Part shown: positions 1 through 47,365 of the stretch, piece after piece
Layout: every line of letters starts with the position of its first letter
How positions within the stretch are numbered: the first letter of the stretch is position 1
From: a virus
Length of the DNA stretch: 47,365 nt
IMG/VR virus record: IMGVR_UViG_3300020578_003511
Coordinates: 1-47,365 of that record
Reading direction: 5' to 3' (one strand)
Position numbers and translations under genes: made by a program
The notes under the pieces: model-generated
What the model was told of the DNA's origin: nothing
The model's input: the letters and a program-made list of their open reading frames with translations, nothing else
The model's database searches: none

Positions 1-28
1 TATGGTTACCCCTAGGAGGAGTTGACTA

Positions 29-266
29 ATGGGAAAACCAAAACTCCATAACCCAGTAGAACTGGGCAGTAATTACGGACATTTAAAATTGGGTCATGTT
101 AATCTTAATAATACTTATGCAGGGGTTAACTCTAAATACCAATACAGGTTATAATGCTACTTTATTACCTGTCCTTTCATTCAAGAGAATTGGTGAAGAT
201 ACTGCGTTTGATGTTCCAGCAGGAACTAAAGTTATTCAGGTTATTGATTGTGTAGGTAAAAATTAA
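29..266 (+). CDS. Small structural-region protein with an apparent +1 frameshift
   Basis: A strong ribosome binding site (AGGAGG, 14-19) precedes ATG at 29. The start frame stops at 152-154 after 41 codons. Skipping one G of the G-run at 122-125 lets the frame continue to TAA at 264-266, giving about 78 aa whose second half (ending VIQVIDCVGKN) looks like ordinary protein. The stop then overlaps the next ATG as TAATG, the junction style used elsewhere in this window. The protein is not recognised. The interruption may be a sequencing or assembly error, a real mutation, or programmed frameshifting; an error in the homopolymer is the simplest reading. Its place ahead of tail genes suggests a small tail or baseplate component. 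Confidence 0.5.
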
Positions 267-883
267 TGGCAGAAGAAAAGTGTTACTCATTTAATAATTT
301 CTCCAACACTGAAGGTGAGGTGCGCCTTAGTGATGTGATGAAAAATAACGTGAAAATGTCAGTTATTATTCGCAACATTTTTCCAAATTCATTTAAGAGA
401 TCTCATTACACCGGTCTCCAGATGACTGGTAAACTTGCCGGATCAACTATCAATAGTGCTCCCGCATGTTATCAAATTTTGTGTGGGGAGCAACCAGTTA
501 ATGGTATTTCATTTGTTGCATATGCAGAAAATGGTGACATGATTATTGGAGCTCCAAAAGGAAGAATCAGAATGTTTGCTCAAGATATTGATATCATCGC
601 TTCAGGTAATGGTACAGACACTGGATGGGTTAATATCTTATCCAATGCAAAAGTAAATTTAGAGTCAGGAACTGTTCAGTTGCAATCTGCGGATGCTTTA
701 AGCTTAGGCACAGAAAGAAATTTAAATTTAAATGTTCCTGGAAGATTTAAAGTTACCTGTGGATCGATGAAAGTTGTTGAGGGTTCTGATATATCTCCTA
801 TCACCAGTCCTCTTGGAAGTGGAGCAAATACAATTCTTCAACAAGTAGAAGGTCTTAAGAAGTTGATTCAAAGTATAACATAA
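266..883 (+). CDS. Baseplate/tail spike-like structural protein
   Basis: 205 aa starting in a TAATG overlap with the preceding frame. Residues about 95-170 alternate short hydrophobic strands and turns (IRMFAQDIDIIASG, VNLESGTVQLQSADALSLG, LNLNVPGRFKV). This pattern resembles the repeated beta-strands of gp5/VgrG-type needle C-termini, so a baseplate hub or spike role is plausible. No lysozyme domain is visible, so it is not a full T4 gp5. The C-terminal 20 residues look helical. It is followed one base later by the next structural gene. The family assignment rests on strand pattern and context only. Confidence 0.5.
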   Translation: MAEEKCYSFNNFSNTEGEVRLSDVMKNNVKMSVIIRNIFPNSFKRSHYTGLQMTGKLAGSTINSAPACYQILCGEQPVNGISFVAYAENGDMIIGAPKGRIRMFAQDIDIIASGNGTDTGWVNILSNAKVNLESGTVQLQSADALSLGTERNLNLNVPGRFKVTCGSMKVVEGSDISPITSPLGSGANTILQQVEGLKKLIQSIT

Positions 884-884
884 A

Positions 885-1832
885 ATGGAAGTTACAGATC
901 TACACGTAGGAAAACAATTACAAGTTGTTGGTAATTTACCTGGTGGTCTTCCTGGTTTACCTAATGTTGCACATGGAGTTGGAGCTCTAGCAGTTCCTGG
1001 TTCTGGTTGGTTTGATGGCAGTCTCCATGTTGGTTCTCCTCTGTTTGTACCATTTGAAACAACAGTTGGATTTTGTAGACCGCCAGAAACAAATCCAAAG
1101 GCACTTGCAAAATCTATTCTAACAATATCAAGTCGAAAGTTTCCACCAACACCAATTGATGTAGTTGTTGGAGATCCAGTAGGACCCGTTGGTATAAGCG
1201 TTAACTCTATTTTAATTAATATTATCTCACCAATTACAAATGGAGTTGGACTTTTAAATTGGGTAGGTGCCAAAACTTTTACAGGAGTCAAGCAACAGAC
1301 TGGTGTTGAACTCAGAGTTGGTGCTGTTGCTGATGCTGGAAAAGAAGCAACTGTTGGAAATGTTGCAGAGAGTGGATCAAGAGTTATTAATGGATCTCTG
1401 GTAGTAAATGGTGCTACTCATATTAATGGATTCTTATCTTTCTTGAGTTCAATTGTAGGAACAACTAAACTATTTGATATCAAACATCCAAATAAAAAAG
1501 GTTATAGATTAAGGCATAGTTGTCTCGAAGGTCCAGAACATGCCGTTTATTATCGTGGTAGATTAATTGATAATTATGTGATAGAATTACCCGAATATTG
1601 GCATGGTTTAATCAATCCAGAAACAATAACAGTAAACTTAACTCCACATGGTACATATCAAGAATTATTTGTACAGAAAATTGAGTGGGGATCTAAAATT
1701 CATATTATGAATAATTCTGGTGGACCAATTAATTGCAGTTATACAGTTCATGCGGAACGAATTGACATTGCAAATTTAGAAATAGAATATGAGAGTGATG
1801 AAATTATACATCAAGAATTGGAGAAGAAATAA
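885..1832 (+). CDS. Virion structural protein with cyanophage-type C-terminal beta domain
   Basis: 315 aa. The N-terminal 190 residues are rich in Gly, Val and Pro and low in charge, with a short repetitive strand region (VVNGATHINGFLSFLSS) before the C-terminal domain. Residues about 198-305 form a domain with the signature HPNKKGYRLRHSCLEGPE, then IELPEYWHGLI, then ITVNLTPHGTYQELFVQKI and a final GGPINCSYTVHAERID. From memory, this domain occurs in many cyanophage structural proteins. A paralogue of it is the whole protein at 3316-3654. The role is probably tail or baseplate; the exact location in the virion is unknown. Confidence 0.65.
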   Translation: MEVTDLHVGKQLQVVGNLPGGLPGLPNVAHGVGALAVPGSGWFDGSLHVGSPLFVPFETTVGFCRPPETNPKALAKSILTISSRKFPPTPIDVVVGDPVGPVGISVNSILINIISPITNGVGLLNWVGAKTFTGVKQQTGVELRVGAVADAGKEATVGNVAESGSRVINGSLVVNGATHINGFLSFLSSIVGTTKLFDIKHPNKKGYRLRHSCLEGPEHAVYYRGRLIDNYVIELPEYWHGLINPETITVNLTPHGTYQELFVQKIEWGSKIHIMNNSGGPINCSYTVHAERIDIANLEIEYESDEIIHQELEKK

Positions 1833-1834
1833 AA

Positions 1835-3319
1835 ATGGGAATCGCATCAGATATTATTTCAGATTTAAGTGAAAAGAAACAACAAGCGTATGATGGTATT
1901 GAGTTTCTTCAAAAGAATATTGTATTAAAGGATAGTATATACAAAGAAAGATATGATGCTGTGATTGTAAGCATTGACGGAGATCTTTTTTCTGATGTAA
2001 AAGATGTTAATGACAAACTTCAAAATGTAAGATCTGCATATGCAGATAGAATATCAGTAGGATGTAGGACTGATATGTTTTGGCGAGTCATTGGTTTAAG
2101 TACCACACCAGTACCAGGAGGTGGGGGTGGAGTTAATTCTTATTACAATTTACAAGTTACTAGATTATCCATTCCTGGATATTCAAACGCTGGCATTGGA
2201 TCGACAAGTGGAGTTGGTCTTGGTATTAATGGAAGCGTTGCATTTTTAACTTCTTCTGGAGGAATCACGACATATCCACCAAGAAGTTTATTTGGATTTG
2301 AGGAGAAGAACTTGTATGGTATCAAGTATTATGATGAACCATCTCAAAAGGATATTGGAGATACCTTTGTAACAAGTTTTATTGGAACAATCAGTATAGG
2401 TTCCAGTATTCTTACCGTAATGTCCCCAATTGGATCTGGAGTTACGATTGGTATTTCTTCTGGACAACTTATTTCTGCTTCAAAAGATGGTATATTTGCA
2501 GCAGGTTATGGAGAGATTGTTGGATTAGGAACGACTCTTGCTGACTTGAGCACTCTTTCTGGTGTTGGAAACACTGTTGGAGTTGGAACCACAACTGAAG
2601 TTGTTAGTAGAATTATATTAAATTCGGTTGTTGCAATTGGCGCTTCATCTCCGGAGCAAGATGGTTCGTATGTAACTTTTGTTGTTTCTGAAAGTCCAGC
2701 AGGAATCGGTACAACCGCGATTAGTTATTATAGAATTGAATTTGCATCAAATCCATTCAGTCCACAAATCATAGGTATCATGACGAGCGGACAATATGGA
2801 ATTGGTAAGTCTGTTTTTTATGATAACTCTGGGTATAATTCAAATACCCAATCTTGGAAACCAGAATTTGCAAGACCTCAATTGAGCAGCAGTCAACCAG
2901 CAGTCACAGAACCAAATGTTGGGGCAGGAAAAATCTATTATCCAGTGGGATTCTCAAGTTATCCATCTCTTCCTTCATCTGGAACTAGAGCTGCGGAGGG
3001 AACTATTATATCAGTTGATGTCACTCTAATTGGATCAACAACTCTTTACACAAATGCATCTGCATGTCCAACACAGGAAACTAATCTGACAAATGCAATC
3101 AATACAGCAAACGCTGCAGAGTCAAGTATTCAATCTGGTCTTGGTGACTTTGGTTATAAAATTAATGCAGTGAATGCTTTTAGAGATTTGAGAACTGATA
3201 TTCAATTAGAGATTTGGGGTAACCGACAGGCAATTGATGGTCTTGCAGATGATATAGATAAGTACGATACTGCCATTGAGTATCTTGGAGTTACAACTAT
3301 TACATCACTATTACCATGA
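1835..3319 (+). CDS. Tail/baseplate-associated structural protein
   Basis: 494 aa. The N-terminus (1-75) is charged and helical, possibly a coiled coil. A Gly/Ser/Thr/Ile-rich middle follows (about 90-390) with strands such as GVGLGINGSVAFLTSSGG and a GGGGG stretch near residue 95. The C-terminal 90 residues are helical again (NLTNAINTANAAESSIQ, LRTDIQLEIWGNRQAIDGLADDIDKYD). No enzymatic motif is visible. It ends in an ATGA overlap with the 112-aa gene and lies between two genes carrying the same C-terminal domain type, so the three are probably co-translated parts of one substructure. The family is unnamed. Confidence 0.6.
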   Translation: MGIASDIISDLSEKKQQAYDGIEFLQKNIVLKDSIYKERYDAVIVSIDGDLFSDVKDVNDKLQNVRSAYADRISVGCRTDMFWRVIGLSTTPVPGGGGGVNSYYNLQVTRLSIPGYSNAGIGSTSGVGLGINGSVAFLTSSGGITTYPPRSLFGFEEKNLYGIKYYDEPSQKDIGDTFVTSFIGTISIGSSILTVMSPIGSGVTIGISSGQLISASKDGIFAAGYGEIVGLGTTLADLSTLSGVGNTVGVGTTTEVVSRIILNSVVAIGASSPEQDGSYVTFVVSESPAGIGTTAISYYRIEFASNPFSPQIIGIMTSGQYGIGKSVFYDNSGYNSNTQSWKPEFARPQLSSSQPAVTEPNVGAGKIYYPVGFSSYPSLPSSGTRAAEGTIISVDVTLIGSTTLYTNASACPTQETNLTNAINTANAAESSIQSGLGDFGYKINAVNAFRDLRTDIQLEIWGNRQAIDGLADDIDKYDTAIEYLGVTTITSLLP

Positions 3320-3654
3320 TTACCTTAAACCATCCTTCAATTAAAGATTATAACCTAAACCTTGAGGGTTTATTTGGACCAGAGAACGCGGTGTTTTTTC
3401 GTGGTAGAATCACAAGTCAAAACGAAATTAAACTACCAAGTTACTGGGAAGAGTTTGTTGAGCAAACATCAATTTCTGTACACTTAACTCCGATTGGTGC
3501 CCATCAAAATGTAATCATTAAAAGAATTGGTGAAAATAAAATCTTCCTCCAATCAAGCGGTGGAATGCCAATCGATTGCTATTATCTGATCATTGGAGAA
3601 AGAAAAGACATACCAAGATTAAAGGCAGAGCAGAGGGTTGACACTGAGGAGTAA
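3316..3654 (+). CDS. Stand-alone copy of the cyanophage structural beta domain
   Basis: 112 aa, beginning in an ATGA overlap with the upstream gene. The whole protein aligns with the C-terminal domain of the 885-1832 product: HPSIKDYNLNLEGLFGPENAVFFRGRI, IKLPSYWEEFV, ISVHLTPIGAHQNVIIKRI and GGMPIDCYYLIIGERKDI. It has no N-terminal stalk and no enzymatic motif. It may cap, or co-assemble with, the longer paralogue. It is the last gene of the first structural block; the consensus promoter at 3638-3666 starts inside its 3' end. Confidence 0.65.
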   Translation: MITLNHPSIKDYNLNLEGLFGPENAVFFRGRITSQNEIKLPSYWEEFVEQTSISVHLTPIGAHQNVIIKRIGENKIFLQSSGGMPIDCYYLIIGERKDIPRLKAEQRVDTEE

Positions 3655-3666
3655 GTCACCTATAAT
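3638..3666 (+). promoter_or_regulatory. Consensus sigma70-type promoter (early-type)
   Basis: TTGACA at 3638-3643 and TATAAT at 3661-3666 are both perfect hexamers with the optimal 17-bp spacer. The -35 lies inside the 3' end of the 3316-3654 gene. The transcript would start near 3673 and read the small ORFs and tRNAs to the terminator at 4979-5003. In T4-like cyanophages, sigma70-type promoters drive early genes. Confidence 0.75.
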
Positions 3667-3691
3667 AACCAGGTAATCAACAAACGAACCA

Positions 3692-3874
3692 ATGCAAGAT
3701 GAGTATCTGACAAGCTGCGTGGTTGATCCAGTTAAGCGAACTGTCTATCTTTATTCTAATGAAGGATCAGAAAAAGAAGTGGCATGTGAAACTGTCGAAG
3801 AGTTTATGAGCGTATTAGAATTTGTTCGTTCTACTGTAGACGAAAAAACTCTTTCATATACCAATCCTCTATGA
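3692..3874 (+). CDS. Small protein of unknown function
   Basis: 60 aa, acidic (isoelectric balance clearly negative), with no signal peptide, membrane segment or recognised motif. Its start is about 19 nt downstream of the transcript start predicted from the consensus promoter. It ends in an ATGA overlap with the next small gene, so the two are translationally coupled. Position in a promoter-led island of small genes suggests an early host-takeover type protein, but this is inference from context only. Confidence 0.6.
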   Translation: MQDEYLTSCVVDPVKRTVYLYSNEGSEKEVACETVEEFMSVLEFVRSTVDEKTLSYTNPL

Positions 3875-4077
3875 ATTTTTATAAGATTTCATATAAAGCA
3901 CTGAAAGAAGAACCAGTCAAAACCACACCAGAAAACGTTCAAGAGGCAAATGAAGCACTTTTTACTGCAAAGTGGAATTTACCAAAAGCAGCAAAACACT
4001 GCGGAATGTCACATAAAGAAATGAAATTGACATTCTGGGAGTATCTCAAGTATAATCCTATCACGTATCAAGTGTGA
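3871..4077 (+). CDS. Small protein, possible helix-turn-helix-like
   Basis: 68 aa, coupled to the upstream gene by ATGA. The C-terminal half (AKWNLPKAAKHCGMSHKEMKLTFWEYL, given here in parts: AKWNLPKAAKHCG, then MSHKEMKLTFWEYL) has the spacing of a helix-turn-helix: a helix, a turn at CGMS, then a second helix starting HKEMKL. This could bind DNA, but the protein is too short to be sure. The tRNA-Leu gene begins six bases after its stop. No family name is assigned. Confidence 0.6.
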   Translation: MNFYKISYKALKEEPVKTTPENVQEANEALFTAKWNLPKAAKHCGMSHKEMKLTFWEYLKYNPITYQV

Positions 4078-4083
4078 TTTTCT

Positions 4084-4156
4084 GCCCGTGTAGCCCAGCG
4101 GAAGAGGCACGAAACTTAAAATTTCGCAAGCGACAGTTCGAATCTGTCCACGGGTA
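4084..4156 (+). tRNA. tRNA-Leu (anticodon UAA) with short variable loop
   Basis: A 73-nt cloverleaf can be folded by hand: 7-bp acceptor stem (first pair G:U), 3-bp D stem with a normal AGCGG-type loop, 5-bp anticodon stem with loop CTTAAAA (anticodon TAA at 4117-4119), 5-nt variable loop (4127-4131), and 5-bp T stem with loop TTCGAAT. The discriminator base is A, as expected for leucine. No CCA is encoded. Bacterial tRNA-Leu normally has a long variable arm, so the short one is odd. Confidence 0.85.
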
Positions 4157-4175
4157 TTAGGGGTTTTAACCAACC

Positions 4176-4183
4176 TCTAAATA
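4176..4183 (+). promoter_or_regulatory. Late promoter-like octamer
   Basis: TCTAAATA matches the T4-type late promoter TATAAATA at 7 of 8 positions and lies 22 bases before the last base ahead of the gene at 4205. Single short motifs in AT-rich DNA arise by chance, so confidence is limited. Confidence 0.35.
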
Positions 4184-4204
4184 ATCAAAAGTAGGAAATG
4201 TCCT

Positions 4205-4474
4205 ATGAAATACCGCATTGATGCCAGATACGTTTGGTACAATAAAGGAACAGAACTCGTTCTAATGTATTTCATTGAAGGTGTTCCATTTACTTTTGAT
4301 GATGTTCCAGAAAGTCATTTGTACGATTTGGAAATTCTTGAAGCAGCAGATAAAGAACGCAGATACGAACCAGAGGATTTGTACAGAACATCATTCTATT
4401 TGATTGATGAACAGTGCCACCCTTTGATGTTTGAACTGGAACTGGAAAACCCAGAAATGCTACCTCAAGATTAA
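4205..4474 (+). CDS. Small acidic protein of unknown function
   Basis: 89 aa, strongly acidic, aromatic-rich (YVWYNKG, FTFDDVPE, LYDLEIL). No catalytic motif, signal peptide or membrane segment is seen. The AGGA ribosome binding site sits in a short inverted repeat (4192-4205) that includes the first base of the start codon. It lies between two tRNA-shaped elements. It belongs to the island of small genes led by the consensus promoter. Function cannot be inferred. Confidence 0.65.
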   Translation: MKYRIDARYVWYNKGTELVLMYFIEGVPFTFDDVPESHLYDLEILEAADKERRYEPEDLYRTSFYLIDEQCHPLMFELELENPEMLPQD

Positions 4475-4479
4475 TTTCT

Positions 4480-4550
4480 GCCTCATAAGCATTAAATTGA
4501 TGCACGACCTTTGTAACGTCGAGAACTCGGGGAGGTACCGGGATGGGGCT
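4480..4550 (+). tRNA. Degenerate tRNA-Thr(UGU)-like cloverleaf
   Basis: The stretch folds as a 71-nt cloverleaf: 7-bp acceptor (GCCTCAT with ATGGGGC, one U:G), 4-bp D stem (GCAT/ATGC), anticodon stem with 4 of 5 pairs and loop TTTGTAA (anticodon TGT at 4512-4514), 4-nt variable loop, and 5-bp T stem (CTCGG/CCGGG, one U:G). The D loop (TAAATTG) lacks GG and the T loop is GGAGGTA rather than TTCRANY, so normal elbow contacts cannot form. The T arm and 3' acceptor strand contain the ribosome binding site and ATG of the next ORF. It may be a decayed tRNA or a tRNA-like regulatory structure. Confidence 0.45.
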
Positions 4551-4767
4551 CTTAGTTCATAAAAGAACTCATATGTCATTAATATCACAAAGAGACAGGC
4601 AACTTGCCATTGAAGCATTAGAATACTATCGTGAAGATACGCTTCGTAGAGAACAAGCATTTAAAGATCTTGGTATTTCTGATGTTCATCTAAATGATGC
4701 TTTTATGATGGAGATAAATGCTCTCATCAACTGGGTGAAACTGGAGTATCAAAAGAATGAAAATTAA
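4543..4767 (+). CDS. Small protein of unknown function
   Basis: 74 aa from the ATG at 4543, which has a strong GGGGAGG ribosome binding site 7 nt upstream. An alternative start is Met11 (4573; MSLISQRDRQ), giving 64 aa; this is favoured if the region 4480-4550 is a tRNA, because the first codons would then be the tRNA acceptor strand. The protein is mostly charged helix (AIEALEYYREDTLRREQAF) with a second helical segment (FMMEINALINWVKLEY). No known motif. Its 3' end overlaps the next small ORF by 11 nt. Confidence 0.55.
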   Translation: MGLLVHKRTHMSLISQRDRQLAIEALEYYREDTLRREQAFKDLGISDVHLNDAFMMEINALINWVKLEYQKNEN

Positions 4768-4930
4768 TCTCTGGTGGTGTAAGGATATGGGACAGTGGCG
4801 ATGGACTTTATGCGATGATGTACGTCCGATAGTTCGTCAGGAATCAGGACAAAGACCAAATCTGCGTGATGCTATGAATGACGTAGCAATTACAGTGGAA
4901 TATATACTTGACGACCCTAAAAAATTTTGA
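4757..4930 (+). CDS. 57-aa Trp-rich small protein
   Basis: A short ORF begins ATG at 4757, overlapping the previous gene by 11 nt in another frame, and ends TGA at 4928-4930. The product starts MKINLWWCKDMGQWRWTL and ends VEYILDDPKKF; four Trp residues fall in the first 16. Overlap with the upstream gene, absence of rare features and the terminator just downstream make it a credible last gene of the island. I have a recollection of similar small ORFs in cyanophages but cannot name a family. Confidence 0.6.
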   Translation: MKINLWWCKDMGQWRWTLCDDVRPIVRQESGQRPNLRDAMNDVAITVEYILDDPKKF

Positions 4931-4978
4931 TAATATATAAAAGGCGATACTAAACCAAACCCCTTCCGTGTGCGGCAG

Positions 4979-5003
4979 AACCTCCTTTCAGGAGGTTTTG
5001 TTG
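4979..5003 (+). terminator. Rho-independent terminator
   Basis: A 7-bp stem (AACCTCC at 4979-4985 with GGAGGTT at 4991-4997) closes a TTTCA loop and is followed by a T-rich tail (TTTGTTG). It ends the small-gene/tRNA island just before the late promoter of the large fibre gene. Confidence 0.8.
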
Positions 5004-5006
5004 TAT

Positions 5007-5014
5007 GATAAATA
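5007..5014 (+). promoter_or_regulatory. Late promoter octamer for the 1944-aa fibre gene
   Basis: GATAAATA matches TATAAATA at 7 of 8 positions, directly after a terminator and 37 bases upstream of the ATG at 5044. The terminator-promoter arrangement supports a new transcription unit. Confidence 0.6.
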
Positions 5015-5043
5015 ATCCATAACAGAACTATAGTGCTAATAAG

Positions 5044-8000
5044 ATGCCTCTCAGTCGTTTAGATAATTTCCTCAAAAATGCACGCGGAAATATCTTATAT
5101 GTAAATCCAAATGATTTAGATGCCACAGATAGTATTGAAAATCAAGGTAATTCACTGACTCGTCCCTTCAAAACGATTCAACGTGCATTAATTGAAGCAT
5201 CTAGATTTTCCTATCAAAGAGGACTTGATAATGATAGATTTGGTCAAACCACAATTCTTGTTTATCCTGGTGACCATTTAATTGATAACCGTCCTGGATG
5301 GATTCCTGATGGCACAAATAGTTTTAAGTTGAGAAATGGTACAACATCAAGTGATTTTTCTCAATTTGATCTTTCAACAAACTTTGATTTAACGACTGAT
5401 GGTAATGCACTTTATAAATTAAACAGCATCTATGGTGGGGTAATCATCCCAAGAGGAACCTCTCTGGTTGGATTGGATCTCCGTAAGACTAAGATTCGTC
5501 CAAAATATATTCCTAATCCCACAAATGATAATATTGAAAGATCTGCTATTTTTAGAGTAACTGGAGCTTGTTACTTCTGGCAGTTTTCTATTCTTGATGG
5601 TAATCCAAGTGGAATAGTCTATAAAGATTACACTACAAATACTTTTGTACCTAACTTCTCTCACCATAAACTGACTTGTTTTGAATATGCTGATGGTAAG
5701 AACCCTGTAGATATTGATGATGCATTCTTAACGTATAGTACAACCAGAACTGATCTGGATATGTATTATGAAAAAGTAGGTCTTGTATATGGTCCTTCAT
5801 CTGGTCGTGAAATTGAACCAGATTATCCATCATCTTCACTTGATATTCAACCTAAGATTGATGAGTATCGTATTGTTGGTCCTACCGGAGGGGAAGTAGG
5901 AATTAGCAGCATTAGAGCTGGAGATGGTACAACTTCATCTACAATTATCACAGTTACAACAAACGAAGCATTTGAAGAAGTTGCTGTAGATACCGCAATT
6001 CAAATTAATGGTGTGACTGCAACTGGATACAATGGACAATATGTGGTAAGTGATGTCGTAAGTTCTACAGAGTTCAAGTACAACGTTTCATTTGCTCCTG
6101 CAAACCCACTTCCAACTCCTACCGGGTCAACGGTAAATCTTTCTGTTGATACAATTTCCTCTGCATCGCCATATATTTTCAACATCTCTTTGAGATCTGT
6201 CTTTGGAATGTGTGGTCTTCATGCAGATGGAGACAAGGTAGATGGATTTAAGTCCATGGTTGTAGCTCAATTCACTGGAATTGGACTACAAAAAGATGAT
6301 AATGCTTATGTAAAGTATGATCCAAATAGTGGAACATATAAAGACTCTACTTATGCTGGTAATGAGAATCTTCATAGCGATTCTCTAGCAGTTTATAAAC
6401 CAACATACGAAAACTATCACATCAAGTGTTCAAATAATTCATTACTACAAATTGTCTCTGTATTTGCAATTGGATTTGCACAACACTTTGTTGGTGATAC
6501 TGGTGGTGACCAATCTATCACAAACTCTAACTCCAATTTTGGTTCAAAGTCTCTGATTGCATCTGGATTTAGAAAAGAAGCATTCCAAAGAGATGATGTA
6601 GGTTACATCACTCATATCATTCCACCAAAAGAATTAACAACTTCAAATATAAACATTGAATTTGATGCGATTGATGTTGCAACTACTGTTGGAGTTGCGT
6701 CAACGAACAGACTATACTTATATAATAGAACCAACCAAGATGTTATTCCCGATAATGTTATTGAGGGATATCGTATTGGTGCAAAAGAAAATGACTTACT
6801 TAAGTGTCTGATTTCTCAAGGTGGATCTGCGACAGAGTATTCTGCAAGAATTGTTATTCCAAATACTCAATTTACATCAGAAGAAGTAACATCAGAAAAG
6901 AAATTTATTATTGGAAGATCTGCAGGAATCAATAGTATTTCTTCTAACGTCATCACACTCACAAGACCACACAGTTTCATCCAAGGTGAATCTGTTCGTT
7001 TCTTAAGTGATAGTGGTCAACTTCCTGATGGTCTTGAGAGCAATAGAATTTATTACACGATCACTTCTGGAATTAGTTCAAATCAAATTAAAGTTGCGAA
7101 GACTTTAAATGATGCGCTTAATGGGCAGCAACTTACAATCAATGACAAGGGAGGAAGAATCTCAGTTGTTTCTAGAGTTTCGGATAAGAACTCTGGTGAT
7201 ACTGGACATCCAATTCAATATGATTATTCTCAAGGTCAATGGTATATTAATGTAGCAACTGCAGCGACTGATAATAATCTATATTCAACAATTGTTTCTC
7301 TTGGAACTACGACTCTTGGCGCTGCAACTCCAAGAACATACATCACAAGACAACCAGATACAAGAAACCTAGGTGATACGATCTACAAACTAAGATATGT
7401 TATTCCTGCTGGATCTGGAATTACATCCGCAAGACCTCCAATCGATGGATTCGTTATTCAGGAATCTAATGACACAACTGGTGCAACCAATACTGAAGTT
7501 CAGACTTACTTTAGTTCAACAACAGTTTCTCTGACGAATATAAGTGAGCAAAGAAACTTTAAGTTTATTGCAAATGCGACTTGGGATGGTACACATGCAT
7601 ACTATCAAACAGAATTACCACATAATCTCTCTGTAGGTTCTGTTGTTGAAGTATTGAATGTAACCAGCACTAATAACACTACAGGTATTGCAAGTGTTGG
7701 ATTCAATAATACATTTAGTGTAATTGGAATCAGCAGCACAAAATCATTCCATGTTGCTCTTGGAGATAATCCTGGAACATTTACAAATGATACTACAAAT
7801 AGAACAACAGCACTACCAAAATTTAGTCGTAAGAGATTTAATGATACTTATTACATCTATCGATCTCAAGAGATTCAAAAGTATGTTCCTGGCGAACAGG
7901 ATGGTGTCTATCATTTAGTTGTTCTGAATGCTTCAAACAAACCAACAGTAACACCATTCTCTGGACAAAACTTCTCTCAACCAGTTCAAAATCTTTATCC

Positions 8001-10878
8001 TCAAACCAATAGAGATAATCCAGCATCTGATCCTCAGGAGTCAGTATCATATGCACTTGCAACTCCTGTTGGACAAGTTATACTTGATGATCCAAAACAT
8101 AGCATTACAAAAGAAACAGTTAATAAGACTTTAGATGATGTTAATGTTGGTTTTGGAATTACTAATATCATTTCAAATCTAACTGGGACTGCACATACGA
8201 TTCATACAACCATCGATCATGGATTGAATCGTATCACTTCAGTTAGTATTGGAAATAGTGGAACTGGATATGGAAGTGGATCAGCAGTTTCACTTTACAA
8301 TGCACGTCTGGTAGGATTTGCTGGATCAACAACAGGTAATTATGCGACTGCAAGAATTATTGTTGATGGTATTGGCGGAATCACCGCTGTTAAGATTATG
8401 GATGGTGGTTCTGCCTATGGAATTGGTAATACTCTTGCTGTCGTAGGTGTTGCAACCACATCTGGATTTGTGCAGGGATACGTCACTGTTACTGATGTCT
8501 ATGACAACACTGGAGACGTAGTTAGAATTACTGGTGTATCTTCTGAATCTCAATCTCACTACAATCAACTCTATAGAATTACTTCTGTTCCTGTTGGATC
8601 AACAAAGATAGTTAATGTTGCATCTGCATCAACAGTTGGAAATGCAAACACAACTGGAGTTGGTGCTGATCTAACAACAGATGCATTTGGATATATCACT
8701 GGTGAGGCTCTGAATGTAACCTCCCTGATCTATGATAACGTCTCAGGATTAGCAACAGTTACTACGGCACAAAGACATGGACTTCGTGTTGATAATAAAA
8801 TTCGTATTTCTGGTGCTGATAATGATTTCTATAATAGAAACTTTATTGTAACTAGAAATACTGATCTGAATAATTTTGTAATGAATATTGGAGTTGGCAC
8901 TGTAGCACCTTCAACATCAGGAACTCTCTATGTTTACAGAAATGGTGTTACTTCTAATGAAGGAAATGTAACGATTGAGAATGAAAACATTGGTGGTCGT
9001 CAAGTTGTAGAGTATGCAGGTATCACAACAACACTATCTGCAGTTATTTCAAGTGCTACTGCAACAAACATCGAACTTCAAAATATCTCAACACTTGATG
9101 TTAATATTGGAGACTATCTGTTAATTGATGACGAACTTGTAAGAGTTAAGACAACTGTAACGACAAATCCAATTTCGGTCTTCAGAGGTGTCCTTGGAAC
9201 AAGAGCAACAACTCACCTTATCAATAGCGTTGTAAGAAGAATTCATGTAAATCCTGTTGAATTCAGGAGAAATTCGATTCTTCGTGCATCAGGTCATACG
9301 TTTGAATATCTTGGTTATGGTCCTGGTAACTACTCAACTGCACTTCCAGAGCGTCAAGATCGTCAACTCTCAATAGCAGAAGAGTTCTTATCACAATCAA
9401 TTAAGTATGATGGTGGTATCGTTGTTTACACTGGTATGAATAGCGATGGTGACTTCTATATTGGTAATAAAAAAGTCAGCTCTGCAACTGGTCAGGAAGA
9501 AGTCTTTGATGCACCAATTCCTACAATCACTGGTGAAGACCTTGCTCCTACTGGCGTCAGTATTGGATTTGATGTCCTCTCACCACTTGAAGTTTCGATC
9601 AGTCGTTCACTAAGAGTTGAAGGTGGTCCAGACAACAATATCATCTCTGAGTTTGATGGTCCTGTTATTCTGAACAACAAACTGACTTCCACATCTGATA
9701 AAGGTATGGAAGCAGCATCGATCTTCCTACAAGGCGATGCAACAGTTTCTAGAAAGTATACTGTTGGTATTTCAACTCCATCACTTGCAGGAAACCCAGG
9801 AGATATTGTTTATAATGCAAATCCATCCAAAGGTGAATATCTTGGTTGGGTATACACCAATGAAAACGATTGGTATCGTTTTGGTAATGTAAGTCTATCA
9901 CAGAGTAGCAATATTGTACTCTTTGATCAGGTTGGTATTGGAACAACATCTGTTGGAAACCTAACACTCAAAGTTGGATCTGGTTCTTCTGAATTTTCCG
10001 TGAATGGGTCTGGTGAAGTTGGTGTTGGAACAACATCAACACAAGGATATAAGATGTATGTGAATGGTTTAGTTTATGGACAATTTGTTGGTGATGGCGC
10101 TGGACTTACAAACCTTGATAGTATTTGGGTTGCGGACTATACAAACACTTGGATTTACACCAGAGACAATACAGATCACAAGGTTGGCATTGGTACTACA
10201 ATTGGAGTCACTGCACAACTACAAATTGCTGGAACTGCTGCAACATCTCTGTATGTTACAAATGGATCACGTTTTATTTCAACTGCAACATTTGAAACAG
10301 AGGTATCAGTTGGTGGAACACTTACATCAACTAAGTTTAGGTTAGATGGTCCAACAAATGGATACATTCGCTCTGGAGTTACAACGTCTAACATCATTAA
10401 CGTTGGAACTGGTGGGACTGTATTTAATGCTGTAGCTTCAACTGGAAATGTTGGTATTGGAACCTCAGTTTCAAGATCTAATCTTGATGTTGAAGGTAGA
10501 GTCAGACTCAAGACATACCATGAGCATGTACATGCGGTTACAAGCTCTTCAAATGTTGTAACGATTGACCTTTCTGAAGCACAGAACTTTACTCTCACAG
10601 TCACACAAAATGTAAATCAGTTTACGATTATAAATGTTCCCTCCGAATCAAGTTCTTTCACCATCAAGATTACTCAAGATTCTACTGGTAATCGCGCAGT
10701 TGGAATTGATACTTTCAAAACTTCTGGTGGTGTAGATATTCCTGTTTATTGGCCAGGTGGTGGAGTTCTCCCAATTGTCACACCTACTGCAAACAGATCT
10801 GATATCTATTCTTATAAAACATTTGATGGTGGCGGCACTTTCTATGGTGTTGTTGGCGGTCAAAATTTCCTTAACTGA
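5044..10878 (+). CDS. Very large tail-fibre-like structural protein (1944 aa)
   Basis: 1944 aa, with few Cys. The N-terminus (about 10-70: NILYVNPNDLDATDSIENQG, LTRPFKTIQRALIEAS) resembles the entry of parallel beta-helix proteins such as pectate-lyase-like spikes, and the next 400 residues contain strand-turn runs and long-insert loops. The middle (about 500-1450) is an array of beta-rich modules with IGTT/GVGTT turns. The C-terminal 350 residues carry fibre shaft repeats (VGIGTT, YVNGLVYGQFVGDGAGLTNLD) and a compact beta cap. Proteins with this N-terminus are, from memory, typical of T4-like cyanophages. No enzymatic residues are evident. It has its own late promoter and is followed 11 nt later by the next structural gene, which has a GAGG ribosome binding site. 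Confidence 0.8.
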   Translation: MPLSRLDNFLKNARGNILYVNPNDLDATDSIENQGNSLTRPFKTIQRALIEASRFSYQRGLDNDRFGQTTILVYPGDHLIDNRPGWIPDGTNSFKLRNGTTSSDFSQFDLSTNFDLTTDGNALYKLNSIYGGVIIPRGTSLVGLDLRKTKIRPKYIPNPTNDNIERSAIFRVTGACYFWQFSILDGNPSGIVYKDYTTNTFVPNFSHHKLTCFEYADGKNPVDIDDAFLTYSTTRTDLDMYYEKVGLVYGPSSGREIEPDYPSSSLDIQPKIDEYRIVGPTGGEVGISSIRAGDGTTSSTIITVTTNEAFEEVAVDTAIQINGVTATGYNGQYVVSDVVSSTEFKYNVSFAPANPLPTPTGSTVNLSVDTISSASPYIFNISLRSVFGMCGLHADGDKVDGFKSMVVAQFTGIGLQKDDNAYVKYDPNSGTYKDSTYAGNENLHSDSLAVYKPTYENYHIKCSNNSLLQIVSVFAIGFAQHFVGDTGGDQSITNSNSNFGSKSLIASGFRKEAFQRDDVGYITHIIPPKELTTSNINIEFDAIDVATTVGVASTNRLYLYNRTNQDVIPDNVIEGYRIGAKENDLLKCLISQGGSATEYSARIVIPNTQFTSEEVTSEKKFIIGRSAGINSISSNVITLTRPHSFIQGESVRFLSDSGQLPDGLESNRIYYTITSGISSNQIKVAKTLNDALNGQQLTINDKGGRISVVSRVSDKNSGDTGHPIQYDYSQGQWYINVATAATDNNLYSTIVSLGTTTLGAATPRTYITRQPDTRNLGDTIYKLRYVIPAGSGITSARPPIDGFVIQESNDTTGATNTEVQTYFSSTTVSLTNISEQRNFKFIANATWDGTHAYYQTELPHNLSVGSVVEVLNVTSTNNTTGIASVGFNNTFSVIGISSTKSFHVALGDNPGTFTNDTTNRTTALPKFSRKRFNDTYYIYRSQEIQKYVPGEQDGVYHLVVLNASNKPTVTPFSGQNFSQPVQNLYPQTNRDNPASDPQESVSYALATPVGQVILDDPKHSITKETVNKTLDDVNVGFGITNIISNLTGTAHTIHTTIDHGLNRITSVSIGNSGTGYGSGSAVSLYNARLVGFAGSTTGNYATARIIVDGIGGITAVKIMDGGSAYGIGNTLAVVGVATTSGFVQGYVTVTDVYDNTGDVVRITGVSSESQSHYNQLYRITSVPVGSTKIVNVASASTVGNANTTGVGADLTTDAFGYITGEALNVTSLIYDNVSGLATVTTAQRHGLRVDNKIRISGADNDFYNRNFIVTRNTDLNNFVMNIGVGTVAPSTSGTLYVYRNGVTSNEGNVTIENENIGGRQVVEYAGITTTLSAVISSATATNIELQNISTLDVNIGDYLLIDDELVRVKTTVTTNPISVFRGVLGTRATTHLINSVVRRIHVNPVEFRRNSILRASGHTFEYLGYGPGNYSTALPERQDRQLSIAEEFLSQSIKYDGGIVVYTGMNSDGDFYIGNKKVSSATGQEEVFDAPIPTITGEDLAPTGVSIGFDVLSPLEVSISRSLRVEGGPDNNIISEFDGPVILNNKLTSTSDKGMEAASIFLQGDATVSRKYTVGISTPSLAGNPGDIVYNANPSKGEYLGWVYTNENDWYRFGNVSLSQSSNIVLFDQVGIGTTSVGNLTLKVGSGSSEFSVNGSGEVGVGTTSTQGYKMYVNGLVYGQFVGDGAGLTNLDSIWVADYTNTWIYTRDNTDHKVGIGTTIGVTAQLQIAGTAATSLYVTNGSRFISTATFETEVSVGGTLTSTKFRLDGPTNGYIRSGVTTSNIINVGTGGTVFNAVASTGNVGIGTSVSRSNLDVEGRVRLKTYHEHVHAVTSSSNVVTIDLSEAQNFTLTVTQNVNQFTIINVPSESSSFTIKITQDSTGNRAVGIDTFKTSGGVDIPVYWPGGGVLPIVTPTANRSDIYSYKTFDGGGTFYGVVGGQNFLN

Positions 10879-10889
10879 GGCGATAGTAA

Positions 10890-13800
10890 ATGATTAATTT
10901 TAATAATCAGCAAACAAGTTTAGATCTTAACGGTCCAATTCTCTCTTTTACTTTACAACCTTCTAGTGTAACAGTTTGTGCAGGATTAGCAGCAACTTTT
11001 ACTGGAGTTGCAACAGCTATCTTCCCAACTCAAACACCTAATAATCCAGCAACAAACACAGGATTTGTAACCTATCGTTGGTATGATCAAAATGGACCAT
11101 TGTTTGATGATCCCCCTGGTGCTGGGCAAGGTGGTTTAACAATTAGTGGAGCTGGAACCACAGTTTTAACTCTATATGGTAACACACGTTCTCGCAACAT
11201 ATACTTATCAGCTGATTATGTTCCTTCTGCATATGGTGTTATTGGTGTCGCAGTAACTGTTGGAAGTGCTCGCTCAACTGGTAATGCTGTTAATGAATTC
11301 TTCGCTAGCAACACAGTTTCATTAAATGTAAATCCAAATATTTCTATCACAACACAGCCATCTGATGTTTCAGTTGCTCCAAGTCAGAATGCACAATTTT
11401 CTACTCTTGCAACTGCGACAGATGGAACTCCTGTATCATATCAATGGTTTTTAAATGGAGTTAGTCTTTCAGATACAACATCAGGTACAACACAACAAAC
11501 AGTACCAGTTTCTGCTAAAATTAATGTTACTCCTCTTCGAACAACTGCTTTTTTAGATAATACGAAAGTAATAGATTTTAGTCAGACATTAGTTTACAAT
11601 CAATTTGTACCACGAGGAGAGTATACTCTTACTTCAGACTCGAATGTACTTGTAAGAGTGATTGCCGTTGGTGGAAGTGGTGGTAGAAGTGGAGAAAGAG
11701 ACTTTGCTGGAGGATCGGGAGGCATATCTATTGGTTATCTTACAATGTATGCTGGCACAGTATACAGACTTTTAGTTGGAGGTCCGGGAGATCATGGTAG
11801 TAGAGGTTCTTATGGTGGAGGAACTTTTTTAAGACAAACAGGTGGTAATGCAAAATCACGCGATGGTGCTTATCCTGGCGGAGGAGGAGGTGGAGGTCTT
11901 ACAGGACTTTATTTTAATCATCAATATGAAAATCTTTTTCTTACTAGTAGGATCTCATCGAACGCCAATTCTGCTACAATCATAATTGCTGGTGGTGGTG
12001 GTGGTGCATCTAACTCTGCTGAAGGTGGTGCTGGTGGTGGATTGACTGGAGGAGATCCCAGTGGAACAAATGGAGGAACTGGAGGAACTCAAAGTGCAGG
12101 GGGAACGGGAGGAACTGGTATCGCATTTAATGGATCTGCTGGATCTGATGGATTTATTCTAGCTGTAGGTGGTGGAGTAAAACCAAGTGGTGGTGATGGG
12201 GTAGCTGGTGGAGGTGGAGGATATTATGGAGGTGGTGGAGGAGGAGCGCACGATGTATGTTGTGCTGATGGAGCTGGCGGTGGAGGGTCTGGTTATCTTA
12301 ACCTAAGCTATCTTGACAGCTCATATGCAAACACAATTACAAATGGAGTTCGTGGCGGAGGAGGTGGAAGTCAAATTCCAGGACAACTCTCAGTTCCTGC
12401 TACTGGAGGATCTTTTCAAATTGAACTTGTATCAACAACATCATCTGCAAATATCGCAGTTAATGGATCAACCTCTCCAAATCTAACATTATCATCTAAC
12501 TCTGAGGGATTAAATCAAGTTCAATGCGTGGTGAGTCATCCAACAGCATGTAACTCACCCATCCTGTCTCGTACAGCGAACTTCCAAGTTCGCTCACCAA
12601 GACAATTCATGAACTTTGAGTCTATTGTTTCATCTAGTTCTGCTATTTTAAATTCTATTAATCTTTTTGGTAATACAATTGTAATTGGTGGAGAAGGTGG
12701 AAGGTGGTCAGGTGCAGAAATATTTTTACCGCGCAATTTAATTTCTTTTTATGCACCAGAACGTGAAGTTAGAGTTCGGATGGAATTGCATGGTGGTTCT
12801 GGATCTGATTCTGGATCCTATTTGGGTGGACGTGGTGGTTTTTCCGTAATTCAATTTACCATGAAGAAAAATGAAGAATATGTATTTGCAGGTTTGAATG
12901 CAACTTCTCCTGGAATTTTCTTATATAGAAAGTCAAGTTTAATTGCAAGTATTGGTAATGGTGGTGATGCCTCATCTTCTGGAAATGGTGGAAACGGTGG
13001 AGGTATAGGTATTGCTGGGGAAACAGGAGGCGGCAAAGGAGGTGGAACTGGTGGAATATCTTATGCACCAGGCACACTTCCTTCAAGTGGAGGTATTTTT
13101 GGATCTCTAAGTAGTTTTAAATCAACGAATGGAGCTGACTCAATAGCTGAAGCGCCTTTGGGTGGTAGAGCACTTCCATGTCCAAGAGGAAATCAAACAG
13201 TCTCTCCATGCACAGATCTTGGAATTTCTAAATTTTTATGGGGTCAATCATCTCCAATTTTAAACACCGCTGAAATTGATCGCGGATTTAAACAAGGTTA
13301 TGGTATTCGTGATACCCCTGGACGCGGTATTTCTGGTGGTGGAAATGGTGGTGGAGGAACAACTGGTGGCGCAGGTGGAAGTGCAGGAGGAGGTGGAGGG
13401 GGTAGTGGATACACTGATGGATCAGTAACTGTTGGACCATCTTACTTGGGAAGAAGTGCTTTTCGCGCCGCTACAGTTATTATCTTCTTAGCACCAGTTA
13501 CCCCAGTTACCCCAGTTACCCCTCCTATATGTATTCCTATTTCAATATCCTCAGTATATGGAACTGGTTTCCAAGGAATTATTCTTTATGCAGATGGTAC
13601 ACGACAAACCGCTCCTAATCAATCCACTTCATTCATCACAGCAGGAAAAACATCGCTATCTAGCGTTTCATTCACTAACCCTAATGATGTAACAAGCACT
13701 TATGGAGTGCTGTTTGATAATATTATTGGTTATTATAGAGATATTCTTCAAAGATATCCAGATGCGCCTGGATTTGATTTTTGGGTTCAAGAGTTTGTAT

Positions 13801-13940
13801 CAAGTTTAGGTGGTTATACAAGTTTTGACGTTTTACGATCTGCAATTGTTTCAGCCGCTACCACAAATGGTGAATTAACAACTCTAGCACTTAAAGGAGG
13901 AATAGTTGGAGTTTACGATAGTTGCAATAAACTTATATAA
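10890..13940 (+). CDS. Ig-like, glycine-rich, DUF4214-containing adhesin/fibre protein
   Basis: 1016 aa. Two Ig-like modules occupy about 15-205 (PSSVTVCAGLAATF ... YRWYDQNG and PSDVSVAPSQNAQF ... YQWFLNG). Two glycine-rich domains follow (about 240-520 and 590-870), each starting with a beta segment and containing poly-Gly runs such as GGGGGGG and GGGGSGY; these recall glycine-rich receptor-binding adhesins such as T2-type gp38 and the Gly-rich domain of ALK-like receptors. A PVT repeat linker (about residue 843-851) leads to a C-terminal segment with the DUF4214 pattern (YYRDILQRYPDAPGFDFWVQ, about 945-965), a domain known from S-layer and secreted proteins. Likely a surface-exposed adhesin at a fibre tip. 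Confidence 0.75.
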   Translation: MINFNNQQTSLDLNGPILSFTLQPSSVTVCAGLAATFTGVATAIFPTQTPNNPATNTGFVTYRWYDQNGPLFDDPPGAGQGGLTISGAGTTVLTLYGNTRSRNIYLSADYVPSAYGVIGVAVTVGSARSTGNAVNEFFASNTVSLNVNPNISITTQPSDVSVAPSQNAQFSTLATATDGTPVSYQWFLNGVSLSDTTSGTTQQTVPVSAKINVTPLRTTAFLDNTKVIDFSQTLVYNQFVPRGEYTLTSDSNVLVRVIAVGGSGGRSGERDFAGGSGGISIGYLTMYAGTVYRLLVGGPGDHGSRGSYGGGTFLRQTGGNAKSRDGAYPGGGGGGGLTGLYFNHQYENLFLTSRISSNANSATIIIAGGGGGASNSAEGGAGGGLTGGDPSGTNGGTGGTQSAGGTGGTGIAFNGSAGSDGFILAVGGGVKPSGGDGVAGGGGGYYGGGGGGAHDVCCADGAGGGGSGYLNLSYLDSSYANTITNGVRGGGGGSQIPGQLSVPATGGSFQIELVSTTSSANIAVNGSTSPNLTLSSNSEGLNQVQCVVSHPTACNSPILSRTANFQVRSPRQFMNFESIVSSSSAILNSINLFGNTIVIGGEGGRWSGAEIFLPRNLISFYAPEREVRVRMELHGGSGSDSGSYLGGRGGFSVIQFTMKKNEEYVFAGLNATSPGIFLYRKSSLIASIGNGGDASSSGNGGNGGGIGIAGETGGGKGGGTGGISYAPGTLPSSGGIFGSLSSFKSTNGADSIAEAPLGGRALPCPRGNQTVSPCTDLGISKFLWGQSSPILNTAEIDRGFKQGYGIRDTPGRGISGGGNGGGGTTGGAGGSAGGGGGGSGYTDGSVTVGPSYLGRSAFRAATVIIFLAPVTPVTPVTPPICIPISISSVYGTGFQGIILYADGTRQTAPNQSTSFITAGKTSLSSVSFTNPNDVTSTYGVLFDNIIGYYRDILQRYPDAPGFDFWVQEFVSSLGGYTSFDVLRSAIVSAATTNGELTTLALKGGIVGVYDSCNKLI

Positions 13941-13946
13941 TAAATA
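13939..13946 (+). promoter_or_regulatory. Late promoter octamer before the S74 fibre gene
   Basis: AATAAATA (7 of 8 to TATAAATA) begins within the stop codon region of the preceding gene and lies 36 bases upstream of the ATG at 13975, which is preceded by a GGTGGAGA ribosome binding region. Confidence 0.5.
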
Positions 13947-13974
13947 ATAAAAAAAGGGTGGAGAGTGAAACCCA

Positions 13975-15717
13975 ATGGCTGTTAATAAGAATTTCGTTGT
14001 TAAGAATGGTCTTGAGGTAAACACTAGGCTCATTCTTGCAAACGCAAATACCAACAAAGTTGGTATCGGATCTACAGGACCAAGATTTGAATTAGATGTT
14101 GCAGGAGGAATCGGTGCTACTGATGTTTATGTCAGTGGTATTGCAACAGTCATTGGTGAATTTAACATAGGTTTGAATGGAACAACTTTAACAGGTGTTG
14201 GAGGTTCTGTTGGTATTGGAACTGCAACACCTGGTTTCTTATTAGATGTTCGCTCTCCAGTATCAACAGGGCAAACAGCACTTTATGTTCAAGGCGATGT
14301 AAGAATCACAGGTGATTTATCTGTTGATGATATTGTTTTTGATCAAGCAACAATCAACAATCTTACAGTTTCTCAAGGAACTCAGACTCAGTTTTTAACA
14401 GTAACTGGAGTTTCAACTTATAATGGAAACTTAGATATCAATGCTGCTGTAGATGTTTCAGGAACATTAAATGTTGGCGGCGCAACAACTATTGGTGGAT
14501 ATTTTGATGTAAATGCAGCATCAGATCTGTCTGGAACTTTAAATGTTGGCGGCGCAACAACCATCGGTGGTTACGTTGATATCAATAATAGTATTGACGC
14601 AAGTGGAACACTTAATGTAGGAGGAGCAACAACTATTGGTGGATATTTTGATGTAAATGCAGCATCAGATCTGTCTGGAACTTTAAATGTTGGCGGCGCA
14701 ACAACTATTGGTGGATATTTAGATGTTAATTCAGATACTGATATTAATGGTACTCTTAAAGTCAGTGGAATCACAACTCTAGGAACAGTTAAAATTGCTT
14801 CTGGTATCGTTACTGCTGCCTCTGGTATTGTTACATATTATGGTGATGGTTCCAAATTAAATGGTGTTATTGGTGGTATTGGAATTAATACTACTGGAGG
14901 ACTTGTTGGTTTTGGTGTTACTTATCTTCACTTAAAAGGTAGTGGAGTTTCCACTGCTTTCTATGATTCAAATGCAGGTATTGCTACAATCTTCTTCCAA
15001 GGAGGTGGTGGAGGTGCAACAGTCAGTATTGGAACTCAAGCACCCGTATCTCCAACATCGGGAGATCTTTGGTTTAATAATGATCTTGCAAGAACCTTCA
15101 TTTACTATGATGAAGTTATACTTGGAGTTGGATTAACTGCATTTTGGGTTGATGCTGCACCATTTAACGTTGCAGGAACATATGTAAGTAAGTTTGGTGA
15201 TAGTATTCTTGCTGGTCTTGGTGTGACTGTGGGTGCAGCAAGCACTCCAAGCATTTATTTTACTGGTGATGCAACAACTGGGTTCTTCTCACCAGCAGCA
15301 GGTCAATTCACAGTTGTATCTGCTGGTGCATCAGTTCTGAATATCAACCCAAATGGAATTAGTGTCACTGGTATTGTTACTTCCACATCTGTATCTACTG
15401 GTAATGTTGTTTCATCAGGTATTATTACAGCAACTGATTTTGATTCCTTATCTGATATCAACTATAAGGAAAATATCGCAACAGTTGATAGTGCATTAAG
15501 TAAAGTAGATCAACTTCGCGGTGTGAAGTTTGATTGGAAAGAAAGTGGTCTTCCTTCTTATGGTGTTATCGCACAAGAACTGGAAGAAGTTCTACCAGAA
15601 CTTGTACATGGTAGTGATCCTAAGACCGTGAACTATAATGGTATTATTGGTGTTCTGATTGAAGCAATCAAAGAACTCAAAGCAGAGGTTGAAGAATTGA
15701 AGTCAAATCAAAATTGA
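13975..15717 (+). CDS. Tail fibre with C-terminal Peptidase_S74 intramolecular chaperone
   Basis: 580 aa. Shaft repeats at the N-terminus (KVGIGSTGPRFELDVAGG) lead into five tandem units of about 24 aa with the core SGTLNVGGATTIGGY (about 155-270). The C-terminal 88 residues are an S74 domain: SDINYKENI starts at Ser493 with Lys498 five residues on, the spacing of the catalytic Ser-Lys dyad, followed by GVIAQELEEVLPELV and a final helical coil (IKELKAEVEELKSNQ). S74 domains promote trimer folding and then cleave themselves off, so the mature fibre should end just before Ser493. A hairpin and T-run follow the gene. Confidence 0.9.
   Translation: MAVNKNFVVKNGLEVNTRLILANANTNKVGIGSTGPRFELDVAGGIGATDVYVSGIATVIGEFNIGLNGTTLTGVGGSVGIGTATPGFLLDVRSPVSTGQTALYVQGDVRITGDLSVDDIVFDQATINNLTVSQGTQTQFLTVTGVSTYNGNLDINAAVDVSGTLNVGGATTIGGYFDVNAASDLSGTLNVGGATTIGGYVDINNSIDASGTLNVGGATTIGGYFDVNAASDLSGTLNVGGATTIGGYLDVNSDTDINGTLKVSGITTLGTVKIASGIVTAASGIVTYYGDGSKLNGVIGGIGINTTGGLVGFGVTYLHLKGSGVSTAFYDSNAGIATIFFQGGGGGATVSIGTQAPVSPTSGDLWFNNDLARTFIYYDEVILGVGLTAFWVDAAPFNVAGTYVSKFGDSILAGLGVTVGAASTPSIYFTGDATTGFFSPAAGQFTVVSAGASVLNINPNGISVTGIVTSTSVSTGNVVSSGIITATDFDSLSDINYKENIATVDSALSKVDQLRGVKFDWKESGLPSYGVIAQELEEVLPELVHGSDPKTVNYNGIIGVLIEAIKELKAEVEELKSNQN
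14425..14760 (+). repeat. Tandem 72-bp (24-aa) fibre shaft repeats
   Basis: Five in-frame units of about 72 bp encode the SGTLNVGGATTIGGY core, the last one degenerate. Units 2 and 4 are identical over at least 65 bases at 144-bp spacing (starting 14497 and 14641), which points to recent duplication or conversion. The array sets fibre length. Confidence 0.8.
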
Positions 15718-15750
15718 CTTTTAATTTCATTTTAGACCCCAAAAAATCCC

Positions 15751-15780
15751 GGCAAATTTTTGCCTCTATTACTTTTTTCT
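15751..15780 (+). terminator. Probable terminator after the S74 fibre gene
   Basis: A 5-bp stem (GGCAA/TTGCC, 15751-15764) is followed by TCTATTACTTTTTTCT. The stem is short but GC-topped and the T-run ends at the next late promoter. Confidence 0.5.
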
Positions 15781-15785
15781 AAATA
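15778..15785 (+). promoter_or_regulatory. Late promoter-like octamer before the 301-aa gene
   Basis: TCTAAATA (7 of 8 to TATAAATA) lies directly after the terminator-like hairpin and 32 bases upstream of ATG 15810. Confidence 0.5.
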
Positions 15786-15809
15786 ACTAAAAGCCGAGTG
15801 TAAACGAAG

Positions 15810-16715
15810 ATGGCGATTAAGATTTCAGGAACTACTGTAATTGACGACAGTAGGAATATACAAAATATTGGTATAGCAACTGCAACGTCCTTCAAAGGTA
15901 GTTCTCAAGTCGGTGTCGCCACCGGTGGAACATACATTGGATTAGCGACACAATTCAACTTTGTTGGTTCTGGAATTGCGATCACTCATGCGTACAGTAG
16001 TACATCAGGAATCACAACGGTTACATTCACTTCTTCTTCCACTGGAGGTAGTGGTGGTTCGGGATTATTCAACACAGGCATCACAACATCTGTTGCATAT
16101 GCAGTTACCAATTCAATGGCTACTGCATATACTGCACCAGCAACCGCAGGAAACGAACATATCGTCCATTCAATTCATATTACAAACATTGATGGTGTAA
16201 ATAGCGCAGACATCAGTGGACAGATGTATGCAGGTCAATATTCCATTGCAAATACAGTTCCAGTTCCTGCTGGTTCATCAGTAGAACTTTTAAAGCAACC
16301 AAAAATTCTTGCAGCTAGCGAAATAATAGAACTTCAAGCAAGTGCAAATAGTGCATTACACGCAACCATCACCATTGAGACAAAAGCAGGTGATGTAACA
16401 TTTATAGGTGTAGGTACTGATATAACTGCTGCAACAACTTATACTGATCTTTTGACTGCAACAGCAAACTCAATGCTTCAAGGTATTCTACTTGCAAATG
16501 ATGACGGTACAAATGATGTAAAAGCAAGAGTTGTATGGACTGATGGAAGTAATAATATTCAAGGATACTATGCTTATGATATGGTTATTCCTGCTGATGC
16601 AACAGTAGAAGTTCTTGAACAACCAAAGTTCTTACCAAGTGGATTTAAAGTTCGTGTTTATGCAAACCAAGCAAACAGACTAGAAGCGATTTTGTCTGGT
16701 AGAACCATTACCTGA
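15810..16715 (+). CDS. Virion structural protein with two related C-terminal modules
   Basis: 301 aa. The N-terminus (MAIKISGTTVIDDSRNIQN) is a common opening in cyanophage fibre-type proteins. A short Gly/Ser linker lies near residues 75-87. Two beta modules of about 95 aa follow: one (about 95-195) ends PVPAGSSVELLKQPKILAAS and the other (about 205-300) ends VIPADATVEVLEQPKFLPSG, so they are internal duplicates. No catalytic motif is seen. It is followed after 12 nt by the first RCC1 gene, suggesting joint expression; it might be an adaptor for the bare RCC1 propellers, but that is only inferred from proximity. Confidence 0.65.
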   Translation: MAIKISGTTVIDDSRNIQNIGIATATSFKGSSQVGVATGGTYIGLATQFNFVGSGIAITHAYSSTSGITTVTFTSSSTGGSGGSGLFNTGITTSVAYAVTNSMATAYTAPATAGNEHIVHSIHITNIDGVNSADISGQMYAGQYSIANTVPVPAGSSVELLKQPKILAASEIIELQASANSALHATITIETKAGDVTFIGVGTDITAATTYTDLLTATANSMLQGILLANDDGTNDVKARVVWTDGSNNIQGYYAYDMVIPADATVEVLEQPKFLPSGFKVRVYANQANRLEAILSGRTIT

Positions 16716-16727
16716 TAGGAGAATATC

Positions 16728-17864
16728 ATGGCTGCAACAACTAGAAAAGGTGTTTGGGACTTACAACAGGTTAGAGATCAGTATCTTGCTGGGGAATGGG
16801 AACAACAGTTTCAATTATTTGCATGGGGGATTAATAATTTTGGTCAATTAGGGCAAAACAATATAACTTATTATTCGTCACCAATACAAATTCCAGGAAC
16901 ACAGTGGAGTTCAGTTTCTGGATCTTATGCTGCATCAGCATTTAAAACTGATGGAACATTATGGGTATGGGGACGAAATGATTATGGTGGATTAGGTCTA
17001 AATGATACAGTAAGACGTTCATCACCTGTTCAAATTCCAGGAACACAGTGGAGTACTTCTAATGGTGGTGTTTACAATATGTACGCAACCAAAACTGATG
17101 GAACACTGTGGGCATGGGGTTATAATGGACTTGGACAGTTAGGACAAAATAACAGAGTAGATTATTCATCACCAACACAAATTCCAGGAACACAGTGGAA
17201 TAAAATACAAGTAGGGACTTATACTGATTATAGTGTTATTGCAACCAAAACTGATGGAACACTATGGATGTGGGGTGAGGGTGCTAGTGGGCGTTTAGGA
17301 CAAAATGATGTAGCAAATCGTTCATCACCAGTACAAATTCCAGGAACACAATGGAATAATATTGGGAAGGGACAATCTTTTACGTTTGCAACCAAAACTG
17401 ATGGAACCTTGTGGATATGGGGAAATAATATTGAAGGACAACTGGGACAAAATAATCGAGCGAATTATTCGTCACCACGACAAATTCCAGGCACACAGTG
17501 GAATTTAGTAGATGGTGGAGGTCAACATTCATTAGCAACCAAAACTGATGGAACATTATGGGCATGGGGTTATAATCCTTATGGAGAACTGGGACAAAAT
17601 ACTGGTGCAAATCGTTCATCACCAGTACAAATTCCAGGGACACAGTGGGCACTTGATGCAAATTCTATTAATGGATTGTATGAGGGATGTGCTGCACGTA
17701 AAACTGATGGAACATTATGGGCATGGGGAAGAAATATTTATGGAATGATGGGACAAAATAATACAACAGATCATTCATCACCAAGACAAATTCCAGGAAC
17801 ACAATGGATTGCAGTAACTGGTAATACTTATGAAGTCATAGCAATCAAATCTCTTGTAAACTAA
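16728..17864 (+). CDS. Stand-alone RCC1-type seven-repeat beta-propeller, copy 1
   Basis: 378 aa with a 35-residue N-terminal lead (MAATTRKGVWDLQQVRDQYL) and then seven repeats of about 48-52 aa. Each repeat has TLWxWG, a GQLGQNN-like turn, and SSPxQIPGTQW. Seven repeats close one RCC1 propeller. A good AGGAG site (16717-16721) precedes the ATG. No stalk or Ig-like domain is present, unlike the six downstream copies, so it must attach through the short N-terminal helix or a partner protein. RCC1 propellers serve as binding platforms; receptor binding by a fibre tip is the likely role. Confidence 0.85.
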   Translation: MAATTRKGVWDLQQVRDQYLAGEWEQQFQLFAWGINNFGQLGQNNITYYSSPIQIPGTQWSSVSGSYAASAFKTDGTLWVWGRNDYGGLGLNDTVRRSSPVQIPGTQWSTSNGGVYNMYATKTDGTLWAWGYNGLGQLGQNNRVDYSSPTQIPGTQWNKIQVGTYTDYSVIATKTDGTLWMWGEGASGRLGQNDVANRSSPVQIPGTQWNNIGKGQSFTFATKTDGTLWIWGNNIEGQLGQNNRANYSSPRQIPGTQWNLVDGGGQHSLATKTDGTLWAWGYNPYGELGQNTGANRSSPVQIPGTQWALDANSINGLYEGCAARKTDGTLWAWGRNIYGMMGQNNTTDHSSPRQIPGTQWIAVTGNTYEVIAIKSLVN

Positions 17865-17867
17865 ACT

Positions 17868-17875
17868 TATAAATA
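17868..17875 (+). promoter_or_regulatory. Perfect late promoter octamer
   Basis: TATAAATA matches the T4 late consensus at all 8 positions and lies 29 bases upstream of ATG 17897. Confidence 0.7.
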
Positions 17876-17896
17876 CTTTTAAAGTTTCACATACCG

Positions 17897-18619
17897 ATGA
17901 AAATATTCAAGTTCTTATCAGTAGATGCAAAAACTGGTATCTCAGTAGAAATTGAAAGATCACTAGAAGGACCAACACGACCAAATCTACCAGGAATTGG
18001 TGAAGTGTTCTATTTTGGTGGTTGGATGTATGCAGAGGCAGATGATACTGCCGAAGAAAATCCAGGTAATTACATCTTTGAAGTTACAGAAGCAGACTTT
18101 GAAGAAGCAATTCGTGGTGAATTTGAAGGCATCAAAACAGCAAGAATTGCAAATGCCTATGAAGAAGAAAGAGGCATTCGTGAAGCACTATTTGGTAATA
18201 AGTATCATGGATCTGCTACGATTGCTGGTGTCTATAAGTATGAGCAAGCAAAAGCACTGTTAGATGATCCAACTGCTGATGCACCTGAAATCAAAGCAGA
18301 AGCAACTGCTAGGGGTGTATCTGCTGCTGTGATTGCACAAAGAATTGTTGATAATCACGAAGCATTTAGACTGAAAGAAGCAAAACTTGCAGGTCTTCGT
18401 GGTAAGATTGTTGATCGTCTACAAGCACTGACTTTTGATGAGACTGATGCACTTGGAAGTTGGAAAGAACTAACTGAAAGAACAGAAGTCATTGGAACAC
18501 TTCCAGAAAGAGAAGGTGGTCCAGCACTAGCAAATAGACCAGAAGGCAATAATGATGTTAAAGTTGGATATTATTCACCAAGCTTAGGACTGCGCTGGGA
18601 ATGGTTGAATAAGGGTTGA
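17897..18619 (+). CDS. Probable tail-fibre-associated protein of unknown function
   Basis: 240 aa. The N-terminal 70 residues look beta-rich (FLSVDAKTGISVEIERSLEG); the rest is helical and charged, including an AEATARGVSAAVIAQRIVDN segment followed by RLKEAKLAGLRGKIVDRLQAL. That helical theme recurs in accessory proteins near phage tail fibre genes, and position between two RCC1 genes fits a fibre assembly or attachment factor. No specific family could be confirmed. It has its own perfect late promoter and is followed after 4 nt by the second RCC1 gene. Confidence 0.5.
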   Translation: MKIFKFLSVDAKTGISVEIERSLEGPTRPNLPGIGEVFYFGGWMYAEADDTAEENPGNYIFEVTEADFEEAIRGEFEGIKTARIANAYEEERGIREALFGNKYHGSATIAGVYKYEQAKALLDDPTADAPEIKAEATARGVSAAVIAQRIVDNHEAFRLKEAKLAGLRGKIVDRLQALTFDETDALGSWKELTERTEVIGTLPEREGGPALANRPEGNNDVKVGYYSPSLGLRWEWLNKG

Positions 18620-18623
18620 TGTT

Positions 18624-19757
18624 ATGATTACGTCAACGACGAGTGGTGTTTGGTTACTTGCGGATCAATATGCAAAGAATAATGCAGAAAGGTGGCGTCC
18701 TAGTGGATCTGCATTGTTTGCATGGGGATATAATGCCCAAGGACAACTAGGGCAAAATGATACAGTACCACGTTCATCACCAAGACAAATTCCAGGATCC
18801 GCATGGAATGAAGTTAATGTGGGTCAATATAACATAATTGCTACTAAAACTGATAATACTTTATGGATTTCTGGTGATAATGCTTATGGGACTTTGGGAT
18901 TAAATGATATAGTACCACGTTCATCACCGGTGCAAGTCCCAGGAACCCAATGGAATAAAGTATCTTCGGGTGCTGTAATTACAGCAGCAACTAAAACTGA
19001 TAATACTTTATGGGTATGGGGAAATAATGATGTTGGACAACTGGGATTGAACAATACAGTACTTCGTTCATCACCTACACAAATTCCAGGAACACAATGG
19101 AACCTGACTTGTGTTGGAGACCAATACATATATGCAATTAAAACCGATGGAACACTATGGGCATGGGGTAGAAATGGAAATGGTGCAATGGGGCAAAATG
19201 ATACATCCAATCGTTCCTCACCAGTACAAATTCCAGGAACACAATGGAATTCTTTAGCTGGTGGCGGAAGATATGCTGCCGGAGCATCAAAAACTGATGG
19301 AACTTTATGGATGTGGGGATTTAATAATTATGGTTCCTTAGGACTGAACGACCGAGTAGCACGTTCATCACCAGTGCAAGTTCCGGGAACTCAATGGTCA
19401 TTTAACTCCGTTTCTAGTATAGCATATTCTTATCAAACAGCATTAACAAAAACTGATGGAACATTATGGGTATGGGGACATAATGGTGAAGGTCAATTAG
19501 GACAGAATGATCTAGTAACACGTTCATCACCAGTTCAAGTTCCAGGAACACAGTGGTCTAAATCTAGTTGTGGTGCAAGTATTACATTAGCAACCAAAAC
19601 TGATGGAACATTATGGGCATGGGCTGGATATGTCTATGGCGAAATCGCACAAAATAGTGTAGTAAGATATTCATCACCACAGCAAATTCCAGGAACACAG
19701 TGGACTAGTTTCTCCGCAGGATATTATAGTGCAGCAGCAGTCAGACCTTCTTATTAA
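18624..19757 (+). CDS. Stand-alone RCC1-type seven-repeat beta-propeller, copy 2
   Basis: 377 aa: a 30-residue lead (TTSGVWLLADQYAKNNAERW) followed by seven RCC1 blades. The lead resembles that of copy 1 (GVWDLQQVRDQYL), supporting a shared attachment element. Blade 7 is the most divergent (WAGYVYGEIAQN). Blade 2 has ISG in place of WG. Blade 1 shares a 62-nt exact tract with the stalked propeller at 34763. It begins 4 nt after the 17897 gene, so the two are probably co-expressed, and is followed by the first 2OG oxygenase gene after 6 nt. Confidence 0.85.
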   Translation: MITSTTSGVWLLADQYAKNNAERWRPSGSALFAWGYNAQGQLGQNDTVPRSSPRQIPGSAWNEVNVGQYNIIATKTDNTLWISGDNAYGTLGLNDIVPRSSPVQVPGTQWNKVSSGAVITAATKTDNTLWVWGNNDVGQLGLNNTVLRSSPTQIPGTQWNLTCVGDQYIYAIKTDGTLWAWGRNGNGAMGQNDTSNRSSPVQIPGTQWNSLAGGGRYAAGASKTDGTLWMWGFNNYGSLGLNDRVARSSPVQVPGTQWSFNSVSSIAYSYQTALTKTDGTLWVWGHNGEGQLGQNDLVTRSSPVQVPGTQWSKSSCGASITLATKTDGTLWAWAGYVYGEIAQNSVVRYSSPQQIPGTQWTSFSAGYYSAAAVRPSY

Positions 19758-19763
19758 CACTTT

Positions 19764-20351
19764 ATGAACCCTTTTGAACTTCTTATTATTCAACCAAATA
19801 TCGTTCCGCAAGAACACATTCAACAACTTCTTCAACTAACCAATCAATCAACATCAAATGCAACGATTGGTTCTGGTGAAGAAAAAGTAGAATTAGAAAC
19901 CAGACATACGTTATGGTATCCAATACCATATCCAATGTTGCAGAACTTAAATTCTGCGATTATGTCTTGTTATAAATCTTATATGGAACCAATTTATCAT
20001 TCAACGATTAAAAACATTGAACCTGCCCAATTTCTTGGCTATCCTATTGGTGGTCATTATATTGAGCATAATGATTGTGAAAATTTTGAAGGTGGGAAAT
20101 GGGTCAAAATTGCACCCAGAGATATTTCAATTCTATTTTATTTGAATGATAACTATACTGGTGGGGAACTAGAATTTACACAACTTGGTTTGACTATTAA
20201 ACCAAAAACAGGTATGATGATAGCATTTCCATCCTATAAAGAATTTGCCCATAAAGTTCATCCAGTCAAAACTGGTATGAGATATTCACTTGTAAGTTGG
20301 TTAGAGACAGAGAAAAAAGTTTATGAAACAGTACGAAGAAAAAGGTTTTGA
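19764..20351 (+). CDS. 2OG-Fe(II) oxygenase, prolyl 4-hydroxylase-like
   Basis: 195 aa. A double-stranded beta-helix oxygenase is indicated by H102-x-D104 (in HYIEHNDCEN), a strand segment SILFYLNDNYTGGELEF, distal His163 and Arg173 in HKVHPVKTGMRYSLVSW. This is the prolyl 4-hydroxylase/PLOD pattern: the two His and Asp bind Fe(II), the Arg binds 2-oxoglutarate. It would hydroxylate a peptide side chain, possibly proline, in the cytoplasm. It directly follows an RCC1 gene and overlaps the next oxygenase gene by 29 nt. The substrate is unknown; propeller prolines are a candidate. Confidence 0.85.
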   Translation: MNPFELLIIQPNIVPQEHIQQLLQLTNQSTSNATIGSGEEKVELETRHTLWYPIPYPMLQNLNSAIMSCYKSYMEPIYHSTIKNIEPAQFLGYPIGGHYIEHNDCENFEGGKWVKIAPRDISILFYLNDNYTGGELEFTQLGLTIKPKTGMMIAFPSYKEFAHKVHPVKTGMRYSLVSWLETEKKVYETVRRKRF

Positions 20352-20904
20352 AGTTAAGCAAGGATTTATTCCCCCATTTTTTGCACAATATCTGAGAAAC
20401 TATTTTGATCTTCTGAGAAAGAACGATCAAATTCCAAACAAAGGTGATGATCAGGTAGAAAAATCACTTGGGATTTATGGAGACCCTGCATTTGATATGT
20501 TGATGTTGATGTGTCTTCCAGCAGTAGAACAGGTAGTAGGAAAAAAACTTCTACCAACTTATACCTATGCACGGATTTATTTTAAGGGTGCAGGACTTCT
20601 TCCGCATTTAGATCGTGAAGAATGTGAGCATTCAGTATCCCTGTCTTTAGGTGGAGAATATAATGCGCTTTGGCCCTTATGGTTTAAGAATGAAGATGCC
20701 CAACCAGAACATGCTGCGATGGGTGAAGGTGATGCTGTAATCTATAAAGGTAATAAAGTTCATCATTGGAGAGATGAATTTGAAGGAACCACACAGTTCC
20801 AAGTCTTTATGCACTATGTTGAAGCAGAAGGAGAATATAAAAACAAACTGTTTGATACAAGACCTTACATTGGACTACCTGCTGGTACTAAAACTGAGTA
20901 TTGA
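20323..20904 (+). CDS. 2OG-Fe(II) oxygenase-like protein
   Basis: 193 aa, overlapping the upstream oxygenase gene by 29 nt. H95-x-D97 in LLPHLDREECEHSVSLSLGG, an ALWPLWF segment, and a distal His pair (147/148) in GNKVHHWRDEFEGTTQFQVF fit an Fe(II)-binding facial triad. The usual 2-oxoglutarate Arg or Lys is not obvious at its normal place, so cosubstrate binding is less certain than for the upstream protein. Similar proteins are common in marine phages and cyanobacteria. The substrate is unknown. Confidence 0.7.
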   Translation: MKQYEEKGFEVKQGFIPPFFAQYLRNYFDLLRKNDQIPNKGDDQVEKSLGIYGDPAFDMLMLMCLPAVEQVVGKKLLPTYTYARIYFKGAGLLPHLDREECEHSVSLSLGGEYNALWPLWFKNEDAQPEHAAMGEGDAVIYKGNKVHHWRDEFEGTTQFQVFMHYVEAEGEYKNKLFDTRPYIGLPAGTKTEY

Positions 20905-20906
20905 CT

Positions 20907-22196
20907 ATGATTGCACAACTGATTATTGAACTGAGTGAAAAGGGTGAACCAAAGGCAGCAAAGGAACTAGCAAAAGCATATCTTAAACACCAAGCAGATC
21001 CAGAAATTCTTAATCTGCTTGGTAAACTGCATCATGATGATAAAGAATTTGATGAAGCACTGAAATGCATGAATGCACTTCAAGAAAGTCCTGGCGTAAT
21101 CATCAATAAGGCAAAGTGTCTTTATTATCTACGCAGAGCACCAGAAGCAGAAAAACTTCTTTTGAAACTTCCAAAAGATGTAAGAGAAGATCCTTTAACG
21201 CAAATTGATCGTTCCCTGTACACGACTGCACAAGGTAAGTTTGATTTAAGTAAAAGAATTCTACAACCAATTGCTGATACAATTCCACAAGCAGCATTTA
21301 ACTACGGATGGTTTCTTCTGAATGAAGATTTCTTGAAAGGTTATGAATACATTCGTGCTGGGGCAAATCTTAAAGTCTGGGGACACGAATGGTTGCTGAA
21401 AGAAAAGTATGGTATTGATAAAGAACAACGTTGGAATGGTGAAACCGTAGATACGATCGCATATTATCTTGAAGGTGGTATGGGTGATGAAATGATCTTC
21501 ATTCGCTATGCAAATCATTTCAAGAAGTATTGCAAGACACTGAAAATCTTTTGTACCAAATCCACAAAGTCATTGTTTGAAGCATGTGGATATGAAAATG
21601 TTTATCTGCACGATGAAATTGTAAGAACCAAATGGACAAAGTTTGTTCCTGCAATGTCTGCACCTTATTTTCTTGGTCTATCTGGTCCTTGTGATGGCGT
21701 GGAATTTCCTTATCTGCAAAAGAAAGCAAATCCGATTGCAGAAATGAATGATGTTGCGAAAGGACGTAAGAAGATTTGTATTCGTTGGAAAGGCAATCCA
21801 CAGTTTGAACATGATCAATTCCGTAGTGTTCCAATTGAAAAACTTCTTGATCTTGATAAGTTTGGTCAGTTGTTTTCATTACAGATTGAAGACAGTGATC
21901 TACCAAAAAATGCACCAGTATGGGATTTAAGTCATCTAATTCATGACTGGAATGATACTTATGATATCTTTGCAGAAAGTGATTTGGTGATTACATCTTG
22001 TACTGCAACTGCTCATCTTGCAGGTGCAATGGGCACAAAAGTGATTGTCCTTCCACCATTAGTTCCTTACATTACATGGGCATCTGACGATATCAAATGG
22101 TATGGTGATAACGTCACTGTATTGAAGCAGATGGAGTATAATAATTGGGATAAAACGATTGAGAGACTTTATGAGGTGGTAGAAAATGAATATTGA
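20907..22196 (+). CDS. TPR plus GT9 (heptosyltransferase-like) glycosyltransferase
   Basis: 429 aa from ATG 20907 (a TTG two codons earlier is less likely; both overlap or abut the upstream stop). The N-terminal 150 residues are helical TPR-like repeats (AKELAKAYLKHQADPEILNLLGKLH). The C-terminal part matches the GT9 ADP-heptose:LPS heptosyltransferase style: YLEGGMGDEMIFIRYANHF (about 187), KICIRWKGNPQFEHDQFRS (about 285), and SDLVITSCTATAHLAGAMG (about 350), the usual sugar-nucleotide-binding end. It could use the ADP-heptose made by the genes at 32184-34701, either on LPS or on a protein. It overlaps the next gene by 11 nt. Confidence 0.75.
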   Translation: MIAQLIIELSEKGEPKAAKELAKAYLKHQADPEILNLLGKLHHDDKEFDEALKCMNALQESPGVIINKAKCLYYLRRAPEAEKLLLKLPKDVREDPLTQIDRSLYTTAQGKFDLSKRILQPIADTIPQAAFNYGWFLLNEDFLKGYEYIRAGANLKVWGHEWLLKEKYGIDKEQRWNGETVDTIAYYLEGGMGDEMIFIRYANHFKKYCKTLKIFCTKSTKSLFEACGYENVYLHDEIVRTKWTKFVPAMSAPYFLGLSGPCDGVEFPYLQKKANPIAEMNDVAKGRKKICIRWKGNPQFEHDQFRSVPIEKLLDLDKFGQLFSLQIEDSDLPKNAPVWDLSHLIHDWNDTYDIFAESDLVITSCTATAHLAGAMGTKVIVLPPLVPYITWASDDIKWYGDNVTVLKQMEYNNWDKTIERLYEVVENEY

Positions 22197-22791
22197 AACT
22201 TATAGTTTATTTCCAACAAACATTGTAAGAACTGACTTCAAAGGTTTTATTACACCTGAGGATCATTTCACAATGATGCAAAGTGTAGACATGTTGATTG
22301 AGAATGGTGTCTATACTGATAATGAACTTACGCCAAAGTATCAGACATCAGTAATCCTATTTCATGATGATGCACCACCAATCTGGCAGAAGTTAAAGAA
22401 AACATTCTATCAGGCATGTTCTAATTATCTTCAAGCAACACCTGGTTTTACTGGTAATCAAGATGCACTTGAATTCACTGGTTCTGGTGCATGGTGTTAT
22501 AAAGGATGGAAGGGACTTAATCAAACACAAACGAACCCATGGCATCATCATAACCCATCATTTCTTTCAGGTGTCTATTATCTAAAAGTCCCTGGTGATT
22601 GGTCTACGGGTGGTACAGAATTTCATGATCCAAGAACTGCACCAGCACAAGCAACACAAAATCAATGCATAGCACCACAGGAATATACTTGGATTATCTT
22701 TCCTGGTTGGTTATCGCATAAAAGCAATTATGTAGATACTGAGGATCCACGTTATGTAATTGCAGCAAATATGTATGTAAAGGTACGATGA
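22186..22791 (+). CDS. Putative 2OG-Fe(II) oxygenase (TIGR02466/2OG-FeII_Oxy_5-like)
   Basis: 201 aa. The N-terminus (SLFPTNIVRTDF) is the usual opening of this family. Metal ligands are suggested by H120-H122 (NPWHHHN) followed by SFLSGVYYLKVPGDWSTGG, and His178 in IIFPGWLSHKSNYVDTEDPR with Arg189 for 2-oxoglutarate. The family is widespread in marine phages and its substrates are unknown. Overlapping on both sides (11 nt upstream, ATGA downstream) places it in a tightly coupled operon with glycosyltransferases. Confidence 0.75.
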   Translation: MNIETYSLFPTNIVRTDFKGFITPEDHFTMMQSVDMLIENGVYTDNELTPKYQTSVILFHDDAPPIWQKLKKTFYQACSNYLQATPGFTGNQDALEFTGSGAWCYKGWKGLNQTQTNPWHHHNPSFLSGVYYLKVPGDWSTGGTEFHDPRTAPAQATQNQCIAPQEYTWIIFPGWLSHKSNYVDTEDPRYVIAANMYVKVR

Positions 22792-23456
22792 AAAGAGCAA
22801 TTTTTACTTTCTATAATTTTTCAATCGATCCAGAAGTAATTAGACTTCAACAAGAAGTCATTCAAAAATTCAATCACACAGCACAGTTTCTTCCACTATG
22901 TTCACAAACACGCGGGGAAGAAGTCATGCATCCACAAGCCGTTGACTATGGACTGAATGAACTATTCGTCAATCAGCAATGTGATACGGTTCTTCTGTTG
23001 GATGTTGATTGTATTCCAGTAAATCAATATGCACTGGAATATACATTTGATCAAGCAGAAAAAGGAAAGTTAGTGGGTAATGCACAAATTGGTGCTCATC
23101 TACAAAATCCAGAACACATGTATGTTGCTCCTTCTGCTTTTTGTTTAACTAGACAAATGTATGAAGACTTTGGTAGAATGACTGTGCAACCAGATCACAT
23201 CAATGCTGATACCTGTGGATATTATACAATTGAAGCAGAAAAGCGTGGACTTGAAGTAGAATTCTATATGCCCACACACTTTCAACGTCGTCCAAGAAAT
23301 ACAGTTTGGGATTTAGGTCAAGGTCGTGGTGAATTTGGTATTGGTACAACGTATTCAAATCATCTTGGTGTGAATATGTTCTATCATCTATTTGAAAGTC
23401 GTTTGAATGTCTACAATTGCCTCTTCTATGATAAATGCGATGAACTACTGAAATGA
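22788..23456 (+). CDS. Glycosyltransferase-like protein (GT-A type)
   Basis: 222 aa. An N-terminal strand is followed by VLLLDVDCIPV with D72-x-D74, the nucleotide-sugar/metal-binding DxD of GT-A enzymes. Downstream, AQIGAHLQNPEHMYVAPSAF and a conserved-looking FEFGIGTTYSNHLG-like segment (GEFGIGTTYSNHLG, about 180) complete a small soluble domain with no membrane anchor. It is coupled by ATGA on both sides. The donor and acceptor are unknown. Confidence 0.65.
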   Translation: MKRAIFTFYNFSIDPEVIRLQQEVIQKFNHTAQFLPLCSQTRGEEVMHPQAVDYGLNELFVNQQCDTVLLLDVDCIPVNQYALEYTFDQAEKGKLVGNAQIGAHLQNPEHMYVAPSAFCLTRQMYEDFGRMTVQPDHINADTCGYYTIEAEKRGLEVEFYMPTHFQRRPRNTVWDLGQGRGEFGIGTTYSNHLGVNMFYHLFESRLNVYNCLFYDKCDELLK

Positions 23457-24049
23457 CTTATACTTACCTAGATGCTTGTGTAGAAAATCCAAGAACAGTT
23501 GATCTTGGAAATGATATGTATGCAATTGAATTCTGGAAACCAGAATTCTGCAAAGAACTGATTAACATCGCAGAAAGCATTGGTGGGTTTTCTAGTGTTC
23601 CTGGTGATCCTGTTTATGGTCAAGAACTACGTATTACACAAATCAGTGACTTGTTTTATAAGAACTATTGTGAACACTGGAAACGTGTAGTATCCCCATT
23701 TCTAGATGAAAAGTTTGGTCTTCCAAGTGAACAATGGTTTACTGGTTGGAAAGTTCCATTCATCATTAAGTATTCAATGGACAGTCAACGTTCATTAAGA
23801 ATTCATGCTGATGATAGCTTGATTACTGGTACAATCAGATTGAATGATGAATACACTGGTGGTGAACTGATTTATCCACGTCAGAATTTTAGTAATAAAG
23901 ATGTACCTGTGGGAACAATGATCATTGCCCCATCCATTGTGACGCATTTGCATTATAGTAGTGAACTTCAAAGTGGTATGAAGTATTCGTTTGTATCATG
24001 GACAAAACTAAATAAGAAAGATAACGGGATTAACTTCGCAGAAGTCTAA
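23453..24049 (+). CDS. 2OG-Fe(II) oxygenase, lysyl/prolyl hydroxylase-like
   Basis: 198 aa. H118-x-D120 in SLRIHADDSLITGTIRLNDE, YTGGELIYPRQ, and distal His (165 or 167) with basic Lys177 in HLHYSSELQSGMKYSFVSW give a clear procollagen-hydroxylase-type (P4H/PLOD) pattern; the 2-oxoglutarate residue is Lys instead of the usual Arg. It shares the terminal layout SGMxYSxVSW with the 19764 protein, so the two are related. The stop codon overlaps the start of an RCC1 gene (TAATG), so the oxygenase and the propeller are translationally coupled, which makes that propeller a candidate substrate. Confidence 0.8.
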   Translation: MTYTYLDACVENPRTVDLGNDMYAIEFWKPEFCKELINIAESIGGFSSVPGDPVYGQELRITQISDLFYKNYCEHWKRVVSPFLDEKFGLPSEQWFTGWKVPFIIKYSMDSQRSLRIHADDSLITGTIRLNDEYTGGELIYPRQNFSNKDVPVGTMIIAPSIVTHLHYSSELQSGMKYSFVSWTKLNKKDNGINFAEV

Positions 24050-25164
24050 TGGGAATAAGACAAAACACTTGGAACCTAGGTGGACATTATGACTTAACCA
24101 ATAGTGGGCAGAATGCTTATGTTGGAAGTATTTTATTATTTGCTTGGGGTGGTAATGGACTTGGGCAATTAGGACAAAATGCTAGAGCATATCGTTCATC
24201 ACCAGTTCAAATTCCAGGAACACAATGGAATACAATTTCTGCGACTTATTATATGACACTAGCGACAAAAACCGATGGAACTTTATGGACATGGGGTAGA
24301 AACCAATTTGGACAATTAGGACAAAATAATACAACATATCATTCATCACCAGTTCAAATTCCAGGAACACAATGGAGTTTGGCTACTGGAGGGGCTTTTC
24401 ACACAGTGGCGACTAAAACAGATGAAACTTTATGGGCATGGGGATACAATCAATATGGTAATTTAGCACAAAACAACAAAGTAAATTATTCATCACCAAG
24501 ACAAATTCCAGGAACACAGTGGTCTCGCATTGCTAGTAGTAATTATCAATCGCTATTAGCAACCAAGACTGATGGAACGTTGTGGTCATGGGGATATAAT
24601 TATAATGGAGTGTTGGGACAAAATAATACGATAAATCGTTCGTCACCAGTACAAATTCCAGGAACACAATGGAATAAAGTTTCTGTTGGTAGATATCATA
24701 TGCTAGCAACCAAAACTGATGGAACTTTATGGACATCGGGTCGTAATAATCGAGGACAATTAGGACAAAATGATAGAACATATCGTTCATCACCAATTCA
24801 AGTCCCAGGAACACAATGGAATTCGATTGCTAGTAGTAATTATCAGTCATTAACAACAAAAACTGATGGAACTTTATGGTCATGGGGATTTAATAGTAGT
24901 GGACAATTGGGACAAAACAATCAAACATATTATTCATCACCAGTACAAATTCCAGGAACACAATGGAATAATATTCAAGCTTATTATCTAACTAACATTG
25001 CCACAAAAACCGATAGTACGTTATGGGCATGGGGAGGTAACAGTTTTGGACAATTAGGACAAAATAATCTAACACAATATTCATCACCAGTACAAATTCC
25101 AGGGACATCATGGAATTCGATTGCTAGTGGTGCTTATCATTCATTAGCAATCCAACAACAATAA
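24049..25164 (+). CDS. Stand-alone RCC1-type seven-repeat beta-propeller, copy 3
   Basis: 371 aa starting in a TAATG overlap with a 2OG oxygenase gene. A 30-residue lead (NTWNLGGHYDLTNSGQNAYV) precedes seven blades with TLWxWG and SSPxQIPGTQW. It lacks the stalk and Ig-like domain of the 34763-46385 fibres. It lies inside the modification cassette, the strongest positional link between the enzymes and the propellers. Its C-terminus ends soon after blade 7 with LAIQQQ, so no extra domain is present. Confidence 0.85.
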   Translation: MGIRQNTWNLGGHYDLTNSGQNAYVGSILLFAWGGNGLGQLGQNARAYRSSPVQIPGTQWNTISATYYMTLATKTDGTLWTWGRNQFGQLGQNNTTYHSSPVQIPGTQWSLATGGAFHTVATKTDETLWAWGYNQYGNLAQNNKVNYSSPRQIPGTQWSRIASSNYQSLLATKTDGTLWSWGYNYNGVLGQNNTINRSSPVQIPGTQWNKVSVGRYHMLATKTDGTLWTSGRNNRGQLGQNDRTYRSSPIQVPGTQWNSIASSNYQSLTTKTDGTLWSWGFNSSGQLGQNNQTYYSSPVQIPGTQWNNIQAYYLTNIATKTDSTLWAWGGNSFGQLGQNNLTQYSSPVQIPGTSWNSIASGAYHSLAIQQQ

Positions 25165-25170
25165 TAAATA
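25163..25170 (+). promoter_or_regulatory. Late promoter octamer for the second half of the modification cassette
   Basis: AATAAATA (7 of 8) overlaps the stop codon of the RCC1 gene and lies 29 bases before ATG 25192. It would drive the run of overlapping genes from 25192 to 33944. Confidence 0.5.
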
Positions 25171-25191
25171 CATCAAACAACATTCTTCATT

Positions 25192-26025
25192 ATGCAACAA
25201 CTTCATTACTGTCTGGGACTGCCCAGAACTTGCTCATCAGTGATCATGAACATCCTGAATGAGAACCCAAGATTTTTCACAACTGGTACTTGTCCATTAC
25301 CTTATCTTGTAAGTGCTTGCAGAGACATTTCCACGCAAGTCAGCGAGTTCATTGCACTAGACAAAGACGTTCTTAACGATGCATATCTAAACTTTCTGCG
25401 ACAAGGATTTCGTGGATGGTTTGAGACAATGACTGATAAACCAGTTGTTATATCCAAGTCAAGAGTATGGGCAGAATATCTAACCCATACTTTCGCACTT
25501 AATCCAAATTCAAAGTATCTGTATATTGTAAGAGATCTTAGGGACATTATTTGTTCTTTTGAGACACTACTGCATAAGTATCCCAATATCATCATTGGAG
25601 ATACCCAGATGCCCTTCCAGCACAATACATTTGAGAAGCGAATGGAATTGTACTGTACGGATGGAATGGCGAACCTAGGGCGTCCTTTACACATGCTTCC
25701 ACATGTTGTTGAAGTCGCACAAAAGCATCCAGATAACTTCTTCTTCCTGAGACACGAAGACTTCAACGAAAATCCAAGAGGAACATTCCAGCTGATTTAT
25801 CAATGGTTAGGTGAAGAATATTTTGAACATGATTTTGAAAATATTCCTAAACCTGATTACTATGAGCACGATACTGTTTATCGTTCCATGGTAACGCACA
25901 AGACAGGAACAAAACTGAAAAAGTTAGAACCACGTTGGCCAAAGATGATGACGCCTGAACAGTCACAATTGGTCATTCAAAACAACCTAACATACTATCA
26001 ACAGTTCTATCCTGAACTTGTATGA
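25192..26025 (+). CDS. Sulfotransferase
   Basis: 277 aa. The PAPS 5'-phosphosulfate loop is visible as GLPRTCSS (residues 9-16) right after the first strand, and the 3'-phosphate motif as YLYIVRDLRDIICS (110-122). A late segment (FFFLRHEDFNENPRGTFQLI) and helical C-terminus match sulfotransferase layout. It should transfer sulfate from PAPS to a hydroxyl of a sugar or protein. No signal peptide or membrane segment is seen, so it acts in the cytoplasm, suiting a nascent phage protein or a sugar precursor. It is coupled to GT25 by ATGA. Confidence 0.8.
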   Translation: MQQLHYCLGLPRTCSSVIMNILNENPRFFTTGTCPLPYLVSACRDISTQVSEFIALDKDVLNDAYLNFLRQGFRGWFETMTDKPVVISKSRVWAEYLTHTFALNPNSKYLYIVRDLRDIICSFETLLHKYPNIIIGDTQMPFQHNTFEKRMELYCTDGMANLGRPLHMLPHVVEVAQKHPDNFFFLRHEDFNENPRGTFQLIYQWLGEEYFEHDFENIPKPDYYEHDTVYRSMVTHKTGTKLKKLEPRWPKMMTPEQSQLVIQNNLTYYQQFYPELV

Positions 26026-26681
26026 ATTTTTTGAATTCTTATGAAACCATTGTGGAGAGTGCATACATCATCACCCTTCCAGGCAATGAAACATCAGAAA
26101 AACTTACACAGCAATGTGTTGCATCCTGTGAAGCAGTAGGACAACCCTACAAACTTTGGGAAGGATTTAATGGACGTTCTGGGGAAATACAAGTACCCAA
26201 GCACCTAGAAGGTCAAGCGTTCATTAACTTTTTACGTCTTCATAATCAATTGATGACGCCAACACAAATTGCTGTGTTTTACAGTCACTATTCACTGTGG
26301 TGTCTTTGTGTAGATATTGATCGTCCTATTGTAATTCTTGAACATGATGCAGTGATGGAAAAACCATATCTGTTTCATAAGTATTACAACAATATCGTTT
26401 ACCTTGGTTCAAGTGAGCAGAAGTTTCAAGGAGCAGAAGTCATTTCCATTCCACCCCATGCAACAGATCATAATGGTATGTGGAGATTTATTTGTAGAGC
26501 ACATGCTTATGCGATTGATCCAGCAGTTGCGAAGAATATGATTTCTTATGTAATTCAACAGGGAATTACTACAACACTAGACGTAATTCTTCGTGCTGAT
26601 ATTGTTCCAATTGTGCAAGAAGGTATCTATGCTTATGATCATAATCATGGTCTTTCAACAATTCATAAGGAGTGGATATGA
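26022..26681 (+). CDS. Glycosyltransferase family 25 (LOS/collagen-type)
   Basis: 219 aa. N-terminal AYIITLPGNE, VGQPYKLWEGFNG, then TQIAVFYSHYSLW and IVILEHDAV (102-111), the GT25 acidic motif that normally reads EDD. The C-terminus contains RAHAYAIDPAVAKNMI. GT25 includes bacterial lipooligosaccharide galactosyltransferases and the animal collagen hydroxylysine galactosyltransferases. Adjacent hydroxylases make the second type of reaction worth considering. It is preceded by a sulfotransferase and overlaps the next gene by ATGA. Confidence 0.8.
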   Translation: MNFLNSYETIVESAYIITLPGNETSEKLTQQCVASCEAVGQPYKLWEGFNGRSGEIQVPKHLEGQAFINFLRLHNQLMTPTQIAVFYSHYSLWCLCVDIDRPIVILEHDAVMEKPYLFHKYYNNIVYLGSSEQKFQGAEVISIPPHATDHNGMWRFICRAHAYAIDPAVAKNMISYVIQQGITTTLDVILRADIVPIVQEGIYAYDHNHGLSTIHKEWI

Positions 26682-27208
26682 ATACACTTGATGTACAGAA
26701 AGTCAAGAAAGAACTTCCAGTTTTTACAACTATTCTTGAAGATCATGTTGAATTAAACAGATACTTAAAGCAGGTTATTATTGAGCATCGGCAGTTGCAT
26801 CCAGAAACTAATGAAAGTAATGTTAAAGCCTGGCATTCTAGTTGGGTTACCCATAAAGAAAATCCAAAGTTTCAACCATTCATTGAATTAGTTTTAAGTG
26901 CTTGTTCTTTTGTGTCCAAAGGATATTTTGAACAAGACATGAAGTTTAAGTGCTTCAATATGTGGGCAATGCAGTATGAAAAGGGTGAATATGCAGTCAG
27001 GCATTCACATTATCCTTCTGACTTTGCATGTGCATATTATGTGGATGTAGAACCAGGATGTTCACCGATTGTCTTTGAGGGGGACTTGAAAGTTTATCCA
27101 AAAAATGGTATGCTGGTATTATTCCCAGCACTATTGCATCATGAAGTTCCACCAACTGATGCACGAAGAATGGTTATCTCTATGAATATTGATAAAGAAT
27201 ATGTCTAA
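26678..27208 (+). CDS. Putative 2OG-Fe(II) oxygenase
   Basis: 176 aa from ATG 26678, which has AAGGAG at 26667-26672; a GTG two codons upstream would extend the ORF but lacks its own site. The beta-helix core reads AVRHSHYPSDFACAYYVDVE (His109, His111) and GMLVLFPALLHHEVPPTDARRMVISMNI (His154/155, Arg163/164). This fits the TIGR02466-type oxygenases like the genes at 22186 and 27929. It overlaps the preceding stop (ATGA) and the methyltransferase start. The substrate is unknown. Confidence 0.7.
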   Translation: MNTLDVQKVKKELPVFTTILEDHVELNRYLKQVIIEHRQLHPETNESNVKAWHSSWVTHKENPKFQPFIELVLSACSFVSKGYFEQDMKFKCFNMWAMQYEKGEYAVRHSHYPSDFACAYYVDVEPGCSPIVFEGDLKVYPKNGMLVLFPALLHHEVPPTDARRMVISMNIDKEYV

Positions 27209-27929
27209 CTCAATAGAAAATCCAGTTATTATTGCACATGATGCACCGATCATTAATCCTTATGAAGGATTTGATTATACTCAATATCCTTTTGATATTG
27301 GTGCTTTCTGGGAATATTTTGGCGGAAGAGTTCCAACTAATACTTTTGAAGATTGTCATCCTGTTTTTGAACGTTTAATTGCAGAAATTAAACCACAATT
27401 AATTCTTGAAGTTGGAACTTATAAGGGTAAGAGTGCATTGCACATGGCTAATTTGACCAAGAAGTATCAAATACCTGCAAAAGTGGTTTGTATTGATACT
27501 TGGTTAGGTTCTGCTGAACATTATTTTTCTGAAGATTTGAAGCGACTAAATGGATATCCAACACTGTATTATCAGTTCCTTGCAAATGTAATACACACAA
27601 ACAATCAAGACGTGATTGTGCCCATTCCACTGGATAGTTTCAGTGAGTATCGCATTCTAAAAGAGAATGGTACAAAGGCAGACATGATCTTTATTGATGC
27701 TGGACACTTTTATGAAAGCGTTGCGCTAGACATTAAATTGTACTGGGAACTACTGAAACCAGGTGGCGTCATGCTTGGTGATGACTATTGTGAAAAAACA
27801 TGGCCTGATGTTGTTCGTGCTGTTCATGAGTTCTTTCCCAATGATCAGGTTTATGTTGATGATGGGAAGTGGTGGGTATATAAAAAAGTAGAACCCGTAA
27901 GTGTTCCAAATAAATCTTGGAGTTGGTGA
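27201..27929 (+). CDS. Class I SAM-dependent methyltransferase
   Basis: 242 aa from ATG 27201, overlapping the upstream stop by 8 nt; an earlier TTG (27189) is possible but less likely. The SAM-binding loop is ILEVGTYKGKSALHMA (68-83), followed by VVCIDTW (96-101), MIFIDAGHFYESVALDIKLY (about 165) and LLKPGGVMLGDDY. The arrangement is that of Methyltransf_24-type enzymes, which methylate small molecules or sugars in polysaccharide clusters. It ends TGATG with the next oxygenase gene. It may O-methylate a sugar or fibre residue. Confidence 0.8.
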   Translation: MSNSIENPVIIAHDAPIINPYEGFDYTQYPFDIGAFWEYFGGRVPTNTFEDCHPVFERLIAEIKPQLILEVGTYKGKSALHMANLTKKYQIPAKVVCIDTWLGSAEHYFSEDLKRLNGYPTLYYQFLANVIHTNNQDVIVPIPLDSFSEYRILKENGTKADMIFIDAGHFYESVALDIKLYWELLKPGGVMLGDDYCEKTWPDVVRAVHEFFPNDQVYVDDGKWWVYKKVEPVSVPNKSWSW

Positions 27930-28525
27930 TGTTTAATCATATTCATTTGAAAAATCCTGGTGTTACAACCAGTACTTTACCACCACATGTCTTTCAAGAA
28001 GTCATGAAAGAAGTAAAGGAAGTTGAGCAGCGTGATGATGGTTATTTTAAAATGAACAATCAACTTGCAGGTCAAATCGCAAGGGAATATCAACTTCAAA
28101 AATCACAGGCAGTCATGAACCCATTTCTAGAAGAGATGGCGAGGGAATATGGTAAGCACTTTGACTATTATCCAAACTATGATTTCAAGGTTGAAAGTTT
28201 GTGGGTGAATTATCAGAAGAAGACAGAATACAATCCAATTCATAATCATGATGGGATGCTAAGTTTTGTCTGCTGGATGCAAATTCCCTATCGTCTTCAA
28301 GATGAATACAGTGTGCAGCACAGTCAGAATTCAAGTCTGAAAGCAGCATCTACATTTCAATTTGTCTATTCCAGTATTCTTGGAAACATCATCAATGAAA
28401 AATTAGAAATTGATCAAGACTGGGCAGGACGTATTGTAATGTTCCCAAGCAAACTTCTTCACACAGTTTATCCTTTCTTTACAAGTGATGACTATCGTAT
28501 TTCAGTCGCAGGAAATATTTCATGA
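27929..28525 (+). CDS. Putative 2OG-Fe(II) oxygenase
   Basis: 198 aa from ATG 27929 (TGATG overlap; an upstream TTG at 27917 is unlikely). Core motifs: YNPIHNHDGMLSFVCWMQIP (His105, Asp108) and IVMFPSKLLHTVYPFFTSDDYR (His178, Arg190) with ISVAGNIS at the end. These are typical of the phage/cyanobacterial TIGR02466-like oxygenases. The insert DEYSVQHSQNSSLKAAS lies between the strands. It is coupled to the following glycosyltransferase-like gene by ATGA. Confidence 0.75.
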   Translation: MFNHIHLKNPGVTTSTLPPHVFQEVMKEVKEVEQRDDGYFKMNNQLAGQIAREYQLQKSQAVMNPFLEEMAREYGKHFDYYPNYDFKVESLWVNYQKKTEYNPIHNHDGMLSFVCWMQIPYRLQDEYSVQHSQNSSLKAASTFQFVYSSILGNIINEKLEIDQDWAGRIVMFPSKLLHTVYPFFTSDDYRISVAGNIS

Positions 28526-29148
28526 AGAAAATTATTCATGTTGTTAATATCAATAACTTCTTTCCAGAACTTTTTGCACTGACTTTTCCTACCATACAAG
28601 ACTATGCACAAAGGAATGGTTATGAAATCAATCTGATTACACAAAGAAAGTTCCCTGATTTTCATATCAACTATGAAAAGATGCAAGTCTGGGAAGATGG
28701 AAAGGATGCTGATATTAATCTTCTTGTTGATGCAGATGTATTAATTCATCCTGGGTTTCCTGATGTGATGAATATTGTTCCACCACATCACATTGGATTT
28801 AATGATAATTATCATGCAAACACAAAGTTTCATACCAATCATTACTTTCTTCGTGATGGACGTAATGTGGGTATTGCATCTAACTTTGTGGTGTCTTATC
28901 GGTCAACACATGATGTCTGGGAACCACTAACAATCACTGCTGCACAAGGACGGCGAATTACTTTTGTGCGTGAAGGTGATATTGATGAATACTGTTTGTC
29001 TCATAACATGGCGAAGTATGGGTTACGATACACTGGAATTACATGGGAAGCCTGGCAGCGTGAGTTCCTTATACATACTGGAACAGGTGATAAAGCACTT
29101 GCATTACAAATGGCTCATGAAGCATTAGCAAAATGGACCCAATTGTAA
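28522..29148 (+). CDS. Glycosyltransferase-like protein (GT-A type)
   Basis: 208 aa. The Rossmann-like start KKIIHVVNINNFFPELFALT is followed by INLLVDADVLIHPGF with Asp70-x-Asp72, a GT-A metal/nucleotide-sugar motif. HHIGFNDNYHAN and VGIASNFVVSYRS follow, then a helical C-terminus with MAHEALAKW. No membrane anchor is present. The family is unnamed; donor and acceptor are unknown. It overlaps the next gene by 16 nt. Confidence 0.6.
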   Translation: MKKIIHVVNINNFFPELFALTFPTIQDYAQRNGYEINLITQRKFPDFHINYEKMQVWEDGKDADINLLVDADVLIHPGFPDVMNIVPPHHIGFNDNYHANTKFHTNHYFLRDGRNVGIASNFVVSYRSTHDVWEPLTITAAQGRRITFVREGDIDEYCLSHNMAKYGLRYTGITWEAWQREFLIHTGTGDKALALQMAHEALAKWTQL

Positions 29149-30206
29149 ACATAGATTTCTTTGCTGTTCTTGCAAAGAGAATCGCAAATCAAGATTATTC
29201 TAAACAATCAATCGAAGCAGGAATAGAAGTTCTTCAATTTGCAAGACAACTATTTCCAAGCAAAGAAGATCAGAGAAGATTTGACTGGGAAGTTGGACAT
29301 TTGGCAATGCAAATATCTGATTTCAAACAACAACTTAAAATACTTCACAATGAGAGGAGATATTTTTTATGGGGAGCATATTGCTTAAAGTATAATAAAC
29401 CATTATGGAATAATAATTTTAAGATAGGTGATACTATTCTTATGGTTGGAGAAGGTGGTATTGGAGATGAAATATTTGCAGCAAAGTTCTCATATAACTA
29501 CAAAACTTTAGGTTTAAATGTTATCTTCGCAACTAATTATCATCCATCAAAGAATATACTTTCCAGAGTTCCAAGTATCGATAAAGTAATTCATATTGAT
29601 GACATCCCCAATGAAATCTATGATTATTGGATTCCTGCTGGAGAAACTGCAATTGCACTAAACTTAGATCAGAAAGATATTCCCAATCATCAATATCTCT
29701 TTGCCTCTGAAGAATATTTAAAAAAATGGAAACAGATTATACCAGAAAGTAATAAGTTAAAAGTTGGTGTGAGGTGGTCTGGAAGTAAAACTTATGAAGT
29801 TGCTGCGAAAACAATCATACCATTTTCATTTTTTGATCAACTTACGTCTCTAGAGAATGTTGAATTTTACTCAATTCAAAGAGATGATGGAATTGAAGAT
29901 ATACTACCAGATACCAAAATCATTCCTCTTCATGATAAACTAGATACATGGGATGATACTCTTGCTGCTATTTCACAATTAGATGTTGTAATTAGTAGTT
30001 CTACATGTATTCCTATTATAACAGATGGTCTAAATAAAGAAACTTGGATAGTTGTACCTACTTTTTGTTATTGTTTATGGGTTGGTGATGAAACTTCAAG
30101 TCACTGGTTTGGAGATAACTTTAAAGTTTACAGACAATCAAAATTTGAAAGTTGGAAAGAACCATTTGAAAAAGTAAAGAATGATTTAAATGAACAATCA
30201 ATTTAG
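29133..30206 (+). CDS. GT9-like (heptosyltransferase-like) glycosyltransferase
   Basis: 357 aa. A helical N-terminus (about 1-85) precedes IGDTILMVGEGGIGDEIFAAKFSY (about 95-120), the GT9 GGxGD motif, then KVGVRWSGSKTYEVAAKTII (about 210) and LDVVISSSTCIPIITDGLN (about 290). It is a second GT9-like enzyme, a diverged relative of the 20907 product (GGMGDE, IRWKGNP, VITSCTATAHLAG). GT9 members transfer heptose from ADP-heptose, which the genes at 32184-34701 should make. The typical catalytic residues are not all verifiable by eye. Confidence 0.7.
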   Translation: MDPIVNIDFFAVLAKRIANQDYSKQSIEAGIEVLQFARQLFPSKEDQRRFDWEVGHLAMQISDFKQQLKILHNERRYFLWGAYCLKYNKPLWNNNFKIGDTILMVGEGGIGDEIFAAKFSYNYKTLGLNVIFATNYHPSKNILSRVPSIDKVIHIDDIPNEIYDYWIPAGETAIALNLDQKDIPNHQYLFASEEYLKKWKQIIPESNKLKVGVRWSGSKTYEVAAKTIIPFSFFDQLTSLENVEFYSIQRDDGIEDILPDTKIIPLHDKLDTWDDTLAAISQLDVVISSSTCIPIITDGLNKETWIVVPTFCYCLWVGDETSSHWFGDNFKVYRQSKFESWKEPFEKVKNDLNEQSI

Positions 30207-30807
30207 AAAAAATCTAATCGTCGTTGATAACTTTTACGAAAATCCCGATGCAGTGCGTCAGTTTGCATTAGGCGTGGACTATGAACAAGGTGGTGGAAGG
30301 AATTGGCCAGGTCGTGATAGTATTGATGAACATGGTAAGGAAGATCTTATCAGAATGGTCAGTGAAATTGTAGGACAGAAACTGACTACAAAGTCGTGCA
30401 ATAAATGTTCTTATTTTCGTAGGACCAAAGTAGGAGAACACGGAACCCAGGACATTCACTTTGATCCAAATCCAGGATTAGTCTGGGCAGGTATCATTTA
30501 CTTAACACCAACATTTCATCCAACTGGTGGTACAAAGTTCTGGAAGCACAAGGAATTTGGATGGGAATTTGCACCAACACAAGAACAAGCAGCAAGATGT
30601 GGTGTACAATCACAACAAGATATGGTAAACTTCTTTAATACTGACGGTAAAGATCGCAATAAGTGGATTGAAACTGATAACATTTCATTCAAATACAATC
30701 GTCTTGTGATGTTTAATCCATTCATGTTTCATTCAAATGGTGAATGGTTTGGTACAGATGATCAGTCAGCAAGATTAGTTCAACTTCTATTTTTCCATGC
30801 AGCATAA
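30190..30807 (+). CDS. 2OG-Fe(II) oxygenase-like protein (DUF6445-like)
   Basis: 205 aa. His90-x-Asp92 (DIHFDPNPGLVWAGIIYLTP), then PTGGTKFWKHKEFG, His181 and Arg195 (FNPFMFHSNGEWFG, ARLVQLLFF) give a complete facial triad plus 2-oxoglutarate Arg. The N-terminus (NLIVVDNFYENPDAVRQFAL) is typical of phage and cyanobacterial members. The DUF6445 name is from memory. It overlaps both neighbours by 11-17 nt. Confidence 0.7.
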   Translation: MNNQFRKNLIVVDNFYENPDAVRQFALGVDYEQGGGRNWPGRDSIDEHGKEDLIRMVSEIVGQKLTTKSCNKCSYFRRTKVGEHGTQDIHFDPNPGLVWAGIIYLTPTFHPTGGTKFWKHKEFGWEFAPTQEQAARCGVQSQQDMVNFFNTDGKDRNKWIETDNISFKYNRLVMFNPFMFHSNGEWFGTDDQSARLVQLLFFHAA

Positions 30808-31429
30808 AATCGCAATCTTTTATCATCTGTATCAGACAGATACTGCACAGTTCATCTATCAACAACAGATGCATCGTTTATATACATCTGGACTGGTTGA
30901 TGCTGCTGAGTTTATTCATATTGGTATCAGTGGACAGCATGAATTGTTTTCTAAACCAAGAAATGCAAGAGTTCAATACAATGAATTCACTGGGGATGAA
31001 GGTGGAACAATGGTTTCCATGATGGAATTCATCAAAGAAAATCCTGACTATAAAGTCATGTTCTTTCATGGAAAAGGTGCAAGTAAAAATGATATGTACC
31101 ATCCACAACTTCAAGCATGGCGATTGTTTATGGAATACTATGTGATTGATAAGTGGAAGCAATGTTTAGTGCATTTGGATGACTACAATTGCGTCGGTGT
31201 TAAGGTCAGGGAAAAACCATTACCCCATTTTAGTGGAAACTTCTGGTGGGCAAATGCAGACTATCTACAAACACTGGATCATGATATGTTGTTTACACGC
31301 GGATTTGAAAGTAAAGTAGACCGTGAACTATGGATTGGAACAGGAAACTTCAAACCAAAAGACTTACACCCAGTTGATATTAATTTAAGTATGCACGGAA
31401 CGATTTATACCGAAGACAATTATCTATGA
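30797..31429 (+). CDS. Putative glycosyltransferase-like protein
   Basis: 210 aa. HKIAIFYHLYQTDTAQFIYQ starts a Rossmann-like fold; VMFFHGKGASKN and VGVKVREKPLPHFSGNFWWA follow, the HFSGNFWWA block resembling segments in glycan-biosynthesis proteins of phages and bacteria. No clear DxD is seen (LDDYNCVGV carries an acidic pair), so catalytic status is uncertain. It is coupled by overlaps on both sides to oxygenase genes. Confidence 0.5.
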   Translation: MQHKIAIFYHLYQTDTAQFIYQQQMHRLYTSGLVDAAEFIHIGISGQHELFSKPRNARVQYNEFTGDEGGTMVSMMEFIKENPDYKVMFFHGKGASKNDMYHPQLQAWRLFMEYYVIDKWKQCLVHLDDYNCVGVKVREKPLPHFSGNFWWANADYLQTLDHDMLFTRGFESKVDRELWIGTGNFKPKDLHPVDINLSMHGTIYTEDNYL

Positions 31430-32187
31430 TTAACACCTTTGATTATCCAAAACTACATGAAGAGTTTGTGAGTGCTAAACCATTCTCTCATGCAGTGATG
31501 GATAATTTTTTTGATGAAGAAACAGCACTCACATTAAGTCATGAGTTTCCTGATTATCAATCAAACATATGGCATGTTTATGATAATCCACTAGAGAAAA
31601 AGAAAACATGTAACTCCTGGAATCTATTTTCAAAAAATCTTTACACTACTTTCTGTTATCTAAATTCTCCTGAATTCATATCAAAACTTAAGAAGATCAC
31701 TGGTATTAAAAAACTTTATCCTGATGTTGGATTGCATGGTGGTGGATTGCACATTCATGGATGTGGTGATAAACTGAACGTCCATCTTGATTACTCCATA
31801 CACCCAAAACTTAAATTGCAAAGAAAACTTAATCTAATCATTTATCTTGGTGAAAACTGGAACCCAGAATGGGGTGGACAATTAGAACTTTGGTCTTCAG
31901 ATAAAAAACAGTGCATCACATCTATTGATACTTTGTTTAATCGTGCAGTCATTTTTGATACAACACAGAATTCTTATCATGGATTACCCAATCCTCTGTC
32001 TTGTCCACAGGATTATTATCGTAAGAGTTTAGCAGTTTATTATCTAACTGATCCACCAAAAAATTGTCCAACACATTCAAAGGCAATTTACATTCCAACA
32101 GAAGAACAAAAAAACGATCCTAAAGTTCAAGAAATCATTCGCAAAAGAGCAAGTATGATGACTGCAAGTGAGGTTTATCGAACATGA
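31426..32187 (+). CDS. 2OG-Fe(II) oxygenase (2OG-FeII_Oxy_3-like)
   Basis: 253 aa. His120-x-Asp122 (LNVHLDYSIHPK), KLNLIIYLGENWNPEWGGQLELW, His185 (SYHGLPNP) and Arg199 (YYRKSLAVYYLT) give the full pattern of PF13640-type oxygenases, which commonly act on sugars or proteins in polysaccharide clusters. The C-terminal 45 residues (IPTEEQKNDPKVQEIIRKR) are a helical extension. It ends ATGA with the heptose adenylyltransferase gene, tying oxygenases to sugar synthesis. Confidence 0.85.
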   Translation: MINTFDYPKLHEEFVSAKPFSHAVMDNFFDEETALTLSHEFPDYQSNIWHVYDNPLEKKKTCNSWNLFSKNLYTTFCYLNSPEFISKLKKITGIKKLYPDVGLHGGGLHIHGCGDKLNVHLDYSIHPKLKLQRKLNLIIYLGENWNPEWGGQLELWSSDKKQCITSIDTLFNRAVIFDTTQNSYHGLPNPLSCPQDYYRKSLAVYYLTDPPKNCPTHSKAIYIPTEEQKNDPKVQEIIRKRASMMTASEVYRT

Positions 32188-32582
32188 AAGTATTTGTAAA
32201 TGGTACTTTTGATGTACTTCATAGAGGTCATTTAGAACTTTTAAATTTTGCAAAATCATGTGGTGATTATTTGATCGTTGCAATTGACACTGATGATCGA
32301 GTCAAAGAAAAGAAGGGTTTAACACGACCAATATATACTCAAGATGAAAGAAAATTCTTCTTAAATATGTTAAAACCTGTAAATCAGGTTGAAATATTTT
32401 CAACTGATGAAGAACTAGAAGAATTGATAAAAGGTTTCAATCCTGATATAATGATTGTGGGTTCTGATTGGAAAGATAAACCAGTTATTGGTTCTCAGTA
32501 TGCAAAGAGATTAATTTTTTTTGATAGAATAGATGACTACTCAACAACAAACATCATTCAAAGTATTATTAATTGGAGATAG
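32184..32582 (+). CDS. hldE: Heptose-1-phosphate adenylyltransferase (HldE C-terminal domain type)
   Basis: 132 aa, the size of the HldE adenylyltransferase domain alone. VFVNGTFDVLHRGHLELLNFA holds the HxGH nucleotidyltransferase motif, DYLIVAIDTDDRVKEKKG follows, and the C-terminus ends DDYSTTNIIQSI, characteristic of HldE. It should convert heptose 1-phosphate and ATP to ADP-heptose. In bacteria this domain is fused behind the kinase; here it is a separate gene ahead of the kinase and overlaps it by 50 nt. Confidence 0.85.
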   Translation: MKVFVNGTFDVLHRGHLELLNFAKSCGDYLIVAIDTDDRVKEKKGLTRPIYTQDERKFFLNMLKPVNQVEIFSTDEELEELIKGFNPDIMIVGSDWKDKPVIGSQYAKRLIFFDRIDDYSTTNIIQSIINWR

Positions 32583-33288
32583 TTGCACTGATAAGTATGT
32601 TTATGGTGAAGTAAAGAGACTTAATCCAGAGGCACCTGTCCCTATTTTGAATTATAAACGAACTGAAGTACGTGAAGGAATGTGCTGGAATGTTTATAAT
32701 AATCTTTGTGCATTTGGTTTAGAAGTTTATATGTTAACAAATAAAGAAAAGATAGTAAAGACCAGATATATTGATGAAAAAACAAATCAACAGATTCTGA
32801 GACTGGATGAAGAAGTCAAAGTTGAATCAATGACTTATGATATTCCAAAAGAAAAGTATGATGCAATTGTAGTCAGTGATTATAATAAAGGATTTGTAAC
32901 GTCAGATAAACTATTTCATATCGTTTATAATGCAAAATGTCCTGTTTTCATTGATAGTAAGAAAAGTAATCTACCAACATATAATTGCTACATCAAGATT
33001 AATGACCTTGAACATCAGAAACTCAAGGGTTCATACAACAATCTAATCATTACTCGTGGTGCCTCTGGAGCAGAATATGAGGGCGTCCTATATCCAGGTG
33101 AAAAAGTCAGCGTTTATGACGTTGTGGGGGCAGGAGACACTTTCTTAGCTGCCCTTACCTACGGATACCTAAAATATGGTAGAATAGAGAACGCAATCCC
33201 ATTTGCAAATAAGGCATCAGCGATTGCTGTATCTCATCCAGGAACTTATGTACTAAACCAAAATGATGTTGAAAGTTTACGTAATTGA
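32533..33288 (+). CDS. hldE: Heptose-7-phosphate kinase (HldE N-terminal, PfkB family)
   Basis: 251 aa. VLLIGDSCTDKYVYGEVKRL and NPEAPVPIL match the HldE kinase N-terminus, VSDYNKGFV the middle, and YDVVGAGDTFLAALTYGYL the PfkB anion-hole/catalytic Asp motif. The usual PGGAANVA substrate motif is replaced by REGMCWNVYNNL, and the protein is shorter than bacterial kinase domains (about 320 aa), so sugar specificity may differ. It phosphorylates heptose 7-phosphate to the 1,7-bisphosphate. The start codon lies within the adenylyltransferase gene; no other ATG fits the first strand. Confidence 0.85.
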   Translation: MTTQQQTSFKVLLIGDSCTDKYVYGEVKRLNPEAPVPILNYKRTEVREGMCWNVYNNLCAFGLEVYMLTNKEKIVKTRYIDEKTNQQILRLDEEVKVESMTYDIPKEKYDAIVVSDYNKGFVTSDKLFHIVYNAKCPVFIDSKKSNLPTYNCYIKINDLEHQKLKGSYNNLIITRGASGAEYEGVLYPGEKVSVYDVVGAGDTFLAALTYGYLKYGRIENAIPFANKASAIAVSHPGTYVLNQNDVESLRN

Positions 33289-33601
33289 TATTGACGGTAC
33301 AATCTGCAATAAAGATTTGTGTCGCAATGATTGTGATTATCATACTAGTGTCCCCAAACTAGATCGAATTAAACAAATTAATTCTCTGTATGATCAAGGA
33401 CACACAATCAAATACTTTACTGCGAGAGGAATGGGAAGACACAAAGACTCTAGAATTTTGGCGCATAAAGAGTTCTATGATCTAACTCATTTGCAATTAA
33501 AATCTTGGGGTTGTAAATTTCATGAACTTATTTTGGGTAAACCAAGTGGTGATATATACATTGATGATAAAGGTATGAATGCAGATGACTTCTTCAATTG
33601 A
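33263..33601 (+). CDS. HAD-family phosphatase (EcbF/BcbF capsule-type)
   Basis: 112 aa. VIDIDGTIC (HAD nucleophile Asp), IKYFTARGMGRHKDSR (motif II), LILGKPSGDIYIDDKGMNADD (motifs III-IV) match small capsule-biosynthesis phosphatases. In the heptose pathway a phosphatase (GmhB) removes the 7-phosphate; this enzyme could fill that role though it is not a GmhB orthologue by motif. It overlaps the kinase gene by 26 nt and the cupin gene by 23 nt. Confidence 0.75.
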   Translation: MMLKVYVIDIDGTICNKDLCRNDCDYHTSVPKLDRIKQINSLYDQGHTIKYFTARGMGRHKDSRILAHKEFYDLTHLQLKSWGCKFHELILGKPSGDIYIDDKGMNADDFFN

Positions 33602-33944
33602 TATTATTTCTAAAGGATGGGGATTTGAAAAAGTAATTTGTAATTCTCCGGAATATTGTGGTAAACTTTTATATTTTATTAAAGGTAAGAAGTGTTCATG
33701 GCATTATCACAAACTTAAAGACGAAACCTTTTATATTCAGTCAGGCAAAATTCTTTTGAAATATTATGATGAAGACGATATTGCCTTTGCACATGATATT
33801 ATTCTGAATAAAGGAGATAGTTTTCACGTTTATCGTGGATTACGTCATCAAATGTTTGCTCTCGAAGACACGGAACTATTTGAGTTCTCTACGCAACATT
33901 TTGATGATGATAGTTATAGAGTCATAATTGGAGATACTCTTTAA
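33579..33944 (+). CDS. Cupin-domain protein, probable sugar-phosphate enzyme
   Basis: 121 aa (start at 33579 or the ATG at 33585). A single cupin barrel is indicated by CSWHYHKLKDETFYIQSGKI (His-x-His ... Glu metal site) and GDSFHVYRGLRHQM. Such cupins are found beside nucleotide-sugar genes and include isomerases related to type II mannose-6-phosphate isomerase. It may replace GmhA, the missing isomerase of the ADP-heptose pathway, but this is a guess. Its 3' end overlaps the opposite-strand hldD gene by 23 nt. Confidence 0.65.
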   Translation: MQMTSSIDIISKGWGFEKVICNSPEYCGKLLYFIKGKKCSWHYHKLKDETFYIQSGKILLKYYDEDDIAFAHDIILNKGDSFHVYRGLRHQMFALEDTELFEFSTQHFDDDSYRVIIGDTL

Positions 33945-34701
33945 CTGATTTAAACTGATAATCAAACAAATTATTAGCACAGGTATAAGTTTGATATTTA
34001 CCCACAAGATGGTCTGGAAATGGAATGTATTCTATTTCACCATCTTCTTTTTGTGCAATGAATTCAGCAACTTCTTGAAAACTAATTGGTTTACCAGTCC
34101 CCAAGTCATAAATTCCAGACGGTGCTTCATTATTCAAAACAATATTTACAATATCATCAACGCATATAAAATCGCGCAGAAACTTATCAGAACCTTCAAA
34201 AAGTTTTAGTTTACCAGTTTCTCTTATTTGTTTTGTAAATTTTGAAATTGGTGATGCTTGATCTTCCTTATGATCTTCTCCTATACCATATACATTAAAG
34301 TATCTAAATCCTTGAATAGAAGAAAACCTGTCTAGATTATCTTGCACAAAATAATCAATCTGCAACTTGGTGATTGCATAATAATTCAATGGATTAATTT
34401 GTCCATTTGTGTTTCCATAAACAGATGCAGATGATGCATACTTGACTGGAATTTGATATTGAATTGCACGTTCAAATAATTGCAAAGTGAACTCAACATT
34501 ATGATGATGTAGAGTACGAATGTTGCGTTCTGTTGTTGATGAAATTGCTCCTTGATGAAGAATTAAAGAGACTTCATTCCAACGATCAAAGGAGGATAAG
34601 AATCTAAAGCAATCATCTTTTTCAACTTCAATGACTGGTTCTTGAAGACACGAAAGAAAGTTTTGTCCAATAAAACCTTTTGATCCAGTAAGAATTATCA
34701 T
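33922..34701 (-). CDS. hldD: ADP-L-glycero-D-manno-heptose 6-epimerase
   Basis: 259 aa on the minus strand, the only convincing minus-strand gene. GSKGFIG (6-12) is the NAD(P)-binding motif; HQGAISSTTE, YASSASVYG (88-96), Tyr108-x3-Lys112, FRYFNVYGIGEDHK, LFEGSDKFLRDFICVDDI and IEYIPFPDHLVGKYQ all match HldD. It is shorter than the roughly 310-aa cellular enzyme, mainly through shortened loops. It epimerises ADP-D,D-heptose to ADP-L,D-heptose, the donor for GT9 enzymes. It converges on the cupin gene with a 23-nt overlap and has its own sigma70-like promoter, so timing may differ from its pathway partners. Confidence 0.9.
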   Translation of the reverse strand: MIILTGSKGFIGQNFLSCLQEPVIEVEKDDCFRFLSSFDRWNEVSLILHQGAISSTTERNIRTLHHHNVEFTLQLFERAIQYQIPVKYASSASVYGNTNGQINPLNYYAITKLQIDYFVQDNLDRFSSIQGFRYFNVYGIGEDHKEDQASPISKFTKQIRETGKLKLFEGSDKFLRDFICVDDIVNIVLNNEAPSGIYDLGTGKPISFQEVAEFIAQKEDGEIEYIPFPDHLVGKYQTYTCANNLFDYQFKSVKEYLQL

Positions 34702-34713
34702 TGTTTTTGATTA

Positions 34714-34742
34714 ATTATAACAGCAATAAATAATAAAAGCAA
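34714..34742 (-). promoter_or_regulatory. Sigma70-like promoter for hldD
   Basis: On the minus strand a perfect TATAAT (34714-34719) lies 17 bp downstream of a weak TTGCTT (34737-34742). It sits just upstream of the hldD start and is interleaved with the late octamer for the fibre gene on the other strand. Confidence 0.4.
34725..34732 (+). promoter_or_regulatory. Late promoter octamer for the first stalked RCC1 fibre
   Basis: AATAAATA (7 of 8) lies 38 bases upstream of ATG 34763 in the divergent intergenic space. Confidence 0.45.
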
Positions 34743-34762
34743 CTAGAAGTATAATAGTTATA

Positions 34763-36460
34763 ATGTCTGTAACTAAAGCTCAACTCTTATCCCCAGTAGG
34801 AATTGTTACTGCATCAGGCGTAAATGTAAGCGGTACGATTACTGCTACTAGTTTTTCAGGTAGCGGTGCAAATTTAACTGGGGTTGGCGTTACAGCAGGG
34901 GCAAGTGTTAATACATCAGGTATTATTACAGCAGTTAGTTTTTCTGGTGATGGAAGTAATTTAAGTGGTATTGGTATTGGATCTACTGCAAATGTTGCTA
35001 CAACAGGAATTATCACAGCATCAAAGTTTTCTGGAAGTGGTATCGGATTAACAAACATTGGTGGACCTATCGCAGGATTGGTTTATAGTCCACCCATTGG
35101 TGCTACGGGTATTGGTTCATTATCCAATATTTCAATTACATTCAGTAAACCAATTCAAGCAGGTGTTGGTACAATTACTTTAAGAACTGATAGTGCGACT
35201 GGTTCAATTATTGAAAGTTTTGATGTTGGAACAAGTTCCTCTATTAGTATTAGTGGAGCAAAACTGATTATTGACCCAACAAGTAATCTAGGTGCAGGTA
35301 CAACGCATTATGTTGTAATTCCAGCAGGAGCACTGAAAGATACTTATGCTGGTATTTCAAGTAATGTAGGTATTACCAGTTATTATTTTAGAACACAACA
35401 AATTGATTATTCTTTATTTGCATGGGGGTATAATGTTCTTGGGGCATTAGGACAAAATGATACTACAACTCGTTCATCACCAATACAAATTCCAGGAACA
35501 CAGTGGAATAAAGTTACTGATGGGTACTCAAGTTTACTAGCAACTAAAACAGATGGAACGTTGTGGGCATGTGGATACAATAATTTCGGTGAACTAGGTC
35601 AGAATGATCAAGTAAATTATTCATCACCAAGACAAATTCCAGGAACACAGTGGAGTTCTTTGGATGCAGATAATTATGTATTTTTAGCAACTAAAACAGA
35701 TGGAACGTTGTGGGGATGTGGAAATAACGGTTATGCAGCATTAGGACAAAACAATCAAACATATTATTATTCATCACCAGTACAAATTCCAGGAACACAA
35801 TGGAGATCTGTGCATGCTGGGGGTTTGCATACGCTAGCAACTAAAACTGATGGAACTTTATGGGCGTGGGGACATGCTCCCCAAGGACAACTAGGGCAAA
35901 ATGATACAGTACCACGTTCATCACCAAGACAAATTCCAGGAACACAATGGAATACAGCTTCCGTTGGATATTATAGTTCAATAGCGACAAAAACCGATGG
36001 AACCTTGTGGGTTTGGGGCGATGCTTCTTATGGAGTTTTAGGACAAAATGATGTAGCAAATCGTTCATCACCAAGACAAATTCCAGGAACACAGTGGTCC
36101 GTAATTCAATCTGTATATCATGCTCAAGGATCAATGTTCGCAACTAAAACAGATGGAACGTTGTGGGCATGGGGATATAATTATCGGGCAATTCTTGGAC
36201 AAAATGATATAACAGATCGTTCATCACCAAGACAAATTCCAGGAACACAGTGGAGATCTATAAGCAGCAGATATCGACATGTTGTAGCAACAAAAACTGA
36301 TGGAACATTATGGGCATGGGGATCTAATGCTTTCGGTAAATTAGGATTGAATAATACAACATATTGCTCATCGCCGGTACAAATTCCAGGAACCACATGG
36401 AGTTCTATGGTTACAGCTGGTACTTTCAATTCATTCGCTATTAAAGAAACATCATCATAA
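34763..36460 (+). CDS. Stalked RCC1 fibre 1 (short-stalk type)
   Basis: 565 aa. Residues 1-103 are shaft repeats of the form IITAxSFSGDGSNLSG; 104-210 are an Ig-like (Big_5-type) module (SPPIGATGIGSLSNISITFSKP ... GAGTTHYVVIPAGALKDTY); 218-560 are seven RCC1 blades. The N-terminus (MSVTKAQLLSPVG) is shared with the fibres at 40823 and 42541, indicating a common attachment. Blade 4 shares 62 nt with copy 2 at 18624 and blade 7 shares 83 nt with the 38664 gene. Blades 2 and 3 have Cys in place of Trp in the WG motif. Confidence 0.85.
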   Translation: MSVTKAQLLSPVGIVTASGVNVSGTITATSFSGSGANLTGVGVTAGASVNTSGIITAVSFSGDGSNLSGIGIGSTANVATTGIITASKFSGSGIGLTNIGGPIAGLVYSPPIGATGIGSLSNISITFSKPIQAGVGTITLRTDSATGSIIESFDVGTSSSISISGAKLIIDPTSNLGAGTTHYVVIPAGALKDTYAGISSNVGITSYYFRTQQIDYSLFAWGYNVLGALGQNDTTTRSSPIQIPGTQWNKVTDGYSSLLATKTDGTLWACGYNNFGELGQNDQVNYSSPRQIPGTQWSSLDADNYVFLATKTDGTLWGCGNNGYAALGQNNQTYYYSSPVQIPGTQWRSVHAGGLHTLATKTDGTLWAWGHAPQGQLGQNDTVPRSSPRQIPGTQWNTASVGYYSSIATKTDGTLWVWGDASYGVLGQNDVANRSSPRQIPGTQWSVIQSVYHAQGSMFATKTDGTLWAWGYNYRAILGQNDITDRSSPRQIPGTQWRSISSRYRHVVATKTDGTLWAWGSNAFGKLGLNNTTYCSSPVQIPGTTWSSMVTAGTFNSFAIKETSS

Positions 36461-36463
36461 ATA
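36456..36463 (+). promoter_or_regulatory. Late promoter octamer overlapping the upstream stop
   Basis: CATAAATA (7 of 8), with the TAA stop of the preceding fibre inside it, lies 22 bases before ATG 36478 and is followed by the recurring CCTAAAAAACGATAATGGCG leader. Confidence 0.6.
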
Positions 36464-36477
36464 CCTAAAAAACGATA

Positions 36478-38646
36478 ATGGCGTTAAACTTTCCTGATAG
36501 TCCTTCACTAAATGACTTATACACTGACCCAACAACAGGGTTTACATATCAGTGGAATGGTGAAGTATGGAAAAGTGCAGTATTATCAAATCCGGATTCA
36601 ATCAAAGAACTTACAGATATTTCATCATCATTTAATGGTATAACAACATCATTTTCACTAGCAATATCAGGCAATTCAGTTACACCAACCAATGCACAAC
36701 AACTAATTATTAATCTTGGTGGTGTAATTCAAAATGCAGGAAATGATTATACAGTTTCTGGTAGCACACTTTACTTCACAACACCACCATCATCAGGGCT
36801 TACATTCACTGGAATATTTGTTGGATCTGCATTAGCATTAAACACAGTATCATCTTATGCAGTAGAACCACAAGACTTAACAACAGGTGGTCCTTCATGG
36901 AATACTTCTGGTGATGTAAGAATTTCTGGTGTCGGTACAGTTTCTAATACTGGATCAGCAACCACAGCACTGTATGTTGCTGGTGGTGCTAGAATTACTG
37001 GTATTCTAACTGTTGGTTCATCAAGCGTCACAATCAATGGTGTTACTGATAGAATTAGTGTAGGAACTGGATTAACAATCAGTTCATCAGGTATCACTGC
37101 TGGTGTAATTACTGCGACAACATTCTATGGTGATGGTAGCAATCTAACAGGTGTTGGTGTTGGATCCACAGCAAACATCAATACAACTGGTATTATTACT
37201 GCATCATACTTCTATGGATCTGGTATTGGAATTACAAATGCAGGTCCATTAGGTAGAATTACACCAATTTCTTATTCACCTGCGATTGGTGCGACAAATC
37301 AAAGTCCTGATGTAAGTGTTGTAATTACTTTCAATAAACCACTGGTGGCTGCTGCCGGAACAATTACCATTAGAAGTGGAAGTGCATCAGGATCAATTGT
37401 TGAAAGTTTTGATGTTCAGACAAGCCCACTTTTAAGTATCAGTGGTGGTGTTCTTACAATTAATCCAACGGACTCAACAATTGGTACTGGAACAACTTAT
37501 TTCGTTGTTGTACCTGAAAATGCATATAAAGATATTTTAGGTTCTTCTGGTAACGTAGGAATTACAACTTATAGTTTTACAACTGCAACACAATTCTTGC
37601 AGTTGTTTTCAACAGGTCAAAATCACACTGGACAATTGGGTCAAAATGATAGAACATATCGTTCATCACCAATACAAATTCCAGGTATTCAATGGTCTCG
37701 TATTTCTAGTGGTGCGGATTTTGGTTTTGGAATAAAAACAGATGGAACCTTATGGGCATGGGGCAATAATCAATCTTCTAGATTAGGACAAAATAGTACT
37801 ACACAATATTCATCGCCAAGACAAATTCCTGGGACACAATGGAGTGAAGTTGGTGGCGCTTATAATATTGGAATAGCTAAAAAAACAGATAATACTTTAT
37901 GGGTTTGGGGACAGAATAATAGAGGAAACTTAGGTCAAAATGATATAACTTATTATTCATCACCAAGACAAATTCCAGGAACACAGTGGAATACGTTTTC
38001 TTCATGCTATTTTACAATTTTTGCAACTAAAACAGATGGAACTTTATGGTCATGGGGAAGTAATCAGTACGGAGAATTAGGTATCAATCTTAGTGGTCAA
38101 TATCGTTCATCACCAACACAAATTCCAGGAACACAATGGGGATCTTTGGGTGGGGGAGGATATCATATGTCGGCAACAAAAACTGACGGAACTTTATGGG
38201 CATGGGGTTATAATGGAAATGGAAATTTAGGTCTCAACGATACCGCAAATCGTTTATCACCTGTTCAAGTTCCAGGAACACAATGGAACAATACTGTATC
38301 TGTAAATTATGTGGGAATGTTCACTAGAAGTAATGGGACATTGTGGTCTTGTGGTTATAATAACTTTGGTGCATTAGGACAAAATGATAGAACACAATAC
38401 TCATCACCAAGACAAATTCCAGGAACACAGTGGGATATATCATTAGTTGATGGTTCTTCAAGTGCATTCCATACAATAGCGAAAAAAACAGACGGAACAT
38501 TATGGATGTGGGGTCAAGGTTCTACTGGACAATTAATACAAAACAGTCCAATAGATCTTTCATCGCCAGTTCAAGTTCCAGGAACACAGTGGACACGCGC
38601 AGCCACAGGGTATAGACATTCCTTCGTAATGAAATCAGTAACATAA
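36478..38646 (+). CDS. Stalked RCC1 fibre 2 (long-stalk type)
   Basis: 722 aa. N-terminal MALNFPDSPSLNDLY and YQWNGEVWKS form the attachment domain shared with the fibres at 38664 and 44229. A second module (about 45-120; SFNGITTSFSLAISG) and shaft repeats (TTFYGDGSNLTGVG) reach residue 260; an Ig-like module spans about 262-370; seven RCC1 blades start near 375. Blade 1 ends QIPGIQW and blade 5 reads RLSP, small departures from the consensus. The stalk is about 150 aa longer than in the short type. Confidence 0.85.
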   Translation: MALNFPDSPSLNDLYTDPTTGFTYQWNGEVWKSAVLSNPDSIKELTDISSSFNGITTSFSLAISGNSVTPTNAQQLIINLGGVIQNAGNDYTVSGSTLYFTTPPSSGLTFTGIFVGSALALNTVSSYAVEPQDLTTGGPSWNTSGDVRISGVGTVSNTGSATTALYVAGGARITGILTVGSSSVTINGVTDRISVGTGLTISSSGITAGVITATTFYGDGSNLTGVGVGSTANINTTGIITASYFYGSGIGITNAGPLGRITPISYSPAIGATNQSPDVSVVITFNKPLVAAAGTITIRSGSASGSIVESFDVQTSPLLSISGGVLTINPTDSTIGTGTTYFVVVPENAYKDILGSSGNVGITTYSFTTATQFLQLFSTGQNHTGQLGQNDRTYRSSPIQIPGIQWSRISSGADFGFGIKTDGTLWAWGNNQSSRLGQNSTTQYSSPRQIPGTQWSEVGGAYNIGIAKKTDNTLWVWGQNNRGNLGQNDITYYSSPRQIPGTQWNTFSSCYFTIFATKTDGTLWSWGSNQYGELGINLSGQYRSSPTQIPGTQWGSLGGGGYHMSATKTDGTLWAWGYNGNGNLGLNDTANRLSPVQVPGTQWNNTVSVNYVGMFTRSNGTLWSCGYNNFGALGQNDRTQYSSPRQIPGTQWDISLVDGSSSAFHTIAKKTDGTLWMWGQGSTGQLIQNSPIDLSSPVQVPGTQWTRAATGYRHSFVMKSVT

Positions 38647-38649
38647 ATA
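38642..38649 (+). promoter_or_regulatory. Late promoter octamer overlapping the upstream stop
   Basis: CATAAATA (7 of 8) includes the upstream TAA stop and lies 22 bases before ATG 38664; the same leader as at 36456 follows. Confidence 0.6.
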
Positions 38650-38663
38650 CCTAAAAAACGATA

Positions 38664-40808
38664 ATGGCGATAAATTTTCCTGATAGTCCATCGTTAAATC
38701 AAATTTTCAATGATACAACATCTGGTTTTAGTTTCCAGTGGAATGGTGAAGTATGGAAAAGTTATGTAGATCCAACGATTGGTAATACAACCAAACTAGA
38801 TGATATCAGTGCTTCATTTAATGGAAGCACACAAACCTTTGCACTTACAGTTAATGGAACTGCTGCAACTGCTGATTTAGATCCAGCAAAAATTCTACTT
38901 AGCTTAGGTGGTGTAGCACAAAACCCAGTAGAAGACTATACAATCAGTGGTACAAACATTACATTTACCACTGCACCTGCGAATGGTCTTACATTTTTCG
39001 CAGTTATTTTAGAAACAGGTATATCAAAAGACTATATTTCTTCTGGTATCATTGGTCCAACAGGTCTTTCAACTGGTGGATTTTCTTGGAACACTGGTGG
39101 TGATTTATACATCAGTGGTGTTGCGACAGTTGCAAATACAGGTACAGCAACAACAGCATTATATGTTTCAGGAAATGCTAGAATTGCTGGTATTCTGACT
39201 GTTGGTTCTTCAAGTATTACGTTTGATGGTACAAATAATAGAATTACTGGAACAGGTATTACAATTAGCAGTGGTGGTATTGTAGCAAGCGCAATCACTG
39301 CGACCAGTTATTCTGGTGATGGTGCAAATCTTACTGGTGCAGGATTAGGTCCAACAAGTAACATCAACACCACAGGTATCATCACTGCATCTAAATTCTC
39401 TGGTGATGCAACATACTTAACTGATATTGGTGGTGTAATTCAAGGTATTGTTTATAATCCTACTGTTGGTGCAACTGGTATTGCAGCCACAACAAACATT
39501 GATATTACATTTAACAAACCAATCAAAGCAGGTATTGGAACGATTACATTAAGAACTGATAGTGCATCAGGATCAATTGTTGAAAGTTATGATATTACTT
39601 CAAGTAATCGTCTTACAATCAGCGGTGCGAAGTTAACAATTGACCCCACTAGCAATTTAGGTGCAGGTACAACGCACTTTGTTGTAGTTCCTGCTGGTAC
39701 AGTCAAAGACTTGTTTAATACTGGTAGCAATGCTGTAATTGATACTTATAGTTTCACGACACAATCTTTTACCCTGTTTAGTTTTGGAAGAAATCCCAAT
39801 GGACAATTAGGACAAAATGATACAGTAAGACGTTCATCACCAACACAAATTCCAGGAACACAATGGAGTTATATAAACTCTGCAAACTATCATTCATTAG
39901 CAACAAAAACTGATGGAACTTTGTGGGCATGGGGATCTAATGCTTTCGGTAAATTAGGATTGAATAATACAACATATTGCTCATCGCCGGTACAAATTCC
40001 AGGAACATCATGGAGATTTATTTCTTCTGATTATAACACCACAATAGCAACTAAAACCGATGGAACTTTATGGGCATGGGGAAATAATGGTGCCGGAGAA
40101 TTGGGACAATCTAATACATACAATCGTTCATCACCAATTCAAATTCCAGGAACACAGTGGGGAAATATATCTGCGACTGCAAGTGATACATTTGCAACTA
40201 AAACCGATGGAACATTATGGTCATGGGGATATAATAGTTATGGTCAGTTGGGACAAAATGATAGAGTAAATCGTTCATCACCAATACAAATTCCAGGAAC
40301 ACAGTGGAATAATATACAAACAGGATTCTATTCTACATTTGCAACTAAAACCGATGGAACTTTATGGGCATGGGGATATAATCATAGAGGACAACTGGGA
40401 CAAAATAATACAACATATCGTTCATCACCAGTACAAATTCCAGGAACATCGTGGAATTCTATAGGTGGTTTTCTTCAACATTTTTTAGCAACAAAAACCG
40501 ATGGAACATTATGGTCATGGGGATATAATAATGCCGGAAGATTGGGACAAAATGATACAGTATTTCGTTCATCACCAGTTCAAGTTCCAGGCACACAATG
40601 GAGTTCTATAAGTGCTGGTGGTCAACATTCACTAGCTACTAAAACTGATGGAACTTTATGGGCATGGGGTAGAAATTATTTTGGAGAACTTGGAGCAAAT
40701 ACCTCTGGTTCAGCAGCATATCGTTCATCACCAATACAAATTCCAGGAACATCTTGGAGTTCTGTTTCTGCTGGTTATCAAAGTTCATCAGCAATCAAAT
40801 CACAATAA
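38664..40808 (+). CDS. Stalked RCC1 fibre 3 (long-stalk type)
   Basis: 714 aa. The first 44 bases of the gene are identical to those of the 44229 gene (MAINFPDSPSLNQIF). A beta module (SFNGSTQTFALTVNG), shaft repeats (ATSYSGDGANLTGAG), an Ig-like module (NPTVGATGIAATTNIDITFNKP ... AGTTHFVVVPAGTVKDLF) and seven RCC1 blades from about residue 370 follow. Blade 2 shares 83 nt with blade 7 of the 34763 gene, and the blade 6-7 junction shares 85 nt with the 42541 gene. Blade 7 has an insert (ANTSGSAAYRSSP). Confidence 0.85.
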   Translation: MAINFPDSPSLNQIFNDTTSGFSFQWNGEVWKSYVDPTIGNTTKLDDISASFNGSTQTFALTVNGTAATADLDPAKILLSLGGVAQNPVEDYTISGTNITFTTAPANGLTFFAVILETGISKDYISSGIIGPTGLSTGGFSWNTGGDLYISGVATVANTGTATTALYVSGNARIAGILTVGSSSITFDGTNNRITGTGITISSGGIVASAITATSYSGDGANLTGAGLGPTSNINTTGIITASKFSGDATYLTDIGGVIQGIVYNPTVGATGIAATTNIDITFNKPIKAGIGTITLRTDSASGSIVESYDITSSNRLTISGAKLTIDPTSNLGAGTTHFVVVPAGTVKDLFNTGSNAVIDTYSFTTQSFTLFSFGRNPNGQLGQNDTVRRSSPTQIPGTQWSYINSANYHSLATKTDGTLWAWGSNAFGKLGLNNTTYCSSPVQIPGTSWRFISSDYNTTIATKTDGTLWAWGNNGAGELGQSNTYNRSSPIQIPGTQWGNISATASDTFATKTDGTLWSWGYNSYGQLGQNDRVNRSSPIQIPGTQWNNIQTGFYSTFATKTDGTLWAWGYNHRGQLGQNNTTYRSSPVQIPGTSWNSIGGFLQHFLATKTDGTLWSWGYNNAGRLGQNDTVFRSSPVQVPGTQWSSISAGGQHSLATKTDGTLWAWGRNYFGELGANTSGSAAYRSSPIQIPGTSWSSVSAGYQSSSAIKSQ

Positions 40809-40811
40809 ATA
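40804..40811 (+). promoter_or_regulatory. Late promoter octamer overlapping the upstream stop
   Basis: AATAAATA (7 of 8) contains the upstream TAA and lies 19 bases before ATG 40823. Confidence 0.55.
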
Positions 40812-40822
40812 CCTAAAAAACC

Positions 40823-42526
40823 ATGAGCCAGTCTAATGCACAACTTGTAGCACCAGTTGGAATATTCACTGCATCAGGTATCAATGCATCTGGTGTTGTA
40901 ACTGCTACTAGTTTTTCTGGTGATGGTTCACAATTACAAGGTGTTGGTGTAGGAACCACAGGAAGTATCAATTCATCTGGTATTGTTACTGCATCTGCTT
41001 TTTATGGTAATGGTGCTAATCTAACTGGTATTACACTGATTGGCCCAACAGATAATTATACAACAACAGGTATCATCACTGCTGGTTCTTTTTATGGTGA
41101 TGGTATTGGTATCACAAATATTGGTGGTCCTTTAAGTCCAATCATTTATTCACCTGGTATTGGTGTAACAAACATAAGTAATGATACGAATATTGTTATC
41201 ACATTCAACAAACCAATCGCAGCGGCAGCAGCAACAACAGGTATTTCAACAATTACTTTAAGAAGCGGTAGTGCATCAGGAACGATTGTTGAAAGTTATG
41301 ATATTGCGAATGTTGCTGCTGGATCTAGCGTAAGTATTAGTGGTGCTGTTCTTACAATTAATCCAACGGACTCAGTAATCAGTGCTGGAACAACTTTTTA
41401 TGTTGTTATACCTGCTGGAACATTACAAGACACAATTGATACAAGCGATAATACTGGAATTACAACTTATAGTTTTACAACTGCGGCACAGTATTTGCAG
41501 TTGTTTGGGTGGGGAAATAATCAATATGCTGAATTGGGTCTTAATGATGTAATATTACGTTCATCACCAACACAAATTCCAGGAACACAGTGGAATTCTG
41601 TAAATGGTGGTAATGAACATTCATTAGCAACAAAAACTGATGGAACCTTATGGTCATGGGGTTATAACCGTGGAACTTTAGGTATAAATGACGTTATACC
41701 ACGTTCATCACCGGTACAAGTTCCAGGCACACAATGGAGTTCTATAAGTGCTGGTAGTCATTTATTTGCAACTAAAACTGATGGAACACTGTGGACATGG
41801 GGTGGTAATTTACTTGGACAGTTAGGACAAAATAACAGAGTAGATTATTCATCACCAACACAAATTCCAGGAACACAATGGAATTTTATAAATGCTGCAC
41901 TTGGTATTTCACTAGCAACAAAAACTGATGGAACTTTATGGGTATGGGGAGGAAATGGAAATGGACAATTAGGATTAAATAATAGAATAGGTCGCTCATC
42001 ACCAACACAAATTCCAGGAACCCAATGGAATAAAATTGCTGGTTCTAATACACTTGCAGTAGCAACCAAAACTGATGGAACACTATGGGCATGGGGTCGC
42101 AATTATCAGGGACAATTAGGACAAAATAATACAACATATCGTTCATCACCAACACAAATTCCAGGAACATCATGGAATTCTGTAAGTGCTGATAGTGTTA
42201 CTACATTAGCAACCAAAACTGATGGAACTTTATGGTCATGGGGTTATAATTATCTGGGAAATCTAGGACAAAATAATACAGTACAATATTCATCACCAAG
42301 ACAAATTCCAGGAACACAATGGAATGCTATTAATTATGAAAACGGGATTAGTTTTGCAACAAAAACTGATGGAACTATGTGGGCTTGGGGTCGAAATACT
42401 TATGGACAATTGGGATTAAATAATACAATAGGTCGCTCATCACCAACACAAGTTCCAGGGACACAGTGGACATCTTCAATTTCTTCGGGCAATCATTCCT
42501 CATTTGCTATCAAAACAGTAACATAA
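40823..42526 (+). CDS. Stalked RCC1 fibre 4 (short-stalk type)
   Basis: 567 aa. Short N-terminus (MSQSNAQLVAPVG), shaft repeats (TATSFSGDGSQLQGVG, GSFYGDGIGITNIGG), an Ig-like module (SPGIGVTNISNDTNIVITFNKP, with a small AAAATTG insert) and seven RCC1 blades from about residue 226. Blade 2 is one residue shorter (GYNRGTLG). Blade 3 shares 66 nt with blade 3 of copy 1 at 16728, although the genes lie 24 kb apart. Confidence 0.85.
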   Translation: MSQSNAQLVAPVGIFTASGINASGVVTATSFSGDGSQLQGVGVGTTGSINSSGIVTASAFYGNGANLTGITLIGPTDNYTTTGIITAGSFYGDGIGITNIGGPLSPIIYSPGIGVTNISNDTNIVITFNKPIAAAAATTGISTITLRSGSASGTIVESYDIANVAAGSSVSISGAVLTINPTDSVISAGTTFYVVIPAGTLQDTIDTSDNTGITTYSFTTAAQYLQLFGWGNNQYAELGLNDVILRSSPTQIPGTQWNSVNGGNEHSLATKTDGTLWSWGYNRGTLGINDVIPRSSPVQVPGTQWSSISAGSHLFATKTDGTLWTWGGNLLGQLGQNNRVDYSSPTQIPGTQWNFINAALGISLATKTDGTLWVWGGNGNGQLGLNNRIGRSSPTQIPGTQWNKIAGSNTLAVATKTDGTLWAWGRNYQGQLGQNNTTYRSSPTQIPGTSWNSVSADSVTTLATKTDGTLWSWGYNYLGNLGQNNTVQYSSPRQIPGTQWNAINYENGISFATKTDGTMWAWGRNTYGQLGLNNTIGRSSPTQVPGTQWTSSISSGNHSSFAIKTVT

Positions 42527-42529
42527 ATA
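42522..42529 (+). promoter_or_regulatory. Late promoter octamer overlapping the upstream stop
   Basis: CATAAATA (7 of 8) contains the upstream TAA and lies 19 bases before ATG 42541. Confidence 0.55.
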
Positions 42530-42540
42530 CCTAAAAAACA

Positions 42541-44211
42541 ATGAGCCAGTCCAAAGCACAACTTACTAATCCATTAGGTCCTGTAAATTTAAGTGGTTTA
42601 AGTGCGACTGGGGTTGTAACTGCTACAACTTTCATTGGTAATGGTTCTGGTTTAACTGGAATTGCACTTACAGGAAACATCAATACAACAGGCATCATTA
42701 CTGCATCTGCATTTTATGGTAGCGGTGCAAATTTAAGTGGAGCAGGATTAGGACCAACAAGTAATATCAATACATCAGGTATCATCACAGCAGGAAAGTT
42801 TTATGGTGATGGAAGTTTATTAACAGATATTGGTGGAGCATTTACACCATTAACTTATAGTCCTGGTATTGGTCAAACAAATGTAGGTGTATCATCAAAC
42901 ATCACCATTACATTTAATAAACCAATTAAAGTTGGAACTGGTACAATTACTTTAAGAACTGGAAGTGCATCAGGAACGATTGTTGAAAGTTTTGATGTTA
43001 CTTCTAGTAGTAGACTTTCAATAAATGCAGGTGTTTTAACGATTAGTCCAACAAATTCACTTGCAGGGTTAACTACACATTATGTTGTGTTACCAGCAGG
43101 AACAATTAAAGATACTTATAATATTGATAGTAATACTTTAATTGATACTTATAGTTTTACCACACAGATATCTAATGTTCTCTTTGTTTGGGGGAATAAT
43201 CTTTATGGAGACCTTGGACAAAATAATACAACACAATATTCATCTCCCGTTCAAATACCAGGAACGCAATGGAGTTCATTTTCTGCCCGCCATGTTACAT
43301 TAGCAACAAAAACTGATGGAACCTTATGGTCATGGGGATATGGACAACAAGGTCAATTAGGACAAAATAATCTAACACAATATTCATCACCAGTACAAAT
43401 TCCAGGAACACAATGGAATAAAATTAATGCAGAAGGTTATATAAATTCACTAGCAACAAAAACTGACGGAACTTTGTGGGCATGGGGATATAATATTGAA
43501 GGACAACTGGGACAAAATAATCGAGCGAATTATTCGTCACCACGACAAATTCCAGGCACACAGTGGAGTTCCATAAGTTGCGGTGGTCATACATTAGCGA
43601 CCAAAACTGATGGAACCTTATGGTCATGGGGTTATAATTATGCCGGAAGATTGGGACAAAATGATACAGTAAGACGTTCATCACCAACACAAATTCCAGG
43701 CACACAATGGAGTTCTATAAGTGCTGGTGGTCAACATTCACTAGCTACTAAAACTGATGGAACTTTATGGGCATGGGGAAGTAATCATTTAGGTTACTTG
43801 GGACAAAATAATACAACATATTATTCATCACCAAGACAAATTCCAGGAACGCAGTGGAGTTCGGTTTCTGCTACTTATGGTGGAGGAAATCAGTCTGTTG
43901 CAACAAAAACTGATGGAACATTGTGGGCATGGGGTTACAATGGATATGGAACATTGGGACAAAATGATACTACAACTCGTTCATCACCAATACAAATTCC
44001 AGGAACACAATGGAATCTAATAGAAGGAGGTAATAACTTACTTCTCGCAACCAAAACTGATGGAACACTATGGATATGGGGATATGGACGTGAAGGAGCA
44101 TTAGGACAAAATACTACAATAAACCTTTCATCACCAACACAAGTTCCAGGAACACAATGGAATTTCGTGAATGCTGGTGGTACCTACATTTCAGGTGGAA
44201 TCAGATCATAA
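42541..44211 (+). CDS. Stalked RCC1 fibre 5 (short-stalk type)
   Basis: 556 aa. N-terminus MSQSKAQLTNPLG, two shaft repeats (TTFIGNGSGLTGIA, FYGDGSLLTDIGG), an Ig-like module (SPGIGQTNVGVSSNITITFNKP) and seven RCC1 blades from about residue 213. It is the most mosaic copy: blade 3 shares 78 nt with copy 1 at 16728, blades 4-5 share 85 nt with the 38664 gene, and blade 6 shares a tract with blade 1 of the 34763 gene. Confidence 0.85.
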   Translation: MSQSKAQLTNPLGPVNLSGLSATGVVTATTFIGNGSGLTGIALTGNINTTGIITASAFYGSGANLSGAGLGPTSNINTSGIITAGKFYGDGSLLTDIGGAFTPLTYSPGIGQTNVGVSSNITITFNKPIKVGTGTITLRTGSASGTIVESFDVTSSSRLSINAGVLTISPTNSLAGLTTHYVVLPAGTIKDTYNIDSNTLIDTYSFTTQISNVLFVWGNNLYGDLGQNNTTQYSSPVQIPGTQWSSFSARHVTLATKTDGTLWSWGYGQQGQLGQNNLTQYSSPVQIPGTQWNKINAEGYINSLATKTDGTLWAWGYNIEGQLGQNNRANYSSPRQIPGTQWSSISCGGHTLATKTDGTLWSWGYNYAGRLGQNDTVRRSSPTQIPGTQWSSISAGGQHSLATKTDGTLWAWGSNHLGYLGQNNTTYYSSPRQIPGTQWSSVSATYGGGNQSVATKTDGTLWAWGYNGYGTLGQNDTTTRSSPIQIPGTQWNLIEGGNNLLLATKTDGTLWIWGYGREGALGQNTTINLSSPTQVPGTQWNFVNAGGTYISGGIRS

Positions 44212-44214
44212 ATA
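44207..44214 (+). promoter_or_regulatory. Late promoter octamer overlapping the upstream stop
   Basis: CATAAATA (7 of 8) contains the upstream TAA and lies 22 bases before ATG 44229; the leader is a one-base variant of those at 36456 and 38642. Confidence 0.6.
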
Positions 44215-44228
44215 TCTAAAAAACGATA

Positions 44229-46385
44229 ATGGCGATAAATTTTCCTGATAGTCCATCGTTAAATCAAATTTTCACAGATGCTACATCTGGTTTTACCTAT
44301 CAGTGGAACGGAACTGTTTGGATCAACTATAACTATACTGCACCAGCAAAGATCTTAGAACTTGATGATATCAAAAGTTCTTTCAATGGTTCAACACAAA
44401 CCTTTGCGCTTACAGTATCAGGTTCTGCTGCTACACCAGTCAAAGCAGATCAGTTAATTATCAACATTGGTGGTATTACACAAAATCCAGGAACTGACTT
44501 TACTGTATCAGGAAGTAATATTACATTCACAACAGCACCAACAACAGGTCTTGACTTTTATGGTGTTCTGTTAGGTGGTTCAACAAGCTTATCAGCAGTA
44601 TCATCAAATACAGTAAGACCGGATTCATTTACAACTGGTGGACCAACATGGAATTCATCAGGTGATCTAAAAGTATCTGGTGTTACAACGATTGCAAACA
44701 CTGGATCTGCAAGTACAGCACTGTATGTTTCAGGAAATGCTAGGATCACTGGAATTGTAACAGTTGGATCATCAAGTATTACGATTGATGGTGCAAATAA
44801 TTCAATTCAAGTTGGAACTGGTGCAACATTAAATGCATCAGGTATTACTGTTGGTATCATTACTGGTACATTCTATGGTAGTGGTGCAGGACTTGCGAAT
44901 GTTGGTCTCGGAACACAAGGAAGTTTGAATACAACAGGTGTCATTACTGCGACAAGTTTCTATGGTGATGGTTCTGGTCTTACAAATCTTGGTGGTCCTT
45001 TACAACCACTGACGTATTCACCTAGTATTGGGCAAACAAATATTTCTGATGTACCAACAATCGTTGTTACATTCAACAAACCACTGAAAATTAATACAGG
45101 ATCAATTACAATCAGAAGTGGAAGTGCATCAGGTACAATCATTGAAAGTTTTGATGTAACATCCAGTTCTGCATTAAGTATTAATGGTGGTGCTTTGACG
45201 ATCACACCAACAGTTGCTTTAGGTGCTGGTACAACACATTTTGTTGTATTCCCTGCGGCAGCATATAAAGATACTTTTGAAAGTTCTTCAAGTGTTGGTA
45301 TTACAACTTATAGCTTTGTAACTGCGACACAGTATTTGCAGTTGTTTGCATGGGGTTCTAATTCTAACGGAACATTAGGACAAAATAATATAACAAATCG
45401 TTCGTCACCAATACAAATTCCAGGTGTTCAGTGGGCACAAATTGATAGTTACTACCACACAGCAGCAACAAAAACTGATGGTACATTGTGGGTATGGGGA
45501 TCTAATGGTAACGGTAAATTAGGATTGAATGATAGTGGAACAATAACTGCACGTTCATCACCAGTACAAATTCCAGGAACATCATGGAATTCTATTAGTC
45601 TTGGATATGCTCATTCATTAGCAACAAAAACTGATGGAACTTTATGGGCATGGGGATATAACGGATTGGGGGGATTAGGGTTAAATGATGTAGCCAATCG
45701 TTCATCACCAAGACAAATTCCAGGAACACAATGGGAAAATTTGGCTGGTGGCTTATATGAGACCCTTGCAACCAAAACTGATGGAACTTTATGGTCATGG
45801 GGTTATAATGCCCAAGGACAATTGGGACTTAATATTAATAACAATTATTTTTCATCACCAGTTCAAGTTCCAGGAACACAATGGAGTAGACCATATAGTG
45901 GATATACGTTTAGTGGAGCACTAAAAACTGATGGAACTTTATGGACATGGGGAAGAAATCAAAGGGGAAATCTAGGACAAAATAATACAGTACAATATTC
46001 ATCACCAAGACAAATACCAGGAACACAATGGAGTGCAGCTTCATTCGGTTATTATCATATTTTAGCAACAAAAACTGATAATACTTTATGGGCATGGGGC
46101 AGTGAAGGAGATGGTTCTATCGGACAAAATGATAATGTGGTTTATTCATCACCAAGACAAATCCCAGGAACCCAATGGTCATTGACCCAAAATCGTGGTG
46201 GTGGATATTTTAGTTTAGCACTTAAAACTGATGGAACTTTATGGGCAGTGGGTGGAAGAAATGGAAGTGGTCATTTAGGTCAAAACGACGATATACGTCG
46301 TTCATCACCAACACAAATTCCAGGAACACAGTGGTCTTCATCATCACAAGCATATGCAATTGGATATGCAATCAAATCAGTATAA
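44229..46385 (+). CDS. Stalked RCC1 fibre 6 (long-stalk type)
   Basis: 718 aa. N-terminus identical to the 38664 fibre for 15 residues, then YQWNGTVWINYNY, a beta module (SFNGSTQTFALTVSG), shaft repeats (TSFYGDGSGLTNLGG), an Ig-like module (SPSIGQTNISDVPTIVVTFNKP ... AGTTHFVVFPAAAYKDTF) and seven RCC1 blades from about residue 372. Blades 2 and 4 carry loop insertions (NDSGTITARSSP, NINNNYFSSP) and blade 7 reads AVGGRNGSG. It is the last of the six tandem fibres. Confidence 0.85.
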   Translation: MAINFPDSPSLNQIFTDATSGFTYQWNGTVWINYNYTAPAKILELDDIKSSFNGSTQTFALTVSGSAATPVKADQLIINIGGITQNPGTDFTVSGSNITFTTAPTTGLDFYGVLLGGSTSLSAVSSNTVRPDSFTTGGPTWNSSGDLKVSGVTTIANTGSASTALYVSGNARITGIVTVGSSSITIDGANNSIQVGTGATLNASGITVGIITGTFYGSGAGLANVGLGTQGSLNTTGVITATSFYGDGSGLTNLGGPLQPLTYSPSIGQTNISDVPTIVVTFNKPLKINTGSITIRSGSASGTIIESFDVTSSSALSINGGALTITPTVALGAGTTHFVVFPAAAYKDTFESSSSVGITTYSFVTATQYLQLFAWGSNSNGTLGQNNITNRSSPIQIPGVQWAQIDSYYHTAATKTDGTLWVWGSNGNGKLGLNDSGTITARSSPVQIPGTSWNSISLGYAHSLATKTDGTLWAWGYNGLGGLGLNDVANRSSPRQIPGTQWENLAGGLYETLATKTDGTLWSWGYNAQGQLGLNINNNYFSSPVQVPGTQWSRPYSGYTFSGALKTDGTLWTWGRNQRGNLGQNNTVQYSSPRQIPGTQWSAASFGYYHILATKTDNTLWAWGSEGDGSIGQNDNVVYSSPRQIPGTQWSLTQNRGGGYFSLALKTDGTLWAVGGRNGSGHLGQNDDIRRSSPTQIPGTQWSSSSQAYAIGYAIKSV

Positions 46386-46393
46386 CATAAATA
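46386..46393 (+). promoter_or_regulatory. Late promoter octamer
   Basis: CATAAATA (7 of 8) lies just after the stop of the last RCC1 fibre and 22 bases before ATG 46408. Confidence 0.55.
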
Positions 46394-46407
46394 CTTAAAA
46401 AACAACA

Positions 46408-46743
46408 ATGAGCGTACCTGCGGTCAATATTGTAATTGAAAAGGGAACTGATTTTGAAGCAATTTATAATGTAACAAACAATGATAGTTCTGTTTATTCA
46501 TTAACCAATCAAACAGCAACTGCAAAAATTCGTAAGCATCCCACTGCATCATCTGTTAAATCATTTCAAACATCAATTACAGTCGCAACTGGTGAAATTA
46601 AAATCTCTATGGGTTCTACGGTAACCGCAGAACTTACAGCAGGACGCAATTATTATGATGTAATCTTAACTCATTCAGCAACTGGTAAAGTTGTAAAAAT
46701 CTTTGAAGGAACAGCAATGGTTCACGATACGGTGTCTGTATGA
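46408..46743 (+). CDS. Small structural protein, Ig-like/BppU-N-like
   Basis: 111 aa of beta-sandwich character: VNIVIEKGTDFEAIYNVTNN, SLTNQTATAKIRKHP, GEIKISMGSTVTAELTAGRN and YYDVILTHSATGKVVKIFEG. The order resembles N-terminal domains of phage baseplate upper proteins, a fold used to anchor receptor-binding proteins. I infer an adaptor or connector role. It overlaps the next gene by ATGA. Confidence 0.6.
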   Translation: MSVPAVNIVIEKGTDFEAIYNVTNNDSSVYSLTNQTATAKIRKHPTASSVKSFQTSITVATGEIKISMGSTVTAELTAGRNYYDVILTHSATGKVVKIFEGTAMVHDTVSV

Positions 46744-47054
46744 CTTACAAAGTATCAGTTTCAACCAATAGTTATTCTGTAAAACAGAAAGCAGCAGCAA
46801 ACTTTAAAGTATCTGCAATTTTAGGTTCAGGAGCATCAGAAGTGGCTAACCTATCAGACTTATCAGACGTTGATGTATCTGGTCTTCAAGATAACTATGT
46901 GTTAATTTATAATGCAGCAGCAGGTAAATTTGTAGCAGAAAATCCAGATAATGTGCTTTCTAATGCGGTTACTGGTGGATTACCAAACACCATTATAAAT
47001 GAACTAGATACTGCGCTTGATGATAAAATTGATTTGGATGGTGGTGCCTTTTAA
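46740..47054 (+). CDS. Small structural protein of cyanophage type
   Basis: 104 aa. The N-terminal half is beta-rich (YKVSVSTNSYSVKQKAAANF); the second half contains LSDLSDVDVSGLQDNYVLIY followed by GKFVAENPDNVLSNAV, a block that often occurs within cyanophage fibre proteins. It is coupled to the preceding gene by ATGA and followed by a late promoter. Probably a fibre-attachment or connector component; not confirmed. Confidence 0.6.
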   Translation: MTYKVSVSTNSYSVKQKAAANFKVSAILGSGASEVANLSDLSDVDVSGLQDNYVLIYNAAAGKFVAENPDNVLSNAVTGGLPNTIINELDTALDDKIDLDGGAF

Positions 47055-47066
47055 AATAAATAAATA
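47055..47066 (+). promoter_or_regulatory. Late promoter, two overlapping octamers
   Basis: AATAAATA occurs at 47055-47062 and again at 47059-47066 (each 7 of 8), 22-33 bases upstream of ATG 47088. Confidence 0.5.
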
Positions 47067-47087
47067 GTAAAAATAGTGTAAGAAAAG

Positions 47088-47365
47088 ATGGCTGCTCCTG
47101 TATTACAGTTTAAGAGAGGTCTTCTTGCTAATCTCCCTGGTTTAAGGGCTGGTGAACCTGGATTTACAACCGATAGTTACGACCTTTATGTTGGTATTGA
47201 TAGTACCACATCAAATAATAAGTTCTTTGGTTCACATAGATATTGGACGAAAAATACTGCATCTACAGGTAGTGGTGTAAACTTTGTAGAGGGTACAACT
47301 AACGGTACTGATTTCATTACCTTAAAGGCACCTGATAGTCTTTCAGGTATTACAACCTTTACACT
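47088..47365 (+). CDS. Start of a fibre-like structural protein (cut by window end)
   Basis: Open from ATG 47088 to the window end (92 codons, no stop). The product begins MAAPVLQFKRGLLANLPGLR and continues AGEPGFTTDSYDLYVGID, an N-terminus typical of phage fibre and capsid-decoration proteins that attach to the virion (the RGxxxNLPxLxxGExGxxTDxxxLYxG pattern). AGAAAAG precedes the ATG. The rest lies outside the window. Confidence 0.75.
   Translation, partial: MAAPVLQFKRGLLANLPGLRAGEPGFTTDSYDLYVGIDSTTSNNKFFGSHRYWTKNTASTGSGVNFVEGTTNGTDFITLKAPDSLSGITTFT

Follow-up and report, generated by a model that had tools for sequence, protein, structure and literature searches.

Organization of the locus

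The window analysed here is the whole stretch of 47,365 nucleotides of the virus record IMGVR_UViG_3300020578_003511. It comes from a T4-like cyanophage, and the locus is part of the tail region, where RCC1 proteins are intermixed with putative modification enzymes. The cyanophage fibre beside this cassette (5044) has an N-terminus that is up to 78% identical in 460 records, all named Synechococcus, Cyanophage, Prochlorococcus or Marine, and a baseplate hub and a tail lysozyme lie upstream of the cassette in the same population.

All features described below are on the plus strand, except for the epimerase-like gene. A structural protein (15810..16715), whose counterpart in the nearest relative has an RCC1 head, precedes three short RCC1 propellers of 7 blades each: a (16728..17864), b (18624..19757) and c (24049..25164). 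The only match to a short N-terminal stretch of propeller a is in AG-345-E08. Propellers a and b are separated by a protein possibly involved in fibre assembly (17897..18619); the proteins encoded at this position in two other populations match DUF4376, in one case slightly under the cut-off. The 32-nt gap upstream of 17897 contains the octamer TATAAATA (17868..17875), a match to the T4-type late-promoter consensus. It occurs once in the window (4.0 expected by chance); of 23 gaps that follow the first RCC1 gene in relatives, some of which are not the corresponding gap, 3 contain it as well. This consensus match weakly suggests a T4-type late promoter after propeller a.

Propellers b and c enclose 2OG-Fe(II) oxygenase A (19764..20351; PF13640, HxD102...H), the 2OG-oxygenase-like protein B (20323..20904; PHROG 'ferrochelatase', HxD95...H), a glycosyltransferase with a TPR part and a predicted GT9 fold (20901..22196), 2OG-Fe(II) oxygenase C (22186..22791; PF13759), a putative GT-A-like protein with a DxD motif, which is a core member (22788..23456), and a P4H-like 2OG oxygenase (23453..24049). 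The coupling of this last gene to a bare propeller, described in a sequence-only reading of the same DNA, is borne out by a 1-base overlap with propeller c. Downstream of propeller c follow a sulfotransferase (25192..26025; PF13469/PF00685), a GT25 glycosyltransferase (26022..26681), oxygenase D (26672..27208; 2OG-Fe(II), PF13759), a methyltransferase (27189..27929; PF13578), oxygenase E (27917..28525; 2OG-Fe(II), PF13759), a second candidate GT-A-like protein with DxD (28522..29148), a second GT9-like transferase (29133..30206), a DUF6445 protein that may be a 2OG oxygenase (30190..30807), a protein with a predicted GT-A fold, the best conserved core enzyme (30797..31429), and oxygenase F (31426..32187; 2OG-Fe(II), PF13640). 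The run continues with an HldE-like adenylyltransferase domain (32184..32582), an HldE-like sugar kinase domain (32533..33288), a HAD-like phosphatase (33263..33601), a cupin (33579..33944) and, on the minus strand, an HldD-like ADP-heptose epimerase (33922..34701). The enzyme genes overlap or almost abut one another and the propeller genes on a single strand. Pfam scans of 38 of the 43 window proteins revealed no reverse transcriptase.

Six stalked RCC1 fibres, in each of which a Big_5 Ig-like domain precedes a propeller of 7 blades, close the locus: d (34763..36460), e (36478..38646), f (38664..40808), g (40823..42526), h (42541..44211) and i (44229..46385).

RCC1 propellers and signs of blade exchange

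RCC1 proteins were defined by seven blades of about 50 residues above the curated cut-off. PF00415 has 62 matches in the window, 61 of them above that cut-off and all within nine ORFs, and PF25390 is above its own cut-off in all nine. A blade profile built from the window's RCC1 proteins and six relatives from AG-345-E08 and S-SRM01 gives 63 blades (7 in each of nine proteins), as counted on L012 and L088, two loci identical to the window, so the earlier count of three bare and six stalked seven-blade proteins with 63 repeats holds. In an identical search none of 14 control genomes was positive, and the RCC1 content is therefore far beyond chance.

For 39 of 45 blades the best match is a paralogue in the same genome. 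Many of the best pairs are off-register, which makes whole-gene duplication a less likely source of this similarity, and we read the pattern as signs that blades have been exchanged among the nine RCC1 genes. Five near-identical contigs differ from the window at 1–6 positions (within window positions 10901–47365 at most). Six variants map to RCC1 genes d, f and g, the RCC1 genes making up 41% of the DNA compared, and two positions are within 15 bases of the end of one contig. At three sites one allele is a 32–43-base match to a paralogue, which would fit gene conversion and would also fit mis-assembly in repeats.

A serine/threonine-proline motif was considered as a modified site and dropped. 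The window's propeller proteins have 7 copies each (8 in one), or roughly one for every blade, and six RCC1 proteins from five enzyme-free regions have a single copy in total; across 46 populations the motif occurs less than once per blade (911 in 1160). Because bacterial RCC1 repeats commonly contain this motif, its presence here is no proof of modification.

Glycosyltransferases

The six glycosyltransferase-like proteins reported by the sequence-only reading are present (20901, 22788, 26022, 28522, 29133 and 30797), as are the sulfotransferase, methyltransferase and ADP-heptose genes that it placed between the propellers. Among the six, only 26022 has a Pfam glycosyltransferase match, and 29133 has no Pfam match at all. 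The structure model of 20901 consists of a TPR part and a GT-B fold of the GT9 (heptosyltransferase) kind, with matches to 3tov (Z 16.3), WaaF (15.5), TibC (15.3) and WaaC (15.1). The first Foldseek matches of the protein are OGT and SPINDLY (GT41), whereas its catalytic part scores Z 15–16 with GT9 and Z 10–11 in the OGT/SPY alignments. Aspartate 196 of the TPR-GT9 protein is invariant. PF01075 (Pfam GT9) matches neither 20901 nor 29133 at E 0.1, nor is it one of the Pfam families to which the 27 A6 members have matches at E 0.01; an RCC1-adjacent GT8-GT9 fusion (L033) does match it (E 4.5e-11). Against solved structures, a sequence profile finds chiefly TPR chains, with no transferase among the matches listed. 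A search for relatives of the TPR-transferase in cellular genomes gave one weak match at 25%. A profile of the 20901 family also picks up the L012 copy of 29133 (E 3.3e-47). The protein at 30797, modelled with a GT-A fold, is 41–48% identical in distant cassettes among the blastp matches listed.

Linkage of propellers and enzymes across populations

In order to compare the locus with its relatives, we collected 171 loci, each reaching up to 10 kb to either side, so that absence of a gene often means that it is outside the stretch. Single-linkage clustering, with a minimum of 1.5 kb of shared DNA at 93% identity as the criterion, gave 73 groups, called populations here. Retrieval was seeded by short peptide patterns and misses divergent relatives, and genes in the loci were labelled by blastp against the window's proteins, among the matches listed.

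Of all the enzymes, 20901 has the strictest linkage to RCC1. All 49 loci fetched with it, from 24 of 24 populations, carry RCC1 (counts that include the window's own five loci and one population). Linkage and gene order are kept down to 24% transferase identity among the blastp matches listed. In 32 populations the neighbour before the transferase is RCC1 (20), oxygenase B (8), a cut RCC1 (2) or another gene (2). The set fetched with oxygenase F shows the same association, with RCC1 and GT9 in 6 populations (the window's own included), RCC1 only in 2, GT9 only in 0 and neither in 25 (Fisher p 2.5e-5). Among 50,697 phage records, the transferase matches 4 records from 3 phages (S-SRM01, BUCT-ZZ01 and AG-345-E08), which are also the phages with the strongest RCC1 matches.

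Fusions and joint absence point in the same direction. Sulfotransferase-TPR-GT9 fusions lie beside RCC1 in three populations (L024, L026 and L028). In BUCT-ZZ01 the RCC1 fibre adjoins a single transferase gene, and the GT9 protein there has a weak C-terminal methyltransferase match (E 0.007). In one population the three short propellers are missing together with the sulfotransferase and every oxygenase but one (six oxygenase-like genes), while the stalked propellers and the other core transferases are kept.

RCC1 fibres apart from such enzymes, which the sequence-only reading regarded as counting against it, were found in some cases. Among ten populations fetched with RCC1, the profile search detected GT9 in 6, one of them the window's own, and Pfam detected it in L033; in L029 and L032 the sequence stops at the RCC1 gene. 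In one further population (L021–L023), whose propeller is 50% identical, the 3.2–7.6 kb downstream contain no GT9. In unrelated RCC1-bearing records, 5 of 6 regions have no annotated enzyme of the cassette kind within 8 kb, where many genes are hypothetical, and the sixth lies among polysaccharide genes. From the above, the link between propellers and enzymes is not an accident of a single contig. Since a similar gene neighbourhood recurs in phages of fresh and sea water, some phages may sugar-coat their own host-recognition proteins.

Sulfotransferase, ADP-heptose genes and oxygenases

RCC1 directly precedes the sulfotransferase in 30 of 34 populations. A full RCC1 is missing from 4 of 43 sulfotransferase loci: one begins inside the sulfotransferase (L179), one has a cut RCC1 upstream (L171) and two have other genes upstream (L147 and L148). 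Relatives of the sulfotransferase occur in 10 phage records, only 3 of which have an RCC1 propeller match; for example, AG-345-E15, a 16.8-kb fragment, has a 49% identical relative and no RCC1.

The ADP-heptose-like genes sit in the same gene run as the TPR-GT9 protein, and the three Hld models (32184, 32533 and 33922) match below curated cut-offs. In the stretches of many distant cassettes these genes have no match among the blastp matches listed, and the general donor may therefore be a sugar other than heptose. Heptose is reported to be lacking from cyanobacterial LPS, e.g. in Synechococcus WH8102 and CC9311, with one species that has it (PMC4515613); this argues against LPS as acceptor if heptose is made. 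None of the cassette enzymes looks membrane-bound, their mean hydropathy over 19 residues staying below 1.6.

The earlier count of about eight 2OG oxygenases is fair. Five are above Pfam cut-offs (19764, 22186, 26672, 27917 and 31426), two have HxD...H in the sequence and no Pfam family above cut-off (20323 and 23453), and 30190, a DUF6445 protein with HFD and a later H, is a weaker candidate. Relatives of oxygenases A to E that are at least 40% identical are all in RCC1-bearing populations (8/8, 8/8, 9/9, 9/9 and 11/11), which is weak evidence because the loci compared are enriched for RCC1. The family of oxygenase F also occurs without RCC1, which is present in only 8 of its 33 populations.

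In a collagen-like system, as first suggested for this locus, the hydroxylase would be a constant partner of the acceptor, and this was not found. Two of the 73 populations have the P4H-like gene, both of them among the 11 closest, and its place is taken by another gene in the nearest relative and in AG-345-E08. Pfam recognised no 2OG oxygenase among 10 of 12 unlabelled ORFs scanned in L150, or among 3 of 5 in L108. In L103 there was none among the 6 of 10 unlabelled ORFs that were scanned, and a 23%-identical 2OG5-like ORF lies further downstream on the same contig (L158). In 9 of 35 populations the TPR-transferase is followed by the core transferase 22788, not by a 2OG gene, an arrangement to which L150, L108 and L103 belong. 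Hydroxylation as an obligatory step before glycosylation is thus not supported, while the tie of the enzymes to the propellers is upheld by linkage, fusions and joint absence.

Proposed function and alternative explanations

We propose, with a probability of about 0.6, that the locus is a fibre-decoration cassette whose enzymes glycosylate and cap the RCC1 propellers, which would be the receptor-binding heads of a T4-like cyanophage tail. The TPR part of 20901 may grip the propeller while its GT9 part adds the first sugar, which the GT-A-type transferases (22788 and 30797, and here also 26022 and 28522) would lengthen and the sulfotransferase and methyltransferase would cap. The oxygenases could hydroxylate glycan or protein as an optional elaboration, and the ADP-heptose genes plausibly provide the donor in the window's lineage. 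Blade exchange among the nine genes would vary the binding face, and the benefit may be in receptor binding or in shielding.

The enzymes might instead alter the host surface glycan bound by the RCC1 heads, so that infected cells and debris stop capturing phage (superinfection exclusion), with heads and enzymes travelling together through a shared receptor. Such receptor masking would account for heads and enzymes being so strictly linked and spreading in parallel, and linkage and fusion would also be expected if both serve one masking strategy. Pelagimyophage glycosyltransferases and rfaE, often in the host-recognition cluster, have been read in this way (PMC7029224), and a cyanophage cluster of 2OG enzymes, cupin-like proteins, HAD phosphatases and methyltransferases has been read as capsule decoration or secondary metabolite synthesis (PMC7824862). 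We consider receptor masking unlikely: Pfam and hydropathy revealed no membrane-bound transferase, flippase or polymerase in the cassette, cyanobacterial LPS is described as heptose-free (PMC4515613), and the close packing of enzyme and propeller genes on one strand also speaks against it. The joint absence of short propellers and sulfotransferase, with stalked propellers and core transferases kept, better fits substrate pairing, in one population. That fibre and surface-glycan genes merely share one hypervariable island is already disfavoured and very improbable. The locus does lie in the baseplate/fibre region, where cyanophages and pelagimyophages gather variable genes (PMC7029224), but gene order is retained at transferase identities down to 24% among the matches listed, fusions and joint absence occur, and the transferase matches just 4 phage records against 460 for the neighbouring fibre.

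Action on the fibres could also be limited to the glycosyltransferases, the sulfotransferase and the methyltransferase; oxygenases and heptose genes would then be separate host-metabolism or surface genes of the same variable island. This is a narrower form of the fibre-decoration reading, with which its probability overlaps, and we regard it as rather doubtful. It draws on the presence of 2OG oxygenases in 14 of 16 cyanophage genomes (PMC3037559), on the infrequent RCC1 at oxygenase F loci and on the cassettes in which no 2OG gene was recognised. The loss of six oxygenase-like genes together with short propellers and sulfotransferase, in one population, argues the other way, as does, weakly, the confinement of A–E relatives to RCC1-bearing populations.

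Going beyond fibre decoration at this locus, we tentatively suggest, at somewhat less than even odds, a widespread dedicated phage system of TPR-GT9-based glycosylation, sulfation and methylation of the phage's own beta-propellers, combined with continual blade exchange among at least nine paralogous heads, so that protein face and sugar coat are both diversified. If true, this would give a function to aquatic-phage glycosyltransferases, sulfotransferases and oxygenases usually filed as auxiliary metabolic or LPS genes, and RCC1 propellers, currently annotated as 'chromosome condensation', would become host-recognition heads.

Comparison with known systems

Phage phAPEC6 also has many RCC1-like proteins (eleven), but its authors propose a role in DNA organisation, in a passage that makes no link to enzymes (PMC7247149). 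The host recognition cluster of pelagimyophages and cyanomyophages resembles our locus as a variable fibre island with glycosyltransferases and with rfaE among LPS-related genes; in its paper one 2OGFeDO protein is mentioned, host LPS change is proposed, and a full-text word search gave no RCC1, sulfotransferase or 'oxygenase' (PMC7029224).

OGT and SPINDLY (GT41) share with 20901 a TPR array joined to a GT-B transferase, although its catalytic part scores higher with GT9. TibC, a protein heptosyltransferase acting on autotransporters (PMC4358343), and the related BAHT enzymes have the same GT9 fold (Z 15.3, rmsd 3.1 over 240 residues), and the suggested acceptor of 20901 is likewise a repeat-rich surface protein. 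The differences are the TPR array before the catalytic part of 20901, an acceptor that would be a propeller and not a beta-helix, and a donor that is putative.

The marine virus AG-345-E08 (MH319737, an unannotated record) shares almost the entire cassette and its gene order, the enzymes being 40–74% identical; the P4H-like gene, the methyltransferase and the second GT9 are unmatched in 30.0 of 35.1 kb compared. Synechococcus phage S-SRM01 (NC_070963; PMC8557907) has three RCC1 proteins in the same order, a TPR protein, a 2OG oxygenase, relatives of 22788 and 30797 and a sulfotransferase, but neither a stalked RCC1 nor an ADP-heptose gene was matched in its 31 kb compared. The sequence-only reading knew of no described phage system of this composition. 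An isolate with the three-propeller form thus exists, although a full-text word search of its paper (PMC8557907) found no mention of RCC1, oxygenase, hydroxylase or sulfotransferase, and the proposal is testable in this cultured phage.

Gene content and setting of the RCC1 region

The window is a virus contig of 47,365 bases. RCC1 repeats occur in nine of its proteins (Pfam gives 62 matches, 61 of them above cut-off), and a blade profile built from these nine and six relatives found seven blades in each, so the propellers counted by the sequence-only reading were borne out, as was, by domain and motif analysis, its list of enzymes lying among them. Three are short proteins (16728, 18624 and 24049; 371–378 residues), and six (34763 to 46385) have fibre stalks, with a Big_5 Ig-like domain N-terminal to the propeller. 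The window can be assigned to the fibre region of a cyanophage of T4-like type, because the first 300 residues of the 5044 fibre show up to 78% identity to cyanophage fibres (460 records), and the same population has baseplate hub and tail lysozyme genes upstream. From 17897 to 33944 all genes share one strand, overlapping or spaced by at most 27 bases.

Several further features were recorded. A tRNA-Leu (taa) is located at 4083–4157 among the fibre genes, where the listed ORFs are separated by gaps of 550 and 569 bases. The octamer TATAAATA, which matches the T4-type late promoter consensus (4.0 expected by chance in the window), occurs only at 17868–17875, in the gap preceding the enzyme genes, and is present in the gap after the first RCC1 gene in 3 of 23 relatives examined (AG-345-E08, L092 and L126). 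The product of 20323–20904 is labelled "ferrochelatase" in PHROGs, yet contains an HxD...H pattern, and this family is perhaps a mislabelled 2OG-oxygenase-like one. Within 32184–34701, HldE is split over two genes, with the adenylyltransferase half 5' of the kinase half, and an HldD-like gene is encoded on the minus strand, but on the plus strand in L095.

Recurrence of the cassette in other viruses

Marine virus AG-345-E08, which comes from a single cell sampled in seawater, has most of the cassette in the same order, with enzymes mostly 50–74% identical to those of the window (one 40%) and three short propellers in the same positions. In the cultured freshwater phage S-SRM01, the order is RCC1, a 214-residue protein, RCC1, TPR protein, 2OG oxygenase, relatives of 22788 and 30797 (GT-A-like core proteins), RCC1 and sulfotransferase.

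Viral loci were retrieved with three enzymes, the TPR-transferase (20901), the sulfotransferase (25192) and oxygenase F (31426), and grouped into populations. RCC1 is found in all loci fetched with the TPR-transferase (49 of 49; 24 of 24 populations, one being the window's own), in 39 of 43 fetched with the sulfotransferase (22 of 24 populations), and in 15 of 54 fetched with oxygenase F; since the latter represent only 8 of 33 populations, the oxygenase F family is not specific to RCC1. In that set, RCC1 and GT9 occur together in 6 populations, RCC1 alone in 2, GT9 alone in 0 and neither in 25 (Fisher p = 2.5e-5). Gene order is conserved: in 30 of 34 populations the sulfotransferase follows RCC1 immediately, and the place immediately 5' of the TPR-transferase is taken by RCC1 in 20 of 32, and by oxygenase B (20323) in 8 more. 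A search of 50,697 phage records matched the TPR-transferase in 4, from three phages, which are the three with the strongest RCC1 matches. The sulfotransferase is more loosely tied to RCC1 in these records: it matches 10, of which 3 also match an RCC1 propeller.

From its gene neighbourhoods, the oxygenase F family appears to have a second genomic context apart from RCC1. Relatives below about 62% identity (L049–L087) lack RCC1 in the stretch examined, and several adjoin epimerase-like or HldE-like genes. One 159-kb contig with such a relative (L052) contains 19 RCC1 matches elsewhere, and two others of this kind, searched over their whole length, contain none. The RCC1 fibre of BUCT-ZZ01 (L010, 6131–8233) is annotated as a BNR repeat domain protein.

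Signs of blade exchange, fusions and joint absence

We compared 45 blades, five from each of the nine genes, with 1,076 blades of other populations also available as targets. The best DNA match is another gene of the same genome for 39 of 45 blades, and many best pairs are off-register. Exact tracts reach 85 bases, and several of 53–78 bases join short and stalked genes 17–26 kb apart. In 29 blades of 49 residues, positions 1–7 and most of 26–36 are near-invariant, while positions 8, 11, 13, 14, 16, 22–25, 29 and 37–47 vary. Compared with the nearest relative, the enzymes share 52–92% identity where a counterpart was found and the propeller proteins 44–63%; the stalked RCC1 proteins have no clear counterpart there, and the counterpart of 15810 bears an RCC1 head. 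Such a sequence pattern would be expected for recombining binding heads, and we infer a binding role for the propellers.

In variant loci beside RCC1, GT9 is the shared component and its partner domain differs. RCC1 is followed in L028 by a single gene in which a sulfotransferase is fused to a GT9 transferase; the same fusion adjoins RCC1 in L024 and L026, a GT8-GT9 fusion does so in L033, and in BUCT-ZZ01 the GT9 protein next to RCC1 has a weak C-terminal methyltransferase match (E 0.007). Fused domains frequently work on a single product, presumably a glycan in this case. One population, known from two contigs (L048, L095 and L096), lacks all three short propellers together with the 17897 protein, the sulfotransferase, oxygenases A–E (19764, 20323, 22186, 26672, 27917) and DUF6445 (30190). 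Present there, lying end to end, are stalked RCC1 proteins, the TPR-transferase with four further transferase-like genes, the heptose genes and oxygenase F.

Propellers can also exist without the enzymes, since no GT9 was found in the examined stretch of L021–L023, with a propeller at 50% identity, and 5 of 6 unrelated RCC1-bearing records examined have no annotated enzyme of cassette type within 8 kb. The RCC1 region of Aphanizomenon phage Yong-DA (L185) resembles a bacterial polysaccharide locus, and this record may be no phage.

Transferases, donor sugar and acceptor

The predicted structure of 20901 (27 sequences; pLDDT 89.5, pTM 0.85) consists of a TPR array and, C-terminal to it, a GT-B domain, with SPINDLY and O-GlcNAc transferase as top Foldseek matches. 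Around residues 162–431, GT9 proteins align best (Z 16.3 for 3tov, 15.5 for WaaF, 15.3 for TibC and 15.1 for WaaC), and the Pfam GT9 model does not match this protein. TibC glycosylates autotransporter proteins, according to an excerpt of PMC4358343. The 30797 model (pLDDT 87.1) adopts a predicted GT-A fold, nearest to heparosan synthase (Z 13.3) with many GT-A families nearly as high, a result that shows the fold to be transferase-like but specifies no reaction.

We put the probability that the cassette enzymes decorate the propellers at roughly 0.6. The chief rival, in which they serve receptor masking, seems rather unlikely. The ADP-heptose-like genes suggest, from sequence, a donor sugar in the window's lineage. 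If heptose is made, LPS is an unlikely acceptor, because cyanobacterial LPS reportedly lacks heptose (excerpt of PMC4515613). Distant cassettes may use other donors, as ADP-heptose-like genes have no match in many of the stretches examined.

Comparison with known systems

No description of an RCC1-GT9-sulfotransferase cassette was found in the open-access literature, among the matches listed. The collagen-like hydroxylation system proposed earlier does not hold up as a general account, because none of the oxygenases accompanies the propellers consistently and only 2 of 73 populations have the P4H-like gene (23453). In the excerpted texts of related papers, 2OG oxygenases are reported in 14 of 16 cyanophages (PMC3037559), fibre-island transferases are interpreted as changing LPS (PMC7029224), and the many RCC1 proteins of phAPEC6 are interpreted as possible DNA organisers (PMC7247149).
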